A DNA stretch of 64,000 bases from Periplaneta americana (Eukaryota > Arthropoda > Insecta > Blattodea > Blattidae): assembly GCF_040183065.1 (NCBI RefSeq), contig NC_091130.1, forward strand, positions 26,702,359-26,766,358. The letters are read 5' to 3'. Positions 1 to 64,000 of the stretch are shown in pieces. Within the stretch, counting starts at the first letter, position 1. The number at the start of each line of letters is the position of its first letter. The notes beneath the pieces are model-generated. The model was not told the origin of the DNA. It saw nothing but the letters and a program-made list of their open reading frames with translations, and did not search any database. The translations under genes were made by a program, and so were the position numbers.

Positions 1-451
1 CCCAAAACTGCGTCGCAATTGAAAAACTCACCTTGTTCATAACCTGAAACGAAATAAATATAGGCAATGTAGTAGACAGTTACTTCTATTATAAAACACC
101 GATTAATTATATTATAAAATTTATACTTACATCAGGATTAGATTCCAATGGAAGCCAAGACATGATGAAATTCTCTATTTATTCACTGTTTCGCACTAGA
201 GTCAGAAATGGAATGTTTCTCAAAACTGCTACAATCCTTTACCGGCGAACGGCGACAATAGACATGCGTTACATGAACTCGTAACAGGATTGGACAGAAA
301 ATCAAATACATGACGTCATCAGAATTTGCTGGAATGACAGGGCGGGAAAAATCAATAACTTTGCCACTCTAAAGAAACAAAATAATTCTTCTCAATGTTG
401 GCAACGTTTCATGACCATGAGTCATGGTTGCTTATGCGTAAACTGCTTTTT
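1..451. other. No recognised feature
   Basis: AT-rich sequence with no long open frame and no repeat that I recognise. Confidence 0.5.
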
Positions 452-569
452 ATCCTCTCGGGTATTTTTGTATAATCATGTCTTTGTAAAAGGCAAGGGT
501 CCAAGAGACCTGGTACTTTTAATAAAAACACCATAAAACTCAAAAAAAAAAAAAAATCCTCTCAGGTAT
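452..569 (+). mobile_element. Short A-tailed retro-insertion with target-site duplication
   Basis: A ~90-bp segment (466-555) ends in about 14 A residues preceded by AATAAA-like sequence. It is bounded by the direct repeats ATCCTCTCGGGTAT (452-465) and ATCCTCTCAGGTAT (556-569), which differ at one base. This is the hallmark of target-primed reverse transcription of a heavily 5'-truncated LINE 3' end or a processed transcript. The source family is unknown. Confidence 0.75.
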
Positions 570-940
570 ACTGTGTATATGTTTCCATTTTCAAGCATGG
601 ACAAGACAAAAAATGTCACCTCAGGTCATGGTTATTTGAAAGAAAATTTTTTATTATAAAGAATACCGGTACATAAAATTCGTCATGCTCTTTATTTAAT
701 TTTTTCCTCCATTGTCCCTATCTAACAATGGATTGTTATAACATATAATTTTAATTCAAAGAGTTGAGAGATTCAGATAGAAACGACCAATGAGATTTAT
801 GTTTTTCTTTTTTAATGTTACTGCTTGTTGGCTGTTATTTATCATTGTAGTTTACGTCTTCCCGCTTTATATTCAAATCGATTCAGTACTTCAGTAGAGA
901 GTAGATTGTTGCGAACATGAGTAGGCTACGTTAGGAATAT
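570..940. other. No recognised feature
   Basis: AT-rich sequence without a recognised gene or repeat. Confidence 0.5.
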
Positions 941-1207
941 ACTGTAGTTTCAGTAAAAAAAAATATAAGGTAAAGGTATCCCCGTCACATGCCATGAAGG
1001 CACTTGGAGGTAGAGTCCCATGCTTTCCATGACCTCGGCACTAGAATGAGGTGGTGTGGTCAGCACCACGCTCTGACCACCTTTTATCCCCAGGAAAAGA
1101 CCCGGTACTCAATTTTATAGGAGACTGAGTGAACCTTGAGGCCGTTCTGAAAGTTTGGCAACGAGAGAAATCCTGTCGCCACCTGGGATCGAACACTGTA
1201 GTTTCAG
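941..1207 (-). mobile_element. tRNA-derived SINE, 5'-truncated, minus strand
   Basis: The body (954-1194) carries the 'AAGGTAAAGGTATCCCCGT' end at the left and a pol III box-B remnant (GTTCGATCCCAGG on the minus strand) at the right. The tRNA head is cut inside box B, so the copy is 5'-truncated. Perfect 13-bp direct repeats ACTGTAGTTTCAG flank it at 941-953 and 1195-1207. Mobilisation was presumably by a LINE machinery. The left end carries a short AAGGTA-type simple tail rather than a pure A-run. Confidence 0.8.
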
Positions 1208-1314
1208 TTCTTGTGAAAAATGTACATATTGTACATTATGACCATAGTTTTGATATTATTTTCTTAGTTTTAAAGTACTAATATTTTTAAGCGTGTGTTT
1301 ATTTTATTGGTAGA

Positions 1315-2150
1315 ATGAGTGATCCTCAAGAAGGACCGTACACGCGAAAAAAAAAAAAAAAAAACGTGAAATCAGGAAATAGTTATCTAAAAATGAGAAA
1401 TCTTGGCGGAAACAATAATTCGTTGAATCATGCTTGGAGGAACCTCATTTTAAAAGTTAGTTGGCTAAATCTAATGATCCCTATAAACTAAAATGTTTGT
1501 GTTGCAAAAAAGGAACTAACGGCTGGTAAGAGTGAATTAGAAAGCCACAGCTCCATACCCTTACATAAAAAAAATGCATTACAGTTGAAAAATGTCCCCA
1601 GAATTACCAGTGTTTTACAATAAAGCCATCTGATGACAAAGTAAAAGTTAAGATTACTATGTTTGGAGTTCTATCAAGTAGCTTTCAATGAATTCTTGAA
1701 AAGAATGCCCCTTCAACAAGATGTTAGGCCTATAAGTAATTTGACTTTTCTAGATCCAAAAATTGCATTAGGTGTCAGTAAGATTGTTGAAAGCTCTATC
1801 ACACTTACAAGAATCAGTATTAAATGAATGGAGTCTTTTAACCAATTACTTTTCTTCTGCAGAGAAAACTTCTTATCTAAATTTGCCTGTACCAGAATTT
1901 TGGAAGCGAATAGAAGAATGTCACAATTTCAATTCTGAATTGTTGTTAAAAAATTTAGGAAAACTAGCCAAAATTTGCCTTTCTTTGCCCATTCTAATGC
2001 AGCTGTAGAGCACATATTTTCAATGGTTAGTGATGTAAAAACGAAGAAAAGAAATAAACTATCAGCAACAACAGTGTCGTCTCTAGTGCATGTGAAACTT
2101 GACAGGAGCAACATGAACAAAAAGTGTTACCAATCACCGACGAAATGTTG
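1315..2150 (+). pseudogene. hAT-family transposase remnant (BED finger to dimerisation domain)
   Basis: Two conserved regions of a hAT transposase are recognisable in broken frames. Around 1465-1550 a BED-like zinc finger reads WLAKSNDPYKLKCLCC, then after a 1-base frameshift ELTAGKSELESH. Around 1770-2150 the C-terminal hAT dimerisation region contains HSNAAVEHIFSMVSD and KTKKRNKLSATTV, with a frameshift near 1985. hAT transposases cut and paste DNA with 8-bp TSDs. The central catalytic part is largely missing or unreadable, and the frame is interrupted by stops and an A-run at about 1348. I could not define terminal inverted repeats. It is certainly non-functional, and the subfamily is uncertain. 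Confidence 0.75.
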
Positions 2151-2219
2151 AAACTGTTCAGTGTAAATACGTACCTACAACAAGGATTCAAGAGACAACA
2201 AAATAGCTGGGCTGCTGGT

Positions 2220-2449
2220 TGTGGACGAAGACGAATGTGAACAGGATCATCAAAAATATGCCGATCAGAGGGTGAGCATTTTGTTGCACTGTGATATTTA
2301 TTGGGAACATTGTCTTGTTCTAATTTATTATTTTAAATCGTTTTTAAAATGGGTATTTTGGAGTTTAGACCATACCACCCCAAGAGGGATTTTTTTTTCT
2401 AAATTTGGGGGATTTTTCAACCCATCTTAGTCATTTTCTTTCGTAAAAA
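2220..2449. other. No recognised feature
   Basis: Only chance-length open frames; nothing recognisable. Confidence 0.4.
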
Positions 2450-2720
2450 CCTGTCAACACTGGGCCTTACACAGAGGTCTTACTTTCCCATTCGTTTCTT
2501 CTGGTTCCTGTCGCATGATTTCCTTTGGTATTTTTCTATTTTCCCTTCTTTTAATATGCCCATGCCATTGGTCTTTTTTTTCATATAGTCTATAACATAC
2601 CCCTGATATACTATACATTTCTCTATTTTTTTTTATACATTCATCATCTCTTATTAGGCCTATTGCATTCCTTATTGCTTCCCTTCTTGATCTCCTAGCA
2701 AGTCTCCTCCAAGTCCATGT
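2450..2720 (-). pseudogene. LINE reverse-transcriptase C-terminal remnant
   Basis: On the minus strand a short frame contains a run resembling the conserved C-terminal motif of APE-type LINE ORF2 proteins (xxLxWxGHxxRxxxxRIPK, followed by GxxRPxxRPxxRW): here QWHGHIKRRENRKIPKE, followed by a degraded GKVRPL. The catalytic RT core is absent. This assignment rests on one motif, so the clade cannot be given. Confidence 0.5.
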
Positions 2721-2962
2721 ATACTGGTACCTACGTATATGAGACAAAGAAGAAGCCAGAAAATAGGAAAGATTGGAGAAAGCTGGGTTTGCAGTGAGAG
2801 ACCTGCCCTTGGGCAGAACACTGAATGAATGAATACCAGTCACTCTCGTCTAAGTAGGCATATATATTTCTGATCTGTTCCAGTAATTGTGCCTTGCGAT
2901 TTGGTATGGTTAATCTGTTCTTCTGAAAGCTGATTCTCAGATCTTTCCTTTTTTCACACACA

Positions 2963-3594
2963 GTAAGCCTACCTGAGTTTTGTCAATCTCAGCAAATGGC
3001 ATTAACTGAAAAATGTACTATGAATTGGCTCATAAATTGGAAAATAAAAATCAATGCCTCTAAGATAATCCATGTTGAATCTTTCTCTAAGAGTTTCATA
3101 GTAATTTTCACTAAAAGAAGACCGCAGGAATCATTTGAACTGAAACTTTTTGATGTAGTAATTCCAAATAAAAAAAAACTACTTATTTGGGAATACTTTT
3201 GGACCATAAAGTTTCTTTTAAGCCTCACATAAATAAAATTGCTCCCAAAGGATATGCTATGTTTCAACATTTGTATCCTTTATTCAAGCTGCCATCGCTG
3301 GGTTTATGGACTAAGAAAACTTTCTATATAACAATAATCAGAGCTAGCCTCCTATATGCATATCCAGCTTGGTCATCTGTCAATGGGTCTCTACTGAGAA
3401 GACTGTGTGATGTACAGAGAACAGTTTTGCGCACAATTGCTGGAGCTGATTATACAACATCCAATAAATTTTTACATGAAGTTTTGGACATAGCATCAAT
3501 TGAAGAGTTTTCAGAAAACTTAAAGCTCAAATTTATACAAACACTGAAAAATCATCCAAATCCTCTGCTACAGAAGTTTAATCATCAAGCATAA
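2963..3594 (+). pseudogene. Jockey-type LINE reverse transcriptase, C-terminal fragment
   Basis: The frame 2996-3186 (INASKIIHVESFSKSF, then FTKRRPQ and LKLFDVVIPN) continues after a frameshift at about 3185 into YLGILLDHKVSFKPHINKI and LIRASLLYAYPAWS-like sequence, ending at the stop at 3594. This order (INxSKxxxxxFTxRR, then YLGxxLDxxLxFxxHI, then YaxPxW) is the thumb and post-RT region of Jockey/CR1-group LINEs. The catalytic palm is missing, so the copy is 5'-truncated and dead. It would have encoded the retrotransposon replicase. Confidence 0.85.
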
Positions 3595-3773
3595 AGAATA
3601 AAACCCAAGTTATACCAACCGTATCTTTTATAAATTCATCATGGATTAACATCAAGGACTGAAGAACAAGACTGAACAATTTCAAAGTGATTATAAACTA
3701 AAGGAGGGGTCAAAAGCAAGTCAGATTGATCTCAGTTCGTATAGACTTTTAGTGCAACAAGATGTTGGTTGGT

Positions 3774-3787
3774 TGGTTGGTTGGTTA
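3774..3787. repeat. (TTGG)n microsatellite
   Basis: Short uninterrupted tetranucleotide run. Confidence 0.9.
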
Positions 3788-3983
3788 CAAACAGGAGCTC
3801 TGTCAACAGGAGAACTTCCATGTGCAAGAGTCAACCCAAGGCCTACCCTAATCTGAGCCGAATCTTTTGCTGCTTCATCTCATAAGAATTTGAAAGTGCA
3901 ACTAAAATTTATTTTAATACATTTCCAACACAAAAGACTGTTTCTGATCACATTCACCGTGGAAACCTAAATAGCTATGTATA

Positions 3984-4587
3984 CTGGGTGTTCATTTCAA
4001 AGTGTGTCATGACGTCACTGTTGATGAGTCAGCGATTTGAAGTGAGTTTCAGCTTGTGTGTCAGAGAAGTTGCTTATTAATCAAAGCGTTCAATCTGAAC
4101 TTGAGAACGTGTATGGTATAACTTGAACGTCGTAACAACAGATGGCGGTCTGTACGGTCTGTGTGCTACCATAACCTCTTTCGAACTGTGTTTTGCGCGG
4201 CCAAGTCGTACGCAGGGTATTTTGTTATCATCGGTTGCGTACGGCAACATTCCACAATACAAATCAAATGCTCTGTGTCCATGTTGACCGTCGAAGTTAA
4301 TGTCAACAAATACGTAAGTAATCGTCTTAACCCTCTCCCCATATCCCGACAGTAAGAAAAAACTCACCTCAGTTCATGTTTCGAAACAGTTCACATTCCT
4401 GCCACTACCGGCGTTACCATATGTATCGGTAAGTACTCTTCTGAATGAACGCCGTACTCGCTAGGCAACTTCTCTGGCAGATAAGTAATACATCTCTGCG
4501 GGGAGGAAGATTGAATTTTCTAGGCTCATCGACTAGCCACGTGACGGCATACAGCGAGCCATGACACACTTTCAACTGAACACACAG
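3984..4587. mobile_element. TIR DNA transposon, non-autonomous, TA target
   Basis: The left end CTGGGTGTTCATTTCAAAG and the right end (reverse complement CTGTGTGTTCAGTTGAAAG) form an inverted repeat of about 33 bp with few mismatches that extends through GTGTGTCATG. Both ends abut TA (3982-3983 and 4588-4589), which fits a Tc1/mariner-type TA target. The ~600-bp interior is relatively GC-rich and has no recognisable transposase. Confidence 0.75.
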
Positions 4588-4631
4588 TATACCAGTACTT
4601 TCTACCCAATTACTCATAAATTTAGTTAGTT

Positions 4632-5977
4632 ATGTTAGCTCTTAACTTTTCCCTAGCAATTACCGTGTACTTTACAGCTTGTCTTACTGCTGTACATCAA
4701 CTCGACTTAATTTCTGGCCAAACAATTCCATCAATTGTCCCGGAAGAAAATATAAAATATCTCGGTGTAAGTTACCACACTTCTGCTGTATTTGATGCAG
4801 TCAAGTGTATAGAAAAGTTAAAGAACAAACTAGATATGCTTGCATCAACTCCTCTATTACAACACATCAGAAATATTCTGTGTTATGCAGCTACATCTGC
4901 CCTACTCTGATTTATCAGTTTCAGACAACACCACTGAATAAAATACCAGCCAAATTTCTTTCTGATGCCGATGTTCTCATTAAAACCACATTGAAGGAAA
5001 TACTCCAGCTTCCCACCGATATGCCAGACAACATGCTTTATGCTGACAGAAAATACAAGGGATTGGGACTATTTAAATCTAGCTGGGAAGCTTTTTTGCA
5101 GCATATCAATGCATGTCAGAGCTTACAACGATCCCAAAATATCCATGTAAATGCTTGTCGCAATTTGTCTAATGAAATTGAGGTTTGTTTAAATAAACTT
5201 GGACTTCAAAACATCTCTTCTGATTCACTTCAAGTGAAAAAATTGAGACAAGAGCTCAGGGAGCGAGCATTTCAATCTTGGTACTCTTTAAATCAGAAAG
5301 GGAAAGGCGTCATCCTCTGTAAGGAGTTCACTCCCGCCAATAAGTGGCTCCGACAACCTGATCACCTCACTAGCAGTGAATGGAGATTAGCTCTTAAAAT
5401 GACAGCTAATGTTTGTCTGCTGCGTGCTATACCAGGAAGGTCCCGAGACGGAAACCACTGTCGTCGTTGCGTCAATGAGATTGAAACTCTTGGCCATGTT
5501 TTGGGTGCCTGTCCTTTCAGCGAGAAGCTGAGGAACTCTAGACATCACAGAATGAGGTCCATGATTGCCGAAGCCTTGAGAAAGAAAGGTCTCACTGTAC
5601 ATGAAGAAGTCCATGGCATCTCTCAAGAGGGATCCTGTCAGCGAATTGACATGTTTGCCATCCCACCAGGCTCCACATCAGCATACATTATCGACCCGAC
5701 AGTCAGGTTCGAGGCGCAGGAACAACAGCCCGCTGAAGTCCACGCAGAAAAATGCAGAATCTATGAGCCCACAGTTCCATTCTATTTGGAGAAATATCAC
5801 CTCACCTCCGTTGAAGTAGTTGGGCTAATGGTTGGCGCTAGGGACACAATACCTCGCCTCTTTGTCAGTTTCTGCAAGAAGTTCCAGCTGAACAACAACT
5901 TCATTCGTGATGTTTCCCTTACTGCTATCAGAGGATCACTTGCCAATTTAAAATACCACCTGTACTTTGTTTCCTAG
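4632..5977 (+). pseudogene. R2-like non-LTR retrotransposon: RT thumb, CCHC knuckle and restriction-like endonuclease
   Basis: This is the C-terminal half of an RLE-type LINE protein. The first part (4632-4908) shows the RT thumb motif IKYLGVSYHTS. A frameshift at about 4908 joins it to the 4805-5977 frame. In that frame residues 219-236 form a CX2CX8HX4C knuckle (CRRC...H...C). RHHRMRSM is near 246, RID near 281 and IIDPTVRFE near 295-303, followed by YEPTVPFYLEKY. This is the CCHC-then-nuclease order of R2-clade proteins, whose RLE nicks the target to prime reverse transcription. The PD motif of the nuclease reads RID here. No 28S rDNA flank is present, so this is not a canonical R2 insertion site. 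The copy is 5'-truncated and frameshifted but unusually long. Confidence 0.88.
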
Positions 5978-6192
5978 GAAGGAAGAACTTTTGTTTGAAC
6001 GTCTAATCTATTTGTTTATTATGTTTAGGCCTGTTATTTGTATGCTATTATCTGTACTTAATTTCCCTTTCTTGTTCGTTCTCCACATTTCTCTTTTGTG
6101 GTCTGTTTTTGTTTTCACTCCGTGTGTCTGTTATGCTTTGTCCAATGAGGCAGTCCTGCTATTGGGAAAGCTGACAAACTGTCTTTCTCTCT
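5978..6192 (+). other. 3' UTR of the R2-like element
   Basis: About 215 bp of T-rich sequence follows the stop codon of the R2-like frame and runs to an (AAT)n tract at 6193. It has no frame of its own. I infer it is the 3' untranslated region needed for RT recognition. Confidence 0.6.
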
Positions 6193-6211
6193 AATAATAA
6201 TAATAATAATA
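6193..6211. repeat. (AAT)n tract shared by two LINE 3' ends
   Basis: A short AAT microsatellite lies exactly where the plus-strand R2-like element and the minus-strand CR1/Jockey-like element meet tail to tail. It could be the terminal tail of either. Confidence 0.8.
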
Positions 6212-6690
6212 TTTATTTGTCTGAAACCAGTGTACAAGGTCTGGATATGAGATCGTCAGGGTTGATAATATACACATGCACAAATAAACAAATAATTATA
6301 AGCAAATAAACATACATAGGAAATAAACAAACACTGTGAGATAAACAGAGTATGCTGTATGTTAACACATTTATATAAGGACAAAAGGAATAATTAAAAT
6401 ACAAAGAAAAAAAATTAAAATATAAAGAAAGAGTTACATTTCTAAAATACAATATTTACATCACACTCCATGAATTCATTCACTGAATAGAAAGGTCTGT
6501 TCAGCAATCATCTACGTATGCAGGACTTAAATCCATTTATTGGTAACTTTCTCGCCTCCAATGGTAGCTTATTAAATATATTTATGCCATTAAAAAAGTA
6601 TTTGAGCTCACACTTAATCTGCACCTTGTGTAATCTAATTTATCTTCATTTCTAGTGTTATGTTTAGGCCTATGCCTTAAATTTAATTAA
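6212..6690 (-). pseudogene. CR1/Jockey-like LINE: ORF2 C-terminus and 3' UTR
   Basis: On the minus strand, 6680 down to 6470 translates as YFFNGINIFNKLPLEARKL, then INGFKSCIRR, a stop, and LLNRPFYSVNEFME. This is the usual C-terminus of Jockey/CR1-group ORF2 proteins. The 3' UTR continues to 6212 and ends in ACAAATAAAT plus an ATT-rich tail. Only the last ~70 codons remain, with at least one stop. I found it by translating the region by hand. Confidence 0.75.
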
Positions 6691-6792
6691 CTTACTTGTT
6701 TTGTATTATACATATAGCTCAACTGATAAATGATCGTTTGCGTTTGTAAATTTAATAATCTGATTGGCTATGTATTGTATACTTTTAGTAGA

Positions 6793-7164
6793 GCCATCGA
6801 TGTAGCTCAGTCAGCAGACTCGTTGGGCTGCTGATCCGGAGCTGCGTTCGGGCTTGGGTTGGATCCCCCTTTGGTCTTTGGTTTCTTCCGAGGTTTTCCA
6901 CAGCAGTGGGACTGAAGCTGGATGGTCTATGGCGAGTCCTTGGCATCAACCCCTTTGATTAGATTACCTCCCTTTGATATGATTACCTGGTTGGTTTTTC
7001 CGAGATTTTCCCCAAACCAAAAGGCAAATGCCGGGTAATATTTTGGCGAATCCTCGGCCCTCACCTCATCTCACTACATCTCGCCAAAATATTGTAAAAA
7101 ATTCACAAAATTGTAGAAAATTACTAAATTGTAAAACTATAAAAATTTTAAAAAATTGTAATTG
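6793..7164 (+). mobile_element. tRNA-derived SINE, plus strand, proximal part
   Basis: The head (GCCATCGATGTAGCTCAGTC with box A, then GGGTTGGATCC as box B) is followed by the 'CCGAGGTTTTCC' body typical of the SINEs in this window and by an AAATTGTAAAA-rich tail region. The copy is interrupted at 7164; its distal 3' end resumes at 7885. There is a short partial duplication of the middle (6900-7020). Confidence 0.75.
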
Positions 7165-7480
7165 TTTTTTTTTTATCCAATGCCACCTGGTTGTCTTTTC
7201 GACATTTCTGGTCTTCTCTCCTGGCCGTGGCTTAATTGTAACCCACTTCTGAGGTTGGGGCGCCTGGAAGGCGGAGTTACATTACCCCGATAATGTGATA
7301 GGATGATTATGATAATGTGGTGCCAGGAGAGATCTTAAATCTAAACTTAACCTAAATTCCAGACCATGGACGAACACAGGAATAATCCCCCTTTAAGGAA
7401 AAATTCCTGTGCTCTAACCGGGAATCGAACCTGGGACCTCATGTGCAGTCAGAAACTCTGGCAACTAAACCATAAGGCTG
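7165..7480 (-). mobile_element. tRNA-derived SINE, minus strand, nested in another SINE
   Basis: The minus-strand head at 7480-7400 has box A (TGGTTTAGTTGCCAG) and box B (GGTTCGATTCCC). The tail is a T-run at 7165-7174 on the plus strand. An 8-bp repeat TGTAATTG occurs at 7157-7164 and 7877-7884, so the insertion appears to include non-SINE sequence up to 7876. The long 7481-7876 segment is unexplained. Confidence 0.65.
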
Positions 7481-7884
7481 ATCATTCCTTCAAATGTAGT
7501 CAAAATTAAATTCAATTTCTGACATAAGAGCATGTTGTAGATTGAAACGATCAGATGACAGGTGAAAACATTCGAAATACTAGATACAGTATCACATCCA
7601 CAGTTAAAATAGCATCCATCAAACATCTAATGTAAGCAATAACTGAAGAAAAACAGTTTCAAGCCCTTCTTGGTCAAAATATGCTACATAAGTTTAAACC
7701 CGCGAAATAACGCGAAATTTTTGTTTTTAGCAAGAATTTATTCAAAATTTGTGTCTTTCAAGAGAAAGTTTAATTCAAAGTGCCCAAAAGATATATTTGA
7801 AGTTATAAATATGTGAAGTTAAGTTCCCTGCAGGTTGCACTGTTGCCAGGCATAACAGTGATTGGAGTTAGCTGTATGTAATTG
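7481..7884. other. Unassigned DNA inside the SINE insertion
   Basis: About 400 bp between the SINE head at 7480 and the candidate TSD at 7877-7884. I recognise nothing in it. It may be co-mobilised flank or older host sequence. Confidence 0.4.
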
Positions 7885-7980
7885 TAATATTATAAAATTT
7901 TGACTTGTTCCACATCTTAAAGCTTCACTGCTCATGTAAGATCTATGGAATAAAATATATGAATGAATAAAGGAATGTTC
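7885..7980 (+). mobile_element. Distal 3' end of the interrupted SINE
   Basis: Contains the conserved 3' domain GACTTGTTCCACATCTTAAA followed by GATCTATGGAATAAA and an ATGAATGAATAA tail. The same domain recurs at 49605-49680. Confidence 0.75.
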
Positions 7981-8087
7981 TTGTTCTAATGTTATGAATC
8001 TTTTTTTTTTAATTTTCGGCCTATATTCAAATTGTTTATTTTTCTTTAATGTGAAAATTGGTGCTCAAATGGGTGGTAATATTTAGG

Positions 8088-8181
8088 CTAACCCTCGCCA
8101 AGCTGGCGGGGTCCATTTTGTACCTCATACCCACTTAGCTTTCAGCATGTGCATTTCAGATCAGCTTGCGGAGGGTTAATA
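8088..8181. mobile_element. Small palindromic MITE candidate
   Basis: TAACCCTCGCCAAGCT and the inverted AGCTTGCGGAGGGTTA bracket ~90 bp. The ends are short and imperfect, so this is only a candidate. Confidence 0.35.
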
Positions 8182-8218
8182 GGTTTGTTCCAACAATCAA
8201 TTCAGAATGCGTTACTAA

Positions 8219-8412
8219 CTAATAGCACAGTCTAGTATATAGTCACGAAGCTTGAGTTGTGAGGGTGCTAGAAACAATAGACTGTGCCGGTACTATTTCG
8301 CATTGTCTGTAATGAGGCGATATTAGCGATCCTAGTGGTCAGCAACTATCTATGGATGCATATTTACTACATATTGAGCTTCGTGACTGTATATACTAGA
8401 CTGTGCTAATAG
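8219..8412 (+). mobile_element. 'CACAGTCTA' MITE, copy 1
   Basis: The element (8226-8405) has terminal inverted repeats beginning CACAGTCTAGTATATA and running into GTCACGAAGCTT. Flanking direct repeats CTAATAG are at 8219-8225 and 8406-8412. Two further copies lie at 9307-9489 and 53730-53912. The 7-8 bp TSD would fit a hAT- or P-like transposase; the superfamily is not proven. Confidence 0.88.
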
Positions 8413-8463
8413 TACCAGTACCAAAATTCTTTCGACGCATGTGCCAGTTGTGTACAGTCTCAG

Positions 8464-8875
8464 AACTATAGTCCCGTCACTCTAATTTGCGGCAGCCAAT
8501 CGCGTTGCAGGTCGGCTACATTTAAACATGTGCGTCTTGTGATTTGCTGATTCATTTCTTAAGGCTCGATAAATACTTAGTATAATCGCCCGCCATTTTA
8601 GCTCTTCCGTTTGCGTTTGCAGAAAGCACACGAAGACGTTATTTGCCGCTCAATTATTTGCTGAATTACATTGCGTTTGATTTATCATCATAGGAGCTAC
8701 GACATGATAATGTTTAACGATGTGGCAAATAGATTCCTCGTATGGTAGCTCGGCAGTGTAAGAACAAAAATGGCGAACGATACTACCTACCTAGACTTTA
8801 TAGAGCCTTCACTTTCTAAAACGTAAGCAAAGAGGCGGAGTAACTCCGGAAATAACAGCGTTGGGACTATAGTTC
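8464..8875. mobile_element. TIR element with GAACTATAGTCCC ends
   Basis: GAACTATAGTCCCGTCACTC at the left matches the reverse complement GAACTATAGTCCCAACGCTG at the right over about 30 bp with several mismatches. The interior is GC-richer than its surroundings and has no open frame. TSD assignment is ambiguous because CTATAG is palindromic. Confidence 0.65.
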
Positions 8876-9299
8876 GGGATTTTATATTGTTGGAACGTTT
8901 CTTGAACTGTTCTTTCACTGCCTTCGGAGGTGTTCACATATTAAAATTATAGCCTATTCATCTTCCGAACTTAATTCGTCATAAAATATGCCACTATTAC
9001 TTTCCAAATTACTCATGATGGACAGTTTTTTTATTTTAACCTGCGTAGTCTCGAAGCATTTTAACCATAACTTCAGTAAACCATCTGCACTTGCCTCAAC
9101 AGTTCAGAATTCCCAGTTCCTGCTCTTAATCGAGAACCAATTTCATTCGTTTCAAACGAATTCTAAAGCACATTGAAACAGATAATAATTGGAGTTCAGA
9201 ATCGGTTCGGAATCAGTTCTAGTCTTGTTGGAACGCACATTCAGCTACTGCACATGAGCAGGCAGTTCAGAATCGATTCTAAACTGTGCTGGAACAAAC

Positions 9300-9496
9300 C
9301 TAATACCACAGTCTACTACATACAGTCACGAAGCTTGAGTTTTGAGGGTGCTAGAAACAATAGACTGTGACGGTACTATTTTGCATTGCCTGTAATGAGG
9401 CGATATTAGCGATCCTAGTGGTGAGCAACTATCTAATGTTTGCATATTTACTACGTATTGAGCTTCGCGACTGTATATACTAGACTGTGCTAATAC
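9300..9496 (+). mobile_element. 'CACAGTCTA' MITE, copy 2
   Basis: The element 9307-9489 is near-identical to copy 1 and is flanked by CTAATAC at 9300-9306 and 9490-9496. It inserted at the very edge of the 8182-9300 transposon. Confidence 0.88.
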
Positions 9497-9779
9497 CAGT
9501 AATAGAAACATTTACCATGACCGTAATAAATTCGACGGTATGAGGCACATGGAAGATGAAGATAGATTGCCTACCTGAATGCTGGCACTGTCAGTGTGTG
9601 AAAAGTTCATCTTGTTTATACTGTAAATGAAATTTTTGCAGGATAACACCATTTTTACATTGATATAAGATCATTAAGAATTAAATATGTTAGTATCTTT
9701 TTATAACTGATTACTAACAACAGTACCGTAGTAGAACCTTCCTCCAAATCATTACAGAATACTTGATAATGTTGTAACA
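9497..9779. other. No recognised feature
   Basis: AT-rich sequence between the MITE and the RLE remnant. Confidence 0.5.
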
Positions 9780-9977
9780 GAAATGCACAGAACAAAGAAG
9801 TAAACCGTGAAAAAAAGGCACTATGAACCCTGCTTCAAATACCTAGAAGAAAAGTATAGCATATCTGTAAATTACTGGAAGGTGATTAGGTTATTGTTTG
9901 GAGCACGTGGAACTATTAAAAAATTTTATGTAAATTTTTTCAATCATATCTCCAGGATATATCTACACAAATTTTAA
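9780..9977 (+). pseudogene. R2-like endonuclease C-terminus remnant
   Basis: From 9822 the plus strand reads YEPCFKYLEEKYSISVNYW, then VIRLLFGARGTIKKFYVNF, stopping at 9977. This lines up with YEPTVPFYLEKY...GARDTIPRLFVSF of the element at 4632-5977 and with YEPTIQYLLAKY...GGRGTIPKAFVKW at 32845-33258. Upstream, EVNREKK is joined after a 1-base frameshift at about 9819. It is a ~65-codon relic of the same RLE-type LINE group. Confidence 0.8.
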
Positions 9978-10478
9978 ATTCCTTTTTGTTGATTGTAAAT
10001 CACCATTTGTGCAGTTTGTTTAATGGATAAATACATAATTCGGTTATAGAGATGGCTGCTAAAACCAAATAGAAAAAAAACTTAACTATGTAGAAATTAA
10101 TTACGGTATGTGGCTGTGACCAAATGGTAGCCCTTGTTATAGGGCAGTTATCCCTTTCCAGATTCTCTTTCTATTTCTTTTCTCAATGTATTTTTTATTT
10201 TAGTTGACTACACTGAAATTGAATTTATAAATTTATTGACAGGAAAAGATTCAATTCTAACAGTATTTTTCTAGTAGGCCTAGTTTTTTTTTAAGTTTCT
10301 CTAATGAAACATACAATAAAAAGGTATTGCTCATTATGTTATTGTTGTACTTTCGTATTCAATATGTTGTTAATAACGTGACAACTAGGCTGACTATACT
10401 TAGCCCTACTATTTTGAACGGGACAGTACTGTTACTTTCTTATGTTCTGGGTGTCCCGTCATTTTAGTAAAAATAATA
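9978..10478. other. Probable LINE 3' UTR then unassigned DNA
   Basis: T-rich sequence follows the RLE relic and may be its 3' UTR. No further feature is recognised. Confidence 0.4.
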
Positions 10479-10526
10479 GGTCGAAACATGTAAACCAGGT
10501 ACGATAGAATTTAACACAAGAAAGTC

Positions 10527-11221
10527 CATTTTGACTCTTGCGTACACTACTTTTAACACTTGAATATAATGAATTAATTAACTAGTGGACTTACTCGTGT
10601 TAATTATGTAAGTTTGTGCAGCTTACAGCTGTTTCGGTGCTTCTCACACCATCATCAGAGCCTACTTGATCTCGGCGTCATCTCGAACTTCTCTGCCTGT
10701 TATGTGGGTGCGTTTGATTGTTGAAAGGTGTTGAAAAGTGGAGTCAAATAGTGTGTGTGTACTGAAATTGATCTGTGTGTTGAGAATTTGATCGGGGTGT
10801 GTTTTAGTGTGTTTGTATATTTCGTATTGTTCTAGTGTGCTGAGTTTTTGGTTCTTGGGTTATATGTGTAGGATTTCCATGTCCACATTTATGTTATTGT
10901 ATGTACAGTTAGCATTGGTTATGTGATCGGCGTATGTAGATGTATTGTGTCCTCTGGTTATTGCTTTAATGTGTTCTTTGTAGCATGTTTGGAATGATCT
11001 GCCTGTCTGTCCTATGTAGAACTTGTCGCAACTATTACATGTGAGTTTGTATACACCTGTGTGGTCGTATTTGTTTGTTTGTGTTTTTTGTGTGTTGAGA
11101 TGTCTTTGTAGTGTGTTTTCTGTTCTGTATGTTATGTTGTATTTCTGCTTTCTGAATGAAGATGCGATCTTATGTGTGCTTTTGTTTTCGTGATGTATTT
11201 CTTGTGTCTAATTAATTAATT
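10527..11221 (-). mobile_element. Penelope-like element B (PLE-B): RT C-terminus, GIY-YIG endonuclease and 3' end
   Basis: On the minus strand, 11170-11080 encodes FRKQKYNITYRTENTLQRHL, the linker after a Penelope-type RT. It is followed by YDHTGVYKLTCNSC and KFYIGQTGRSFQ, which form the GVY...YIG core, a CX2C pair and the catalytic Arg region of the PLE GIY-YIG endonuclease. A further block is DMEILHI, a stop, then PKNQKLSTLEQYEIYKHTKT. Penelope-like elements are RT-bearing retroelements distinct from LINEs; the GIY-YIG nuclease nicks the target. The copy is 5'-truncated, carries at least one stop, and is flanked by an 11-bp TSD inside PLE-A. Confidence 0.88.
10616..10668 (-). ncRNA. Hammerhead-ribozyme-like motif, PLE-B copy 1 (canonical core)
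   Basis: The minus strand reads AGGCU, then CUGAUGA, a stem II GGUG...CACC, GAAA, the self-complementary ACAGCUGU, and a UA cleavage-site context followed by AGCU. The order stem I, CUGANGA, stem II, GAAA, short palindromic stem III is that of the minimal hammerheads known from Penelope-like elements. Such short stem III forms are expected to act as dimers. There is one unpaired U before stem II. This copy has the best core in the window. Confidence 0.75.
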
Positions 11222-11300
11222 ACAAGAAAGTCATATAATACATATTCCGAAGTGATACAGTGTTAAAAGTTGTGTAATCAAGATGTATAAAAATATAACT

Positions 11301-13780
11301 TTTGTCCCATATTTATAAAAACTTTTAAAATTGAAATATGCTTAAATATTGGTCAGTCTTAACTTAAAATAAATACTTCTTTATGTGATGGATAATTGTA
11401 GGCTATATTTTTAATGAGTGAAAAATACCTTGATTTTCAGAATTTTCATGTAGTAGTAGTGTTCATTCTCTCTCTGCCAGAAAGTACAGCATCCATAGAA
11501 TATTATGTTGTTGTTGTTTTCTAATGCCAAGCGTTTGACAATAAAGTCATTTGACCTCTTGCACTCCAATATTTTTCAAATATATTATCACGGTCAGCCA
11601 CTGAAGCACAGATTTTGAGGTGTTCCGAATCCATTTCTTGGTTTGAAACCGTAGAATATTATGATGTAGCAAATCAGAAATGAAATAATGTCGTAAAGAA
11701 ACTTTTCATTAAAAATTGGGTGTGATTTCATTTCCTATAGCTAGAATATTACTAAAGCAACACAAATCTGAAAATATGTAACAATATAATTTATTATCAT
11801 GGTAATAATTAAGTGTAAAATGATAAAAAGCATAAATTAAAAAAATGAACATATAATTGACAATTAAACAAAGTATAAATATCGTGGTTGCCCTAGTCAA
11901 TATAAAATGGATTCTAAAGTGATTATGAGAAGAGCCGCGTTTCTAAAATTTCTTTGGAAGAATTCGAATGGATAAGCCGACACATGCTCTTGCGTAGATA
12001 ATATTTATAAAATGCACCCATTTCACAATTTACCAATCATCCTCCACTTTCAGTCTTCCCAGTACCGGTATTATCTGATGTCGCAAGTAATTACCTGGAT
12101 ATGCAGAGCTCACAACCGAGCAGCATTCAATAGCCACTACTATTATATCGTAATGCGAATTCAACTAAAAATAAAATTCTGGAGATATATTCCGGAATTT
12201 TAAGATTTTTGTTTTTGTTATGGTGATAATATATCTTATATCAAAGCAAACATGAAATGTTAGGATTGAGAAGGTAAAGTGTAAGGATTTGTAAATGAAA
12301 TACACTTGACGTTTATTGTAAGTTAAAGATGTCATATCTTCAACCTTTTTCTTCTTCAGTCACACACATACTTATGTAATGACATGCATACTAATTTATA
12401 ATCTAACATATGTACAGTATTTTGTACATAAATACATTTATACATACATGACATGGATCTGTGGATCAGATATATAAAGGTAATTTTTTTTTTAATTTAC
12501 TATATACATATACAACATGAAGAATTTTAGTAATCTTTCAAAAATGGTAATTTAAATACCATAACAGTAATAAAATTTTTAATACAATTAGTTTCTTCTT
12601 TATATTATTATTTATAATGAAATAACTGCCCCCTCCACATTGAGGTTATTACATCAATTGTGATTTGGAATGTTAAGGGGCAGAGGCACGACCAGCGTGA
12701 ATATCTCCATAGCTATGGGAACCCATTTTAAGAATAAAATATATCATTTCTTGTAACAGTGATTTTTTTGGCAATATACCTATGAATAAATTTATTAAAC
12801 AGACATAGTAAATCAATACAACTCTGTACAATATTAACCCCCTAGGAAACTAAATTGATATGAAGTGGGTAACCAGGGCCAATTATACAATACAAAATAT
12901 ACACATGATATTTTCCATCACATATTGGTAGAACATAGATAGTTCTCCTGGAACAATGCATCTTTTCTTTCCATGATAACTGGACTTGTTAAGACTGAAA
13001 AATATCTGAACAATATTATTTAAAAAGATGATATTTTGATTTGAAAATGTTATATAAACATATTTGTGCGAACAATACCAGCAAGTCAGGCAGAAGCTAG
13101 TGCTAGGGACACCATTCTGTTTCAGATCTTTGATCTGTATACATTTTTTGCATAGCGTAAAACAAGTATGCTTTCGGAATTGCTTATATGTAAATGAAAT
13201 GGTCTAACTGCTTTTTTAATTACGGGACATTTCTCTACTCACAGGCAATAACAGAGGGTATAATTTTAATAAGAAACAAAGCTACTCTGCAGTCATACAA
13301 TTTTCAAATATATTCTGAAAGCTTTATTATTGAGTGAATTCGAAGTTGTATGAAATATTAAAGACAACTAAAGCAATAATACCAGTATATATTAAATTTA
13401 CTATTTCTCTTTGTACAATATCGTAACTTCTCACATTCATATTTAAATCGTAGAGTAACATATCAAAATATACCGCCAAGAGAATATGATTTTGACAACA
13501 AGAAATTTGCCGACTGAAAGTCCACCATTTTGAAAGACCTAGTGTGTATACAATCTTAATATTGACAGATGTAGGCCTACTGCCTTGTGACTGGAATTTC
13601 TTCAATCTAATTCGAAAACAATAAAAAATGTATAAACAAAGGTTGATATAGGTAGTATAATGCATGTTATTTTTTTATACCATAATGACTTATCTAAATG
13701 AAGTTACGTTGCTGTTTAAGAATAAAATTGTTAACCCACTTGAGGTATGTGGATAAAAAAAAAAGAGAATAATTGTGCCG
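11301..13780. other. No recognised feature (2.5 kb)
   Basis: AT-rich DNA (long A/T runs) without credible open frames, tRNA-like boxes or obvious inverted repeats. Confidence 0.5.
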
Positions 13781-13789
13781 GGATCTGGT

Positions 13790-13835
13790 AGAGTTCCTGG
13801 GTAGCTCAGTCGGTAATTTTTTCAGGCCAATGGTG
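13790..13835 (+). repeat. tRNA-like SINE scrap
   Basis: CCTGGGTAGCTCAGTCGGTAA resembles a tRNA 5' half with box A. Nothing downstream supports a full tRNA. Confidence 0.3.
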
Positions 13836-14935
13836 TATCTTCCCACTTAAAGAGATTCAGATATTTGTGGATATAAAAAAAGTTACGACTTGTAGATAAA
13901 TAAGAAATGAGTGATTATGAATTTCATATCAGTTCAATATATGGCCATTTTTAATTATGCTGATATTTTGTCAGGAGCAATACCGTTTTCAGTCTAGGAT
14001 AATTATCAATTTCTATATTGTCACAATATTTCACAGCCGAGAGAAAAATAGTGGCTCTGATAAGATTTACTTTATATTGTTTTCACTGCTGGAAAGATGT
14101 TTAATGATAATAGTAGATCTAATCTTCGAAAAGATGTTTTTCTTAAAAATATTCACGGAAATGGAAATTATTAAAAAATACCTATTCCAAAGTGTTGTTT
14201 TCAGAAACAGTTTCTGAACTGTGATTTGATCAATGCATTACCATGAATGATTTTACTATATTACCGGTATTTGCAAAATAATATTTTTTTTTCGTACACT
14301 TGGAAGTCTGTAGTGGACGTGGACGTAAAAAAGTCTGTTAAAGAAACTAAACTGCCAATTTACAATAGGTGTTTATACTCATAAATCTATTATTAATATG
14401 TTATGTGGTATAAATTATTAGTCTTCATTTAATATTAAGACTATATGAAACTCTTATTTTCATGCCTCTATGACTGCAAAATGCCGAAAAAAATATCTTT
14501 ATAACTTAAATTAATCTTCTTGGATTAAATTGTGATATTTTGGAATGTGCAAATATGTGGAGGTCACACTTTTCAAATTACGACTAAAAATCACCTACGA
14601 AAGCTTTTAGTTACCACCTGGTGTATAAACTATACGATTCTCTAGACTCTGCTTAAACTATTATTTTAACTGCTCTTTTTTGTAGTAAGAATATATTTTT
14701 ACTCTCTGCCGAATTTCCCCAAACTTATACTCCATAGGACGTAATAGAATGAAAATAAGGAAAATACATTGTTTTAAGATAGGCTACTACCGATTAGAAA
14801 CATAGAACTGTCCCACTTCAAACTATGGTTTTGGGATAAACATATACAAATTAAATAAATCTCTTTAACAACTAATTTATTCCTAACTGTAACTAACAGC
14901 TAAGAATTAAATGTAATTACAGTACATTAGGAGAC
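13836..14935. other. No recognised feature
   Basis: AT-rich. The 86-codon open frame around 13957-14217 has no similarity that I recognise and is probably chance. Confidence 0.45.
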
Positions 14936-14990
14936 ACTCAGATTTGAACCGGCAACCTCTCGAATGCTCTACTACTGAGTTATACCATCA
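14936..14990 (-). repeat. tRNA-like remnant
   Basis: The minus strand has box A (TAACTCAGTAGTAGAGC) and box B (GGTTCAAATC) at tRNA spacing, but the acceptor stem does not pair. It is probably a SINE head or a tRNA pseudogene. Confidence 0.45.
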
Positions 14991-15336
14991 ATTGTTTCTA
15001 ATCTGATAAAGTTTCACTATTACAATAAAGGGGAATAAAAGCATGGATAAATGACTGTCTAAAAATAGTAAATGACACATGTTAAAAATTATTTTATTTT
15101 GTTCACAGGATTGCTCCACTCAGTCAACTCAGCATATGGCCTCGTTTCGCAAACATTCCTGGTCACAAAATAAAATACAATTTTTAACACTTGTATTGTA
15201 AATAACTACAGTAGAGTCCCGATTATCCGGACTTCAATTACCGGTATCTGGTCTTCTGTGTTCTCCAGATCGCTTTTTTTTTTTAATTACTGTAGTGTAC
15301 ATATTGAACAATAACGAAGTTTTTTGAAGTCAATTA

Positions 15337-15819
15337 CATACTGTACTGTATATATATTTTTTTTTTTTGATGTACCGAAGTACATATGATATTTCCACGC
15401 AGATATTCTCTTTCATCATGTGATGACGCAGAATATCTGCGTGGAAATATCATATGTACTTCGGTACATCAAAATATATATGATATGCGTAATAAATCAC
15501 TTTGTGATTTAAAGACGGCGCCCATACCGTCGGATCCCGGCCAAACAGTCACTCATCTGAGTGCACCTCAACACATGTATGGACTTCGGTCCTGCGTTCA
15601 TAGACATCTATGACGTAGTCCAGAGGGCGGCCACTAGAGGGAACCCAAGAGATGGAGCTTAATCTGAGACGATTCTAAACGGCGTCGGGATTGTATCCGG
15701 CGTGGCTTAGTGGATAAAAGCATCAGCACGTAGAGCTGAAAACCCGGGTTCAAATCCCGGCGCCGGAGAGAATTTTTCTCCGTTCCATCTCTCTTTCATC
15801 ATTTCATACTGTACTGTAT
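15337..15819 (-). mobile_element. A-tailed tRNA-Tyr-like unit with foldback end
   Basis: The insert 15352-15804 is flanked by perfect 15-bp repeats CATACTGTACTGTAT (15337-15351 and 15805-15819). A T-run at 15356-15369 is the A-tail, so the mobilised RNA was minus-strand. The tail end holds a 41-bp near-perfect inverted repeat (GATGTACCGAAGTACATATG, 15370-15410 against 15432-15472). The unit contains a tRNA cloverleaf at 15696-15767 on the opposite (plus) strand. Related units are at 28168-29192 and 63600-64000. Confidence 0.78.
15696..15767 (+). repeat. Intact tRNA-Tyr-like cloverleaf (72 nt) within a repeat
   Basis: All four stems pair: acceptor TCCGGCG/CGCCGGA, D stem GCTT/AAGC, anticodon stem TCAGC/GCTGA with loop ACGTAGA (anticodon GTA), and T stem CCGGG/CCCGG with loop TTCAAAT. 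C at position 33 instead of U, the absence of a tRNA-Tyr intron, and relatives elsewhere in the window argue that this is a repeat module rather than a functional tRNA gene. Confidence 0.7.
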
Positions 15820-16024
15820 TATAAATAAAAACACGTTTATTATGTACATGTGAGTAATGTCTTTCTACATTACTGGGTCTGATCTTTGTTCCTTTAAGAT
15901 TACAGGATCAAAAATCACATAGCGCTCTCACCCTCTGTATTATACGGATTTTCCTTGGCTCATATAGTCCGGATAATCGTGTCTCTACTGTATTGCATTT
16001 TACCGAATGAATAATGCAATTTTA

Positions 16025-19000
16025 CTTTTATACAGGGGCGGCTTTTGGGGTAGTGCCAGTGTGCCAATGAAATAAACAAAAAATAATATCCTAAAAAGCA
16101 GTTGTAATAGTTTATTTCTACACATTTTATTCGTATTTCATCTGAACGAGCGCGCGCACAGATCGGGACGCACTCTTGCAGCGTTTCTCCGAATGTTTGA
16201 ACCACTTCAGTGTGGCACTGCTTACGTCCATATAACACTGTACAAAAGGCTACTGATTCTAGTTTGTATGCGTTTCTTATGGCAGACACTGAGCCGAACT
16301 CGATTTGACTCAGTAGTTAATATTCCGCCCGCTAGAGCACAGTAATGCAGAATTTTCGCTAGATGGCAGGGTTGTTGGAGACGTTAGGCAGGAACCATCA
16401 ACCGCAGACTTGCACGAAAACACAATTTAAAGTTCCGCGCCAAATGTTAATGTAATGTTGCCATTTCAAAATTAAAGCACATAACTTGGATTTGAATGTG
16501 TAAAGTATTATTCATTTAACTATATTAAATGCAGAGATAGTCATGGTTCTTTTTAGAAACATAAATATTTTTTCATATTATGTAAAACTGTTTGTTAATG
16601 TTGTGTAATATTTGTTTTATTTTGCGGCAACTAAATATCGCTACACTGTTGCTATAGTATTGATGCTTCTGTTTACGATACACGAGATCTGTGCAGGACA
16701 TGAACATGTTCATTGGCCTGTTAAATAAAGTGCAAACGTGTTCGTTTATTATCTATATCACTGTTTCTATCGTGTGTTTTTGCTAGTAATTTTACTACTT
16801 ATAAAAGTTATTTGTATTTGACTAACAATACTGTGAAAGTTTTGCATTATCTGTATCTGTAAATTTCGTTACTAGTTTCGGAAATGTTATTGTAACTGTT
16901 ACTAGATGCATTATTAACTGTACACCTGGTAAAATAGCTGGTTTAATTAATGTTTTATTTAACATAATATAAAAGTGAGCTGCGATTATCAATTTCACTA
17001 GGGTAATTTGCGTACAATCTTTTTTCATTTTTGGCACCACCACCAGAATGCCTCACCGGCCGCCACTGCTTTTATATATTCAAAATTACAGAAGACATGA
17101 AAGTTTTGCAGTATCTGTATCTGTAAATTTCGTTACTAGTTTCGGAAATGTTATTGTAACTGTTACTAGATGCATTATTAACTGTACACCTGGTAAAATA
17201 GCTGGTTTAATTAATATTTTATTTAACTTAATATACACGTGAGCTGCGATTATCAATTTCACTAAGGTAATTTGCGTAAATCTTTTTTCATTTTTGGCAC
17301 CACCACCAGAATGCCTCACCGGCCGCCACTGCTTTTATATATTCAAAATTACAGAAGACATGAAAGTTTTGCATTATCTGTGTCTGTAAATTTCGTTACT
17401 AGTTTCGGAAATGTTATTGTAACTGTTACTAGATGCATTATTAACTGTACACCTGGTAAAATAGCTGGTTTAATTAATGTTTTATTTAACTTAATATAAA
17501 CGTGAGCTGCGATTATCAATTTCACTGAGGTAATTTCCGTAAATCTTATTTCATTTTTTGCACCACCACCAGAATGCCTCACCGGCCGCCACTACTTTTA
17601 TATATTCAAAATTACAGAAGACATGAAAGTTTTGCATTATCTGTATCTGTAAATTTCGTTACTAGTTTCGGAAATGTTATTGTAACTGTTACTAGATGCA
17701 TTATTAACTGTACACCTGGTAAAATAGCTGGTTTAATTAATGTTTTATTTAACTTAATATAAACGTGAGCTGCGATCATCAATTTCACTAAGGTAATTTG
17801 CGTAAATCTTTTTTCATTTTTGGCACCGCCACCAGAATGCCTCACCGGCCGCCACTGCTTTTATATATTCAAAATTACAGAAGACATGAAAGTTTTGCAT
17901 TATCTGTATCTGTAAATTTCGTTACTAGTTTCGGAAATGTTATTGTAACTGTTACTAGATGCATTATTAACTGTACATCTGGTAAAATAGCTGGTTTAAT
18001 TAATGTTTTATTTAACTTAATATAAACGTGAGCTGCGATTATCAATTTCACTAGGGTAATTTGCGTAAATCTTTTTTCATTTTTGGCACCACCACCAGAA
18101 TGCCTCACTGGCCGCCACAGCTTTTATATATTCAAAATTACAGAAGACATGAAAGTTTTGCATTATCTGTATCTGTAAATTTCGTTACTAGTTTCGGAAA
18201 TGTTATTGTAACTGTTACTAGATGCATTATTAACTGTACACCTGGTAAAATAGCTGGTTTAATTAATGTTTTATTTAACTTAATATACACATGAGCTGCG
18301 ATTATCAATTTCACTAAGGTAATTTGCGTAAATCTTTTTTCATTTTTGGCACCACCACCAGAATGCCTCACCGGCCGCCACTACTTTTATATATTCAAAA
18401 TTACAGAAGACATGAAAGTTTTGCATTATCTGTATCTGTAAATTTCGTTACTAGTTTCGGAAATGTTATTGTAACTGTTACTAGATGCATTATTAACTGT
18501 ACACCTGGTAAAATAGCTGGTTTAATTAATGTTTTATTTAACTTAATATAAACGTGAGCTGCGATTATCAATTTCACTAGGGTAATTTGCGTACAATCTT
18601 TTTTCATTTTTGGCACCACCATCAGAATGCCTCACTGGCCGCCACAGCTTTTATATATTCAAAATTACAGAAGACATGAAAGTTTTGCATTATCTGTATC
18701 TGTAAATTTCGTTACTAGTTTCGGAAATGTTATTATAATTGTTACTAGATGCATTATTAACTGTACACCTGATAAAATAGCTGGTTTAATTAATGTTTTA
18801 TTTAACATAATATAAAAGTGAGCTGCGATTATCAATTTCACTAGGGTAATTTGCGTACAATCTTTTTTCATTTTTGGCACCACCACCAGAATGCTTCACC
18901 GGCCGCCACTGCTTTTATATATTCAAAATTACAGAAGACATGAAAGTTTTGCATTATCTGTATCTGTAAATTTCGTTACTAGTTTCGGAAATGTTATTAT

Positions 19001-19182
19001 AACTGTTACTAGATGCATTATTAACTGTACACCTGGTAAAATAGCTGGTTTAATTAATGTTTTATTTAACTTAATATAAACGTGAGCTGCGATTATCAAT
19101 TTCACTAGGGTAATTTGCGTACAATCTTTTTTCATTTTGGCACCACCACCAGAATGCCTCACCGGCCGCCACTGCTTTTATA
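16025..19182. mobile_element. hAT-type MITE with internally amplified right end
   Basis: The left end CAGGGGCGGCTTTTGG starts at 16033. The right end (reverse complement CAGTGGCGGCCGGTGAGGC) ends at 19174. The 8-bp TSD CTTTTATA is at 16025-16032 and 19175-19182. CAGxGGCGGC ends with 8-bp TSDs are typical of hAT elements. No transposase is present. Before amplification the element would have been ~1.04 kb (16033-17068). Confidence 0.85.
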
Positions 19183-19204
19183 TATTCAAAATTACAGAAG
19201 ACAT
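16835..19204. repeat. Nine tandem units of ~263 bp spanning a transposon/flank junction
   Basis: Units start at 16835, 17099, 17362, 17625, 17888, 18151, 18414, 18678 and 18942, with periods of 263-264 bp and few differences. Each unit contains ~233 bp of hAT right end, the 8-bp TSD CTTTTATA, and ~22 bp of flanking DNA (TATTCAAAATTACAGAAGAC). Open frames on both strands recur with the same period, but they are a by-product of the repeat. Confidence 0.95.
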
Positions 19205-20359
19205 TAAAAAGCCCATAAAAAAAAAGAACTCTCTTCGATTACAAAAATGTAATTTGCTATACACTTCTACAGACCATAGAAGATTGAAAAGATCTCTAAG
19301 AAATGGACAGATACCGTAACAGACCACTGAAGTTTAGTTTTTGAACAATATGATGATGATAATGGTGATAACATTAATTCTTCACAGTGACAGTAAAGAT
19401 TTAATACAGGAAGTTGTATGGTTTGTAATTTGTAAAAGATTACTGCTATTTTTATTGCTTATATAATGTTGAATTTGACATCGAATGCCATGCCTAGCAC
19501 TGAGATGCATTTAAAAAAGTCACTAGCACTAGTTCTTGCTGACATTTGTTATTGTTACCAATTATATGTCAGTTTGATTTCCTTATAGGAACATGAACTG
19601 GTGTCATCAAGGGGGCAGGGATTGGGGAGGGGGTAATGTGAAATTAGTTTACTGAAGACCATCCAGTTATTAATTAATGTATAGCCATTTACTTCTGTTG
19701 CAATGTGGTTTGACGATATTGTCATTTTTTGTGCAACGCTACAGTTAGAGATTGTCTTGTGGCAAACAGTCATAATGTTATATCTCACATACCATTCCAT
19801 ACTTCAAAAGGAAACCAGCCATATGGCTTACAAATAAATGAGACAAAACGCTACCAACTATGTTGAGCAAGTGGCACAACCATTGGAGGGTTATTAAGTA
19901 GAAAAAAGTTCTAAGAAATCACAGCTTTTTTTAAGAGGTGAGGAAGAAGTATTAGTATAGTGTTACTGTTGTTACTTCAGACACCAGATTCCCCACAATG
20001 CAACAAACTCACTCAACTTTCATTCTCACTCAAAATTTAACCCTTTCAACTCCTACATTACTGGGGATGAAGATGGAGCCACAGCTCCTTTATTGGTCAG
20101 TCTCGGCTCCAAAGTATTCTCTCTCTTTGTCACTTAGTAGTTTTAGTGCTTTTGTCTGGACTCAAAATATCATGGGTTCAAACCTAGCAGAAGGTGATGA
20201 ATTTCTGGGGTCAGAAAATCCGAAGTATTGTTTAATCTAAGATGGAAGTAGGCTACAGCCTTGGATCCAATCCCATACTAGTTTTGTAGCATAGGAAAGA
20301 AATATACAGCATTCAACCTGTTAATGACATAAGCTAAATTATTTCAAAATGATCATCAA
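19205..20359. other. No recognised feature
   Basis: Flank of the tandem array. A short segment around 19240-19350 ending in ATGATGATGATAATGG might be a LINE 3' end, but the similarity is too weak to call. Confidence 0.4.
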
Positions 20360-21291
20360 TAGGATTAGGATTTTGATGAAATTTTTTCTAGTAAGCCAGA
20401 AACATAGCCGCTTTAGTATTTATATGTTATGTGATAAACTGAATGTTTTAAGACATATTTGTTAGGGCATTTTTTGCCTGTTTCAACTCATAAGAGCATT
20501 TTTTGTGTTATTCTGATATTTTTTAGGCATTTTCATTTAATTTTGGCCACAAATCCCCATTATTAATATAAAATAATGTTTATTTCCTTTGATATTTTGT
20601 CTACATATTTTGTCCATTAATACCCTTTATTTTTTACTTGGTTATTTAACGATGCTGTATCAACTACGAGGTTATTTAGCATCGATGGAGTTGGTGATAG
20701 TGATATGATATTTGGCGAGATGAGGCCGAGGATTCGCCATAGATTACCTGACATTTGGCTTACGGTTGGGAAAAACCTCGGAAAAAACCCAACCAGATAA
20801 ACAGCCCAAGCGGGAATCGAACCCGCGCCCGAGCGCAACTCCGGATTGGCAGGCAAGCACCTTAACTGACCGAGCTACGCCGGTGGCTAATACCCATTAT
20901 TTTGTATAATATTTTAATCGTTTTTCTACACAAATATTGCCCTTTTAACGTAGTACACCCCATGTAATGGATCAGTTCAACCATCCCTTCAATATAGACT
21001 CCTCTGTACTTGCTAATTGCGTATAAGAGTGGCCTTGTGATGGGCTACATGAAAACTACATCAGGTAAAATAATTAATTAAAGTGTACCACTTAGAAAAA
21101 ATTATGTACTGTTGGTACTAGAATTTAATTTAATTACTAGTCTAAATATTAGGTTTGCACTTTTCCTACTAAGCCAATTTTAGAATGTAACATCAATTAG
21201 GGCATTTTAAGGGCATTTTTGAAAGATTTTTAGGTCATAAATGACTTGCGACTTTTTTTATGTTTTATAGGTCATCAAAATCCTAGCCCTA
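20360..21291. mobile_element. TIR element (GG..TAGGATTTTGATGA ends), TA target
   Basis: GGATTAGGATTTTGATGA at 20362 and the inverted GGGCTAGGATTTTGATGA ending at 21289 abut TA on both sides. Interior stretches repeat the motif AGGGCATTTTT. No transposase is seen. A SINE (20634-20887) is inserted within. Confidence 0.7.
20618..20903 (-). mobile_element. tRNA-derived SINE 1, near full length, minus strand
   Basis: The minus-strand tRNA head starts at 20887 (GCCACCGGCGTAGCTC with box A, then GCGGGTTCGATTCCCGC as box B). The body contains GGTTTTTTCCGAGG and ACCTCGTAGTTGATACAGC and ends ATCGTTAAATAACC with an A-rich tail. Imperfect ~16-bp TSDs (TAATACCC-TTATTTT type) lie at 20618-20633 and 20888-20903. 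Other copies are at 28251-28517, 29193-29325 and 58603-58809. Confidence 0.9.
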
Positions 21292-22880
21292 ATTATCAGT
21301 CTCTCATTTCCAGTCCATATCTTCAGTTGTGGATGTTTCTATCTGCTACTGACTAACGTCCAATGCTGACCTATGGTACTTAAATCTATGAAATGAGTTT
21401 TCTGGACTGATCTCAATTTTGGAAGTTATGCTACGTACGAATTTTTTTTATCGTCTTTAAAAGTCCATTACCCTCAGCTATGTTTGAACTCGTACTTTAT
21501 ACAAATCTAATATTTTCGACAAACTGTTTCTTTCAAGTGCGATAAACTCCAATTAATTGATGTTAATGTTTAATAATAATAGAACAGTTCTTCTAGTCAC
21601 ATAGTCTTGTGAAAAGCAGTGACAGATTTCACCATGTTTATATCAAGTTTCATGATGAATTCAGATACATACCAGTAATCTTATTCATATCTAAGTAATT
21701 TGTGATTCATATAATATGGTGCTTTACTCCAGTCTTTGAACAGTTTAACTCTTCAAATACAAGAAAATATTGGAGTAGAAAGGGTTAACTTAGTTGGATC
21801 TGAACAAGCTTATCAAGAATAATATGTTATAATAACTACTGTATTATTTTATTCTAACTTCTTCGGCTATTGCAAAGGAAACATCTAATACTTCATATCA
21901 GCTGTGATGCGCTAATCTAATCACTAACAATATATATGAAAGTTACAGAAGATCCACATAGGATTTATCTTTTACCAATCCACTACATACAAATATCAGT
22001 AAGATGTTTTAAGTAAATTTCAAATATTACAGTTTCTGGTAAAGACGGTTATTAAAGGTTAGCAAATCATGTACATTCTGCACTTCGTTACTCAAACACA
22101 CGATACACGTCTTGAATCAGTCGGTGTCTGGAGCCACAACACGTAAGCACAGAATGAATGAAACCTTCCAATGTTTCATGGATAAGTGGTACAAAAGAGA
22201 AACACTTGTCTGGGCAAAGGCAAACGATAACGTGGTTAACATCACATAACACGTAGAATCTATGACACCACTAGTTATTTGAAAAAATATTTTGACATTT
22301 TTATATCGGATTGTCAAGGAATATTATACAAGGCAGAAGAATAGCTTGCTTATGGTTCTAACAATGAAGAATCTTTGATAACACAGAGTACAAACACATT
22401 TCTTCTATAGAAGAAGTAGTATATGTATGTATTACGCGGTTTAGAATTAAAGGAGATCTGATTATCAGATATTATATTCAACATTGTTGAAAAATTGTCT
22501 TCATGCTGGATTATTAAAATCCTTGATTAGAGTGCTCCAATTCTCCAACTTATAGCCCATGTATGAAAAAAATCTTTCAGTTTAAATCACCCTTTGAAAA
22601 GCACATTTGGATATTCCATGCGAGGGCTTGTTTAGAAGAACAACAGGAGAAGGGCAGGAAATAACTGAGAGATGTATAAAAGTAAGCTTGATAATGTATC
22701 ACTTATGTATTTGTGCTTTGAGAGAAAATTGTATGTTACAGAGTGTTACAAAAAATGCTAATAGGGATCCCAGTCTTGTTATGAATAAAACTTAACACAT
22801 TTTTTGATACCAGTGACTCGTAAAAAAAATTAATAATGTTCTTATTGATTAAGAAACAAAATTCCAGCAAATATCAGTAA
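21292..22880. other. No recognised feature
   Basis: AT-rich unique-looking sequence with no credible gene. Confidence 0.5.
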
Positions 22881-22886
22881 TAATTT

Positions 22887-23520
22887 ATGATTCCGAAAAG
22901 GCAGATCATGCGCAGATGGATATTTAACACTGAATTTTTGATCGAAAAACATAGAGAATTTAATATTGAAACCCACCTGGCATTTATTGATATGAAGAAA
23001 GCCTTCGACAGAGTAGTTAGAAACAAATCATTAAATATTTTCGCACATGATGGTATTCCAAATCAATTAATAACAGCTATTTACAATATTTATAATAATA
23101 ATCATATACAAGTTAGGATTGAAAACAAATCTTCAGAATGGAAACGAATAAATCAATGAGTGAACTTTTTTCTCAGTCTTCAATCTGTTTTTTTGATAAC
23201 ATTGTCGCTATTATTATGATAATTGTTGACAATGTTATAATTATGATAATAGAATATCTTGTTAATATAATTATTTATCTTGTTTATACAGGGTTGTAGT
23301 TTATCTCCTCTATTATTTATAATATGCATGAATCACATTATTAAGGAATGGAGATTGAAACCACATGGAAGTATACTGATAAGTTGTTTGTCCCAAATAG
23401 ATAACTTATTATTTGCTGATGATATTGTGTTTATGGCAACTTCAGAAGATAATTTACAACGTTTAGTTTACAACTTTAATCAAATGGCAGAAAGTTTCAA
23501 TATGGAAATTTCAACTGACC
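22887..23520 (+). pseudogene. LINE reverse transcriptase, first (broken) copy of an internal duplication
   Basis: The frame 22887-23156 carries the RT palm A motif (LAFIDMKKAFDRV). The frame 23280-23537 carries GCSLSPLLF and the catalytic FADD box (LLFADDIVF). Between them about 123 bp of foreign sequence (near 23164-23287) replaces GVRQ and introduces stops. From 22974 to 23519 it duplicates 23521-23943. This is the replicase of an APE-type LINE and is inactive. Confidence 0.85.
23164..23287. repeat. ~123-bp insertion with internal inverted repeat in the duplicated RT
   Basis: It is absent from the second RT copy. It contains ATAACATTGTC and the inverted GACAATGTTAT, and lies between GAGTGA and ACAG-GGTTG, so it looks intron-like (GTGAAC...TTATACAG) by chance or otherwise. 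Confidence 0.6.
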
Positions 23521-24525
23521 CACCTGGCATTTATTGATATGAAGAAAGCCTTCGACAGAGTAGTTAGAAACAAATCATTGAATATTTTCGCACATGATGG
23601 TATTCCAAATCAATTAATAACAGCTATTTACAATATTTATAATAATAATCATATACAGGTTATAATTGAAAACAAATCTTCGGAATGGAAACGAATAAAT
23701 CAAGGAGTGAGACAGGGTTGTAGTTTATCTCCTCTATTATTTATAATATACATGAATCACATTATTAAGGAATGGAGATTGAAACCACATGGAAGTATAC
23801 CGATAAGTCGTTTGTCCCAAATAGATACCTTATTATTTGCTGATGATATTGTGTTTATGGCAACTTCAGAAGATAATTTAAAACGTTTAGTTTACAACTT
23901 TAATCAAATGGCAGAAAGTTTCAATATGGAAATTTCAACTGACAAATCTAAAGTGATGGCTTTTTTAGGAAAGGAAGCAGTCCGTAGCAAAATTTGCATC
24001 AATAATAAGATCATCGAACAAGTCAAAAATTTTAGTTATCTCGGTTACCAAATTTCATATGAAGAAGAAAAGGATTTGAATGAGAAAATTATTAAATTCA
24101 ACAGAGCAATGGGGATAATTAATCAGATATTCAACCAACCTTAGTACAAAACACACGCGCACCAGAATTTATAAAACATTGGCCAGACCTATACTCTGTT
24201 TTGGTAGTGAAGCTTGGACGATTCGTAATATTGATTCACAAAGATTAACGGCGGCAGAAATGAGATTTATGCGTCGTACAGCGGGATACACGAGAATGGA
24301 TCACATTAGAAATTTTGACATTATGAAAGAACTGCAGATTGAACCGATTACGGAATACCTACAGAAATACAGACAAAACTGGAGATCACATGTCATCAGA
24401 ATGCCTTGTTCTAGAATTCCACTTCAAATTTTAAATTACCATCCTGTGGGCAAGAGATCCTTGGGCAGACCATTCAAGCGTTGGCAAGAGACCGTAGTGG
24501 GCCACAAGGCCCAATACATGCAAGA

Positions 24526-24529
<4 letters not shown>
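23521..24529 (+). pseudogene. LINE reverse transcriptase to C-terminus, second copy
   Basis: The open frame 23539-24144 covers RT motifs: KKAFDRV at its start, RQGCSLSPLLF near residues 58-68 and FADD near 100-103, then VKNFSYLGYQISYEEEKD. After a frameshift at about 24140 the frame 24179-24529 gives the C-terminal domain (LTAAEMRFMRRTAGYTRMDH, NWRSHVIRMPCSRIP, LGRPFKRWQE). RT copies LINE RNA at the nicked target. The N-terminal APE endonuclease and 5' end are missing. The clade is unassigned. This is the best-preserved RT palm in the window besides 57866-58492. Confidence 0.9.

Positions 24530-24566
<37 letters not shown>
24526..24566 (+). repeat. (GAT)n tail of the LINE
   Basis: About 13 GAT/ATG units directly follow the LINE C-terminus and overlap its stop. 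This is a microsatellite 3' tail in place of poly(A). Confidence 0.85.
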
Positions 24567-25111
24567 TTTATGGTTTAGTTTTTATACTAAAAAACCAAAT
24601 CACAGACAGCTCCTACACTGATAATGTGAAATTTTTATTAGAAAGAAATAAGATGGAGCTCAGCCAAGATTAAACTTTAACGAAAAACAGCGGGACACAC
24701 CTTGTTAAACCATGAAGATAATCATAAAATTATCAGAAATTTGAGGTTATCCCAATAGCAAAGGATACTGATGAAGGTAAGAGAAAATGACTAGGCCCTA
24801 TTACATACTATTTCACGAAATGTGGAGAGAGTAGTACGCAAAATTTTACAGTATTGGTACATGCCAAAAAGTAAAACGAAAATTTTGGCAATTTGCCTTA
24901 ACGAAGACTGTAAGAATTGAAGTGTATTACAATTTAAGAGAATATTAACTATAAGAGAAACTTTCTACGACAACAAAGAAAAATGTAAAAAGAATTGTAT
25001 TTGTAAACAGAAAGCAACCACATAGCCTACGTCTCAATTCGTGATGAGATGAGGTCTTCATATAGCTGGAAATTATGCAATATATCTGTCCTACATGTGT
25101 ATGAATTAAGG
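24567..25111. other. No recognised feature
   Basis: AT-rich sequence. Confidence 0.5.
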
Positions 25112-25788
25112 TAGACCCTCACTTACTGGAACTGATTCGTTTGGCGTGTTCTGATTTTATTCTTTGTACATTTCAGTTGGCCCAAATTTTGTTTCTGGGT
25201 CTGTATTGTTTATTAGAGCTTAATCCAGTTGGCCGTATCGCTTCTGTCCACATGACCGAATTCCGTCCAGAATTCTGATCAGAGAAATCTAGACGGATTT
25301 CCGTATGGGCCAAGATCAAAATAAAGAAAGCCATGATAATATATCGATTGCAAGGTCTCCAGTCGTGATAATATTGAAGGCATAAATGAAACAGATGACG
25401 CAAAGCTTACCGTATTTATTAGAGGAGCTTTTACAGCCAACCTCAGCATGATATTCTTTATGGGATATTCCATAATTTAACAGTGGTCTGTATAGCAAGT
25501 TTACTGGTCGACCAAAAATAAATTGAAAAAAAGAAAAAAAAAAAAACTTATTTTGTTATTTCTTCTTGCAAAGTTACTGTACCATTAATTAAAAATACAT
25601 CCTCCTTAGAGCTACTCATTTTATTACAAGACTTAGTTCAGAATATTATATAAAAAAAGTAACATTGTCGCTCTATTGGTAAATAACAACACCATTAAAT
25701 GATCAATTCGGAAAAGCAGACAAATGAGAGATACTGTAATAAAAATCCGAAAGTACCAAACGAATCCGTTCCAGTAAGTGAGCACCTA
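25112..25788. mobile_element. TIR element family E, copy 1 (CTCACTTACTGGAAC ends)
   Basis: The left end GACCCTCACTTACTGGAACT and the right end (reverse complement GGTGCTCACTTACTGGAACG) continue inward for ~50 bp as an imperfect inverted repeat including GGATTTTTATT. TA lies at both borders. The internal sequence around 25610-25740 matches 42220-42340 in copy 2. No transposase is seen. Confidence 0.75.
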
Positions 25789-28040
25789 ACTTTACACGCA
25801 CTTTGAGAAATAGAAGTAGGCCTAATAATTGAATTATCGTTTACAGAACTTTCCTCTTTCCTTTTCTAGATATTATGTACTGTACTTTCTTAAGAATGCA
25901 ATTTATTCTTATATAATTTAATGAAATATAAAATCATACTGCAGCAATTTTAGTTCCATTTCGTATTGGAGACTTATTCTTGTGTTTTCATTACATTACT
26001 ACTGGTATCGAAATGTAAAGATGTAGATACAAGTGTATGTTTTTCTGAATAAAGTAATAGTAAAAAGATTGAAGAAGAAAAATAAAATGTAGAAGTGGAT
26101 CAGTGGTAAAATACAGATGCTTTTTTTAATCATAAAATAACTAGAAAACTAGTTATTTAAAAAGGTAAATGCCAGATTGGTTCACATTTCCATTACAAAC
26201 CAACAGATAATGTTTCGTAAATCATTAATTTCTACTGACTGTAAATGCGGACATACCTGCAGTAGGCCTATGTCGCTAGATGGAAGCAATCCAATGTATC
26301 AACAACAATGTCGACAGGCGCACAATGACCTTGCAATTAAAGTGACTATAAATAAAAACCAACTAAAAATGTACTTTCCCCAGATTCTCTATGGAATGTT
26401 TTTAAATTGTTGAAGTCTTTTAGTATTTCCCCATTCTTCTTTTGTAAATGCCTTAAACGTTCTAAAATTTATACATGTTACAAATTTATAATCCAATACT
26501 TCAATCCTTAGTTTACATCAGATATGAAATTGATTTTGTTTTGTATGGTTTAAGTGTGCTGAATCATTGGAATGTTTAAACATTTTCACTTTTGTTCTTA
26601 GGTTTGATGTCTTGATAATGTTTTGGAATTGTCTATTTCTGAATTAATCCCTGTTGTTTGTATATTTTTATGTATACTGATAGGCCTGTATGTTAAAGAA
26701 ATGTTCTCTTCTTTTACTAGAAAGACTTCCAAATTTATTAAGATAATATTTTTAGGCTGTTATAAATAAACCAATTTGCATGTTATTAATTGTAAATTAT
26801 TTGTAATAAAATAATTTTGACTCTTAGTGATCAATTTAACATCTAAGTAATTTAAATTATCACAAGTATTATTTAGAAGAAAAATGTATACTGAAATAAA
26901 TATATTCAGAGTCACTGAAATGTTTATATTATCTAAACAAAATAAATAATCAAATAACAGCAATTATTAAGGAAAATTTTACGTACCGGTATTTCTACAG
27001 TCTCCTGGGACCCCTATTAGGAAAAGACAGTATAGTTAGACGTACTTTTCTTTGAAGAATCACGAGAAAGCATAGGCATGCACTGAAGAAAGGCCATGAA
27101 TGTGTAGAGAAAATGTCGATTTAGCAGCACAGAGCAATGATTATCGGATGTTAAATGTTGTGTTAGAGTTGTCTCATGTAGAAAGAATTATCATTGTTTC
27201 GTAGGTGTGTACCTATGACATACATTTTTAAAATGTCCAAATTAAAAATACAGGAAACATTCTGACACACTAGAATCTCTTATATACATAAGAAGAATTT
27301 TCTAGATGAAAAGAAAATGTGACAAAATCCATCAGATAGAACAAGCATAAAGGCTATGTAAGCTTGTAATAAATTTCACACATACATCAAACTGTCAAAG
27401 ATATGTAAAATACTGTATGTTCACTGACTTACTTCTTTCTTTAGTTCTGTAAGGTTACCGGTACTTACTCTTATGAAAAAACCTAGATACAGATACAGAA
27501 ATTTTCAACCTGTGAATCATATTTTGAGTCTGTGAGCTCTTCTTTAATATTGTATATGTTACAAGAAGCGTTACTGGTGACATGGCTTATCATGTGTATT
27601 GACTATAAGGTTATATGGTGTTCATAATTTTTTTTTAGAGAATCACATTATGAAATGGGTCATATCTCAGTCTCAAGAGATGTAAAATAAAAAATTCCGT
27701 AAATAGGGTAAACTTGACCACACAAAAAAGAAAGATTTAAGTCATAATACTGGATCAGCCCTAATTGTGACTTAGAAAAAACTTAAGAAATGAAGAAATG
27801 ACAATTAACTTTAAAAACATATAATCAGTGCATCTGATATGATTTAAATTTTTTTTTGTAGTCAAGTTTACCCAGTTTACAGTGCTATTTAAGTCGCAAA
27901 CACTTTCTCATTATACATTTTATGCAGTTATTATTTAATTACTATTATTTTTCTTAAGCTTTTAAAGCAAATTGTGTAATACTGGAGGGATATCTGAAGA
28001 ATTAATATCGTTGTAAATAACTTAATTTTCCATGCTCATA
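25789..28040. other. No recognised feature (2.2 kb)
   Basis: AT-rich unique-looking DNA with no credible gene and no obvious repeat. Confidence 0.5.
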
Positions 28041-28042
28041 AC

Positions 28043-28167
28043 CACCGACATAGCTCAGATGGTAGCGCGTTTGTCTGTTGTTCCGAAGGTAAGCTTGGGC
28101 ATAGGTTCGATTTCTGCTTCGACTGGTTACCTGGATGGGTTTTCTTCCAAGGTTTTCCCAATTATAA
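28043..28167 (+). mobile_element. tRNA-derived SINE head, truncated
   Basis: CCACCGACATAGCTCAGATG (box A) and ATAGGTTCGATTTC (box B) start a tRNA-like head, followed by a GGTTTTCTTCCAAGGTTTTCC body. It is cut at 28167 by the next repeat. Confidence 0.7.
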
Positions 28168-28821
28168 GGGAAATGATGAAGGATCAGTGGAGCACAGAAA
28201 AATTCTCTCTGATACTGGGATTCGAACCCGGGTTTTCAGCTCTACGTGCTAGCCATCAGCATGGCTCAGTCAGTTAAGGCGCTTGCCTGCCAGTCTGAAG
28301 TTGCGCTCGGGCGCTGGTTTGATTCCCACTTGGGCTGATTACCTGGTTGGGTTTTTTTCCGAGGTTTTCACCGTAAGATGAATACCAGGTAATCTATGGC
28401 GAATCCTCGGCCTCATCTCGCCAAATACCATCTTGCTATCACGAATCTCATCGACGCTAAATAACCTCGCAGTTGATACAGCGTCGTTAAATAACCAACT
28501 AAAAAAAATAAAAAAAGAGCTCTACGTGCTGATGCTTTATCCACTAAACCACACTGGATTCCAATTCCGATGCTGAATTGAATCCTCTCAGTTTAAACTC
28601 CACCTCTTAGCTTCCCTTTAGAGACCAACCTTCATGAACTGTGTCAAATGTGTGACAGTGGCACAATGTCCAACAAACTATGTGCAGAGGTGCACTCATT
28701 ATGAGTGACTATGTGACCAGGATCCAATGGAATGAGTGCCGTCTTAAATCACTAAGTGATTATATACGCGTATCATATTATAGCGATGTACCGAGGTACA
28801 TATGATATTTCCATGCAGGAA
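28168..28821 (-). mobile_element. tRNA-Tyr-like unit, antisense copy, interrupted by SINE 1
   Basis: Starts GATGAAGGATCAGTGGAGCA like its relatives. It contains the inverted tRNA-like module (GGGATTCGAACCCGGG, then GCTCTACGTGCT), which is split at 28250 by a SINE and continues at 28531 with GATGCTTTATCCACTA. The distal body (28560-28775) is the inverted counterpart of 28840-29040, so two units lie head to head around GCGATGTACCGAGGTACATA (28783-28802). Confidence 0.75.
28238..28530 (+). mobile_element. tRNA-derived SINE 1, full length, nested
   Basis: The element 28251-28517 runs from GGCTCAGTCAGTTAAGGCGC through box B (CTGGTTTGATTCCC) and GGTTTTTTTCCGAGG to TACAGCGTCGTTAAATAACC and an A-rich tail. 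Perfect 13-bp TSDs AGCTCTACGTGCT lie at 28238-28250 and 28518-28530, inside the tRNA-like module of the older unit. Confidence 0.92.
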
Positions 28822-29192
28822 TTCACTTAGTGATTTAAGACGGTGCTCATTCCGTCGGATCCCGGCCACTTAGTCACTCGTAATGAGTGCACCTCTGCAT
28901 ATTAATGTGTTAGATATTGTGCCACTGTCACACATTTGTGACACAGTGCATGAGGGTTGGTCACTAAATGGAAACTAAGAGGTGGAACTTAAACTGAGAG
29001 GATTCAATGCGGCATCAGAATTGGAATCTGGTGTGGCTTAGTGATAGAGCGTCAGCACGTAGAACTTAAAACCCGGGTTCGAATCCTGGTGCCAGAGAGA
29101 ATTTTTCTCTGCTCCACTGATCCTTCATCATATGATAACGCAGAATTCCTGAATGGAAATATCATATGTACTTCGGTGCATCGCTATAATAC
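28822..29192 (+). mobile_element. tRNA-Tyr-like unit, plus orientation
   Basis: Contains GTGATTTAAGACGG and CGGATCCCGGCCAC, then the tRNA-like module near 29030-29097 (TGTGGCTTAGTGATAGAGCG, CCCGGGTTCGAATCC), AGAGAATTTTTCTC, and an end (GGAAATATCATATGTACTTC) that is inverted relative to 28783-28825. Organisation matches 15352-15804. Confidence 0.75.
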
Positions 29193-29325
29193 GTAAGACA
29201 AATGCCAGTTAATCTAATGGCAAATCCTCGGTCTCTTCTCTCCAAATACCATCTTGCTAACACTAATTTCATCTACTCTAAATAGCTTAGTAGTTGATAC
29301 AGCGCCGTTAAATAACCGACGAAAA
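29193..29325 (+). mobile_element. SINE 1, 3' fragment
   Basis: Covers CAAATGCCAGTTAATCTAAT to GCGCCGTTAAATAACCGACG, the 3' half of SINE 1; the tRNA head is missing. Confidence 0.8.
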
Positions 29326-29391
29326 ATGCTCATCTGGAAGATTTTATGCCACATAATACATAATACCTGGCCCTGGAACAATTTTTTCCCT

Positions 29392-29837
29392 TTAAGGGGA
29401 GGCAGAGGTGAAATTTTCGAACAAAACTGAAGAAAAAATGAAAATTTGGTTTTTTCCAATTTTATTATCTTTATTTTCATATTCCGATGTTAGTTTTTGA
29501 CTTTGTGCCCTTAAAAGTATGAAATTAAAACCAAGATGACTGTATTACTATATTATTCCCATAATAAACTAATACTTATCATTATTTATATACCTTCTCT
29601 GAACATATAAATAAAAAGAAATATTGAAAATTTCTTACAATATGGTGCATGGAGCATTTTATATCAAACGATATAAAGTTTTATAAAATTATTAATATTT
29701 ATAGAACTATTGTACTTAGAAAGTTGAAACTTGGTATGTCCATTATTACTAATAACATACTTAGTATCCATGATCTATTTCAAACAAATCGGATAAATTT
29801 TGTGGATTTTGAAATATTCACCTCTCCCTCCCCTTAA
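29392..29837. mobile_element. TIR element with TTAA borders
   Basis: TTAA followed by GGGGAGGCAGAGGTGAA at 29392 is mirrored by TTCACCTCTCCCTCCCC then TTAA ending at 29837. The 438-bp interior has no transposase. TTAA targets occur in piggyBac and some Sola-type elements; the ends do not settle which. Confidence 0.6.
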
Positions 29838-30334
29838 CATTATTCAAATCAGCTTTACAGGAAGCTAAACCTAGAAGCCTAGATCATCAATACATAAACT
29901 GTTTATTGTATCATTTGTATTATGAATATTGAATGATCCTAGTAACTGGTGAATGTAAATGTACTCGCTAACAGGATGGAAGTGAAAATGACAGAAAATC
30001 ACCAACTGTTTTCCTGTGCGATCAATTTACACAGGGTTGTTTCCGCCCAGTTCATTGTCATGTGACTCCTGATGCACATGACGTCATTCGAAAGTCATTT
30101 TCAGAGCTAAGAAACAACCCTCTGTAATTGTTCTCCGGATTACAGTGCATATTCAATTATTTCCATTTAGCTTCAAAATTGTTGGTGTTTAATTCCACTG
30201 GTACCTCTGATTGAGGTTCTGGCTGATATGTACATCTATTATCAGGCAGTACATCTCACTTGGCGATATGTGTCAGAGGAAGAACTATTGTTTGTATGCA
30301 TCTGGAAATATGATTAATGTGTGTGTGTGTGTAT
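29838..30334. other. Mostly unassigned; a small palindrome at 30031-30124
   Basis: ACAGGGTTGTTTC (about 30033) and GAAACAACCCTCTGT (30111-30125) form a short inverted repeat around ~65 bp, possibly a tiny MITE. A (GT)n run lies at 30320-30334. Nothing else is recognised. Confidence 0.4.
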
Positions 30335-31045
30335 CTAATGCTCTGGATTTAACAATGAAGTCATCATCCTTCTTGCTTCCCAATATTTTGATGGAAGGTC
30401 CACAAATGTCCTAAGAGTTTCACAATTAGCCAGGTGCTCCATCTCCATGTCCTCTTCTCTGGTGCACAGTAAGCATTTAGGTGAATTCAGTACTCCAGTA
30501 CGATGGAGGTGTTTACTGAGGCAATCATGACCAGTAATCAATCTAAACATGGCCACGGCAGATTTTCGAGGTAGATCAGGAATTAGTTTTGGATCTTTGA
30601 GTGATTCTTTCCATTTTGGATTTTGATGTTTTGCCTGTTCGCTGTTACTTATTCTTTTTATGACTCGTTTTATTGATTCATATGGGAACTTGAAATTTGT
30701 TTTTAAGTTGATTTTAGTTCCCTTCTTTGCTAACATATCTGCTTTCTCGTTACCGTAAAGTCCACAGTGGGCCGGGATCCATTGGAAGACCACTTTTTTA
30801 TTTAGCATTTGAATTTGTTTTACCATGCAATGAATTTCTTTTACTTTTTCCATTTTAGGGGATGTAGTTGAGCTGATGGACTGGATTGCAGCTTTGGAAT
30901 CAGACAAGATGACCATGTTTTTGCACTGGTTTAGCCAAACAAATATATTTTGAAGTGATGTATAAATGGCTCTTAAAAACATGGTGTCCTTCAAGAAAAT
31001 GGTTAAAATCAGCTCATCAAAATGTTGCATCCCAAAGTAAAACAT
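30335..31045 (-). pseudogene. LINE RNase H domain and C-terminal cysteine motif
   Basis: The 236-codon minus-strand frame shows VILSDSKAAIQS (catalytic Asp, residues ~49), WIPAHCGLYGNEKADMLAK (residues ~89-107, with the conserved His and last Asp), and a C-terminal CLLCTREEDMEMEHLANC (CX2C...HX3C, residues 191-208). RNase H plus this cysteine motif marks the C-terminal part of I/R1/LOA-group LINE ORF2. It would remove RNA from the RNA-DNA hybrid. The frame is open over this stretch, but upstream RT sequence is not recognised, and the first RNase H motif is degraded (residues 8-18). Confidence 0.85.
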
Positions 31046-32525
31046 TCTGGAGTAATAGTCTCCCGGTCGGATCTCTGGGTGGGGACTGCCTTGGGAGGGA
31101 AGAACGATGAAAACGTGAAGATACTACAATGGGATTCTAGAAGTTTTGGTCAGGATAAGAAAACAGAACTTGTCAAAGTATTGTTCACCAAACAAGTATG
31201 ATTAATGTAATATGTAGCTAATTGGCGATGTATGTAATGGAGGGGGAAAGGAACTGGTCACCCTACCCCATTATCTCCTGACCTAGTAGCTTCATAAGTG
31301 GTGCCATGTTGGTATCACTTGTAAGGTTCAGACATGTCTTCGGACAGTTGACTAAACATTTTCACTGGAACATAGAATGCTTCTGCTTCTTCTTTGTTAT
31401 TTAATTTAGATCAGAAAACTCTACACAGGAGCACATATAGCTTGCCAGAAATAATTTAATAAATTTAATATTCTGAATATGTACTACATTTTGTATAATG
31501 AGAAAGTAACTGTCGACCTCGGTATAATATAAAAATAACATCTCATGAATTTTAATGCCTTACAAAATGAATTGATGATTAATAATTTTCCTGTGATCCA
31601 ATAATATGTTTCTCTGAGCCCTTGAAACATTGTATGCCATACTTTTGATTACAATACAGTTACTTTTGAGTTTGTAACTCTCTATTTTTATTAAATGTGC
31701 ATGTCAAACTCAATTTTATAATTTTATGATTTGACAAAAATAATATGAAAAATTACATGAATATCAAAACAATCTGATATGTCGAATCAACAGTGACAGA
31801 CCATTACAAATATTAAAAATAAAAGTATTTGCAGAGGCTTTCAAAACATAATTAAGTGATCGTTAATTCAAAATATCGACATGCGACAAATTTTTACTTC
31901 ACCATATGCTTAAGACTTGAGATATGCTAGAAGTACATTAAATAGGCTATATTTTTGTGCGCTTTGGCACATACAGTATCAAATTTTGTAAAGAATGGAC
32001 GTGTCAATTATTCCAGTGTTACAGTACCAGTATATTATAATGCTGTAGTAACACATTCACGTCTTGTAATAGAGCTAGTCAGAGGTGGTGGATGAACACA
32101 AGAAAATAGTCCTCCCTTTTAGTATTCTATCCTTTTCTTTGCCAGTCATCAGAGAGAGACATTTCTCCTGCAAGCATTTACTGTACCATGCGTTGTTGCC
32201 TACACACCACTACTCACACAGCAGTTACATGGGCAAGATAGTTTATAAAAAACGCGAAAGTGCGCCCTGCAGCCAATTATATTGGAAAAGATGTCGTAAA
32301 GACTAAAGTTAATGAAGGTACACTGGGTTGCAAAAGAAATGCCGAGTCGAAGTTGCAATCGATTTGAAATGTTATAGTGTTACGAGGACTTTGACAATAA
32401 AATACACAATTTGGTCAATATTCAACAGTTGAAATTCATAAAATGCAATGCAATATTAAGATCTTAATAATTAAAGAAGCTTGACAAGCACGCAATAGTT
32501 GTATTGTTTATTATATTTTATTTTA
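31046..32525. other. No recognised feature
   Basis: GC-richer start (31060-31150) that may be older LINE sequence, then AT-rich DNA. No supportable gene. Confidence 0.45.
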
Positions 32526-32528
32526 TTT

Positions 32529-32840
32529 TACGAGGACTTTGCTTAGGAAACAATTGAAAATAGAGATACAGTGCAATAAAATAATTACACAAACACATCT
32601 GAACTGGCCTGAATTTTCTAAAGAGTTTTTATTTCAAGCAAAGGAGGAATATATAGTTAATATAAATATAAAATTTTATTATAAATTGAATCTAATTGAA
32701 ACATTAACTATATATTCCTACTTTGCTTGAAATAAAAACTCTTTAGAAAATTCAGGCCGGTTCAGATATGTTTGTGTAATTATTTTATTGCACTGTATCT
32801 CTATTTTCAATTGTTTCCTAAGCAAACTCCTCGTATATTT
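32529..32840. repeat. Foldback element with ~135-bp arms
   Basis: The arm beginning TACGAGGACTTTGCTTAGG (32529-32662) is repeated inverted at 32702-32840 with very few differences, around a ~40-bp AT-rich centre. The whole unit could form a long hairpin. Confidence 0.88.
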
Positions 32841-32844
32841 TAAT

Positions 32845-33258
32845 TTATTGGTGTATGAAACTTTACCACATGTGCTTGGGAGTTACCAACAGGGAGAAGT
32901 ACTTAGAATAAAACGTCACAACATCATACGTTCTATGATCGCAGATGCACTTCGATCCAAAAATCTAGACGTTCACGAGGAAGTTCATTGTATTGCTGAT
33001 GGTGAAAGCAATCGCAGGATCGATATCATAGCTATAAATAGAAATAAACAGACAACCGAAATAATTGATCCTACAATCAGATTTGAAATCTCAGCCACTC
33101 AATCATCTGAAGTGAACGAAGAGAAAAAGAAAATCTACGAGCCCACGATTCAGTACCTATTGGCGAAATACAACATAGAAAAAATCACAGTTACCGGTCT
33201 CTTCTTCGGAGGGAGAGGCACCATCCCGAAAGCCTTTGTAAAGTGGAGGGAAAAATAG
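32845..33258 (+). pseudogene. R2-like endonuclease domain, second locus
   Basis: The open frame ending at 33258 reads LPHVLGSYQQGE (degraded CCHC knuckle), KRHNIIRSMIADAL, NRRIDIIAI, IIDPTIRFE and YEPTIQYLLAKY, then FFGGRGTIPKAFVKW. It aligns along its length with the C-terminus of the element at 4632-5977 (RHHRMRSM, RIDMFAI, IIDPTVRFE). It is the restriction-like endonuclease of an RLE-type LINE; RT is missing. It starts directly after a foldback element and ends ~250 bp before half of another, so its truncation may be linked to them. Confidence 0.88.
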
Positions 33259-33505
33259 AAGCTGACGAGAGATCTTCAAGATGCCATCGTCACCACCATG
33301 ATAAAATTTTCTGTAGCGATATTTCGTCAGCATCTTTATGGTGTACATTCAATTTAAATTATATTTAGTTCTATTTTTTTTTTCTTATGTCTTAATCAAT
33401 TTTGTCTGAAACCTGTTTATATAATTTTTCATTTTAAATTTTATTGTGAGCTATTCTGTGTCGCAGGGCAAACCCAAAATATTGGGTCAGACCAATGAAT
33501 TAAAA
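33259..33505 (+). other. 3' UTR of the second R2-like element
   Basis: T-rich sequence between the stop and the half-foldback; inferred 3' UTR. Confidence 0.5.
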
Positions 33506-33506
33506 T

Positions 33507-33690
33507 ATACGAGGACTTTGCTCAGGAAATAATTGAAAATAGAGATACAGTGCAATAAAATAATTACACAAAAACATCTGAACTGGCCTGAATTTTCTAA
33601 AGAGTTTTTATTTCAAGCAAAGGAGGAATATATAGTTAATGTTTCAATCAGATTCAATTTATAATAAAATTTTATATTTATATTTATAAT
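33507..33690. repeat. Half foldback element
   Basis: TACGAGGACTTTGCTCAGG starts a direct copy of the 32529-32662 arm, followed by the centre in inverted orientation (GTTTCAATCAGATTCAAT). The second arm is missing. Confidence 0.85.
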
Positions 33691-34922
33691 AAAATTGATA
33701 CTTTTTTGTTAATACAATATGAAACGTAACTGCCATATATATCGACTGTAACAATGACAGCATCCATGGATAATAAGGAAGGCTGTGGAATACCATATAA
33801 ACTGCAATTTCACTATTTTCGTGTAATATTCTCATTAATGTTGTAAAATAAAAATATATGAATAATTTAAAATCAATTCATATTAAATAATAATGTGAAC
33901 ATGTTATAAAAGTCGCACTTACATGTTTTTTTAACTAATCTCAGGAAAATAACTTTCCACCTCGTCATGTTTGCTAAAGTCCTCGGAAAACGATATAATT
34001 TCGTATCAGCATTTCTTGCAGCCCAGTGTATCTCTTCCACGAGCCACAACTTCTGTCCAGCCCTACCATAGCAACATCCAATATAAAATATGCTAACTTT
34101 TGCCAGCAGCATTATGTATGCTACTTGAAATTAAATTCATGTACTTAGATGACAGTTTAATGTACATTGTGCACGCAAGGTTTGCATGTGAGGAGGGATA
34201 TGTAACCTCTGCTTGGTCTATATGTTTCACTTATATTAATCCTACATTCTCGTTTCCTTCATCACTACCGGAGTGGACAAATAAATTTTAATAAAGCAGA
34301 AATAATTTTGTAGTTTATTTTTGGACCCACCATAGTGTACCTTATTGCTGGTCAATCGGTATTTAACATCTTAAATAAAAAATAATCATGCATTCGCTTA
34401 GTACTGGCAACTATTAACACAAACTACTGGTCTGATATTGTACGTTGGAGCTAAGAAGAATCACTTATTCTTGTCATGCTAAAGGAAACACATAGACGTA
34501 AAGGCACAAGGGAAAGGGACTTGTGCCTTCTGATGACTTTGTTATCGCAGTCATTATTGTGGATATCGTGTGAAACAACTCTCTGTAGCTGCCTATTTCA
34601 CATGTGCTTTACTTCAGCTTGTGTCAGCTGAAATTAACATCTCCAAAATAAAAAAAGTTATATTTCATTAATTAATTGATTTACTCCCTGGGTATTTGAC
34701 TTGTCAGATAACATGACCTCAGTCCTTGGTTTTGTGTGCTGTTTCAGTGAAGCAGACATGTTAAACTTCAATTCTAAATGATATTGTTCATTTATTGATG
34801 CTTATATGAACATACTATTGAGGATAATTAAGAAGTTGCTTTGTTAATGTACTGCTAGTATAAAAACCTGCAGAAAAGGACCTTAAATGATTACAATAGT
34901 CTCTAAAAGAGGCTACTTCTAT
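33691..34922. other. No recognised feature
   Basis: Unique-looking AT-rich DNA; a small hairpin GGCACAAGG...CTTGTGCC lies near 34503-34528. Confidence 0.45.
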
Positions 34923-35166
34923 TACCGTAAACTGGGGTTACTTTGAACACAGAGGAAACTTTGACCATTTTTTCAGAAAATCATATTTCGGTTTCTACAT
35001 GCTGTACTTGTTATAGATGGAGGTAAATTATCATAAAATCATTCTCATACCAAATTTACCTCCATCTATAACAAGTGCAGCATGTAGAAACCTAAATATG
35101 ATTTTCTGAAAAAAAAAAAAATGGTCAAAGTTTCCCCTGTGTTCAAAGTAACCCCAGTTTACGGTA
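34923..35166. mobile_element. Palindromic MITE-A, copy 1
   Basis: The element 34925-35164 is an almost complete palindrome with ends CCGTAAACTGGGGTTACTTT, flanked by TA on both sides. Arms include TTGAACACAGAGGAAAC and GGAGGTAAATT. It could fold into a ~110-bp hairpin. Other copies are at 54011-54642 and 59925-60160. Confidence 0.88.
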
Positions 35167-35187
35167 TAAAAAAGATAACTTATTCGT

Positions 35188-35494
35188 CATCATTCTTCAT
35201 TTTTCCATATACACTTTTAACACTTATATATCACTGATTAAATTTACAATTTCTTTACTGTGTTAATAATTAGGATTTACCTTGCTTGACCAGTTTGGAA
35301 CTCTTGTGCTTCATTGTCCAAAGCCTAGTGTTAATAGGTAAAGACTAGGCTTTGGACAATGAAGCACAAAACTTCGAAACTAGTCAAGCAAGGTAAATTC
35401 TAAATATTAACACGGTAAAGAAGTTGGAAATTTAATCAGTGATATAGAAGTGTTAATAGTGTGCTGGTATACAGAAAAATGAACAAAAAAGATG
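35188..35494. mobile_element. Penelope-like 3' end pair (PLE-C), head-to-head
   Basis: Arms 35188-35329 and 35344-35494 are inverted copies. On the plus strand the right arm has GAAG...CTTC, CGAAAC, the palindrome ACTAGT, then C and AAGC, preceded by GCTT. This is the layout of the hammerhead-like motif in the PLE-A and PLE-B ends, but CTGANGA is replaced by a degraded TGGACAA. There is no coding part, so the Penelope assignment is by analogy. Confidence 0.5.
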
Positions 35495-35499
35495 TATAA

Positions 35500-38010
35500 G
35501 ATGCTTATAGCACCTAAAAATTAGTGAATCCTGTACACCAATATTAAAAAATACAGTATAGGTACAGTACTGATAATAATAGGTATTTCTGTTTTTAAAG
35601 TAATAACACTAGTTAAAAAAAAGTTATACAGTACCCAGTAAATAAAGAATTATATTCATATAATACAAGAGGACACACAAACTATCATAGAGAGAGCATA
35701 AAAAAGCAGCAACAGAAAAAGCCCCTATATCATAGAAATAATCCTATATAACAAATTACCCAAACATCTAAAAACTATACTTTTAACCTGAAACTAAAAA
35801 AAATACTTGATAGAAAAATGCCCATACAGACTAGAAGAGCTATTGCACTGAGTACATTAGTTATATTGTATTCATGTCAATCGTCTATGAATAAATTTAG
35901 ATCAATGAGGGTCATTAAAAAAATAATAAATATACCGGTACCGGTAATATAAAAAGTAAAAGTTCATTGGTTTCTAATGCTCGGTGTACTGGAGTTCTTC
36001 TATTTGCCTTCTTACTTCCCAATATCGTAATGATAGATTTGTAGATTTACAGTTTTTGAGGTTTGTCATATACTACTTTTTGTGTCTGAAAATCTAGTCA
36101 CTCTTCTAGATTCAACCATCGTATTATCTGCGGAAATGTAAGGTAATTAATTACTGGTAAGCTTACTACTTAATTACAAACTCTTCAGTACATCACTTTG
36201 TGAACAGAAGCTAATGAATCGAGAAATTAACAAAAATTAATCATAAAAGCATATAATTTAATGTAGCAGTACTCAAAAATATACTGCAAAAATGGGTGTT
36301 TTCCACGCAAATGGCTGCAAAGAATTTACATTTTGTACCAACTCAGTAATTGAGAAAATTCTTATGTATTTCATTTGTCTCCTGCCGCAGCTCAAGTAGA
36401 AGGTTTCTAGCTGAAATTCAATTGCTCTCAATTCGATTTCGGGAAGAAAATGTAGATTTATAACTCCATGATTTAGGATAGCATCGTTTTGTTTTGCTTT
36501 GTTCTTGTGTTATCTTAAACAGTGGTTTTGTAGCAAGCTGACAACATGACCAGGGAGTCCTGCTATTTATGAATGCCTAGTTTTGTTTCATAACACTCAC
36601 AAGAGTGAGGACTGAATGAGTAGAAGCATCCAATCCTTAAATTACTTTTATTAGTATAATTCAATCTAACTACAGTATGGTACCAAATTTATTTTCTGCA
36701 TCACTCAGTTCAACAAGTCTGGTATGAATAGGGATGCTGACTAATTCTTGCATCTAGATGAGATATGGGCTGCTATAGTAGCGATATATAGCAGATATGG
36801 GCTAGCTAAGAATGATCTTCGCATTTTGTGAATGTTTCAAGTTTAAAATTGTAAAATTATTTCAAGAGTTTGAAGTTAGTTTTTCTTTAACACTGTTTTC
36901 ATTGATAACACCTGTTTTTGTGTTACTTATAATAATAAAATTGATAGGTTAGGTTCAGTACTGCTTCTACTGTGTCAACCAATATATTAAGGCCACCCAC
37001 GTATTTATGTATATTTACACAACTTAATCCCTCATAGTTGAATTTTATTGTAAGACTTCCGAACTAGCCTACCCATGAAAAATAAGTTTCTTGAAATCTA
37101 TTCTTTCGAAAAGAAGTAGCCTATTTACTACGAAAATATTTTTAAACATTTTGTTGTTATGATCTTTTCTTATATACAGTATATATTAAGCCAAGACGAA
37201 TTAAAATGATTATATCCAATTTATATGTGCTGAAATACATAAATGTCAGATATAATTATTATAATAGGTACAAGTACTACATTTCTTTTAGTCAGATATG
37301 CGTTGAGATGATAGCACCAAATTAATCTGAGTCCTTAAAATGAGATATGTAACATATAATATGGTATCTTACATTTAGTGTCTAATGCAGTAGTTAGTTT
37401 TCCAATACCTCAACATATGGCAGAAGTATACAGATTTTACTTTCCAGGTAACTATACAAACTGTTGTATGTATAAATGTTTACCTACCCTACGTAATAAC
37501 TTCAAAACACTAAAACGTCACTTACCACGTTTTACCATACTCCCAGTTTTACATACGTAATCAGTGTGATGTATACCCCTTGAGACAACCCCACGTACCC
37601 CTGGGGGTATGTGTATAGATTAGATACCACTGCTCTATCAAAAGGTGATGCTTGCCGATTGTAGGAGACTTGCTCTGCATGTCGTATCTAAGTAGGTGAA
37701 AATTGACTTTCTACTAAATCGACAGAGCAGTGTACTGAATATGATGAATTTAATCTTAACGACAAACAGACTTGGTTCTTTGCAAAACTCCCATTCATTT
37801 TTCAGCATATTATGACTTTGCACTTTTCAAAATTACTGTAATGGTGAAACAAAAGTAATAGGTACTATATTTGAAAAAATTCCTCTACTTTTCCTTTTCG
37901 CTTCTCAAACGAGTTTTGAAAAGTGATAATGCAACAGATACTGCAAAGTGTAAAGCCAAAAAGTTTAATAGCTGAATAGGCCCCAGGTTTAAATGAGTAC
38001 ATAAATTCTA
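35500..38010. other. No recognised feature (2.5 kb)
   Basis: AT-rich DNA. TACCGGTACCGGTA lies at 35933-35946. No supportable gene. Confidence 0.5.
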
Positions 38011-38422
38011 AAGTGATGTTATATCAAAAACTGTTTTTATTTTTTTGAAGAGCTGTAACATAAATATTGCCTCAACATATAACTGACTAAAATTATACCA
38101 CCATAAATGCAACTAATATATTTTAATTCTCAGTACTGTAACAATACTGGCAAATTGAAATGTGTTATATTTTATTTTAATTTTTATAAATATATTTTTT
38201 TTCCTTGTACGGAGGAGGGACTCAAAGGCTTGCACTGCAACCAAACACTGTTATTATAAATATTTTACTATTAAAATTTGATAGATATCAAAGAGATGTT
38301 ATATCAAAAAGAATTTTTATTCTTTTGAAGAGCTGTAACATAAATATTGCCTCAACATATAACTAAAATTATACCCCCATAAATGCAACTAATATATTTT
38401 AATTCTCAGCATCAAAAATTGA
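38011..38422 (+). repeat. ~280-bp repeat D, 1.5 tandem units
   Basis: The partial unit 38011-38133 and the full unit 38134-38422 share GATGTTATATC at a 280-bp spacing. Motifs: ACTGTAACAATACTGGCAAA, CTTGTACGGAGGAGGGACTC and GGCTTGCACTGCA. A third unit follows at 39286 and a solitary one at 43492. Confidence 0.88.
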
Positions 38423-38464
38423 TTGATTAACTAGCGGACTTACTCGTGTTAATTATGTAAGTTT

Positions 38465-38514
38465 GTGCAGCTTACAGCTGTTTCAGTGCTTCACGCACCA
38501 TCCTCAGAGCCTAC
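38465..38514 (-). ncRNA. Hammerhead-like motif, PLE-B copy 2
   Basis: Minus strand: AGGCU, CUGAGGA, stem II with one mismatch (GGUG...CACU), GAAA, ACAGCUGU, UA, AGCUGC. Core consensus CUGANGA is kept. Confidence 0.65.
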
Positions 38515-38597
38515 TAGATCTCGGCGTCATCTCGAACTTCTCTGCCTGTTATGTGGGTGTGTTTGATTGTTGAAAGGTGTTGAAGAGTGGAGTCAAA

Positions 38598-38601
<4 letters not shown>

Positions 38602-38654
<53 letters not shown>
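38602..38654 (+). repeat. (GT)n microsatellite inside PLE-B
   Basis: About 26 GT units within the former coding region; in the minus-strand frame it reads as a Thr-His run. Confidence 0.95.
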
Positions 38655-38655
<1 letters not shown>

Positions 38656-39146
38656 GCCTACTGAAATTGATCTGTGTGTTGAGAATTTGATTGGGGTGTG
38701 TTTTAGTGTGTTTGTATATTTCGTATTGTTCTAGTGTGTCGAGTTTTTGGTTCTTGTGTAGGATTTCCATGTCCGCATTTATGTTATTGTATGTATGGTT
38801 AGCATTGGTTATGTGATCGGCGTATGTAGATGTATTGTGTCCTCTGGTTATTGCTTTAATGTGTTCTTTGTAGCGTGTTTGGAATGATCACATAACCAAT
38901 GCTAACCATACATATAATAACATGAATGCAGACATGGAAATCCTACACATACAACCCAAGAACCAAAAACTCAACACACTAGAACAATACGAAATATACA
39001 AACACACTAAAACACGCCCCGATCAAATTCTCAACACACAGATCAATTTCAGTACACACACACTATTTGACTCCACTTTTCAATACCTTTCAACAATCAA
39101 ACGCACCCACATAACAGTCAGAGAAGTTCGAGATGACGCCGAGATC

Positions 39147-39198
39147 TAATAGGCTCTGAGGATGGTGTGTGAAGCACCGAAACAGCTGTAAGCCGCAC
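39147..39198 (+). ncRNA. Hammerhead-like motif, PLE-B copy 3
   Basis: AGGCU, CUGAGGA, GGUG...CACC, GAAA, ACAGCUGU, UA, AGCCGC. Stem I pairs AGGCU with AGCC. All core bases except variable N7 match the consensus. Confidence 0.7.
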
Positions 39199-39285
39199 AA
39201 ACTTACATAATTAACACGAGTAAGTCCGCTAGTTAATCAATTAATTATATTAAAGTGTTAAAAGTAGTGTAGGCAAGATTCAAAA

Positions 39286-39551
39286 TGGTGTTATATTTTA
39301 TTTTAATTGTTATATCTTTTTTTTTTCCTTGTACGGAGGAGGGACTCAAAGGCTTGCACTGCAGCCAAACACTGTTATTATAAATATTTTACTATTAAAA
39401 TTTGATAGATATCAAAGAGATGTTATATCGAAAAAGAATTTTTATTTTTTTGAAGAGATGTAACATAAATATTGCCTCAACATATAACTGACTAAAATTA
39501 TACCACCATAAATGCAACTAATATATTTTAATCTCAGCACCAAAAATTGAT
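39286..39551 (+). repeat. Repeat D, third unit
   Basis: Starts inside the unit at GTGTTATATTTTATTTTAAT and continues collinear with 38170-38422. The first ~35 bp are lost at the PLE-B border. Confidence 0.88.
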
Positions 39552-40422
39552 TTAACGTTGGAATTCATCCTATTTCAAAATGATATTTAAAAAAGCTCAT
39601 AACTTGAATTTTTTTTTTTTTTTTTTACAAATTCATAATTTCTCCCAAATATACGATTAGTTTTCAGTGTGATTATTTATTCATAAATAATTCAGAAATC
39701 TCAAAACAAATATTCAAAACTGAGGATTCAATTATTTAAACATGCGTTAAGCATGAGGAAGGACTCGACAATTTGGTTGATTATTGTAGTCCATCCAGTT
39801 GGCTCACATTTGCAAATGCAACATCTCCAGAGAACAGCACACAAACCCAAGGCTGTGAAGGGATGTCAGCCCCACAGGCTGCTCTTTCATACTTACTCTC
39901 CTACAGCACTGAGACTTATATGTACCTTCCTGGGCCACGTCTCATGAGTCCTTGAAGCCTGCATCCGGCCAGGTTCCTTATCACATCACTGTAAAGCTCA
40001 CTCTATGAAAATACGACTCACAAATCCAAGATTATCACTGCTCTGTCTACGATCTTCCCGAAAATAGCTGATACTGAAACATCAAGAAAAAGTAATTAAC
40101 AGTGTAATAATGGCTGCCAGGCAGACGACAATGGACACCGAGAAGCAGAACATTCAACAAGTAACACTGTGAGTTAGGCAGACTGAGCAAACACAGAGAA
40201 ACTTCGTTAGTATGTGCCACGTCATCGCTTTGTATTACTTCCTATCTTTTAAGAAGAAGAGTTAGTTGCATTGTTTCAAAGGAGCAGTTTACAGACATCC
40301 TGCTACTGCAGAAAAAAAGAACAGTACGAATTTAACAATGACACCACTTTGACCATCACGTAATTAGATCTCTTTTTAAAAAATAGAGAAATTATGAGTG
40401 TACAATTCATATATTTTTTTAA
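39552..40422. other. No recognised feature
   Basis: Partly GC-richer (39750-40000) but with no motif that I recognise; two overlapping ~60-codon frames there are probably chance. Confidence 0.4.
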
Positions 40423-40699
40423 CTCTGGATGATCGTTTTTTTAGTAGTTACTTTACGAAGCTTTATCAACATCTTTGGTTATTTAGCGTCTGAATGAGAT
40501 GAAGGTGATAATGCCGGTGAAATGAGTCCGGGGTCCAGCACCGAAAGTTACCCAGCATTTACTCATATTGGGTTGAGGGAAAACCCCGGAAAAAACCTCA
40601 ACCAGGTAACTTGTCCCGACCGGGAATCGAACCCTGGCCACCTGGTTTCGCGACCAGACGCGCTGACCGTTACTCCACAGGTGTACTGGGATGATTGTT
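40423..40699 (-). mobile_element. tRNA-derived SINE 2, full length, minus strand
   Basis: The minus-strand head at ~40684 (CACCTGTGGAGTAACGGTCA, box B GGGTTCGATTCCCGG) is followed by CCTGGTTGAGGTTTTTTCC, TCATTTCACCGGCATT and GACGCTAAATAACC, ending in a T-run at 40435-40441 on the plus strand. TSD-like repeats (CTGGATGATCGTT against CTGGGATGATTGTT) lie at 40423-40436 and 40686-40699. Confidence 0.85.
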
Positions 40700-41133
40700 A
40701 AAAAGAATATCGATAATTACGTACTAAATGTTTGTCGAAGGTGTGCAAAACAAGAAATATTGAAAAATTAATTCTGCCAGACTACAAAAAACACAATCAA
40801 GTTATATAATTACTGCAATTACAATATGGAACTGTGAAAGATAATGATTTCAGATAGGAGCTCACTTACTGGAACGACTTCGTACAGTGTGTTCGGATTT
40901 TTATTCTTTGGATTATTTTAAATGGAGCATCATGCACTTGGCAGTATCGCCTCTGTTGGCATATCTAAACGGATTTTCTTACGGTCCGAGATCGAAATAA
41001 GGAATGTCATGGCAAATATATAGATTTCAAGGCCTCCAATCGCGGTAATATTGAAAGTATAATGAAATGGATGACCCGAAGGTTATATTATTAAGTACAA
41101 CAGTATGAAGAGCTTTATAATTTATGAAAGTAG

Positions 41134-41247
<114 letters not shown>

Positions 41248-41562
41248 GTCTATAACAGGGCAAAGCCCCAATTACAATAGACAGTACAGATATTCGTTTA
41301 CAAAAAAAAAAAAACATAGATAGCATGAAAAAAGAGATGAAACAGATACAAGTGTAAATACAAATTAAAATGGAAAATGAGAAAAGGAAAGAAAAAAAAA
41401 AAAGAACAGACAAATAGATAATACCTAAATAAAAGATACAGATATAGATATAAATGAAAAATACAAAATAAAATAAATGAAAGATAGTTAAATATAGATA
41501 TCATAGCCAAAAATGTAAAATGTAGCTATAATTGGCAAATTACAGAGTAACAAATAGCAATA
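41248..41562 (-). other. 3' UTR of the CR1/Jockey-like LINE
   Basis: A-rich (plus strand) region between the last codons and the tail; on the minus strand it ends GGGGCTTTGCCCTGTTATAG before (AAAT)n. Confidence 0.65.
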
Positions 41563-42180
41563 TTATATAAAATCAACTACCTTCAGTATATTAATAAGAA
41601 AATGTTTGTATTTCAAGTAAGAAATGCAGAAATCTAGATCCCATGTTTTACATATTTCATTGAAATTTGAACACATTTTTAACACTGGTGAATTTTTATG
41701 TGATGAAGTGTTTGGTTTTTTATAATGTAACAATTGACGATTTCTTAAATGTGATGTTCTAGCGTTAATCTGGATTTGTGATCCGTTGAATATTTTATAT
41801 AATAAGAGTTGTTCAGCAAGTAATCTACGACTGGCAAGAGACATTTAAATTAAATTCAGCAAGTAGATTGTTGTACGAAATTTTGTTATGGAGGGCTGAA
41901 CAATGATATATTCTAAAACACAGATATCTAGAGAATCGTTTTTTAATTTTTTCAATTTGATTACTATGTGATTTGCAAGTGGGTGACCAAATTACAGAGG
42001 CATATTCCAATTTAGCGCGAACATGACAATTAAAAAGGAGTGTCAAAGTCGAAGTGTTCTGTAAAGTTTTTGAATTTATAATAACAAAACCCAGATTTTT
42101 GAAAGCATTATTTGTTATATTAAATATGTGATGTAATATGGAGAAAGAACATAAGGGTTGAGATTGGGGAAACACTAAAT
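41563..42180 (-). pseudogene. CR1/Jockey-like LINE reverse transcriptase, C-terminal part
   Basis: The minus-strand frame 42175-41825 contains NNAFKNLGFVIINSKTLQN and CHVRAKLEYASVIWSPTC (the LxRSKLEYaSxIW block after the RT core), then IEKIKKRFSRYL. A frameshift at about 41835 continues in 41844-41563 with SLASRRLLAEQLLLYKIFN and KNSPVLKMCSNFNEI. These are standard post-RT blocks of CR1/Jockey-group ORF2. The catalytic palm is missing (5' truncation). Confidence 0.88.
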
Positions 42181-42389
42181 TTACCAGGTATGTCCTTCAT
42201 AGTTTATTTAAGTTACAGAGCTATTCATTTTATTTTCAGGTTCAGTTCAGAACACTACAATGACATAATTCGCTATAGCGGTAAATTACAACACTATATG
42301 ATGATAATTCGGAAATGCGGACAAGTGAGCGATACTATAATAAAAATCCGAACACAACGAACGAATTTTTTCCGGTAAGTGAGCGCCTA

Positions 42390-43490
42390 TCTTTATTATT
42401 ACTTTTTTTTTTAATTCGAGATAAGTTAATATCTGTGAAAAAACTATGATAATAATGAGATAATAGTTATATGACATGAAGAGTAGAAACAACGGAGGCA
42501 TTATCCAATGAAGCATTCTAAAAGATGATTACATTTTCCATACAGCACAACAATGGTACTGGTTCCACCATTTCTGACTAAAAATGGTGGAGATTCTCAA
42601 TTTTTTTTTATAAACCTTGAAAATTTAGTTTTACTAACACTAAACATTAACAGCAACAATCTATATCAATCAAGATACAATTAAAAATAAATAAATACAC
42701 AAATAGGTAAATAAATAAACAAATAAACGTATCAGATTTGTAGTTAAAGTGTACATGATATTTCTTTCAGCTCTTGCATAATCTTTGACAAACGTTTCTT
42801 TCCATAAGTAATTTGTGAATATACACAAAAGCCGTCCTAAATAAGGGTTCGATAGATCGGCCTACTAATCAATTCATAAAGAATAATAAGTAAACAAAAC
42901 AATTTTGTGACACTTGGAAAGAAAAAAAAAACATTAAGATAAATGATAAGAAATAATGCAATAATTACGAAGTTATACATATTTAAAGAAGCTTAATGCA
43001 CGCTTCAATACTAACGAAGTTGCACTGTTAGTACACAGATATTTGCAATACAGATTAAGTTTAATTAACATCAAATTTTAAAACAAAATACACCTCTTAA
43101 ACATCCAATCAATACACACTACTAAGCTACACAATACAAGCATTGAAGAAGAGAGAAAGCCAATGAAGTACATAGAGTACAGAAGTGGTAGGCTCCCAAC
43201 TATCTTCCTTTCTTGTTACGCTGTTTCCGTATTTGACATACATCTTAACAATGTTCTTTTCCCACCCTCTACCAACACATATATTATATATGTTGTCTGA
43301 TTTATAATATGCTTTAGTATAATGCAGGGGTACATTGGTAAATGGTGTCTTCTCAAAATAGTTTGCCTTATCTTCTGGTTCTACATGTATTGTACAATAC
43401 ATTTCAGATATATGAAAATTGATCTACTTAAGTACATTTATGTAAGGTTCTATATTCATTAGAAAACTCAAGTCCAATAAGATTGAAATT
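42390..43490. other. No recognised feature
   Basis: AT-rich. The ~90-codon minus-strand frame at 43127-43402 has no recognised similarity. Confidence 0.45.
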
Positions 43491-43491
43491 T

Positions 43492-43655
43492 TGTATTGTA
43501 ACAATACTGGCAAATTGAAATGTGCTATATTTTATTTTAATTTTTTATCTTTTTTTTCTTCTTGTACGGAGGAGAGACCGGAAGGCTTGCACTGCAGCCA
43601 AACACTGTTATTTTAAATATTTTACTATTAAAATTTGATAGGTATCAATTGTTTT
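43492..43655 (+). repeat. Repeat D, solitary partial unit
   Basis: Collinear with 38135-38290 (TGTAACAATACTGGCAAATT, then TTGTACGGAGGAG) and diverging after TTTGATAGGTATCAA. Shows that repeat D is dispersed. Confidence 0.85.
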
Positions 43656-44746
43656 TATATCTATGAAGTCAATCTAGCATTAAATTGATTTGTTTTGAAC
43701 CTTTATATCGTGGAGTTATGTTGAAGAATTGAAAGTATATCAGAATACTACAATTATGGGAAATAATATATCAAAATACTACATACTACAACAGATACAA
43801 CTTTATAATTTATGTATTTTTTATTTACGTACATACACTGATAATAAGTTTCTTGAATACAATTTGAAAAAATCTATATCTTAAAATTTCCAATGTTTCT
43901 TGCCAATTTACTTCAACTAAATAGATTCTGCACACTAAATTTTAAATTTTATAATGACACCTTTCAGACCACTGCAACCCTGCATAAAATGCTACATATA
44001 ATTTCTTTACTCCCTTTATGTGTTGACTTCTCTAAGTATCTTTTAACTACAGAAAAAATCACAAATACAGTTTATTTACTTCAAATATTCTAATTCCATG
44101 TTTTAGTGAAATCCAAATTTAAACATTAATTCAGTAAAGTCATAACTGACACCTAAATATAATTATTTTCTAGTTATGCTGTGTAACAACATCAGTTAAC
44201 ACTATCAGTAAATGTGCACACCTAGAGGACAAATCTTTGTTGTCTCTAAAAGATGATATTCAAACAAATGAATACCGGTACACATTTCTTAAAACCAATT
44301 CTTAGTAAAATACATAAGATTTTATTCACATGTTTTAGATTTGCAAAAATGTGGTGGGCTGGTATATCTTAAAATAGAGCTTATTTTAAGATTCTCATAT
44401 ATTCCAAGAGGGATTTGTTAAAATTAATTTTTGTTCTTTACTAGACACTGATAATAATCTTTTATAGTTTTGTCATCAAGGTTACTGCAGGTATAGGCTA
44501 CCAATAAAGTGTTTAATATTTTTAATACAATAGTAATTAAAGAACACTGCCGTAACTGAATGGTTATATTTATTATTGTCGTGATTTGAAAATCAGGGTT
44601 GGTTTTAAATGTTTAACAAGATCTATGTTGAAAATGTCAGCAGCAATACATATTCGGAATTAGCCATCTTGCAAATTGTCTGGCTAAGTCCTGCTTGATA
44701 ACAATATTATACATAAGACTTTTAACCTCACAAGAAGGTTCAGTAC
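43656..44746. other. No recognised feature
   Basis: AT-rich; no gene or repeat that I recognise. Confidence 0.5.
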
Positions 44747-44836
44747 TAACTATTATTATACATCTTGATTACACAACTTTTAACACTGTATCACTTCGGA
44801 ATGTGTATGATAAGAACTTTCTTGTGTTAAATATTA

Positions 44837-45276
44837 TTAACGTACCTTGTTAACATGTTTCGACCTATTTTCGGTCATCTTCGGAACTGGTCGTTGTTGT
44901 TCTTGCGCCTCTTGTTTCCTGTGTGGGTGTGTTCGAAGTGTAGAGTCAAAGAGTGTATGTGTTTTGAAATTGAGTTGTGTGTTGAGAATATCGTTGGGGT
45001 GTGTTTTCGTGTGTCTGTATATTCCATATTGTTCTAGTGTGTTGAGTTTCTGGCTTTTTGGTTGGATGTGCAGTATTTCCATGTCTGTGTTGATGTCTCT
45101 GTAGGAGTGGTTGGCATTTGTGATGTGTTCTGCATGTGTGGAGGTGTTTTGTAATTTTGTTATGGCTGTGATGTGTTCTTTGTAACGTGTTTGAAATGAT
45201 CTGCCTGTCTGTCCTATGTAGAAGTTGTTGCAGGTGTTACATTTGAGTTTGTATACGCCTGTGTGGTTGTATTTGT
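44837..45276 (-). pseudogene. PLE-A GIY-YIG endonuclease, left copy
   Basis: The minus-strand frame reads YNHTGVYKLKCNTC (GVY motif, CX2C), FYIGQTGRSFQTRYKEH (YIG, catalytic Arg, His), HAEHITNANHSYRDINTD, MEILHIQPKSQKLNTLEQ (candidate catalytic Glu) and TLFDSTL. This is the endonuclease of a Penelope-like retroelement, which cuts target DNA to start insertion. The frame is open through 45276 to 44837, but the RT is missing and no start codon of its own belongs to it. The open frame continues antisense into the right copy by chance. Confidence 0.9.
44843..44893 (-). ncRNA. Hammerhead-like motif, PLE-A left copy
   Basis: Minus strand: CCAGUU, CCGAAGA (one change, U4 to C, from CUGANGA), stem II GACC...GGUC, GAAA, palindrome ACAUGU, U, then AACAAGG, which pairs with CCAGUU apart from a bulge. 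The U4 change should weaken activity. Confidence 0.55.
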
Positions 45277-45305
45277 ATCTCAACACACAAACAACATAAA
45301 CAAAC

Positions 45306-45716
45306 AAATACAACCACACAGGCGTATACAAACTCAAATGTAACACCTGCAACAACTTCTACATAGGACAGACAGGCAGGTCATTTCAAACATGTTACAA
45401 AGAACACATCACAGCCATAACAAAATTACAAAGCACCTCCACATGTGCAGAACACATCAGAAATGCCAACCACACCTACAGAGACGTTAACACAGACATG
45501 GAAATACAGCACATCCAACCAAAAAGCCAGAAACTCAATACACTAGAACAATATGAAATATACAGATACACGAAAACACACCCCAACGATATTCTCAACA
45601 CACAACTCAATTTCAAAACACATACACTCTTTGACTCTACACTTCGAACACACCCACACAGGAAACAAGAGGCGCCAAGAACAACAACGACCAGTTCCGA
45701 AGATGACCGAAAATAG
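45306..45716 (+). pseudogene. PLE-A GIY-YIG endonuclease, right copy
   Basis: The same domain in the plus orientation: YNHTGVYKLKCNTC, FYIGQTGRSFQTCYKEH, CAEHIRNANHTYRDVNTD, MEIQHIQPKSQKLNTLEQ, TLFDSTL, stopping at 45716. It is open over ~137 codons and differs from the left copy at scattered residues, so the two copies are not a recent exact inversion. The RT is missing. Confidence 0.9.
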
Positions 45717-45739
45717 GTCGAAACATGTTAACAAGGTAC
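45690..45739 (+). ncRNA. Hammerhead-like motif, PLE-A right copy
   Basis: Identical core to the left copy (CCGAAGA, GACC...GGUC, GAAA, ACAUGU, U, AACAAGG). Confidence 0.55.
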
Positions 45740-45799
45740 GTTAATAATATTTAACACAAGAAAGTTCTTATCATACATATTCCGAAGTAACTATTATTG

Positions 45800-46700
45800 T
45801 TATTATCTTTGGTTACCTCTGGCAGATAGTAATAATATTTAATAATAGTTTACAGCAAATGTTAATAACAACAACATATTATGAACTAAAGAACAAATTC
45901 AGGTCATAATTTAATAAACTTGACGTTAAAGATAAATGTTAAATATGGATTTCACTGTGTTCATTTAGAACTGCACTTCCTCACCATGCTTACTTGACTC
46001 ATTGCAGAAGAATGATGCATTGTAGTAACTGAGAGAGAGAGATGTAGAGTCAGTCTACAACAACTTTAGAAAACAAAAGTATGAAGAATGCACACAATAG
46101 TATAGTAGTTCACACAGAGAGTAAGAAGATGTGAACTAATGACATTCTTAAAGCCAAAAGCGTTATCACAACACACAGAGAAGACAGTATTTTCTTTTTC
46201 CAAAAAAAAACACAAGAACCAAGAAGATACGACACGACTTGACATAAGAGAAGACTGACGAAGTACAATACAGAGCAATTACTCCTGCAAACACAAATTA
46301 AGCGCAGTGAAAAACAGTAGTGTATCAACTTGCAGCTGCCACCGCAAGATGTCTCACATACTTGTAGTGGAAGCAATTGTACGGGATAAGACAGCTACGG
46401 GAGGGAGATGGTGGGGCACTGGTTATGAGTGAACATTTCTTCTGGAAAACACATTCAGTTGGCTCCAGAAGTAATTCAATTTGCAGAAGATCGGTTTTGT
46501 GTCAAGGACTCTTAGGTGGTGTAAGTAAGACATGATGTAATTGCATTGTAGTAGCCTATATTATTATGTGACAGGCTGTTTCAGAAACTGTCTATTGTAG
46601 CTACATGGGAAAGGCAGAGAAATCCACTTCGTAAAAAATATCATTAACTAGTCATTCTAAAGTTGTGGATATTTCAGGGACACAAAAATAACTACCGGTA
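45800..46700. other. No recognised feature
   Basis: AT-rich; overlapping ~70-90 codon minus-strand frames at 46066-46376 have no recognised similarity. Confidence 0.45.
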
Positions 46701-46749
46701 TAAATAATTGATTAAATGGCGATCTTACTCATGTTATTTGTGTAAGTAT

Positions 46750-46802
46750 GTGCGGTTTACAGCTGTTTCGGTGCTTCTTCACACCATTCTCAGAGCCTTC
46801 TA
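46750..46802 (-). ncRNA. Hammerhead-like motif, PLE-B copy 4 (core mutated)
   Basis: Minus strand reads CUGAGAA, so the invariant G8 is lost. The other parts (stem II, GAAA, ACAGCUGU) are kept. Predicted inactive. Confidence 0.6.
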
Positions 46803-46852
46803 GATCTCGGCGTCATCTCGAACTTCGCTGGCTTCGAGATGACGCTGAGATC

Positions 46853-46907
46853 TAGTAGGCTCTGAGGATGGTGTGAAGAAGCACCGAAACAGCTGTAAGC
46901 CGCACAT
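46853..46907 (+). ncRNA. Hammerhead-like motif, PLE-B copy 5
   Basis: AGGCU, CUGAGGA, GGUGU...GCACC, GAAA, ACAGCUGU, UA, AGCCGC. Core intact. Confidence 0.7.
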
Positions 46908-47348
46908 ACTTACACAATTAACACGAGTAAGATTGCCATTTAATCAATTATTTATATTCAAGTGCTAAAAGTAGTGTACGAAAGATTCAACATGGATTAT
47001 CAAAAAAATAACAATAAAAATTGGAATAAAATCCCATTTAGATAGTTTAGCATGTTACACTATTTCACATGACATCAATAAGACTGAGTTTTTTTATTGC
47101 TTGAATCTCTACAAGGCAATTTTCAGTCCAGTAGTTAGTAATAACGGTTTTTTATACACTCAGTGCAAACCTTAGAAAAAGTTAAAAAAAAAAAAAGAAT
47201 TAAACTTAGAAAAAACAAAACAAGCTTGCAATGTAATACGAAAAGATTGAAGTTAAATACTGTAGAATGGTCAATAATAAAATTATGTCGAAAGAATGAA
47301 AAGGTTTGTGTTAAAAGGACTGGCATAGACATATGTTTTTATATCTTT

Positions 47349-47415
47349 ATGATGATGATGATGATGATGATGATGACGACGACGACGACGATGGTGATAA
47401 TGATGATGACGACAA
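47349..47415. repeat. (GAT)n/(GAC)n compound microsatellite
   Basis: Trinucleotide tract ATGATG... changing to ACGACG..., translated as Met/Thr runs in one frame. Confidence 0.95.
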
Positions 47416-47443
47416 GGTAATGAAAAGGGTAGTTGATGGAGGT

Positions 47444-48211
47444 ACAGTTGCCAGTGGGTGGCCCAGGCCCACCCAAAAATATGCGAATTTTTGCCTTTTT
47501 TAATGAAAAATACTCAACATTAAAACTAAATCATGGATCCAGAGCAATAGTTACAGTCGATAGCATTAAGATAATAAGTAAAAAATGCGTTCATTTTCTC
47601 AAGAGCCAATTTAACTGAGTTGGATTGGCCTAACAAAATTATCTGGCAGCTATAAAAAGATGGAAGACGTGGAGGCTACTGAATTGTTACATCAGCTAGA
47701 AAAATTTGACACCTTATTTACCTTATTTTATTTAATATGTTTAGACGATATTCTTGCTCTTGCAAATTCATTATTGGAAGGACCTCAGTCTCCAAAAATG
47801 GATATTAGTAAATGTTCGTCCTTCATTAAGGCAATGATATAAAACTTTTCAAAGTTCTGAAACGAAGGAAAATTCGACAATCATGTCAAGCACAAGGCTT
47901 TGTAATCTAGCAATTCTATCCACTGAGAGGGAGAAAAGTTGGGATTTGTTGAAGGACCCATCATCAGCGATCAACAGATTCGTTGCTAGGAAATTTGGAC
48001 AGCTCCAATTCACCTTATGAAGGCGTTTGTATAGGTATGCCTTGCATGATTGTTTATCATAATTTTGCAGGTTATTAAATAAGACTTCCGAGAATGAGTT
48101 TCAAGAGAGTTGATGGCAGCGGCAATGTCAGGAGATGGGTCAGGTACTTTCTGAACTCTGCATATCTGGCCCACCCAAAATAATTAGTCTGGCTACGCCA
48201 CTGATGGTTGC
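47444..48211 (+). mobile_element. hAT element remnant with 8-bp TSD
   Basis: The element 47452-48203 starts CAGTGGGTGGCCCAGGCC and ends in the reverse complement of CAGTGGCGTAGCCAGACT, and both ends also share GGCCCACCC and its complement. TSDs ACAGTTGC and ATGGTTGC (two differences) lie at 47444-47451 and 48204-48211. It contains transposase fragments in plus orientation. Confidence 0.78.
47660..48020 (+). pseudogene. hAT transposase fragments within 47452-48203
   Basis: The frame 47660-47842 (LEKFDTLFTLFYLICLDD, then ILALANSLLEGPQSPKMDIS) resembles the central ILxIxNxLSxxLQxxDxDI region of hAT transposases. The frame 47883-48020 (LCNLAILSTEREKSWDLLK, then INRFVARKFGQLQF) resembles the C-terminal dimerisation end (NLAILSIERE). 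Catalytic residues are not identifiable. It is a deletion derivative; related hAT relics lie at 1315-2150 and 61919-62400. Confidence 0.7.
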
Positions 48212-49447
48212 CAACTTTTTTTGAGGTAGATATAAGGGACTGAGAAATCGACAAAATTTCACATAGAAAATTGACAAATTATTCAGTTCAATTACTGAAA
48301 AACAACTTTATTATACACTTTGGCAGCTAGGTTTAAATTAAAAGTATTTTGAGACAGACTTTGTCTCATTTAAGTTTTTCATCTCCTATTCACAAATCGT
48401 AAAAATTCTCTGTATGAGTAGTTGAAGTTGACAGTAATTTTCAGTTCTGATTTGATGTGTTGCGCTCATGTTTGAAACATCTGCCTACTTATTGTGGAAA
48501 AGAGAGAAAAAACAGTTTCTGTATGAGAAACTGTTGGAACAAAACTCACCAGTTTAATTTTATTTATTTATTTATTTATTTATTTCAAATTTGTACCTTT
48601 GAAATTGTTTGATTTTAAAATGGTGAGCACTGAAACCCATTTTTGGAAATCATTGCCTAAAAAAAAAAAAAAAAAAAAAAAAAATTATATATATATATAT
48701 TAATGTATCTCTGGAGTTTGGAACAAATAAAATTATCACATATCGTAAATAATTTTAATTGATGGAAATTTAAATCTTTCAAATAAAGATTTTTATAATT
48801 TCTCAAATGAGGGTTTTTATTTTTTACATTACGTAAAATAAGGAAGAAAAATGCTCAAAGAGAAGAAAAATACGGGAGCTGGGAGGCTGTTAAAAATTTA
48901 GGCTGAATACAGGAGATCCCAGGAAATATTGGAGAGTTGGCAACCCTAGATGGAGGTGATGATGTTGATGACGACGATGATGATGATGATGATGAGGATG
49001 AGGAGGAGGAGGAGGAGGAGGAGGAGGAAATGGGAACGCAAAGGAAGAACATAATTGGAGTAATATAGCATATGCAATGACTGATAACATTTTTGAGTAT
49101 CATTTCGTTCTCAAATATACCTTTAAAGAAAATAAATTACCTATTTTTATTTTCGTAGTATTATTTCTAATGACAGTAGGGTTTTACATTGCCATATTAT
49201 AAAACGTATATAAGTACCATAACACGCGTTTTATTTCTAATGTAGCATTAATAATTTCTTTTTCTTCTCATGAATTCCAAATACAAATACAGTACCGGTA
49301 CTATGTGCTTTTTTTATTATCTTAAAAATAATGAATTACACTAATATACCAGCAAAACAAATTCACATATCGGTACATGTCAGTGAAAGAGGAGGGGACC
49401 TAAAATTTAGAGGTGAAAGAAAAATAATTTACTGAGAACTTAAAAAT
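48212..49447. other. Unassigned DNA with simple repeats
   Basis: Contains (TTTA)n near 48560-48586, a run of ~25 A then (AT)n at 48658-48700, and a GAT/GAG trinucleotide tract at 48956-49029 that creates Ser-rich spurious frames. No gene is seen. Confidence 0.6.
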
Positions 49448-49680
49448 TTTCGTCCCATATTTTACCTCATCTCACTACATCTCGCCAAAAAAATTGTAGA
49501 AAATTGTAAAATATTGTAGAAAATTGCAAAATTGTAAAAAGTGTAAAAAAAAAAGTAAAAATTTAAAAAAATTTGTAAAATTGTAATCGTAATCTTGTAA
49601 AATTTTGACTTGTTCCACATCTTAAAGCTTCATTGCTAATGTAAGATCTATGGAATATAATAAATGAAATGAAATAATAG
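49448..49680 (+). mobile_element. SINE 3' region, 5'-truncated
   Basis: CTCATCTCACTACATCTCGC, then AAATTGTAAAA repeats, GACTTGTTCCACATCTTAAA and GATCTATGGAATATAATAAA. Collinear with 7060-7164 joined to 7885-7980, which confirms that the latter is one interrupted SINE. Confidence 0.8.
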
Positions 49681-50257
49681 TTTCGTCTTAAATTCTTTCC
49701 CAAAAATGTTTAACACATGTATTTCAAATTATGCTAAGCTATTTAATTTAATTAATAATAACGGTACCCAAGCTTCCAGATTAGTTTTTTCTTCTTTCAA
49801 TCAAATCAGAGATATATGCGTGTGTATGGTCACATATACACATGTGTGTGCTAGCGCAATACTGGTCAAGAAATAATAAATCATAAAATGTATTAAGCAT
49901 TTTTTTACTCAGCAAGTGTCTGCAGTTAAGCATTCATAAATGCGAAAAAAAAAAAATATATATATAAATATAGTAAATAAAAAAAAATAAATACAACAAA
50001 ATTATTTGTGTTCAAAATCCCAGCTGAAAGCTTCATTACATATTGTTTAAATAACTAAACGCTATTCTTAAAATTCCATTATAACCTACTCCTAAATTCA
50101 ATATTCAGAATTTTTCTCCACTAATTTTTGCCATTATAATGTTAAAAGTCAAAGGATTCGTGTGTGATCAAAACAATTATCTATACGCATCCAAGTGTTT
50201 AAAAATCTACAGTGTTATTCCTTGCTCAGTGTATGTAGTATTGCCTTTGTAAAACTG
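49681..50257. other. No recognised feature
   Basis: AT-rich; (TA)n near 49956-49970. Confidence 0.5.
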
Positions 50258-51073
50258 TACAGAATGATTCAGGATCTCTGCAACAAACTCTGGGGATTGA
50301 TAGATCTCACAATGGCGAACATTTTTCGTAAAACAACCCATGTTCTTCGATGCCTCATTTAGGAGCTAAGCGACATCGAAGAAAAGACAGGTTTTTGTAA
50401 CATTAACAATTATGAAATGAATTTTTTTCAAGTATGTTTCCTGACAAGTTACAGGTATTCATAGTGTCTACCCTGAACCTGATTAGATTCATTACACCGT
50501 CGTAGCAGTGGTTATTGACCTGTGTCGAATTTGATCAAAAGCAGCTAATACTCACATAGTTGGTTCCTCTCTGGTGTCAATTCGAGTGTTGTATTACTTC
50601 ACATGTCACAAAAGAAAAAAAAAAAGATTAAGGGCGTGAAGTCGGGTGATAATGCTGGCCACACAACAGATCCGGCTCTCCCTATCCATTGCTCCCAGTA
50701 GATGTTGTTCATATGTGCTCGTACAACCAGGTTGAAGTGCGTTGGGACGTTATGTTGAATTACATGTACCCTCACATCGTGAAGGGTACATCCTCCATGA
50801 GCAGTGGAAGAGTGTTCTAAAGAATGCTTCATTCAAACGTGAGCAAAGTGACAAGGCACTTGTAACCTGTCTGCAAGAGTACTTGAAGAAATAAATGAAT
50901 AATTCATTTCATAATTAACTGTAAATGTCACTAAAACCTGTTTTTTTTTTTTCGATGTTGCATAGCTCCTACATGAGTCATCGGAGAACATGGGTTGTTT
51001 TACGAAAAATGATCCTCACTGCGAGCTCTATTGATCCCCAGAGTTTGTTGCAGAGATTCTGAATCACCCTGTA
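50258..51073 (-). mobile_element. Mariner-like element with ~115-bp TIRs and transposase relic
   Basis: The left end CAGAATGATTCAGGATCTCT (50260) and right end (reverse complement CAGGGTGATTCAGAATCTCT, ending 51071) match for ~115 bp; TA is at both borders. On the minus strand 50832-50599 reads RVHVIQHNVPTHFNLVVRAH, then WIGRAGSVVWPALSPDFTPL. This resembles the common insect transposase block QQDGAPxHF...RWIGRGGPxxWPPRSPDLTPLDFF. The first catalytic Asp (QQDGA) is replaced (QHNVP). Most of the transposase is deleted. Confidence 0.8.
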
Positions 51074-51733
51074 TATCGACCCTAACTCTGGATAGAAAAC
51101 ATTTTTCAATCCAGAAGTAATGTTAATTAGGTACTTAATTAATAGGAGTAAGTAAAAGTTAACGTATGTTACACAAGAGTGGGGTACGTACTGGTAAATA
51201 TTATTGTCATTCCATCAGTTCTTAATTTATCTATAGATCAATATCATGTTGCCTTTTTCTACATCGACAGTTACAAGAGAATATTTAGTAGTTGCTATTA
51301 CTTAGCAAAGGATTTTCAAAAGACCATTCAGAATTAAATTTTTTTAAAGATGAAAACTATTTTTGCTACTACTGAAGTATTAGAATGTAGTTCGACTCAT
51401 TATTTTCATATAATTTCATACAGACTATGTAGGCCTATTTACTTTCAAATTTCATACAATTTGCTGAAATGTGTATAATCCTAATTAGATTATTTATATC
51501 TTATCTATATTTCCAGACAGTCATGGCCTGTACATATAATTTACAAATATTTTTCTTCAATTTTTTATAATGAAAAGTTTAATATGGAAATTAATAATGC
51601 GTTTGCGTATACAAAAACACTCCCAAAAATAATATACACTTATGAAAAAAAAAATTGATTAACAATATTTTCACCGTTACAATTACACATATATACAAAC
51701 TAAATATAAACATTTACATAGAGATAATAAATT
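51074..51733. other. No recognised feature
   Basis: AT-rich unassigned DNA. Confidence 0.5.
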
Positions 51734-52333
51734 TTACAGGAGAAAAAGTTCGTCCAAAGGGCTGGACTCTGGAAGAGTACCCAAAACGCTCATTGCATTT
51801 CCGCGTTGAATAGCAATACTTAAGCGTTAACGCAAATAAGTAGTGCAACGGCGATCACCAGTAATGGAGATGAAAATTTGGCAGATTTGAGATACCAAAA
51901 CTTTAGCGTCATGACTCCAAGGACCGAAGGTCTCCACAGCAAATGGGACAAAGATATAATTGTCTAAAAGATGAGCATATTTATTGACTTTCTTCTTCAC
52001 AGCTAATTCAGCAGCAGATGCTGTGCATCTGGAGGTATTCGGTAAGTGAGATGGAGCTAGAGTGTCAACGCAAGTGGAGTCCCAAATTAAAGATTTTCCT
52101 CTAGACTATGGAATTAAGGTGAGACCATCGGGCCGTTTACCATCCGCACGACTAATACCTGGTGGTTCCAAAAGAGACGGGATGCCACAAGAAGTCAGAG
52201 ATCTTTTAATGTTATCATTGCGTGATATATGTCTGGGAATGCGACCCTTGCTCCTCGCACAGCTGAGTGCATGATGGCCGTAAATATCAGCAATTCCTCT
52301 GCAAATACATTGGTGTGGCTGGCAGAGTTTACA
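51734..52333 (-). pseudogene. RLE/PD-(D/E)XK-type nuclease and C-terminus of an RT-linked element
   Basis: Translating the minus strand from 52333 gives CQPHQCICRGIADIYGHHAL, then SCARSKGRIPRHI, LLEPPGISRADGKRPDGLTL, a stop, GKSLIWDSTCVDTLAPSHL, NYIFVPFAVETFGPWSHDA, TGDRRCTTYL, a stop, and RLSIAIQRGNAMSVLGTLP, ending at 51734. The order Cys/His cluster, RH, E, RPD, WDxT matches restriction-like endonuclease domains attached to reverse transcriptases. I know this block from many invertebrate RT-associated proteins, but I cannot fix the clade. It stays in one frame over 200 codons with only two stop mutations (likely from Trp and Gln codons). It is less decayed than most neighbours. Confidence 0.78.
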
Positions 52334-52618
52334 ACCAATTACATCATAGACTAAATGTCTAGATTAGGTCTACTTTTGCTTTCGTCAAACTACTGACTTA
52401 TCAACAGAGAAACGGTCTTATTCTGTGTTGTCACACATAAATAATCGTTTGTCTGAAAACAACAGTTAATTGTGAAGGTTGTGAACAAAACCAGTCATTT
52501 CCACTGAAAACAAAAAAATGAGTTCTTTTCAAGTACTTGACTCTTGTAAATTATCCCCATCTGAATCAGGTTTTAAGTCAGCATTGAGCTTATATGCTCT
52601 AATTCCTGTCTGTTTCTG
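52334..52618. other. No recognised feature
   Basis: May include upstream sequence of the RLE element, but no motif is readable. Confidence 0.4.
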
Positions 52619-52848
52619 TACCGTAAACTGGGGTAAAGAGGATCACATGTGGTAAAGTGGATCATATGTGTATTGCTTAGATAAGTCAGCGCCACATGGA
52701 TCAAATATGCAAAGAAAACTATTTTTAGTGGCATTTATAGAAGAAAGGTATTCTTTGCATGTGTGATCCATGTGGCGCTGACTTATCTAAGCAATACACG
52801 TATGATCCACTTTACCACATGTGATCCTCTTTACCCCAGTTTACGGTA
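52619..52848. mobile_element. Palindromic MITE-B
   Basis: The element 52621-52846 has ends CCGTAAACTGGGGTAAAGAG (inverted at the right), with TA at both borders. The inner arms (GATAAGTCAGCGCCACATGG and complement) pair almost throughout around a ~55-bp centre. It shares its outer ~14 bp with MITE-A but not its interior. Confidence 0.88.
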
Positions 52849-53448
52849 TTATTTTAAAGATCTAGTAAATAATGCTCACTGCTTTATTATCATTGCAAAC
52901 TGGAAATTATTTAGAATCTTTACTTGAAGACTTTTCAATAAGTAGGGTTAGAAAATCTGCAACATGCTTAATTGCTCCATAGAAAATTGAGAACTGACTG
53001 TCAAATATGCGTAATCAGCAAACCACATTCCAGTGACAAGCGAGTGGGGGTTGACAATTAAATCATTGAATGCTAAATCTGTGAAGATGATGTTTCTTAA
53101 TCAGTTCACAAAAGTACAAAAACGTTAAGAAAACAATCAAACACGTGTAAGGCACTGAGCACAGGAAATATTGCTTCCGTATCGAAGAATGATTTCCTGG
53201 GTTATAGTCCAGAAGTAATGCACTTACACCTATGAGTGGAGAGAAGGGACAACGAGGGAGGATGTAACGAGGAGACACTCCCCACGCGTCAATGCAACAA
53301 GTAGATATGGACAAAGCACGATAAAGCAGCAGCAGCAGCAGTAGTAGAGTTCTGTCGAGAGGAAGGACATTTCCTTACATTGCTACTAGGGAATGCCCTT
53401 CCGTTGGCCGGGTGCTGATAGGAGGAGCCCAGTGTGAGTTGTCTTACC
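52849..53448. promoter_or_regulatory. Upstream region of the candidate exon; no defined promoter
   Basis: Base composition rises from AT-rich to GC-rich from ~53210. (AGC)n lies at 53326-53344. A possible initiator (CCCAGTGTGAGTTG) lies at 53428-53441, just before the ATG, but I see no TATA box. Regulatory function is inference only. Confidence 0.25.
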
Positions 53449-53611
53449 ATGCCGGAGCCGAGCTGTTGCAGGAGGCCAGACCCCTGCGAGCTCGACAAGC
53501 AGGCGGAGGGCCGACGAGAGCGAATGCTGCTCATGCTGGAGCTGAGCAGGAAGGGCACGCTGCTGCTTGTGTTCGGCATGCTGCCACCCTGCCACGCACA
53601 CAAAGCACACT
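53449..53611 (+). CDS. Candidate first coding exon of an unknown host gene
   Basis: This is the only GC-rich, CpG-containing open stretch in the window. From ATG at 53449 it encodes about 54 residues (MPEPSCCRRPDPCELDKQAE, then GRRERMLLMLELSRKGTLLL, VFGMLPPCHAHKAHC). It is then cut by a consensus splice donor (T|GTAAGT at 53612-53617), leaving phase 1. The segment from about residue 27 to 45 is hydrophobic and followed by CHAHKA, so a long signal peptide or membrane anchor is possible. I do not recognise the protein. The downstream partner exon is not in reach. An antisense 118-codon frame also exists here but lacks supporting signals. It could instead be an unknown repeat. Confidence 0.35.
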
Positions 53612-53722
53612 GTAAGTCTGCTGGCCTGGCCGACATCTTGATCATCCTGCCTCCCCGCTATTTATCATTTTAATATTATTACTATTAATAGCCCAGCTGA
53701 AATCCAGTCAGCAGAATGGAGA

Positions 53723-53919
53723 GTATGATCACAGTCTACTATATACAGTCGCGAAGCTCAATACATAGTAAATATGCAAACATTAGATAGTTGCTCACCA
53801 CTAGGATCGCTAATATCGCTTCATTACAGGCAATGCAAAATAGTGCCGTCACAGTCTATTGTTTCTAGTACCCTCAAAACTCAAGCTTCGTGACTGTATA
53901 TAGTAGACTGTGGTATGAT
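53723..53919 (-). mobile_element. 'CACAGTCTA' MITE, copy 3
   Basis: The element 53730-53912 is an inverted copy relative to 8226-8405, with TSD GTATGAT at 53723-53729 and 53913-53919. It would lie in the first intron if the candidate exon is real. Confidence 0.88.
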
Positions 53920-54010
53920 CTTGTGAGAGTTATATTTTCATCCGAAATATAGAATTAATCACAATTGGCCTTATTTTATAGATAGGCTACAATTATAATG
54001 TTAAAAACTT

Positions 54011-54642
54011 CTGTAAACTGGGGTTACTTTGAACACAGAGGAAACTTTGACCATTTCTTCAGAAAATCATATTTATACTTGTTTTTTTGAAAGATGGGAC
54101 ATGACAGTTAAGCGGCCGAACTTGGAACTACAGTGCTATGTTGCCAATATGGACTACCACGCTGCCAGCTGATGGAAGGTATCAATTGACGTTAAGATGG
54201 CTGACGTTAAAACATTAATTGACAATTGACGCAAAGGTAAGAAAACAATACAAAAATCGACAGCGAATCAAAGACGAAACGTACCAAAGCTAACACTGTG
54301 TGCACAATAAAATGTCGCCAAGAGAGCTATTAAGCACTCAACACGTGGGAACTGTAAGTTTGGCAACTCAACCGTTGTTACCATAGCAACAGGCCTACCA
54401 TGCTACGTGACATTCAGTTGTTTTTCAGATCGCAGCTCTCCTGTCATGTCCCATCTTTAAAAAAAACAAGTATAGGTTTCTACATGCTGCATTTGTTATA
54501 GATGGAGGTAAATTATCATAAAATCATTCTCATACCAAATTTACCTCCATCTATAACGAGTGCAGCATGTAGAAACCTAAATGTGATTTTCTGAAAGAAT
54601 GGTCACAGTTTCCTCTGTGTTCAAAGTAATCCCAGTTTACGG
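54011..54642. mobile_element. Palindromic MITE-A, copy 2, interrupted
   Basis: Left arm 54011-54075 and right part 54473-54642 together match 34925-35164 (CTGTAAACTGGGGTTACTTT ... AGTTTACGG). The interruption at 54074 is another TIR element. Confidence 0.88.
54074..54474. mobile_element. TIR element nested in MITE-A
   Basis: The element 54076-54472 has ends TACTTGTTTTTTTGAAAGAT (right end inverted: TACTTGTTTTTTTTAAAGAT) continuing as GGGACATGACAG. TSD is TA at 54074-54075 and 54473-54474; removing one TA plus the element restores MITE-A. No transposase. Confidence 0.88.
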
Positions 54643-54898
54643 TTATCAATTTAATATTAGGCCTAACATTTGTTAATACATGTTAAATATTAAATAATGT
54701 ATACCGGTATACGTTTCCGCCTTTACGGCATCATCAGATATAATTTGCTTCTACATAGTGGAATTTTTGTTTTCTCTTAGAGTAAACCATCAATTGGTGT
54801 TATAATAATAAGTGATAATGATTCACGAGTTTTGTGTAGAGTATTTTATTTGTTGGAAAAATTTTTAGGTTATAAATAGGTCTACATTGTATAACTAA

Positions 54899-55442
54899 GG
54901 CTGTGTCTCAAAGCTCAAGTCCATACTACACACTAGTGACTAGCAACTAGGTGACTTGTAAACTATACACTAGGGGGCTTTGGAAATGTATGTTTGAAAC
55001 ATGGCCTTCTTCATAGATTATTTTTCTAAAAACCATGACATTTCGGTGCAGCACTGAATTAAGAAGGCAGTGTCCTAATGCAGTTCCATTATGAGTTATG
55101 TGGAAAAGATAAGGGCTTAATATATTACAGTAATGTTTAAAACATTCTACAGAAAGTACTAACAATATCAGTGTTCAAAGTTAACGTGTTATTCTACATT
55201 ATATTTACATTATTTCACTTCCAAAGCATTTTCAGATTTCATAACCCCATTTGCTGATGAGGTATCCATGTTTGTTTAGTGAACAAGTTATCAATCAAGC
55301 AAGCATTTTCGTTGACTAGCTACTACGGACTTGATTGCTATGGACTATGAAGCTTTGGATCATGACTTCTGACGTCACATCCGGCTATTTAGTCAACAAT
55401 CTAGTTCACTTCAGCTGAAAATGTAGCTTTGAGACACGGCCT
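54899..55442. mobile_element. PIF/Harbinger-like MITE, complete copy
   Basis: Starts GGCTGTGTCTCAAAGCT and ends with the inverted AGCTTTGAGACACGGCC. TAA precedes the left end and follows the right end, fitting a 3-bp TWA target. No transposase. The superfamily call rests on the TSD and is tentative. Confidence 0.65.
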
Positions 55443-55460
55443 AATTATGTTCTATTTAAG

Positions 55461-56100
55461 GCCGTGTCTCAAAGCTACATTTTTATCTGAAGTGAACTAG
55501 ACTGTTGACTAAATAGCCGATGTGACATCAGAAGTTACGATCCAAAGCTACGTAGTGAATAGCAGTCAAGTCCGTAGTAGCTAGTAGACGAAAATGCTTG
55601 CTTGATTGTTGACTTGTATAGACTACTAAACAAAAATAGGAGTGGATCAGGACAGCACGTTTGCACATCTCCTTTTTATGTTAGGTTAGGTTCTTTTCAA
55701 ACTGAAATGACGAGTGAAGCGTAGGGCAGTTAAAATTACTCTAACCTAACCTAACCTTTTTATGTTAAGTTAGGTTAGGATAGGTTAGGTTAGGTTAGAG
55801 TAATTTTAACTGTACGTTTCACTCGTCATTTCAGTTTGAAAAGAACCTAACCTAACATAAAAAGGAGATGTGCAAACGTGCTGTCCTGAGCCACTCCTAC
55901 AAAAATGGATACCTCATTAACAATTGGTGGTTATGAAAGCTGATGATGCTTTGGAAATAAAATGTGAGACCAATGTAGAATAACACGTTAACTTGGAACA
56001 TGGACATTGTTGGTATCTGCGTTACATTTTTTTTAATATTGTAATATTTCAGGCTCTTACCTTTTTCACATTTATTTTGATTGCTGATTAATTTTTTTAA
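55461..56100. mobile_element. Second, inverted copy of the same MITE, truncated
   Basis: From GGCCGTGTCTCAAAGCTACA it is the inverted counterpart of 55442 back to about 55080, interrupted at 55638-55898. The homology fades near 56100, before the other terminus. The two copies are separated by only 18 bp. Confidence 0.78.
55630..55906. mobile_element. Palindromic element with TTAGG-type centre and 8-bp TSD
   Basis: The element 55638-55898 has ends AGGAGTGG(A/C)TCAGGACAG and ~105-bp arms that are nearly perfect inverted copies. The TSD ACAAAAAT lies at 55630-55637 and 55899-55906. Its centre (55741-55798) carries CCTAA and TTAGG runs of the insect telomeric type. Confidence 0.88.
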
Positions 56101-56109
56101 AAAGAAAGT

Positions 56110-57745
56110 AAATCCACTGACTGGAAAAAGCTTGGCAAGCAGCTGGCTATTTGAATGATTCTGTGTATGGCCATTATGCCATTTTTTATGGAGCAACTAA
56201 AGAGGCAAAATGACCAAAAAGGCACATATTTTCCTCATTTACGCTATTTTATGCAATTTCAAGTAACCACAATATTTATAGTTATTTATATTTCATTATT
56301 AAACTGAAATAAACAAAAATATTAGACGTATATTTACAATTATTTAATTAATCAGATTTACTGTAATTAAAATGAATAACTATAAATTACCGAGATATTC
56401 AATAGTGACATTGTGTAAAGCTATAGGCCTACTGTAACCTAAAAAAGCAATATACTGTTAAAATAAAATATAATGATTACAGAGTAAGAAAGGAATTATA
56501 TAATAGTGAGAGAAACCATGGTAAGAAGTTAACTTAAAAATAATCACAAATTTTTAAGGTAACACTGTAACAAATAAACAAGATTCTTTCAGGTTAAAAC
56601 AATGCAAAGTAATGTTCTCCACATTAAACATCTTCAGCTGTACCTTTAGAATTACAACAAAACATAATTGGTCAAAGTAAAATTCACATAAGTAAATAAA
56701 TGACATAATAACAATAAAGGTTAATTAATATTGCTTACAGAGAAATTATATAAAAATTCGTAATATGTCACTATTCGTTTAATCTACCAATACTTTTGAT
56801 GTTGAAATGTTTTTATGTATCATAAGCACAGAATATTACCACACAAATTTAAAAGATTCTTATTGTATTTAGTTGACTTTCATTAAAATTTTATTCAAGT
56901 AACTGTTCATACTAGAAGAATTTAAATTATAATAATTCGCAACTGATTACTCAGATAAAAAAGTTTGTTTATTCTCTTTAGAGGAAAACATATTTAAGAT
57001 TCCATCACCAATTAAATTTTTTTCATCTATAATTTTAAATGTTTTATTGCAGTTAGTAGGTTGTATAATGTAACTGCAATATGATTTAATTAGAGTTGCC
57101 AACTGTAGAAATAGAACTACAGTATATTGTGAGTTTAATTGCTAAGTAACTAATAGGCCTACATTTTTATGTGACATTAATAAATATTAAAAATAACTAA
57201 AGTACGTGCTATAGAAAAGAGCCACAAGAGCTTTGAAAATAATCTTCGCTTTTTTTTATAATATTCTGTTTTTTATGTAATAATATTATCCCCTGAAGTG
57301 ACAGAACACCGAAAATAAAAATGAGAAATTTCAAGAAGGAGAAAATACATATAAAATTATTTGAATTTCAAAATAAAAATAATATGACTCATTATTATGT
57401 TAATCAAAATTAATTACGTATCCTCCATAATTTACTAAATTTTGCACATGAATTGTAGTAGGCTTAAGTTTTCGTTAGTTATAGTCTTATGCAATAAAAA
57501 TGTTCCTTAAAAACTAGTTACCGGCACTGGTATTTCTTTAATAATATATCTGTGTACCGGTACCATTAGACAAATGGGTAGAACTCGCTTTCCATGCTGG
57601 AAACTAGAGCTCAGATTTCGAGTACATTTCATTAGAGGCAGTGGTGACTTCCTAATGTGTTCGAGCACATTGATGGTTTTGTTCAAAACTTATTTTGTTA
57701 TTTTACAATTCATATTGAAAACATCAGGTAAGTTGTGTAATTAAT
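56110..57745. other. No recognised feature (1.6 kb)
   Basis: AT-rich; nothing supportable. Confidence 0.5.
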
Positions 57746-57750
57746 TACCT

Positions 57751-57807
57751 ATACAATTTATTTGTCCGTTTCTAAACTTACCTATTTCTTGCAAATGATA
57801 ATGCAAC
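57751..57807 (+). repeat. 57-bp inverted repeat, left arm, flanking a LINE
   Basis: ATACAATTTATTTGTCCGTT to AAATGATAATGCAAC; a perfect inverted match to 59128-59184 by eye. Confidence 0.9.
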
Positions 57808-57859
57808 TACATTAATGAATGTTAATTAACATTTTCGCCTGTTTGGGATTATCAATTTA

Positions 57860-59127
57860 ACAATTATGGTGAGCAATAGGCCTATATCAGTTGTACATAA
57901 ATATAACAACAGTACAGTACATCAGTTATTCATAGATTTCAAAAAGGCCTATGACTCGGTTAAGAGAGAAGTTTCACATAATATCCTTATTGGATTTGGT
58001 ATTCTCAAGAAACTAGTTCGATTAATTAAAATGTGTCTTAGTGAAACTTACAGCAGAGTCTGTATAGGCCAGTTTCTATCTGATGCTTTTCAAATTCACT
58101 GTGAACTAAAACAAGGAGATGCACTATCACCTTTACTTTTTAACTTCGCTCTAGAATATGCCATTAGGAAAGTTCAGGATAACAGACAGGGTTTGGGATT
58201 GAACGGGTTACATCAGCTTCTTGTCTATGAGGATGACATGAATATGTTAGGAGAAAATCCAGAAATGATTAGGGAAAACACGAAAATTTTACTTGAAGCA
58301 AGTAAAGCTACAGGTTTGGAAGCAAACCCCGAAAAGACAAAGTATAAGATTATGTCTCGTGACCAGAATATTGTACGAACTGAAACTATAAAAATTGGAG
58401 ATTTATCCTTCGAAGAGATGGAAAAATTCAAATATCTTGGAGCAACAGTAACAAATATAAATGACACTCGGAGGAAATTAAACGCAGAATAAATATGGGA
58501 AATGCCAGTTATTATTCGGTTGAGAAGCTTTAGTCATCTAGTCTGCTGTCAAAAAATCTGAAAGTTAGAATTTATAAAACAGGTATAGGCCTATTACCGG
58601 TTCTTTTAAATTGGTTATTTAACGACGCTGTATCAACTACGAGTTATTTAGCGTCAATGGGATTGGTGATAGCAAGATGCAAGATGAGGCAGAGGATTCG
58701 CCATAGATTACCTGACATTTACCTTACGGTTGGGGAATCGAACCCGAGCCCGAACGCAACTCCAGATCGGCAGACAAGCACCTTAGCCGACAGAGCTACG
58801 CCGGTGGCTTTACCGGTTGTTCTGTATGGTTGTGAAACTTGGACTCTCACTTTGAGAGAGAACCAGAGATTAAGAGTGTTTTAGAATAAGGTTCTTAGGA
58901 AAATATTTGGAGCTAAGAGGGATGAAGTTACAGGAGAATGGAAAAAGTTACACAACACAGAACTGGACGCATTGTATTCTTCATCTGATATAATTAGGAA
59001 CATTACATCGATACGTTTGAGATGGGCAGGGCATGTAGCACGTATGGGCGAATCCAGAAATGCATATAGAGTGTTAATTGCGGGCGGCAATGAACCTTCG
59101 GGTTCCTTAAAAGCCATAAGTAAATAA
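57860..59127 (+). pseudogene. LINE reverse transcriptase with SINE insertion
   Basis: The frame 57866-58492 has RT motif A (HQLFIDFKKAYDSVKRE, residues 19-35), QGDALSPLLFNFALEYA (83-99) and the YxDD box as YEDD (121-124), then EKFKYLGATVTNINDTR. A frameshift near 58463 moves the frame to EEIKRRINMGNA-like sequence. A SINE (58603-58809) splits the next part. The C-terminus follows as PVVLYGCETWTLTLRENQRL, LRKIFGAKRDEVTGEW and RLRWAGHVARMGESRNAYRV. The 3' end GGGTTCCTTAAAAGCCATAA and a TAAATAAG tail look complete. 5' domains are missing. Clade not assigned. Confidence 0.9.
58594..58818 (-). mobile_element. SINE 1 inserted in the LINE, minus strand
   Basis: The SINE (58603-58809) runs on the minus strand from GCCACCGGCGTAGCTCTGTC to GTTGATACAGCGTCGTTAAA, with an internal deletion of the 'AACCTCGGAAAAAACCC' region. 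TSD TTACCGGTT lies at 58594-58602 and 58810-58818. Removing it restores LLPVVLYGCE of the RT frame. Confidence 0.92.
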
Positions 59128-59184
59128 GTTGCATTATCATTTGCAAGAAATAGGTAAGTTTAGAAACGGACAAATAAATTGTAT
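59128..59184 (-). repeat. 57-bp inverted repeat, right arm
   Basis: Begins immediately after the LINE tail; perfect complement of 57751-57807. Confidence 0.9.
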
Positions 59185-59924
59185 ATAACTTATAAATATT
59201 TTGTTATGATTCACGTAATAGAGAGGAAAATAATTAATTTTTCCACTCTTTGATTGGTTTAAGGAGTCTAGGTCTAGTTGCGCTACTTTCCCTTCTAGCA
59301 TAGGAAGAGGGAATAAATTTGATTCATATAAAATAAAATATGCTGCCTTATACGCTTATTTCTGGGTCCTCATACATATTATCGAGAAAACAATGACATC
59401 AACATTATATAACTCACAGAGTTGATATAATGTCATTAAATCGTGTAGTATATTTCCATACACAGTTGGCAACTCGTGACTACTGAGTTGAGGTGAAGCA
59501 CTTTAAAGATCCTGTTGAGAAGAGTGGTTATTACAGGGTTCATGCAGAAACTACTCTACGGTGCACGACAATTAGCTACTCTAATTCTACACTACAGAGT
59601 ACAACATCAATTAATACACAGATTCTGAAATACAGAAACTAGCTTAATACTACAAAGCAATCGTCATTCCATAATACAAAAATCAAGTTTTTATTACCAA
59701 TACTTTGTTAACATCTCAGCATGTTTACCATTATGCACTATTATCTACTGCATATTTAATAGATCAGTTTAGAGTCAATTTAGAATGTCCCTTCTTATGC
59801 ATAATGAAACAATCATTATACGAGATAAGGATAAGGTCGTTTGTAAATACTGTAGGCAGCATGATAAATTTATACCAACAGCTCCACAAACATTATGAAG
59901 TTTCATTTAATGACATGAAGAGAA
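59185..59924. other. No recognised feature
   Basis: AT-rich DNA without a supportable gene. Confidence 0.5.
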
Positions 59925-60160
59925 CCGTAAACTGGGGTTAGTTTGAACACAGAGGAAACTTTGAACATTTTTTTTTTCAGAAAATCATATTTAGGTTTCT
60001 ACATGCTGCATTTGTTATAGATAGAGGTAAATTATCATAAAAATCATTCTCATACCAAATTTACCTCCATCAAACAAGTGTAGCATCTGGAAACCTAAAT
60101 ATGATTTCCTGAAAAAATGTTCAAAGTTTCCTCTGTGTTCAAAGTAACCCCAGTTTACGG
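59925..60160. mobile_element. Palindromic MITE-A, copy 3
   Basis: CCGTAAACTGGGGTTAGTTT ... CCCCAGTTTACGG. The TA borders are not preserved here (AA on the left, AA on the right). Arms match 34925-35164. Confidence 0.85.
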
Positions 60161-61398
60161 AAAAAAATGTTTTTGTACTTAATTATTCTTAGCAACAATT
60201 GTCAAAAAAGAAGAATATTGTAATTCTCTATTTTTTTTATTTGCTTTACCATATTTCGGCATTTATTTATTTTTCTTTCTTACTATGCACATTTTTAACA
60301 TATTTATCGTGAAGGTTTTAGAATTGGAGGAAGATGAAGACGCGTTTGCTTCAGTTACTTGATTGAACTGTAATAAATTATGTCTTCATTGTTCTATATA
60401 CACTTTTAACACTTATACAGAGTGTTTCAGAAATACTTTGACAAATCTTGGGGCATGTTCCTCACACCAAAGCAAGAAAAAAAGTTCATATAAACATACG
60501 TCCGAAAATCCTTAGTTTTTTATTTATTATAGAAAGAACATAATGAAACATCTGTTTTAAATATTGTCAGCTTGGTAGTAAGTGTTGCAAATTTAATTAA
60601 TTCAGAAACTCGTAACAATGAAAGTTTATGTTCAACACGTTTCGAGGTACAATCCAACAACTTAACTTAAGTTTGTAACCGATAATAATATTAATTTTGT
60701 TAGATAATCGAATGATGTTATCGATACAAGTCTGCTTGGCATTCTTTATACACCGATATACATAATTATGTATTATACAGGGCTTTCATTTCAAAATTTC
60801 CCAGTCTAAATAACTAATTATTTAAATTGAATTCAATTTAAACAAAAAAACACGTCAATTTATATATTGAGGGGGAAGTCTGAAACCAGGCTTAATTGCA
60901 TTTTAGATTTCACCCCCCCCCCCCAGTCAACCCCACTTTGAAATTTCAAATGGCGCCCATATATTTTTATACGTAAATATGAAAGAGCATTCACTTGTTT
61001 ATACACCTCATTCATTTGTTTTCGCATCTTCCGTTTTCTATCGTTGCCTGACAACCTGGATTTTTGTTATTATCAGTTGATTGTAGAATGAAAACACAGC
61101 TTTTTTTGTGTAATTTCCTAAATTTAATCAGTAAAGATGATTTTTGTTCTCTCTTGAAGGATATGCACCATTTTAAAATAATTTAATACACAAACACAAT
61201 TATTACATGAAATGCTCAATAAGTTTTTGTAGCTTTATTCTCTTCAGCTCTAATCAAATCTCTAATCTACAATAACGACAATCCACGTTGCCAGATGACG
61301 ATAGAAAACAAAAGATGGGAAAACAAATGAATGAAGTATATAAACAATTGAACGCTCTAGGTCCACAAATACTCATACACTTCTTTATTCATCTCTAG
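60161..61398. other. Unassigned; possible single transposon ends
   Basis: TACAGAGTGTTTCAGAAATA at 60417 and TACAGGGCTTTCATTTCAAA at 60776 resemble mariner-type ends, but no inverted partners were found. A 13-C run lies at about 60911-60923. Confidence 0.35.
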
Positions 61399-61814
61399 TT
61401 ATCTTTCGCCGATTGTCCGTGGCAGTCCAATTGCATCTCTCGTACCTTTTCCCTTCCTGAAGCCAAACAGCTCTTCTTCTAATTGTTCTTCCACCTTAGA
61501 ATATAAACGTCGATTCAGTATTCGCAAGGGAATCTTCGCCGAATGCGATATTAGACTGATAGTTCTGAACTTACATTTTTTGGCGTTATTTTTCTTCAGT
61601 ATTGGAATCAACACTGTCTCCGCAAATCTTCAGGTCATTCTCCTTTCTCATATATTTCGTTGCATATGATAGAATTTGCTTCTTGTCTTCACCCATGCAT
61701 TTCACCAATTGAGTGGGGATTCCTTTCTCATTCTTCATTTTCTGAGTTAGTTCAACTTCTTCGCTTAAAATAAAAAATCCTTTTTTGTCTTTTGATACAG
61801 CTTCGTCTTCTATA

Positions 61815-62923
61815 GCTATGTCCAGTAGCGGCTGGTGGTCAAAACAATGAGTGTGCTACAATCTCTATATCTGCCTACTGTATACACTTATATGTATTTA
61901 TCTTAATTTGAGACTCGGCTAGTGACGAAATATGGAGTCCATACGACGTTCCTTCCTACTGCAGAACTTGTCATTTACCCTGGTGTTAAACCCCTCCATC
62001 TTGGACATCATACTCTTTTCTATTGACAGTATTGCAAGAGCAGTGAGACGATCCTGGGACATAGTGTTCCTTAAAACATTTTTATGCGTTTCAAGCAAGA
62101 AAAACATCTTTCTGGCTCAGCAGTGGCCATTGGTGTTGTAACCAAAATATTTAACAACTTCGTTACTTCACGGAATGGATCCTGTAAATTGTTGGAGACT
62201 ATGTATTGTAACAATTGAACAGACATCTATATTTTGGAAGTCGGGTTTTCCGTATAGATCTCCAAGTTGTGTCTTTAACACTCTTTTGTTCAGTATAATA
62301 GCTGTTGACAGCAACTTCAAGTTCGCGTTCACGAAAATTATACGAAAAATTCTAAAAAATGTTGCTGTTTAATAATTTTGTTGCGTCTAGGTAGCTTAAA
62401 GACTGGAAACGGTGAGTAGTTTCCTGAATTATACAGTCACACACTTCCTTGGCTTCTATTTTCTGGGATTCCATTTTCCGTCGCTTGCTGGCTGATTCAG
62501 GAGGAACCTCATAGCCCTAAAGGTAGATGGCAGCAGCAGTCTGATATTTGAATATTGTAAATAGTTCCGAGTTCTTCCACAAACAACCATTCTTTCGTTA
62601 CGCTTTACTTTTGCAATCTCCAAGCTGTGTTGTGCTGAAGCTGACTACAGCACTTTCCGGCGTAAAAATAGCCAATCAGAGCAGTGATTTCACCTTCTGA
62701 CATGCGCATAACTGTCTACATTCTCATACGAAGTTCAGAGTAGCACAACGAACCCCCTGAAGCACCAAAAAGCGAAGACTAAATACTCCATAATGCGTCA
62801 TGAATATAACCACGGGAAATTGTTAAATGACAGATCAGATACTATGGTATTACAAATACATTATTTGAGCAAAAATTATCACTGTGCTGTAGCACATAGG
62901 CACGTGCCGCCCCTGGCTATGTC
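61815..62923 (-). mobile_element. hAT element with exact 8-bp TSD
   Basis: The element 61823-62915 starts CAGTAGCGGCTGGTGG and ends GTGCCGCCCCTG (reverse complement CAGGGGCGGCAC). TSD GCTATGTC is perfect at 61815-61822 and 62916-62923. Removal restores the LINE reading across the site. It carries a minus-strand transposase relic. Confidence 0.93.
61919..62400 (-). pseudogene. hAT transposase C-terminal relic
   Basis: On the minus strand the C-terminal part reads TQLGDLYGKPDFQNIDVC, SLQQFTGSIP, a stop, SNEVVKYFGY. After frameshifts it reads VTTPMATAEPERCFSCLKRI and LRNTMSQDRLTALAILSIEK, ending near 61919. VxTxxAxxERxFSxLKRIKxxLRNTMxxxRLxxLAxLSIE is the hAT dimerisation domain, close to the ZMYM1/TTF-type zinc-finger transposases. 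At least one stop and two frameshifts are present; the catalytic N-terminal part is missing. Confidence 0.85.
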
Positions 62924-63040
62924 ATCTGGACGATTCCTTGTCTCATATAACTCTTCTATATATTTCGTCCATCTGTTTAACATTCCTTGTTTGTTTGTTA
63001 TTTCGTACATCAGTAATTAATTCCTGGGCCTTTATTTAAA

Positions 63041-63600
63041 CATCAACATATCCAGTCCGTTATACTTATATGAAAGACTATGCACCGGTACAGTAGCAAA
63101 GATATCTGAAATGCCAATACACATTCGTCAGCAATATTACATAAGGAAGAAAATATACTCACACTAAATAATTCCCAGTATTGGCTGGGAACTATTAAGC
63201 CATTCCTTTCACTAATCTTCAGTGTCAGACACAAATAACGCATGTCGTCTATTATCGAAAAAAAGCAATCAATTTCAGATCTTTCTCTTGGCTTCTATTT
63301 GGTACAGGGTAGTTTAGCACTGGCTATATCAGAAGGAAATTATCTTCTTGTACCCATTATTTTTCCTAGGTTAGGTTAAGATTAGTTTAGGTTAGATTAC
63401 GTAAGGCTAGGTTATGCTAAGTTATGTTATTTTAGGATTGAAGTCAATGCTTAACGACTTACCAACTAATTCTAGTGTTCGATTGTGCAACACTAGATGA
63501 CGTGATTTTTTTTTTTTATAATTCCTGACAGCTGGCTCTCTCACGTCACTTTTTCTCTGCATTGCTGGTAGGCCTATGTAGTGGGCTATGTATAAATGGT
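63041..63600. other. Unassigned, with degenerate TTAGG-like tract
   Basis: 63366-63425 is rich in TTAGG, TTAGGTTAAG and related words. A T-run lies at 63507-63518. No gene. Confidence 0.45.
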
Positions 63601-63900
63601 TATTAATGGAGAAAAATTCGCTCTGGCGCCGGGGATCGAACCTGGGACCTCCAGTTCTATGCACTGGGTGCTCTAACCACTGAGCTACGCCAAGGCTCAA
63701 TCCACAGCACCAGATCGAATCTTTCTCCTTTGGTACTTTCCCTAGTGGCCTTACTCCATGTTCGACATATATATTTACACACACTATATATTATTAAATC
63801 ATCAGTCATCACATAAAGGAACGCACTCATTTGAGTGACTTGGTGGTCGGGACTCCACAGTATATTATGCACTGATGGGCGAATAATCTACGTAAAGATT
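63601..63900 (-). mobile_element. tRNA-Tyr-like unit, third locus
   Basis: The minus strand has a tRNA-like module at 63694-63622 (TAGCTCAGTGGTTAGAGC, CCAGGTTCGATCCCCGG, anticodon-stem pair CCAGT/ACTGG with loop GCATAGA), followed by AGCGAATTTTTCTCC. Upstream on the minus strand are GTCACTCAAATGAGTGCGTT and TCCCGACCACCAAG. This is the same order as in 28822-29192 and 15352-15804. Confidence 0.72.
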
Positions 63901-63954
63901 ACTTTTTTGGTCCTACAGAATTATCTGTTATGGTTACCATAGGTTAATAATGAA

Positions 63955-64000
63955 GAAAAAATTAGCTCCGAAGCCAAGGACCGAACTCGGGACCCCCAGT
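63955..64000 (-). mobile_element. Start of another tRNA-like unit, cut by the window end
   Basis: AAAAAATTAGCTCCGAAGCC and ACCGAACTCGGGACCCCCAG resemble the inverted T arm of the unit at 63601-63900. Confidence 0.5.

Follow-up and report, generated by a model that had tools for sequence, protein, structure and literature searches.

Penelope-like elements (PLEs) of the cockroach Periplaneta americana carry, in their 3' terminal region, short motifs that are very probably minimal type I hammerhead ribozymes in two families, denoted B and C, and a weakened relative with a U4C core change in a third, denoted A. Judged from motif anatomy and from pairing that is kept between families, these motifs would be capable of self-cleavage. 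The inserted copies end at two points beyond the predicted cut site, and in every head-to-head pair with a classifiable partner end, one arm is short and the other carries a 3' tail. PLE hammerheads are already known, and the cockroach families are a new example. Minimal type I hammerheads of PLEs were reportedly described by Cervera and de la Pena in 2014 and by Lunse, Weinberg and Breaker in 2017, and the title of the latter paper is said to state dimer-dependent cleavage.

Hammerhead-like motifs in the window

The window, that is, the entire 64,000-nt stretch of DNA analyzed here, contains all seven motif sites listed in an earlier note on this sequence. Family B accounts for the sites at 10621..10663 (minus strand, core CTGATGA at 10658), 38469..38512 (minus, core CTGAGGA at 38507, with a G-U pair in stem II), 39151..39194 (plus, core at 39156, stem I AGGCT/AGCC, stem II GGTG/CACC, stem III CAGCTG, predicted cut after 39190), 46857..46901 (plus, core CTGAGGA at 46862) and 46754..46798 (minus). 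The last of these, listed at 46750 in the note, is degenerate: its core at 46793 reads CTGAGAA, a G8A change, and stem I is mutated too. The two family A sites are at 44844..44891 (minus, core CCGAAGA, that is, U4C, at 44884) and 45690..45737 (plus, core CCGAAGA at 45697, stem II GACC/GGTC, stem III CATG, predicted cut after 45729). The note was correct in assigning a fully canonical CUGAUGA to the first site, given there as 10616, and an extra U before stem II to every copy (7/7); flanked by core A9 and by the G that opens stem II, this U forms an AUG. The note counted three families, but the motifs of the window belong to A and B only; family C was found elsewhere in the genome.

We scanned the window with a strict descriptor consisting of CYGANGA, 0-2 nt, a 4-bp stem II, GAAA, a self-complementary stem III, U, any base, and stem I of at least 3 bp, with G-U counted as a pair. 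There were six matches, compared with none in 300 dinucleotide shuffles. Without stems III and I, the descriptor yielded seven, namely the six strict matches and position 54737 (minus), against a shuffled mean of 0.12. The site at 54737 is non-PLE sequence, unrelated to the motif copies. The six strict matches are homologous copies of two families and represent two independent events rather than six. Such non-independence, with copies within a family diverged by only a few percent (arm-to-arm means of 2.9-3.6%), is what a chance match to a short motif, amplified by copy number, would produce. This explanation is exceedingly improbable given that three families with differing stem sequences carry the motif in an equivalent position close to the endonuclease open reading frame (ORF), and that the shuffles contain no strict match.

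Host elements and reading frames

All motif copies in the window are located at the 3' ends of 5'-truncated PLEs, and every PLE in the window is a fragment. The element at 10527..11221 (minus) is a 5'-truncated family B PLE with a tail, bounded by an 11-bp target site duplication (TSD), ACAAGAAAGTC, at 10516-10526 and 11222-11232 (read by eye). It lies inside a third family-A-like site, a remnant consisting of 10475-10525 and 11222-11295 that holds just the 3' half of the motif. The remaining copies form head-to-head pairs: a family B pair at 38417..39291 (minus arm short, plus arm tailed; the bounds are alignment ends, accurate to a few bases), a family A pair at 44758..45787 (minus arm tailed, plus arm short) with the 11-bp TSD TAACTATTATT at 44747-44757 and 45788-45798, again read by eye, and a family B pair at 46699..46995 (minus arm short, plus arm tailed).

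The earlier placement of these sites at Penelope-like 3' ends is upheld by homologs of the GIY-YIG endonuclease and by motifs further upstream in the two longest copies. A search for endonuclease homologs returned 23 matches, nine of them named Periplaneta americana and two with PF01541; the best, which bear the P. americana name, are 86% identical across 86% of the query and 89% identical across 77%. By tblastn, GIY-YIG endonuclease homology is found beside the sites at 10.7-11.2, 38.6-39.1 and 44.8-45.7 kb, and the small pair at 46.7-47.0 kb does not have the length to contain an endonuclease. Among six ORF fragments compared with Pfam, one matched PF01541 (E 0.0026, under the Pfam cut-off) and five had no match. 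The family A fragment at 44840..45325 (minus) represents the C-terminal part of the GIY-YIG endonuclease ORF, and the family B endonuclease fragment at 10860..11207 (minus) shows tblastn homology and no Pfam match. Thus, the endonuclease characteristic of EN+ PLEs is recognizable through homologs. Upstream of it, in broken frames, the two longest copies inspected contain GLPMGSP and CVDD (locus L026) and YVDD (L022), which we take to be reverse transcriptase (RT)-like motifs; neither copy has an intact RT-endonuclease ORF, and no full-length or tandem (pLTR) PLE copy was found among the loci fetched. A tandem array of family C was considered for L069, L070, L073 and L076, where shared downstream sequence resembled an ORF start, and was dropped when the flanking sequence of the two copies extended was found to read as a LINE-like protein.

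The relationship between motif and reading frame differs among the families. The motif of the plus-strand family A copy covers the end of the endonuclease ORF (SSEDDRK), whose stop codon falls in loop II. The family B ORF ends (DDAEI stop) just upstream of the core, and in family C copies, one frame reads TEDD at the core, but behind a stop codon. The SSEDDRK encoded by the family A core and the TEDD at the same place in family C could suggest that the motif is kept as code for an endonuclease C-terminal peptide (S/T-E-D-D), with incidental pairing. We consider this very unlikely, given that the core and the pairing persist in family B beyond the end of the ORF and that paired positions change together between families.

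Stem pairing and core variation in three families

Family A combines stem I ACCAGTT/AACAAGGT, core CCGAAGA, stem II GACC/GGTC, stem III CATG and a predicted cut after TT. Family B has stem I AGGCT/AGCC, core CTGANGA, stem II GGTG/CACC, stem III CAGCTG and a predicted cut after TA. Family C (loci L063, L069-L076) has stem I GACA/TGTC, core CTGAAGA and stem II GACGC/GCGTC; in six of eight copies (L069-L076) its cut site is GTC, in a register that we chose. In the position of A15.1-U16.1 and stem III, there is a palindrome only in A and B, with a near-palindrome in family C.

The claim that stems I and II pair in families A and B despite their different sequences was confirmed by alignment and extends to family C, in agreement with the type I hammerhead architecture. 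The alignment had six rows, four of them from family B and one each from A and C; the degenerate B copy was omitted, as was the other A copy, which is identical to the one used. In stem II, 24 of 24 cells are paired, compared with 20.8-45.8% when the partner is slid by 1-3 columns, and three of the four pairs are changed on both sides, a number reached in 27 of 500 shuffles. In this six-row alignment, further stem II pair types are not above shuffles (4 vs 4.2; 419/500); these two of the five measures do not clearly exceed shuffles. In each of the three families, 3-4 of the 4 proximal stem I pairs form in register, compared with 0-2 for a slid partner. Four of the eight family C copies have a completely paired stem II, one has a G-U there and three have a mismatch; GAAA is altered in three. 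The family C variants GACAC/GTGTC and GATGC/GCATC were not counted as compensation because CpG decay can yield them. The hammerhead-like reading of the motifs is supported by this pairing between families, together with published minimal PLE hammerheads as described in the passages cited below.

Core variation was tallied over 38 A and 45 B full copies, 83 in all, taken from the window and 57 loci, a set from which partial matches, including the G8A window copy, were dropped. The type I core C3-U4-G5-A6-N7-G8-A9 is present in families B and C, as CTGANGA in 43 of 45 B copies and CTGAAGA in all eight C copies (L069-L076), and absent from A, where the core CCGAAGA proposed earlier is found in 36 of 38 copies. 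U4C is a fixed family trait of A, and because of this core change we refer to family A only as hammerhead-like. In the published passages on a U4C hammerhead, activity in vitro is much reduced, yet sufficient for viroid infectivity (PMC3088659). By these data, the family A core can be regarded as a weak one.

Model searches and predicted folds

In a search of the whole window run without a positive control, none of the copies was recognized by an Rfam hammerhead model, either at the gathering threshold or with E up to 10. The same search at E up to 10 returned no hammerhead family in 901-base or 81-91-base pieces around three sites, and there was no hammerhead match in loci L063-L066 either. 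Taken literally, this is the outcome that the earlier note had named as refuting its reading. The miss is not decisive, however, because the published PLE hammerheads, in the passages cited, lack helix III (PMC6155905, PMC7761336).

Monomer folding energies of the motif were not below those of shuffles. When two strands were folded together, a double hammerhead was the best structure for 21 of 27 distinct B sequences and 7 of 16 distinct A sequences. The dimer energies of the commonest sequences are unexceptional, with 52 of 500 shuffles folding as well for A and 181 of 500 for B, and two-strand prediction for a family C composite gives no hammerhead fold.

Insertion ends relative to the predicted cut

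The 3.23-Gb genome was scanned for further copies, which gave 1394 (B) and 1036 (A) first-look candidates. Sixty loci were fetched, 30 per family, as the best of 40 scored per family, and are therefore biased toward young, well-preserved copies. Three of them lie in the window: L001, and the two loci L031 and L034, which represent a single insertion.

The 3' ends of the 60 loci are found at two points. The first lies about 60 nt downstream of the predicted cut, and the second, some 40 nt beyond the first, is that of copies with an additional tail, which is similar in families A and B (GTGTTAAAAGTNGTGTA). The main arms span the predicted cut by selection, as the queries spanned it. Partner arms were not selected by the queries: 35 of 41 start upstream of the predicted cut and run through it, six start past it, and none within 3 nt of it. 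Since the partner arms run through the cut site, cutting there is no visible step in making the inserts. With both end points beyond the predicted cut, cutting does not create the inserted 3' end, in agreement with the assay of PAc (Poseidon of Anolis carolinensis), in which two RT start sites account for the tail and the hammerhead ribozyme (HHR) cuts only with protein and is dispensable for insertion in vitro (PMC11167929).

Partner arms that cross the cut site (35/41), the independence of PAc insertion from cleavage (PMC11167929) and the abundance of family A despite U4C (1036 first-look candidates, 40 scored) would also be consistent with a hammerhead-derived fold that no longer cleaves and serves in recognition by a PLE protein, through binding or placement of the RT start. 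Such a role in place of cleavage appears unlikely: CUGANGA is kept in B (43/45) and C (8/8), mostly along with GAAA and the UH cut site, and this conservation is stricter than binding alone would seem to require. As the copies are young, core conservation reflects the source sequence and not selection on each copy.

One short and one tailed arm in head-to-head insertions

After removal of L034 as a duplicate, 59 loci were available, 41 of which have a classifiable partner arm. All 41 pairs (23 B, 18 A) have one short and one tailed arm. With narrower bounds and the duplicate kept, it was again 41 of 41 among 60 rows, and the window pair at 46699-46995, outside the scored set, follows the same rule. 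If the arms chose their ends independently, the ends would differ in half of the pairs at most. Among the other 18 loci, at least three (L043, L058 and L060) have a partner arm that ends at neither class, and for the remainder there was no partner arm within the 3.1 kb inspected. At least one of these, L053, is a simple 5'-truncated insertion that has an 11-bp repeat of its own.

A shared word of at least 9 nt is found near both outer ends in 27 of 40 distinct pairs, compared with a mean of 0.37 (maximum 3) when flanks were permuted within family and end class; in 16 of the 27 pairs, the word is exactly 11 nt (permuted mean 0). The 3' tail variants, inverted arms and short TSDs of EN+ PLEs are thus all present. 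Of the 41 pairs, 36 carry the tail on their shorter arm and four on the longer one, with one tie, a bias that is partly due to selection, as only main arms containing the query could be picked up. Arms of a pair are barely less diverged from each other than from unrelated arms (0.029 vs 0.032 in A, 0.033 vs 0.036 in B). They share minor variants in 6 of 13 cases in family B, a level reached in none of 2000 permutations, and in 4 of 32 in family A, reached in 229 of 2000. The shared variants are suggestive of the same source for both arms in family B only.

An optional tail on one of the inverted pLTRs has been noted, and self-priming proposed as the origin of inverted pairs, in the passages cited from PMC3846280. 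Tail asymmetry is therefore already known in kind; what is added here, as far as the open-licence papers searched show, is its strictness. Self-priming would not readily account for two arms whose 5' ends and tails are unlike.

Comparison with known hammerheads

The cockroach motifs share with the minimal HHRs without helix III that occur in PLEs, as characterized in the passages cited (PMC6155905, PMC7761336), the combination of stems I and II with the core, the lack of a regular helix III and the location in PLEs; they may differ in that family A carries U4C. PAc resembles the cockroach elements in having an HHR near the RT start sites, two such sites defining the tail, and an AUG that opens stem II and precedes the cut by 26 bp (PMC11167929); the corresponding distance to the predicted cut in the cockroach is 27 nt in A and 29 or 30 nt in B. 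In PAc, the ORF begins at that AUG, whereas the cockroach window copies have an early stop after it, so that the cockroach PLE ORF probably starts elsewhere. The double hammerheads of the newt satellite and of ASBVd, which according to the passages cited have a weak helix III and cleave far better as dimers (PMC6155905), are similar in that weakness, but belong to satellite DNA or a viroid, whereas the cockroach motifs, in which stem III is fully palindromic, are located in the 3' region of retrotransposons.

A possible mechanism and its implications

In a lone copy, stems I and II would form and a usable stem III would be absent. Two copies, carried by a single tandem transcript or by separate RNAs, would be needed for the palindromic stem III (CAGCTG or CATG) to pair, unless the element's protein helps it to form. 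Cleavage, in readthrough or tandem transcripts, would then fall just 3' of the endonuclease ORF, consistent with a possible role in transcript processing. The inserted copies would derive from RNA that remained uncut at the motif, with RT starting at one of two points, about 60 or 100 nt downstream of the cut, and copying back through the motif. A strong cis-cleaving ribozyme would sever the template from these start points, and hence a weak, partner-dependent one makes sense.

A more far-reaching scheme, which we regard as rather unlikely, is that head-to-head insertions arise by coupled twin priming, in which the two start points serve once each, on different target strands, and that the hammerhead mainly dimerizes or positions the template RNA, with cutting secondary. 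Here, one RNA might be loaded at both sites, or two RNAs might be joined through the palindromic hammerhead. A mainly dimerizing or positioning hammerhead would explain the tolerance of U4C in family A.

The role of PLE hammerheads has been called unknown in the passage cited from PMC7761336. The cockroach elements provide three natural versions of the hammerhead, one of them with a weakened core, in which the predicted cut site, the RT start points and the insertion ends can be read together. The occurrence of exactly one tail per head-to-head pair amounts to a concrete prediction on how PLE insertion may be coupled between the two target strands.

Sequence features around the Penelope-like insertions and elsewhere in the window

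The head-to-head insertion at 38417-39291 belongs to family B, one of the two families of Penelope-like elements with a hammerhead-like motif in the window. Copies of a direct repeat, each about 265 bp long, lie to its left (about 38161-38424) and to its right (about 39287-39552). The right copy begins where the tail, the extra 3' segment of about 40 nt in the plus arm, ends, and an additional partial copy lies at about 38010-38136. Two origins are proposed for this flanking repeat: the target duplication was exceptionally long, or the pair landed in an older tandem repeat. In the second family B pair (46699-46995), the two arms, joined head to head, make a hairpin at 46784-46871 that matches the microRNA-precursor family mir-3160 in an Rfam search, with a score under the gathering cut-off of that family.

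Elsewhere, two ORF fragments (23467-24144 and 57830-58492) resemble LINE reverse transcriptase. Tandem arrays comprise nine copies of a 263-bp unit with 97% matches (16834-19208) and a short array of TTAGG, the insect telomere-type unit (55760-55798). Three tRNA matches score above the Rfam gathering cut-off, one at 15696-15768 and two lower-scoring ones, at 29027-29097 and 63621-63694, that could be derived from SINEs.
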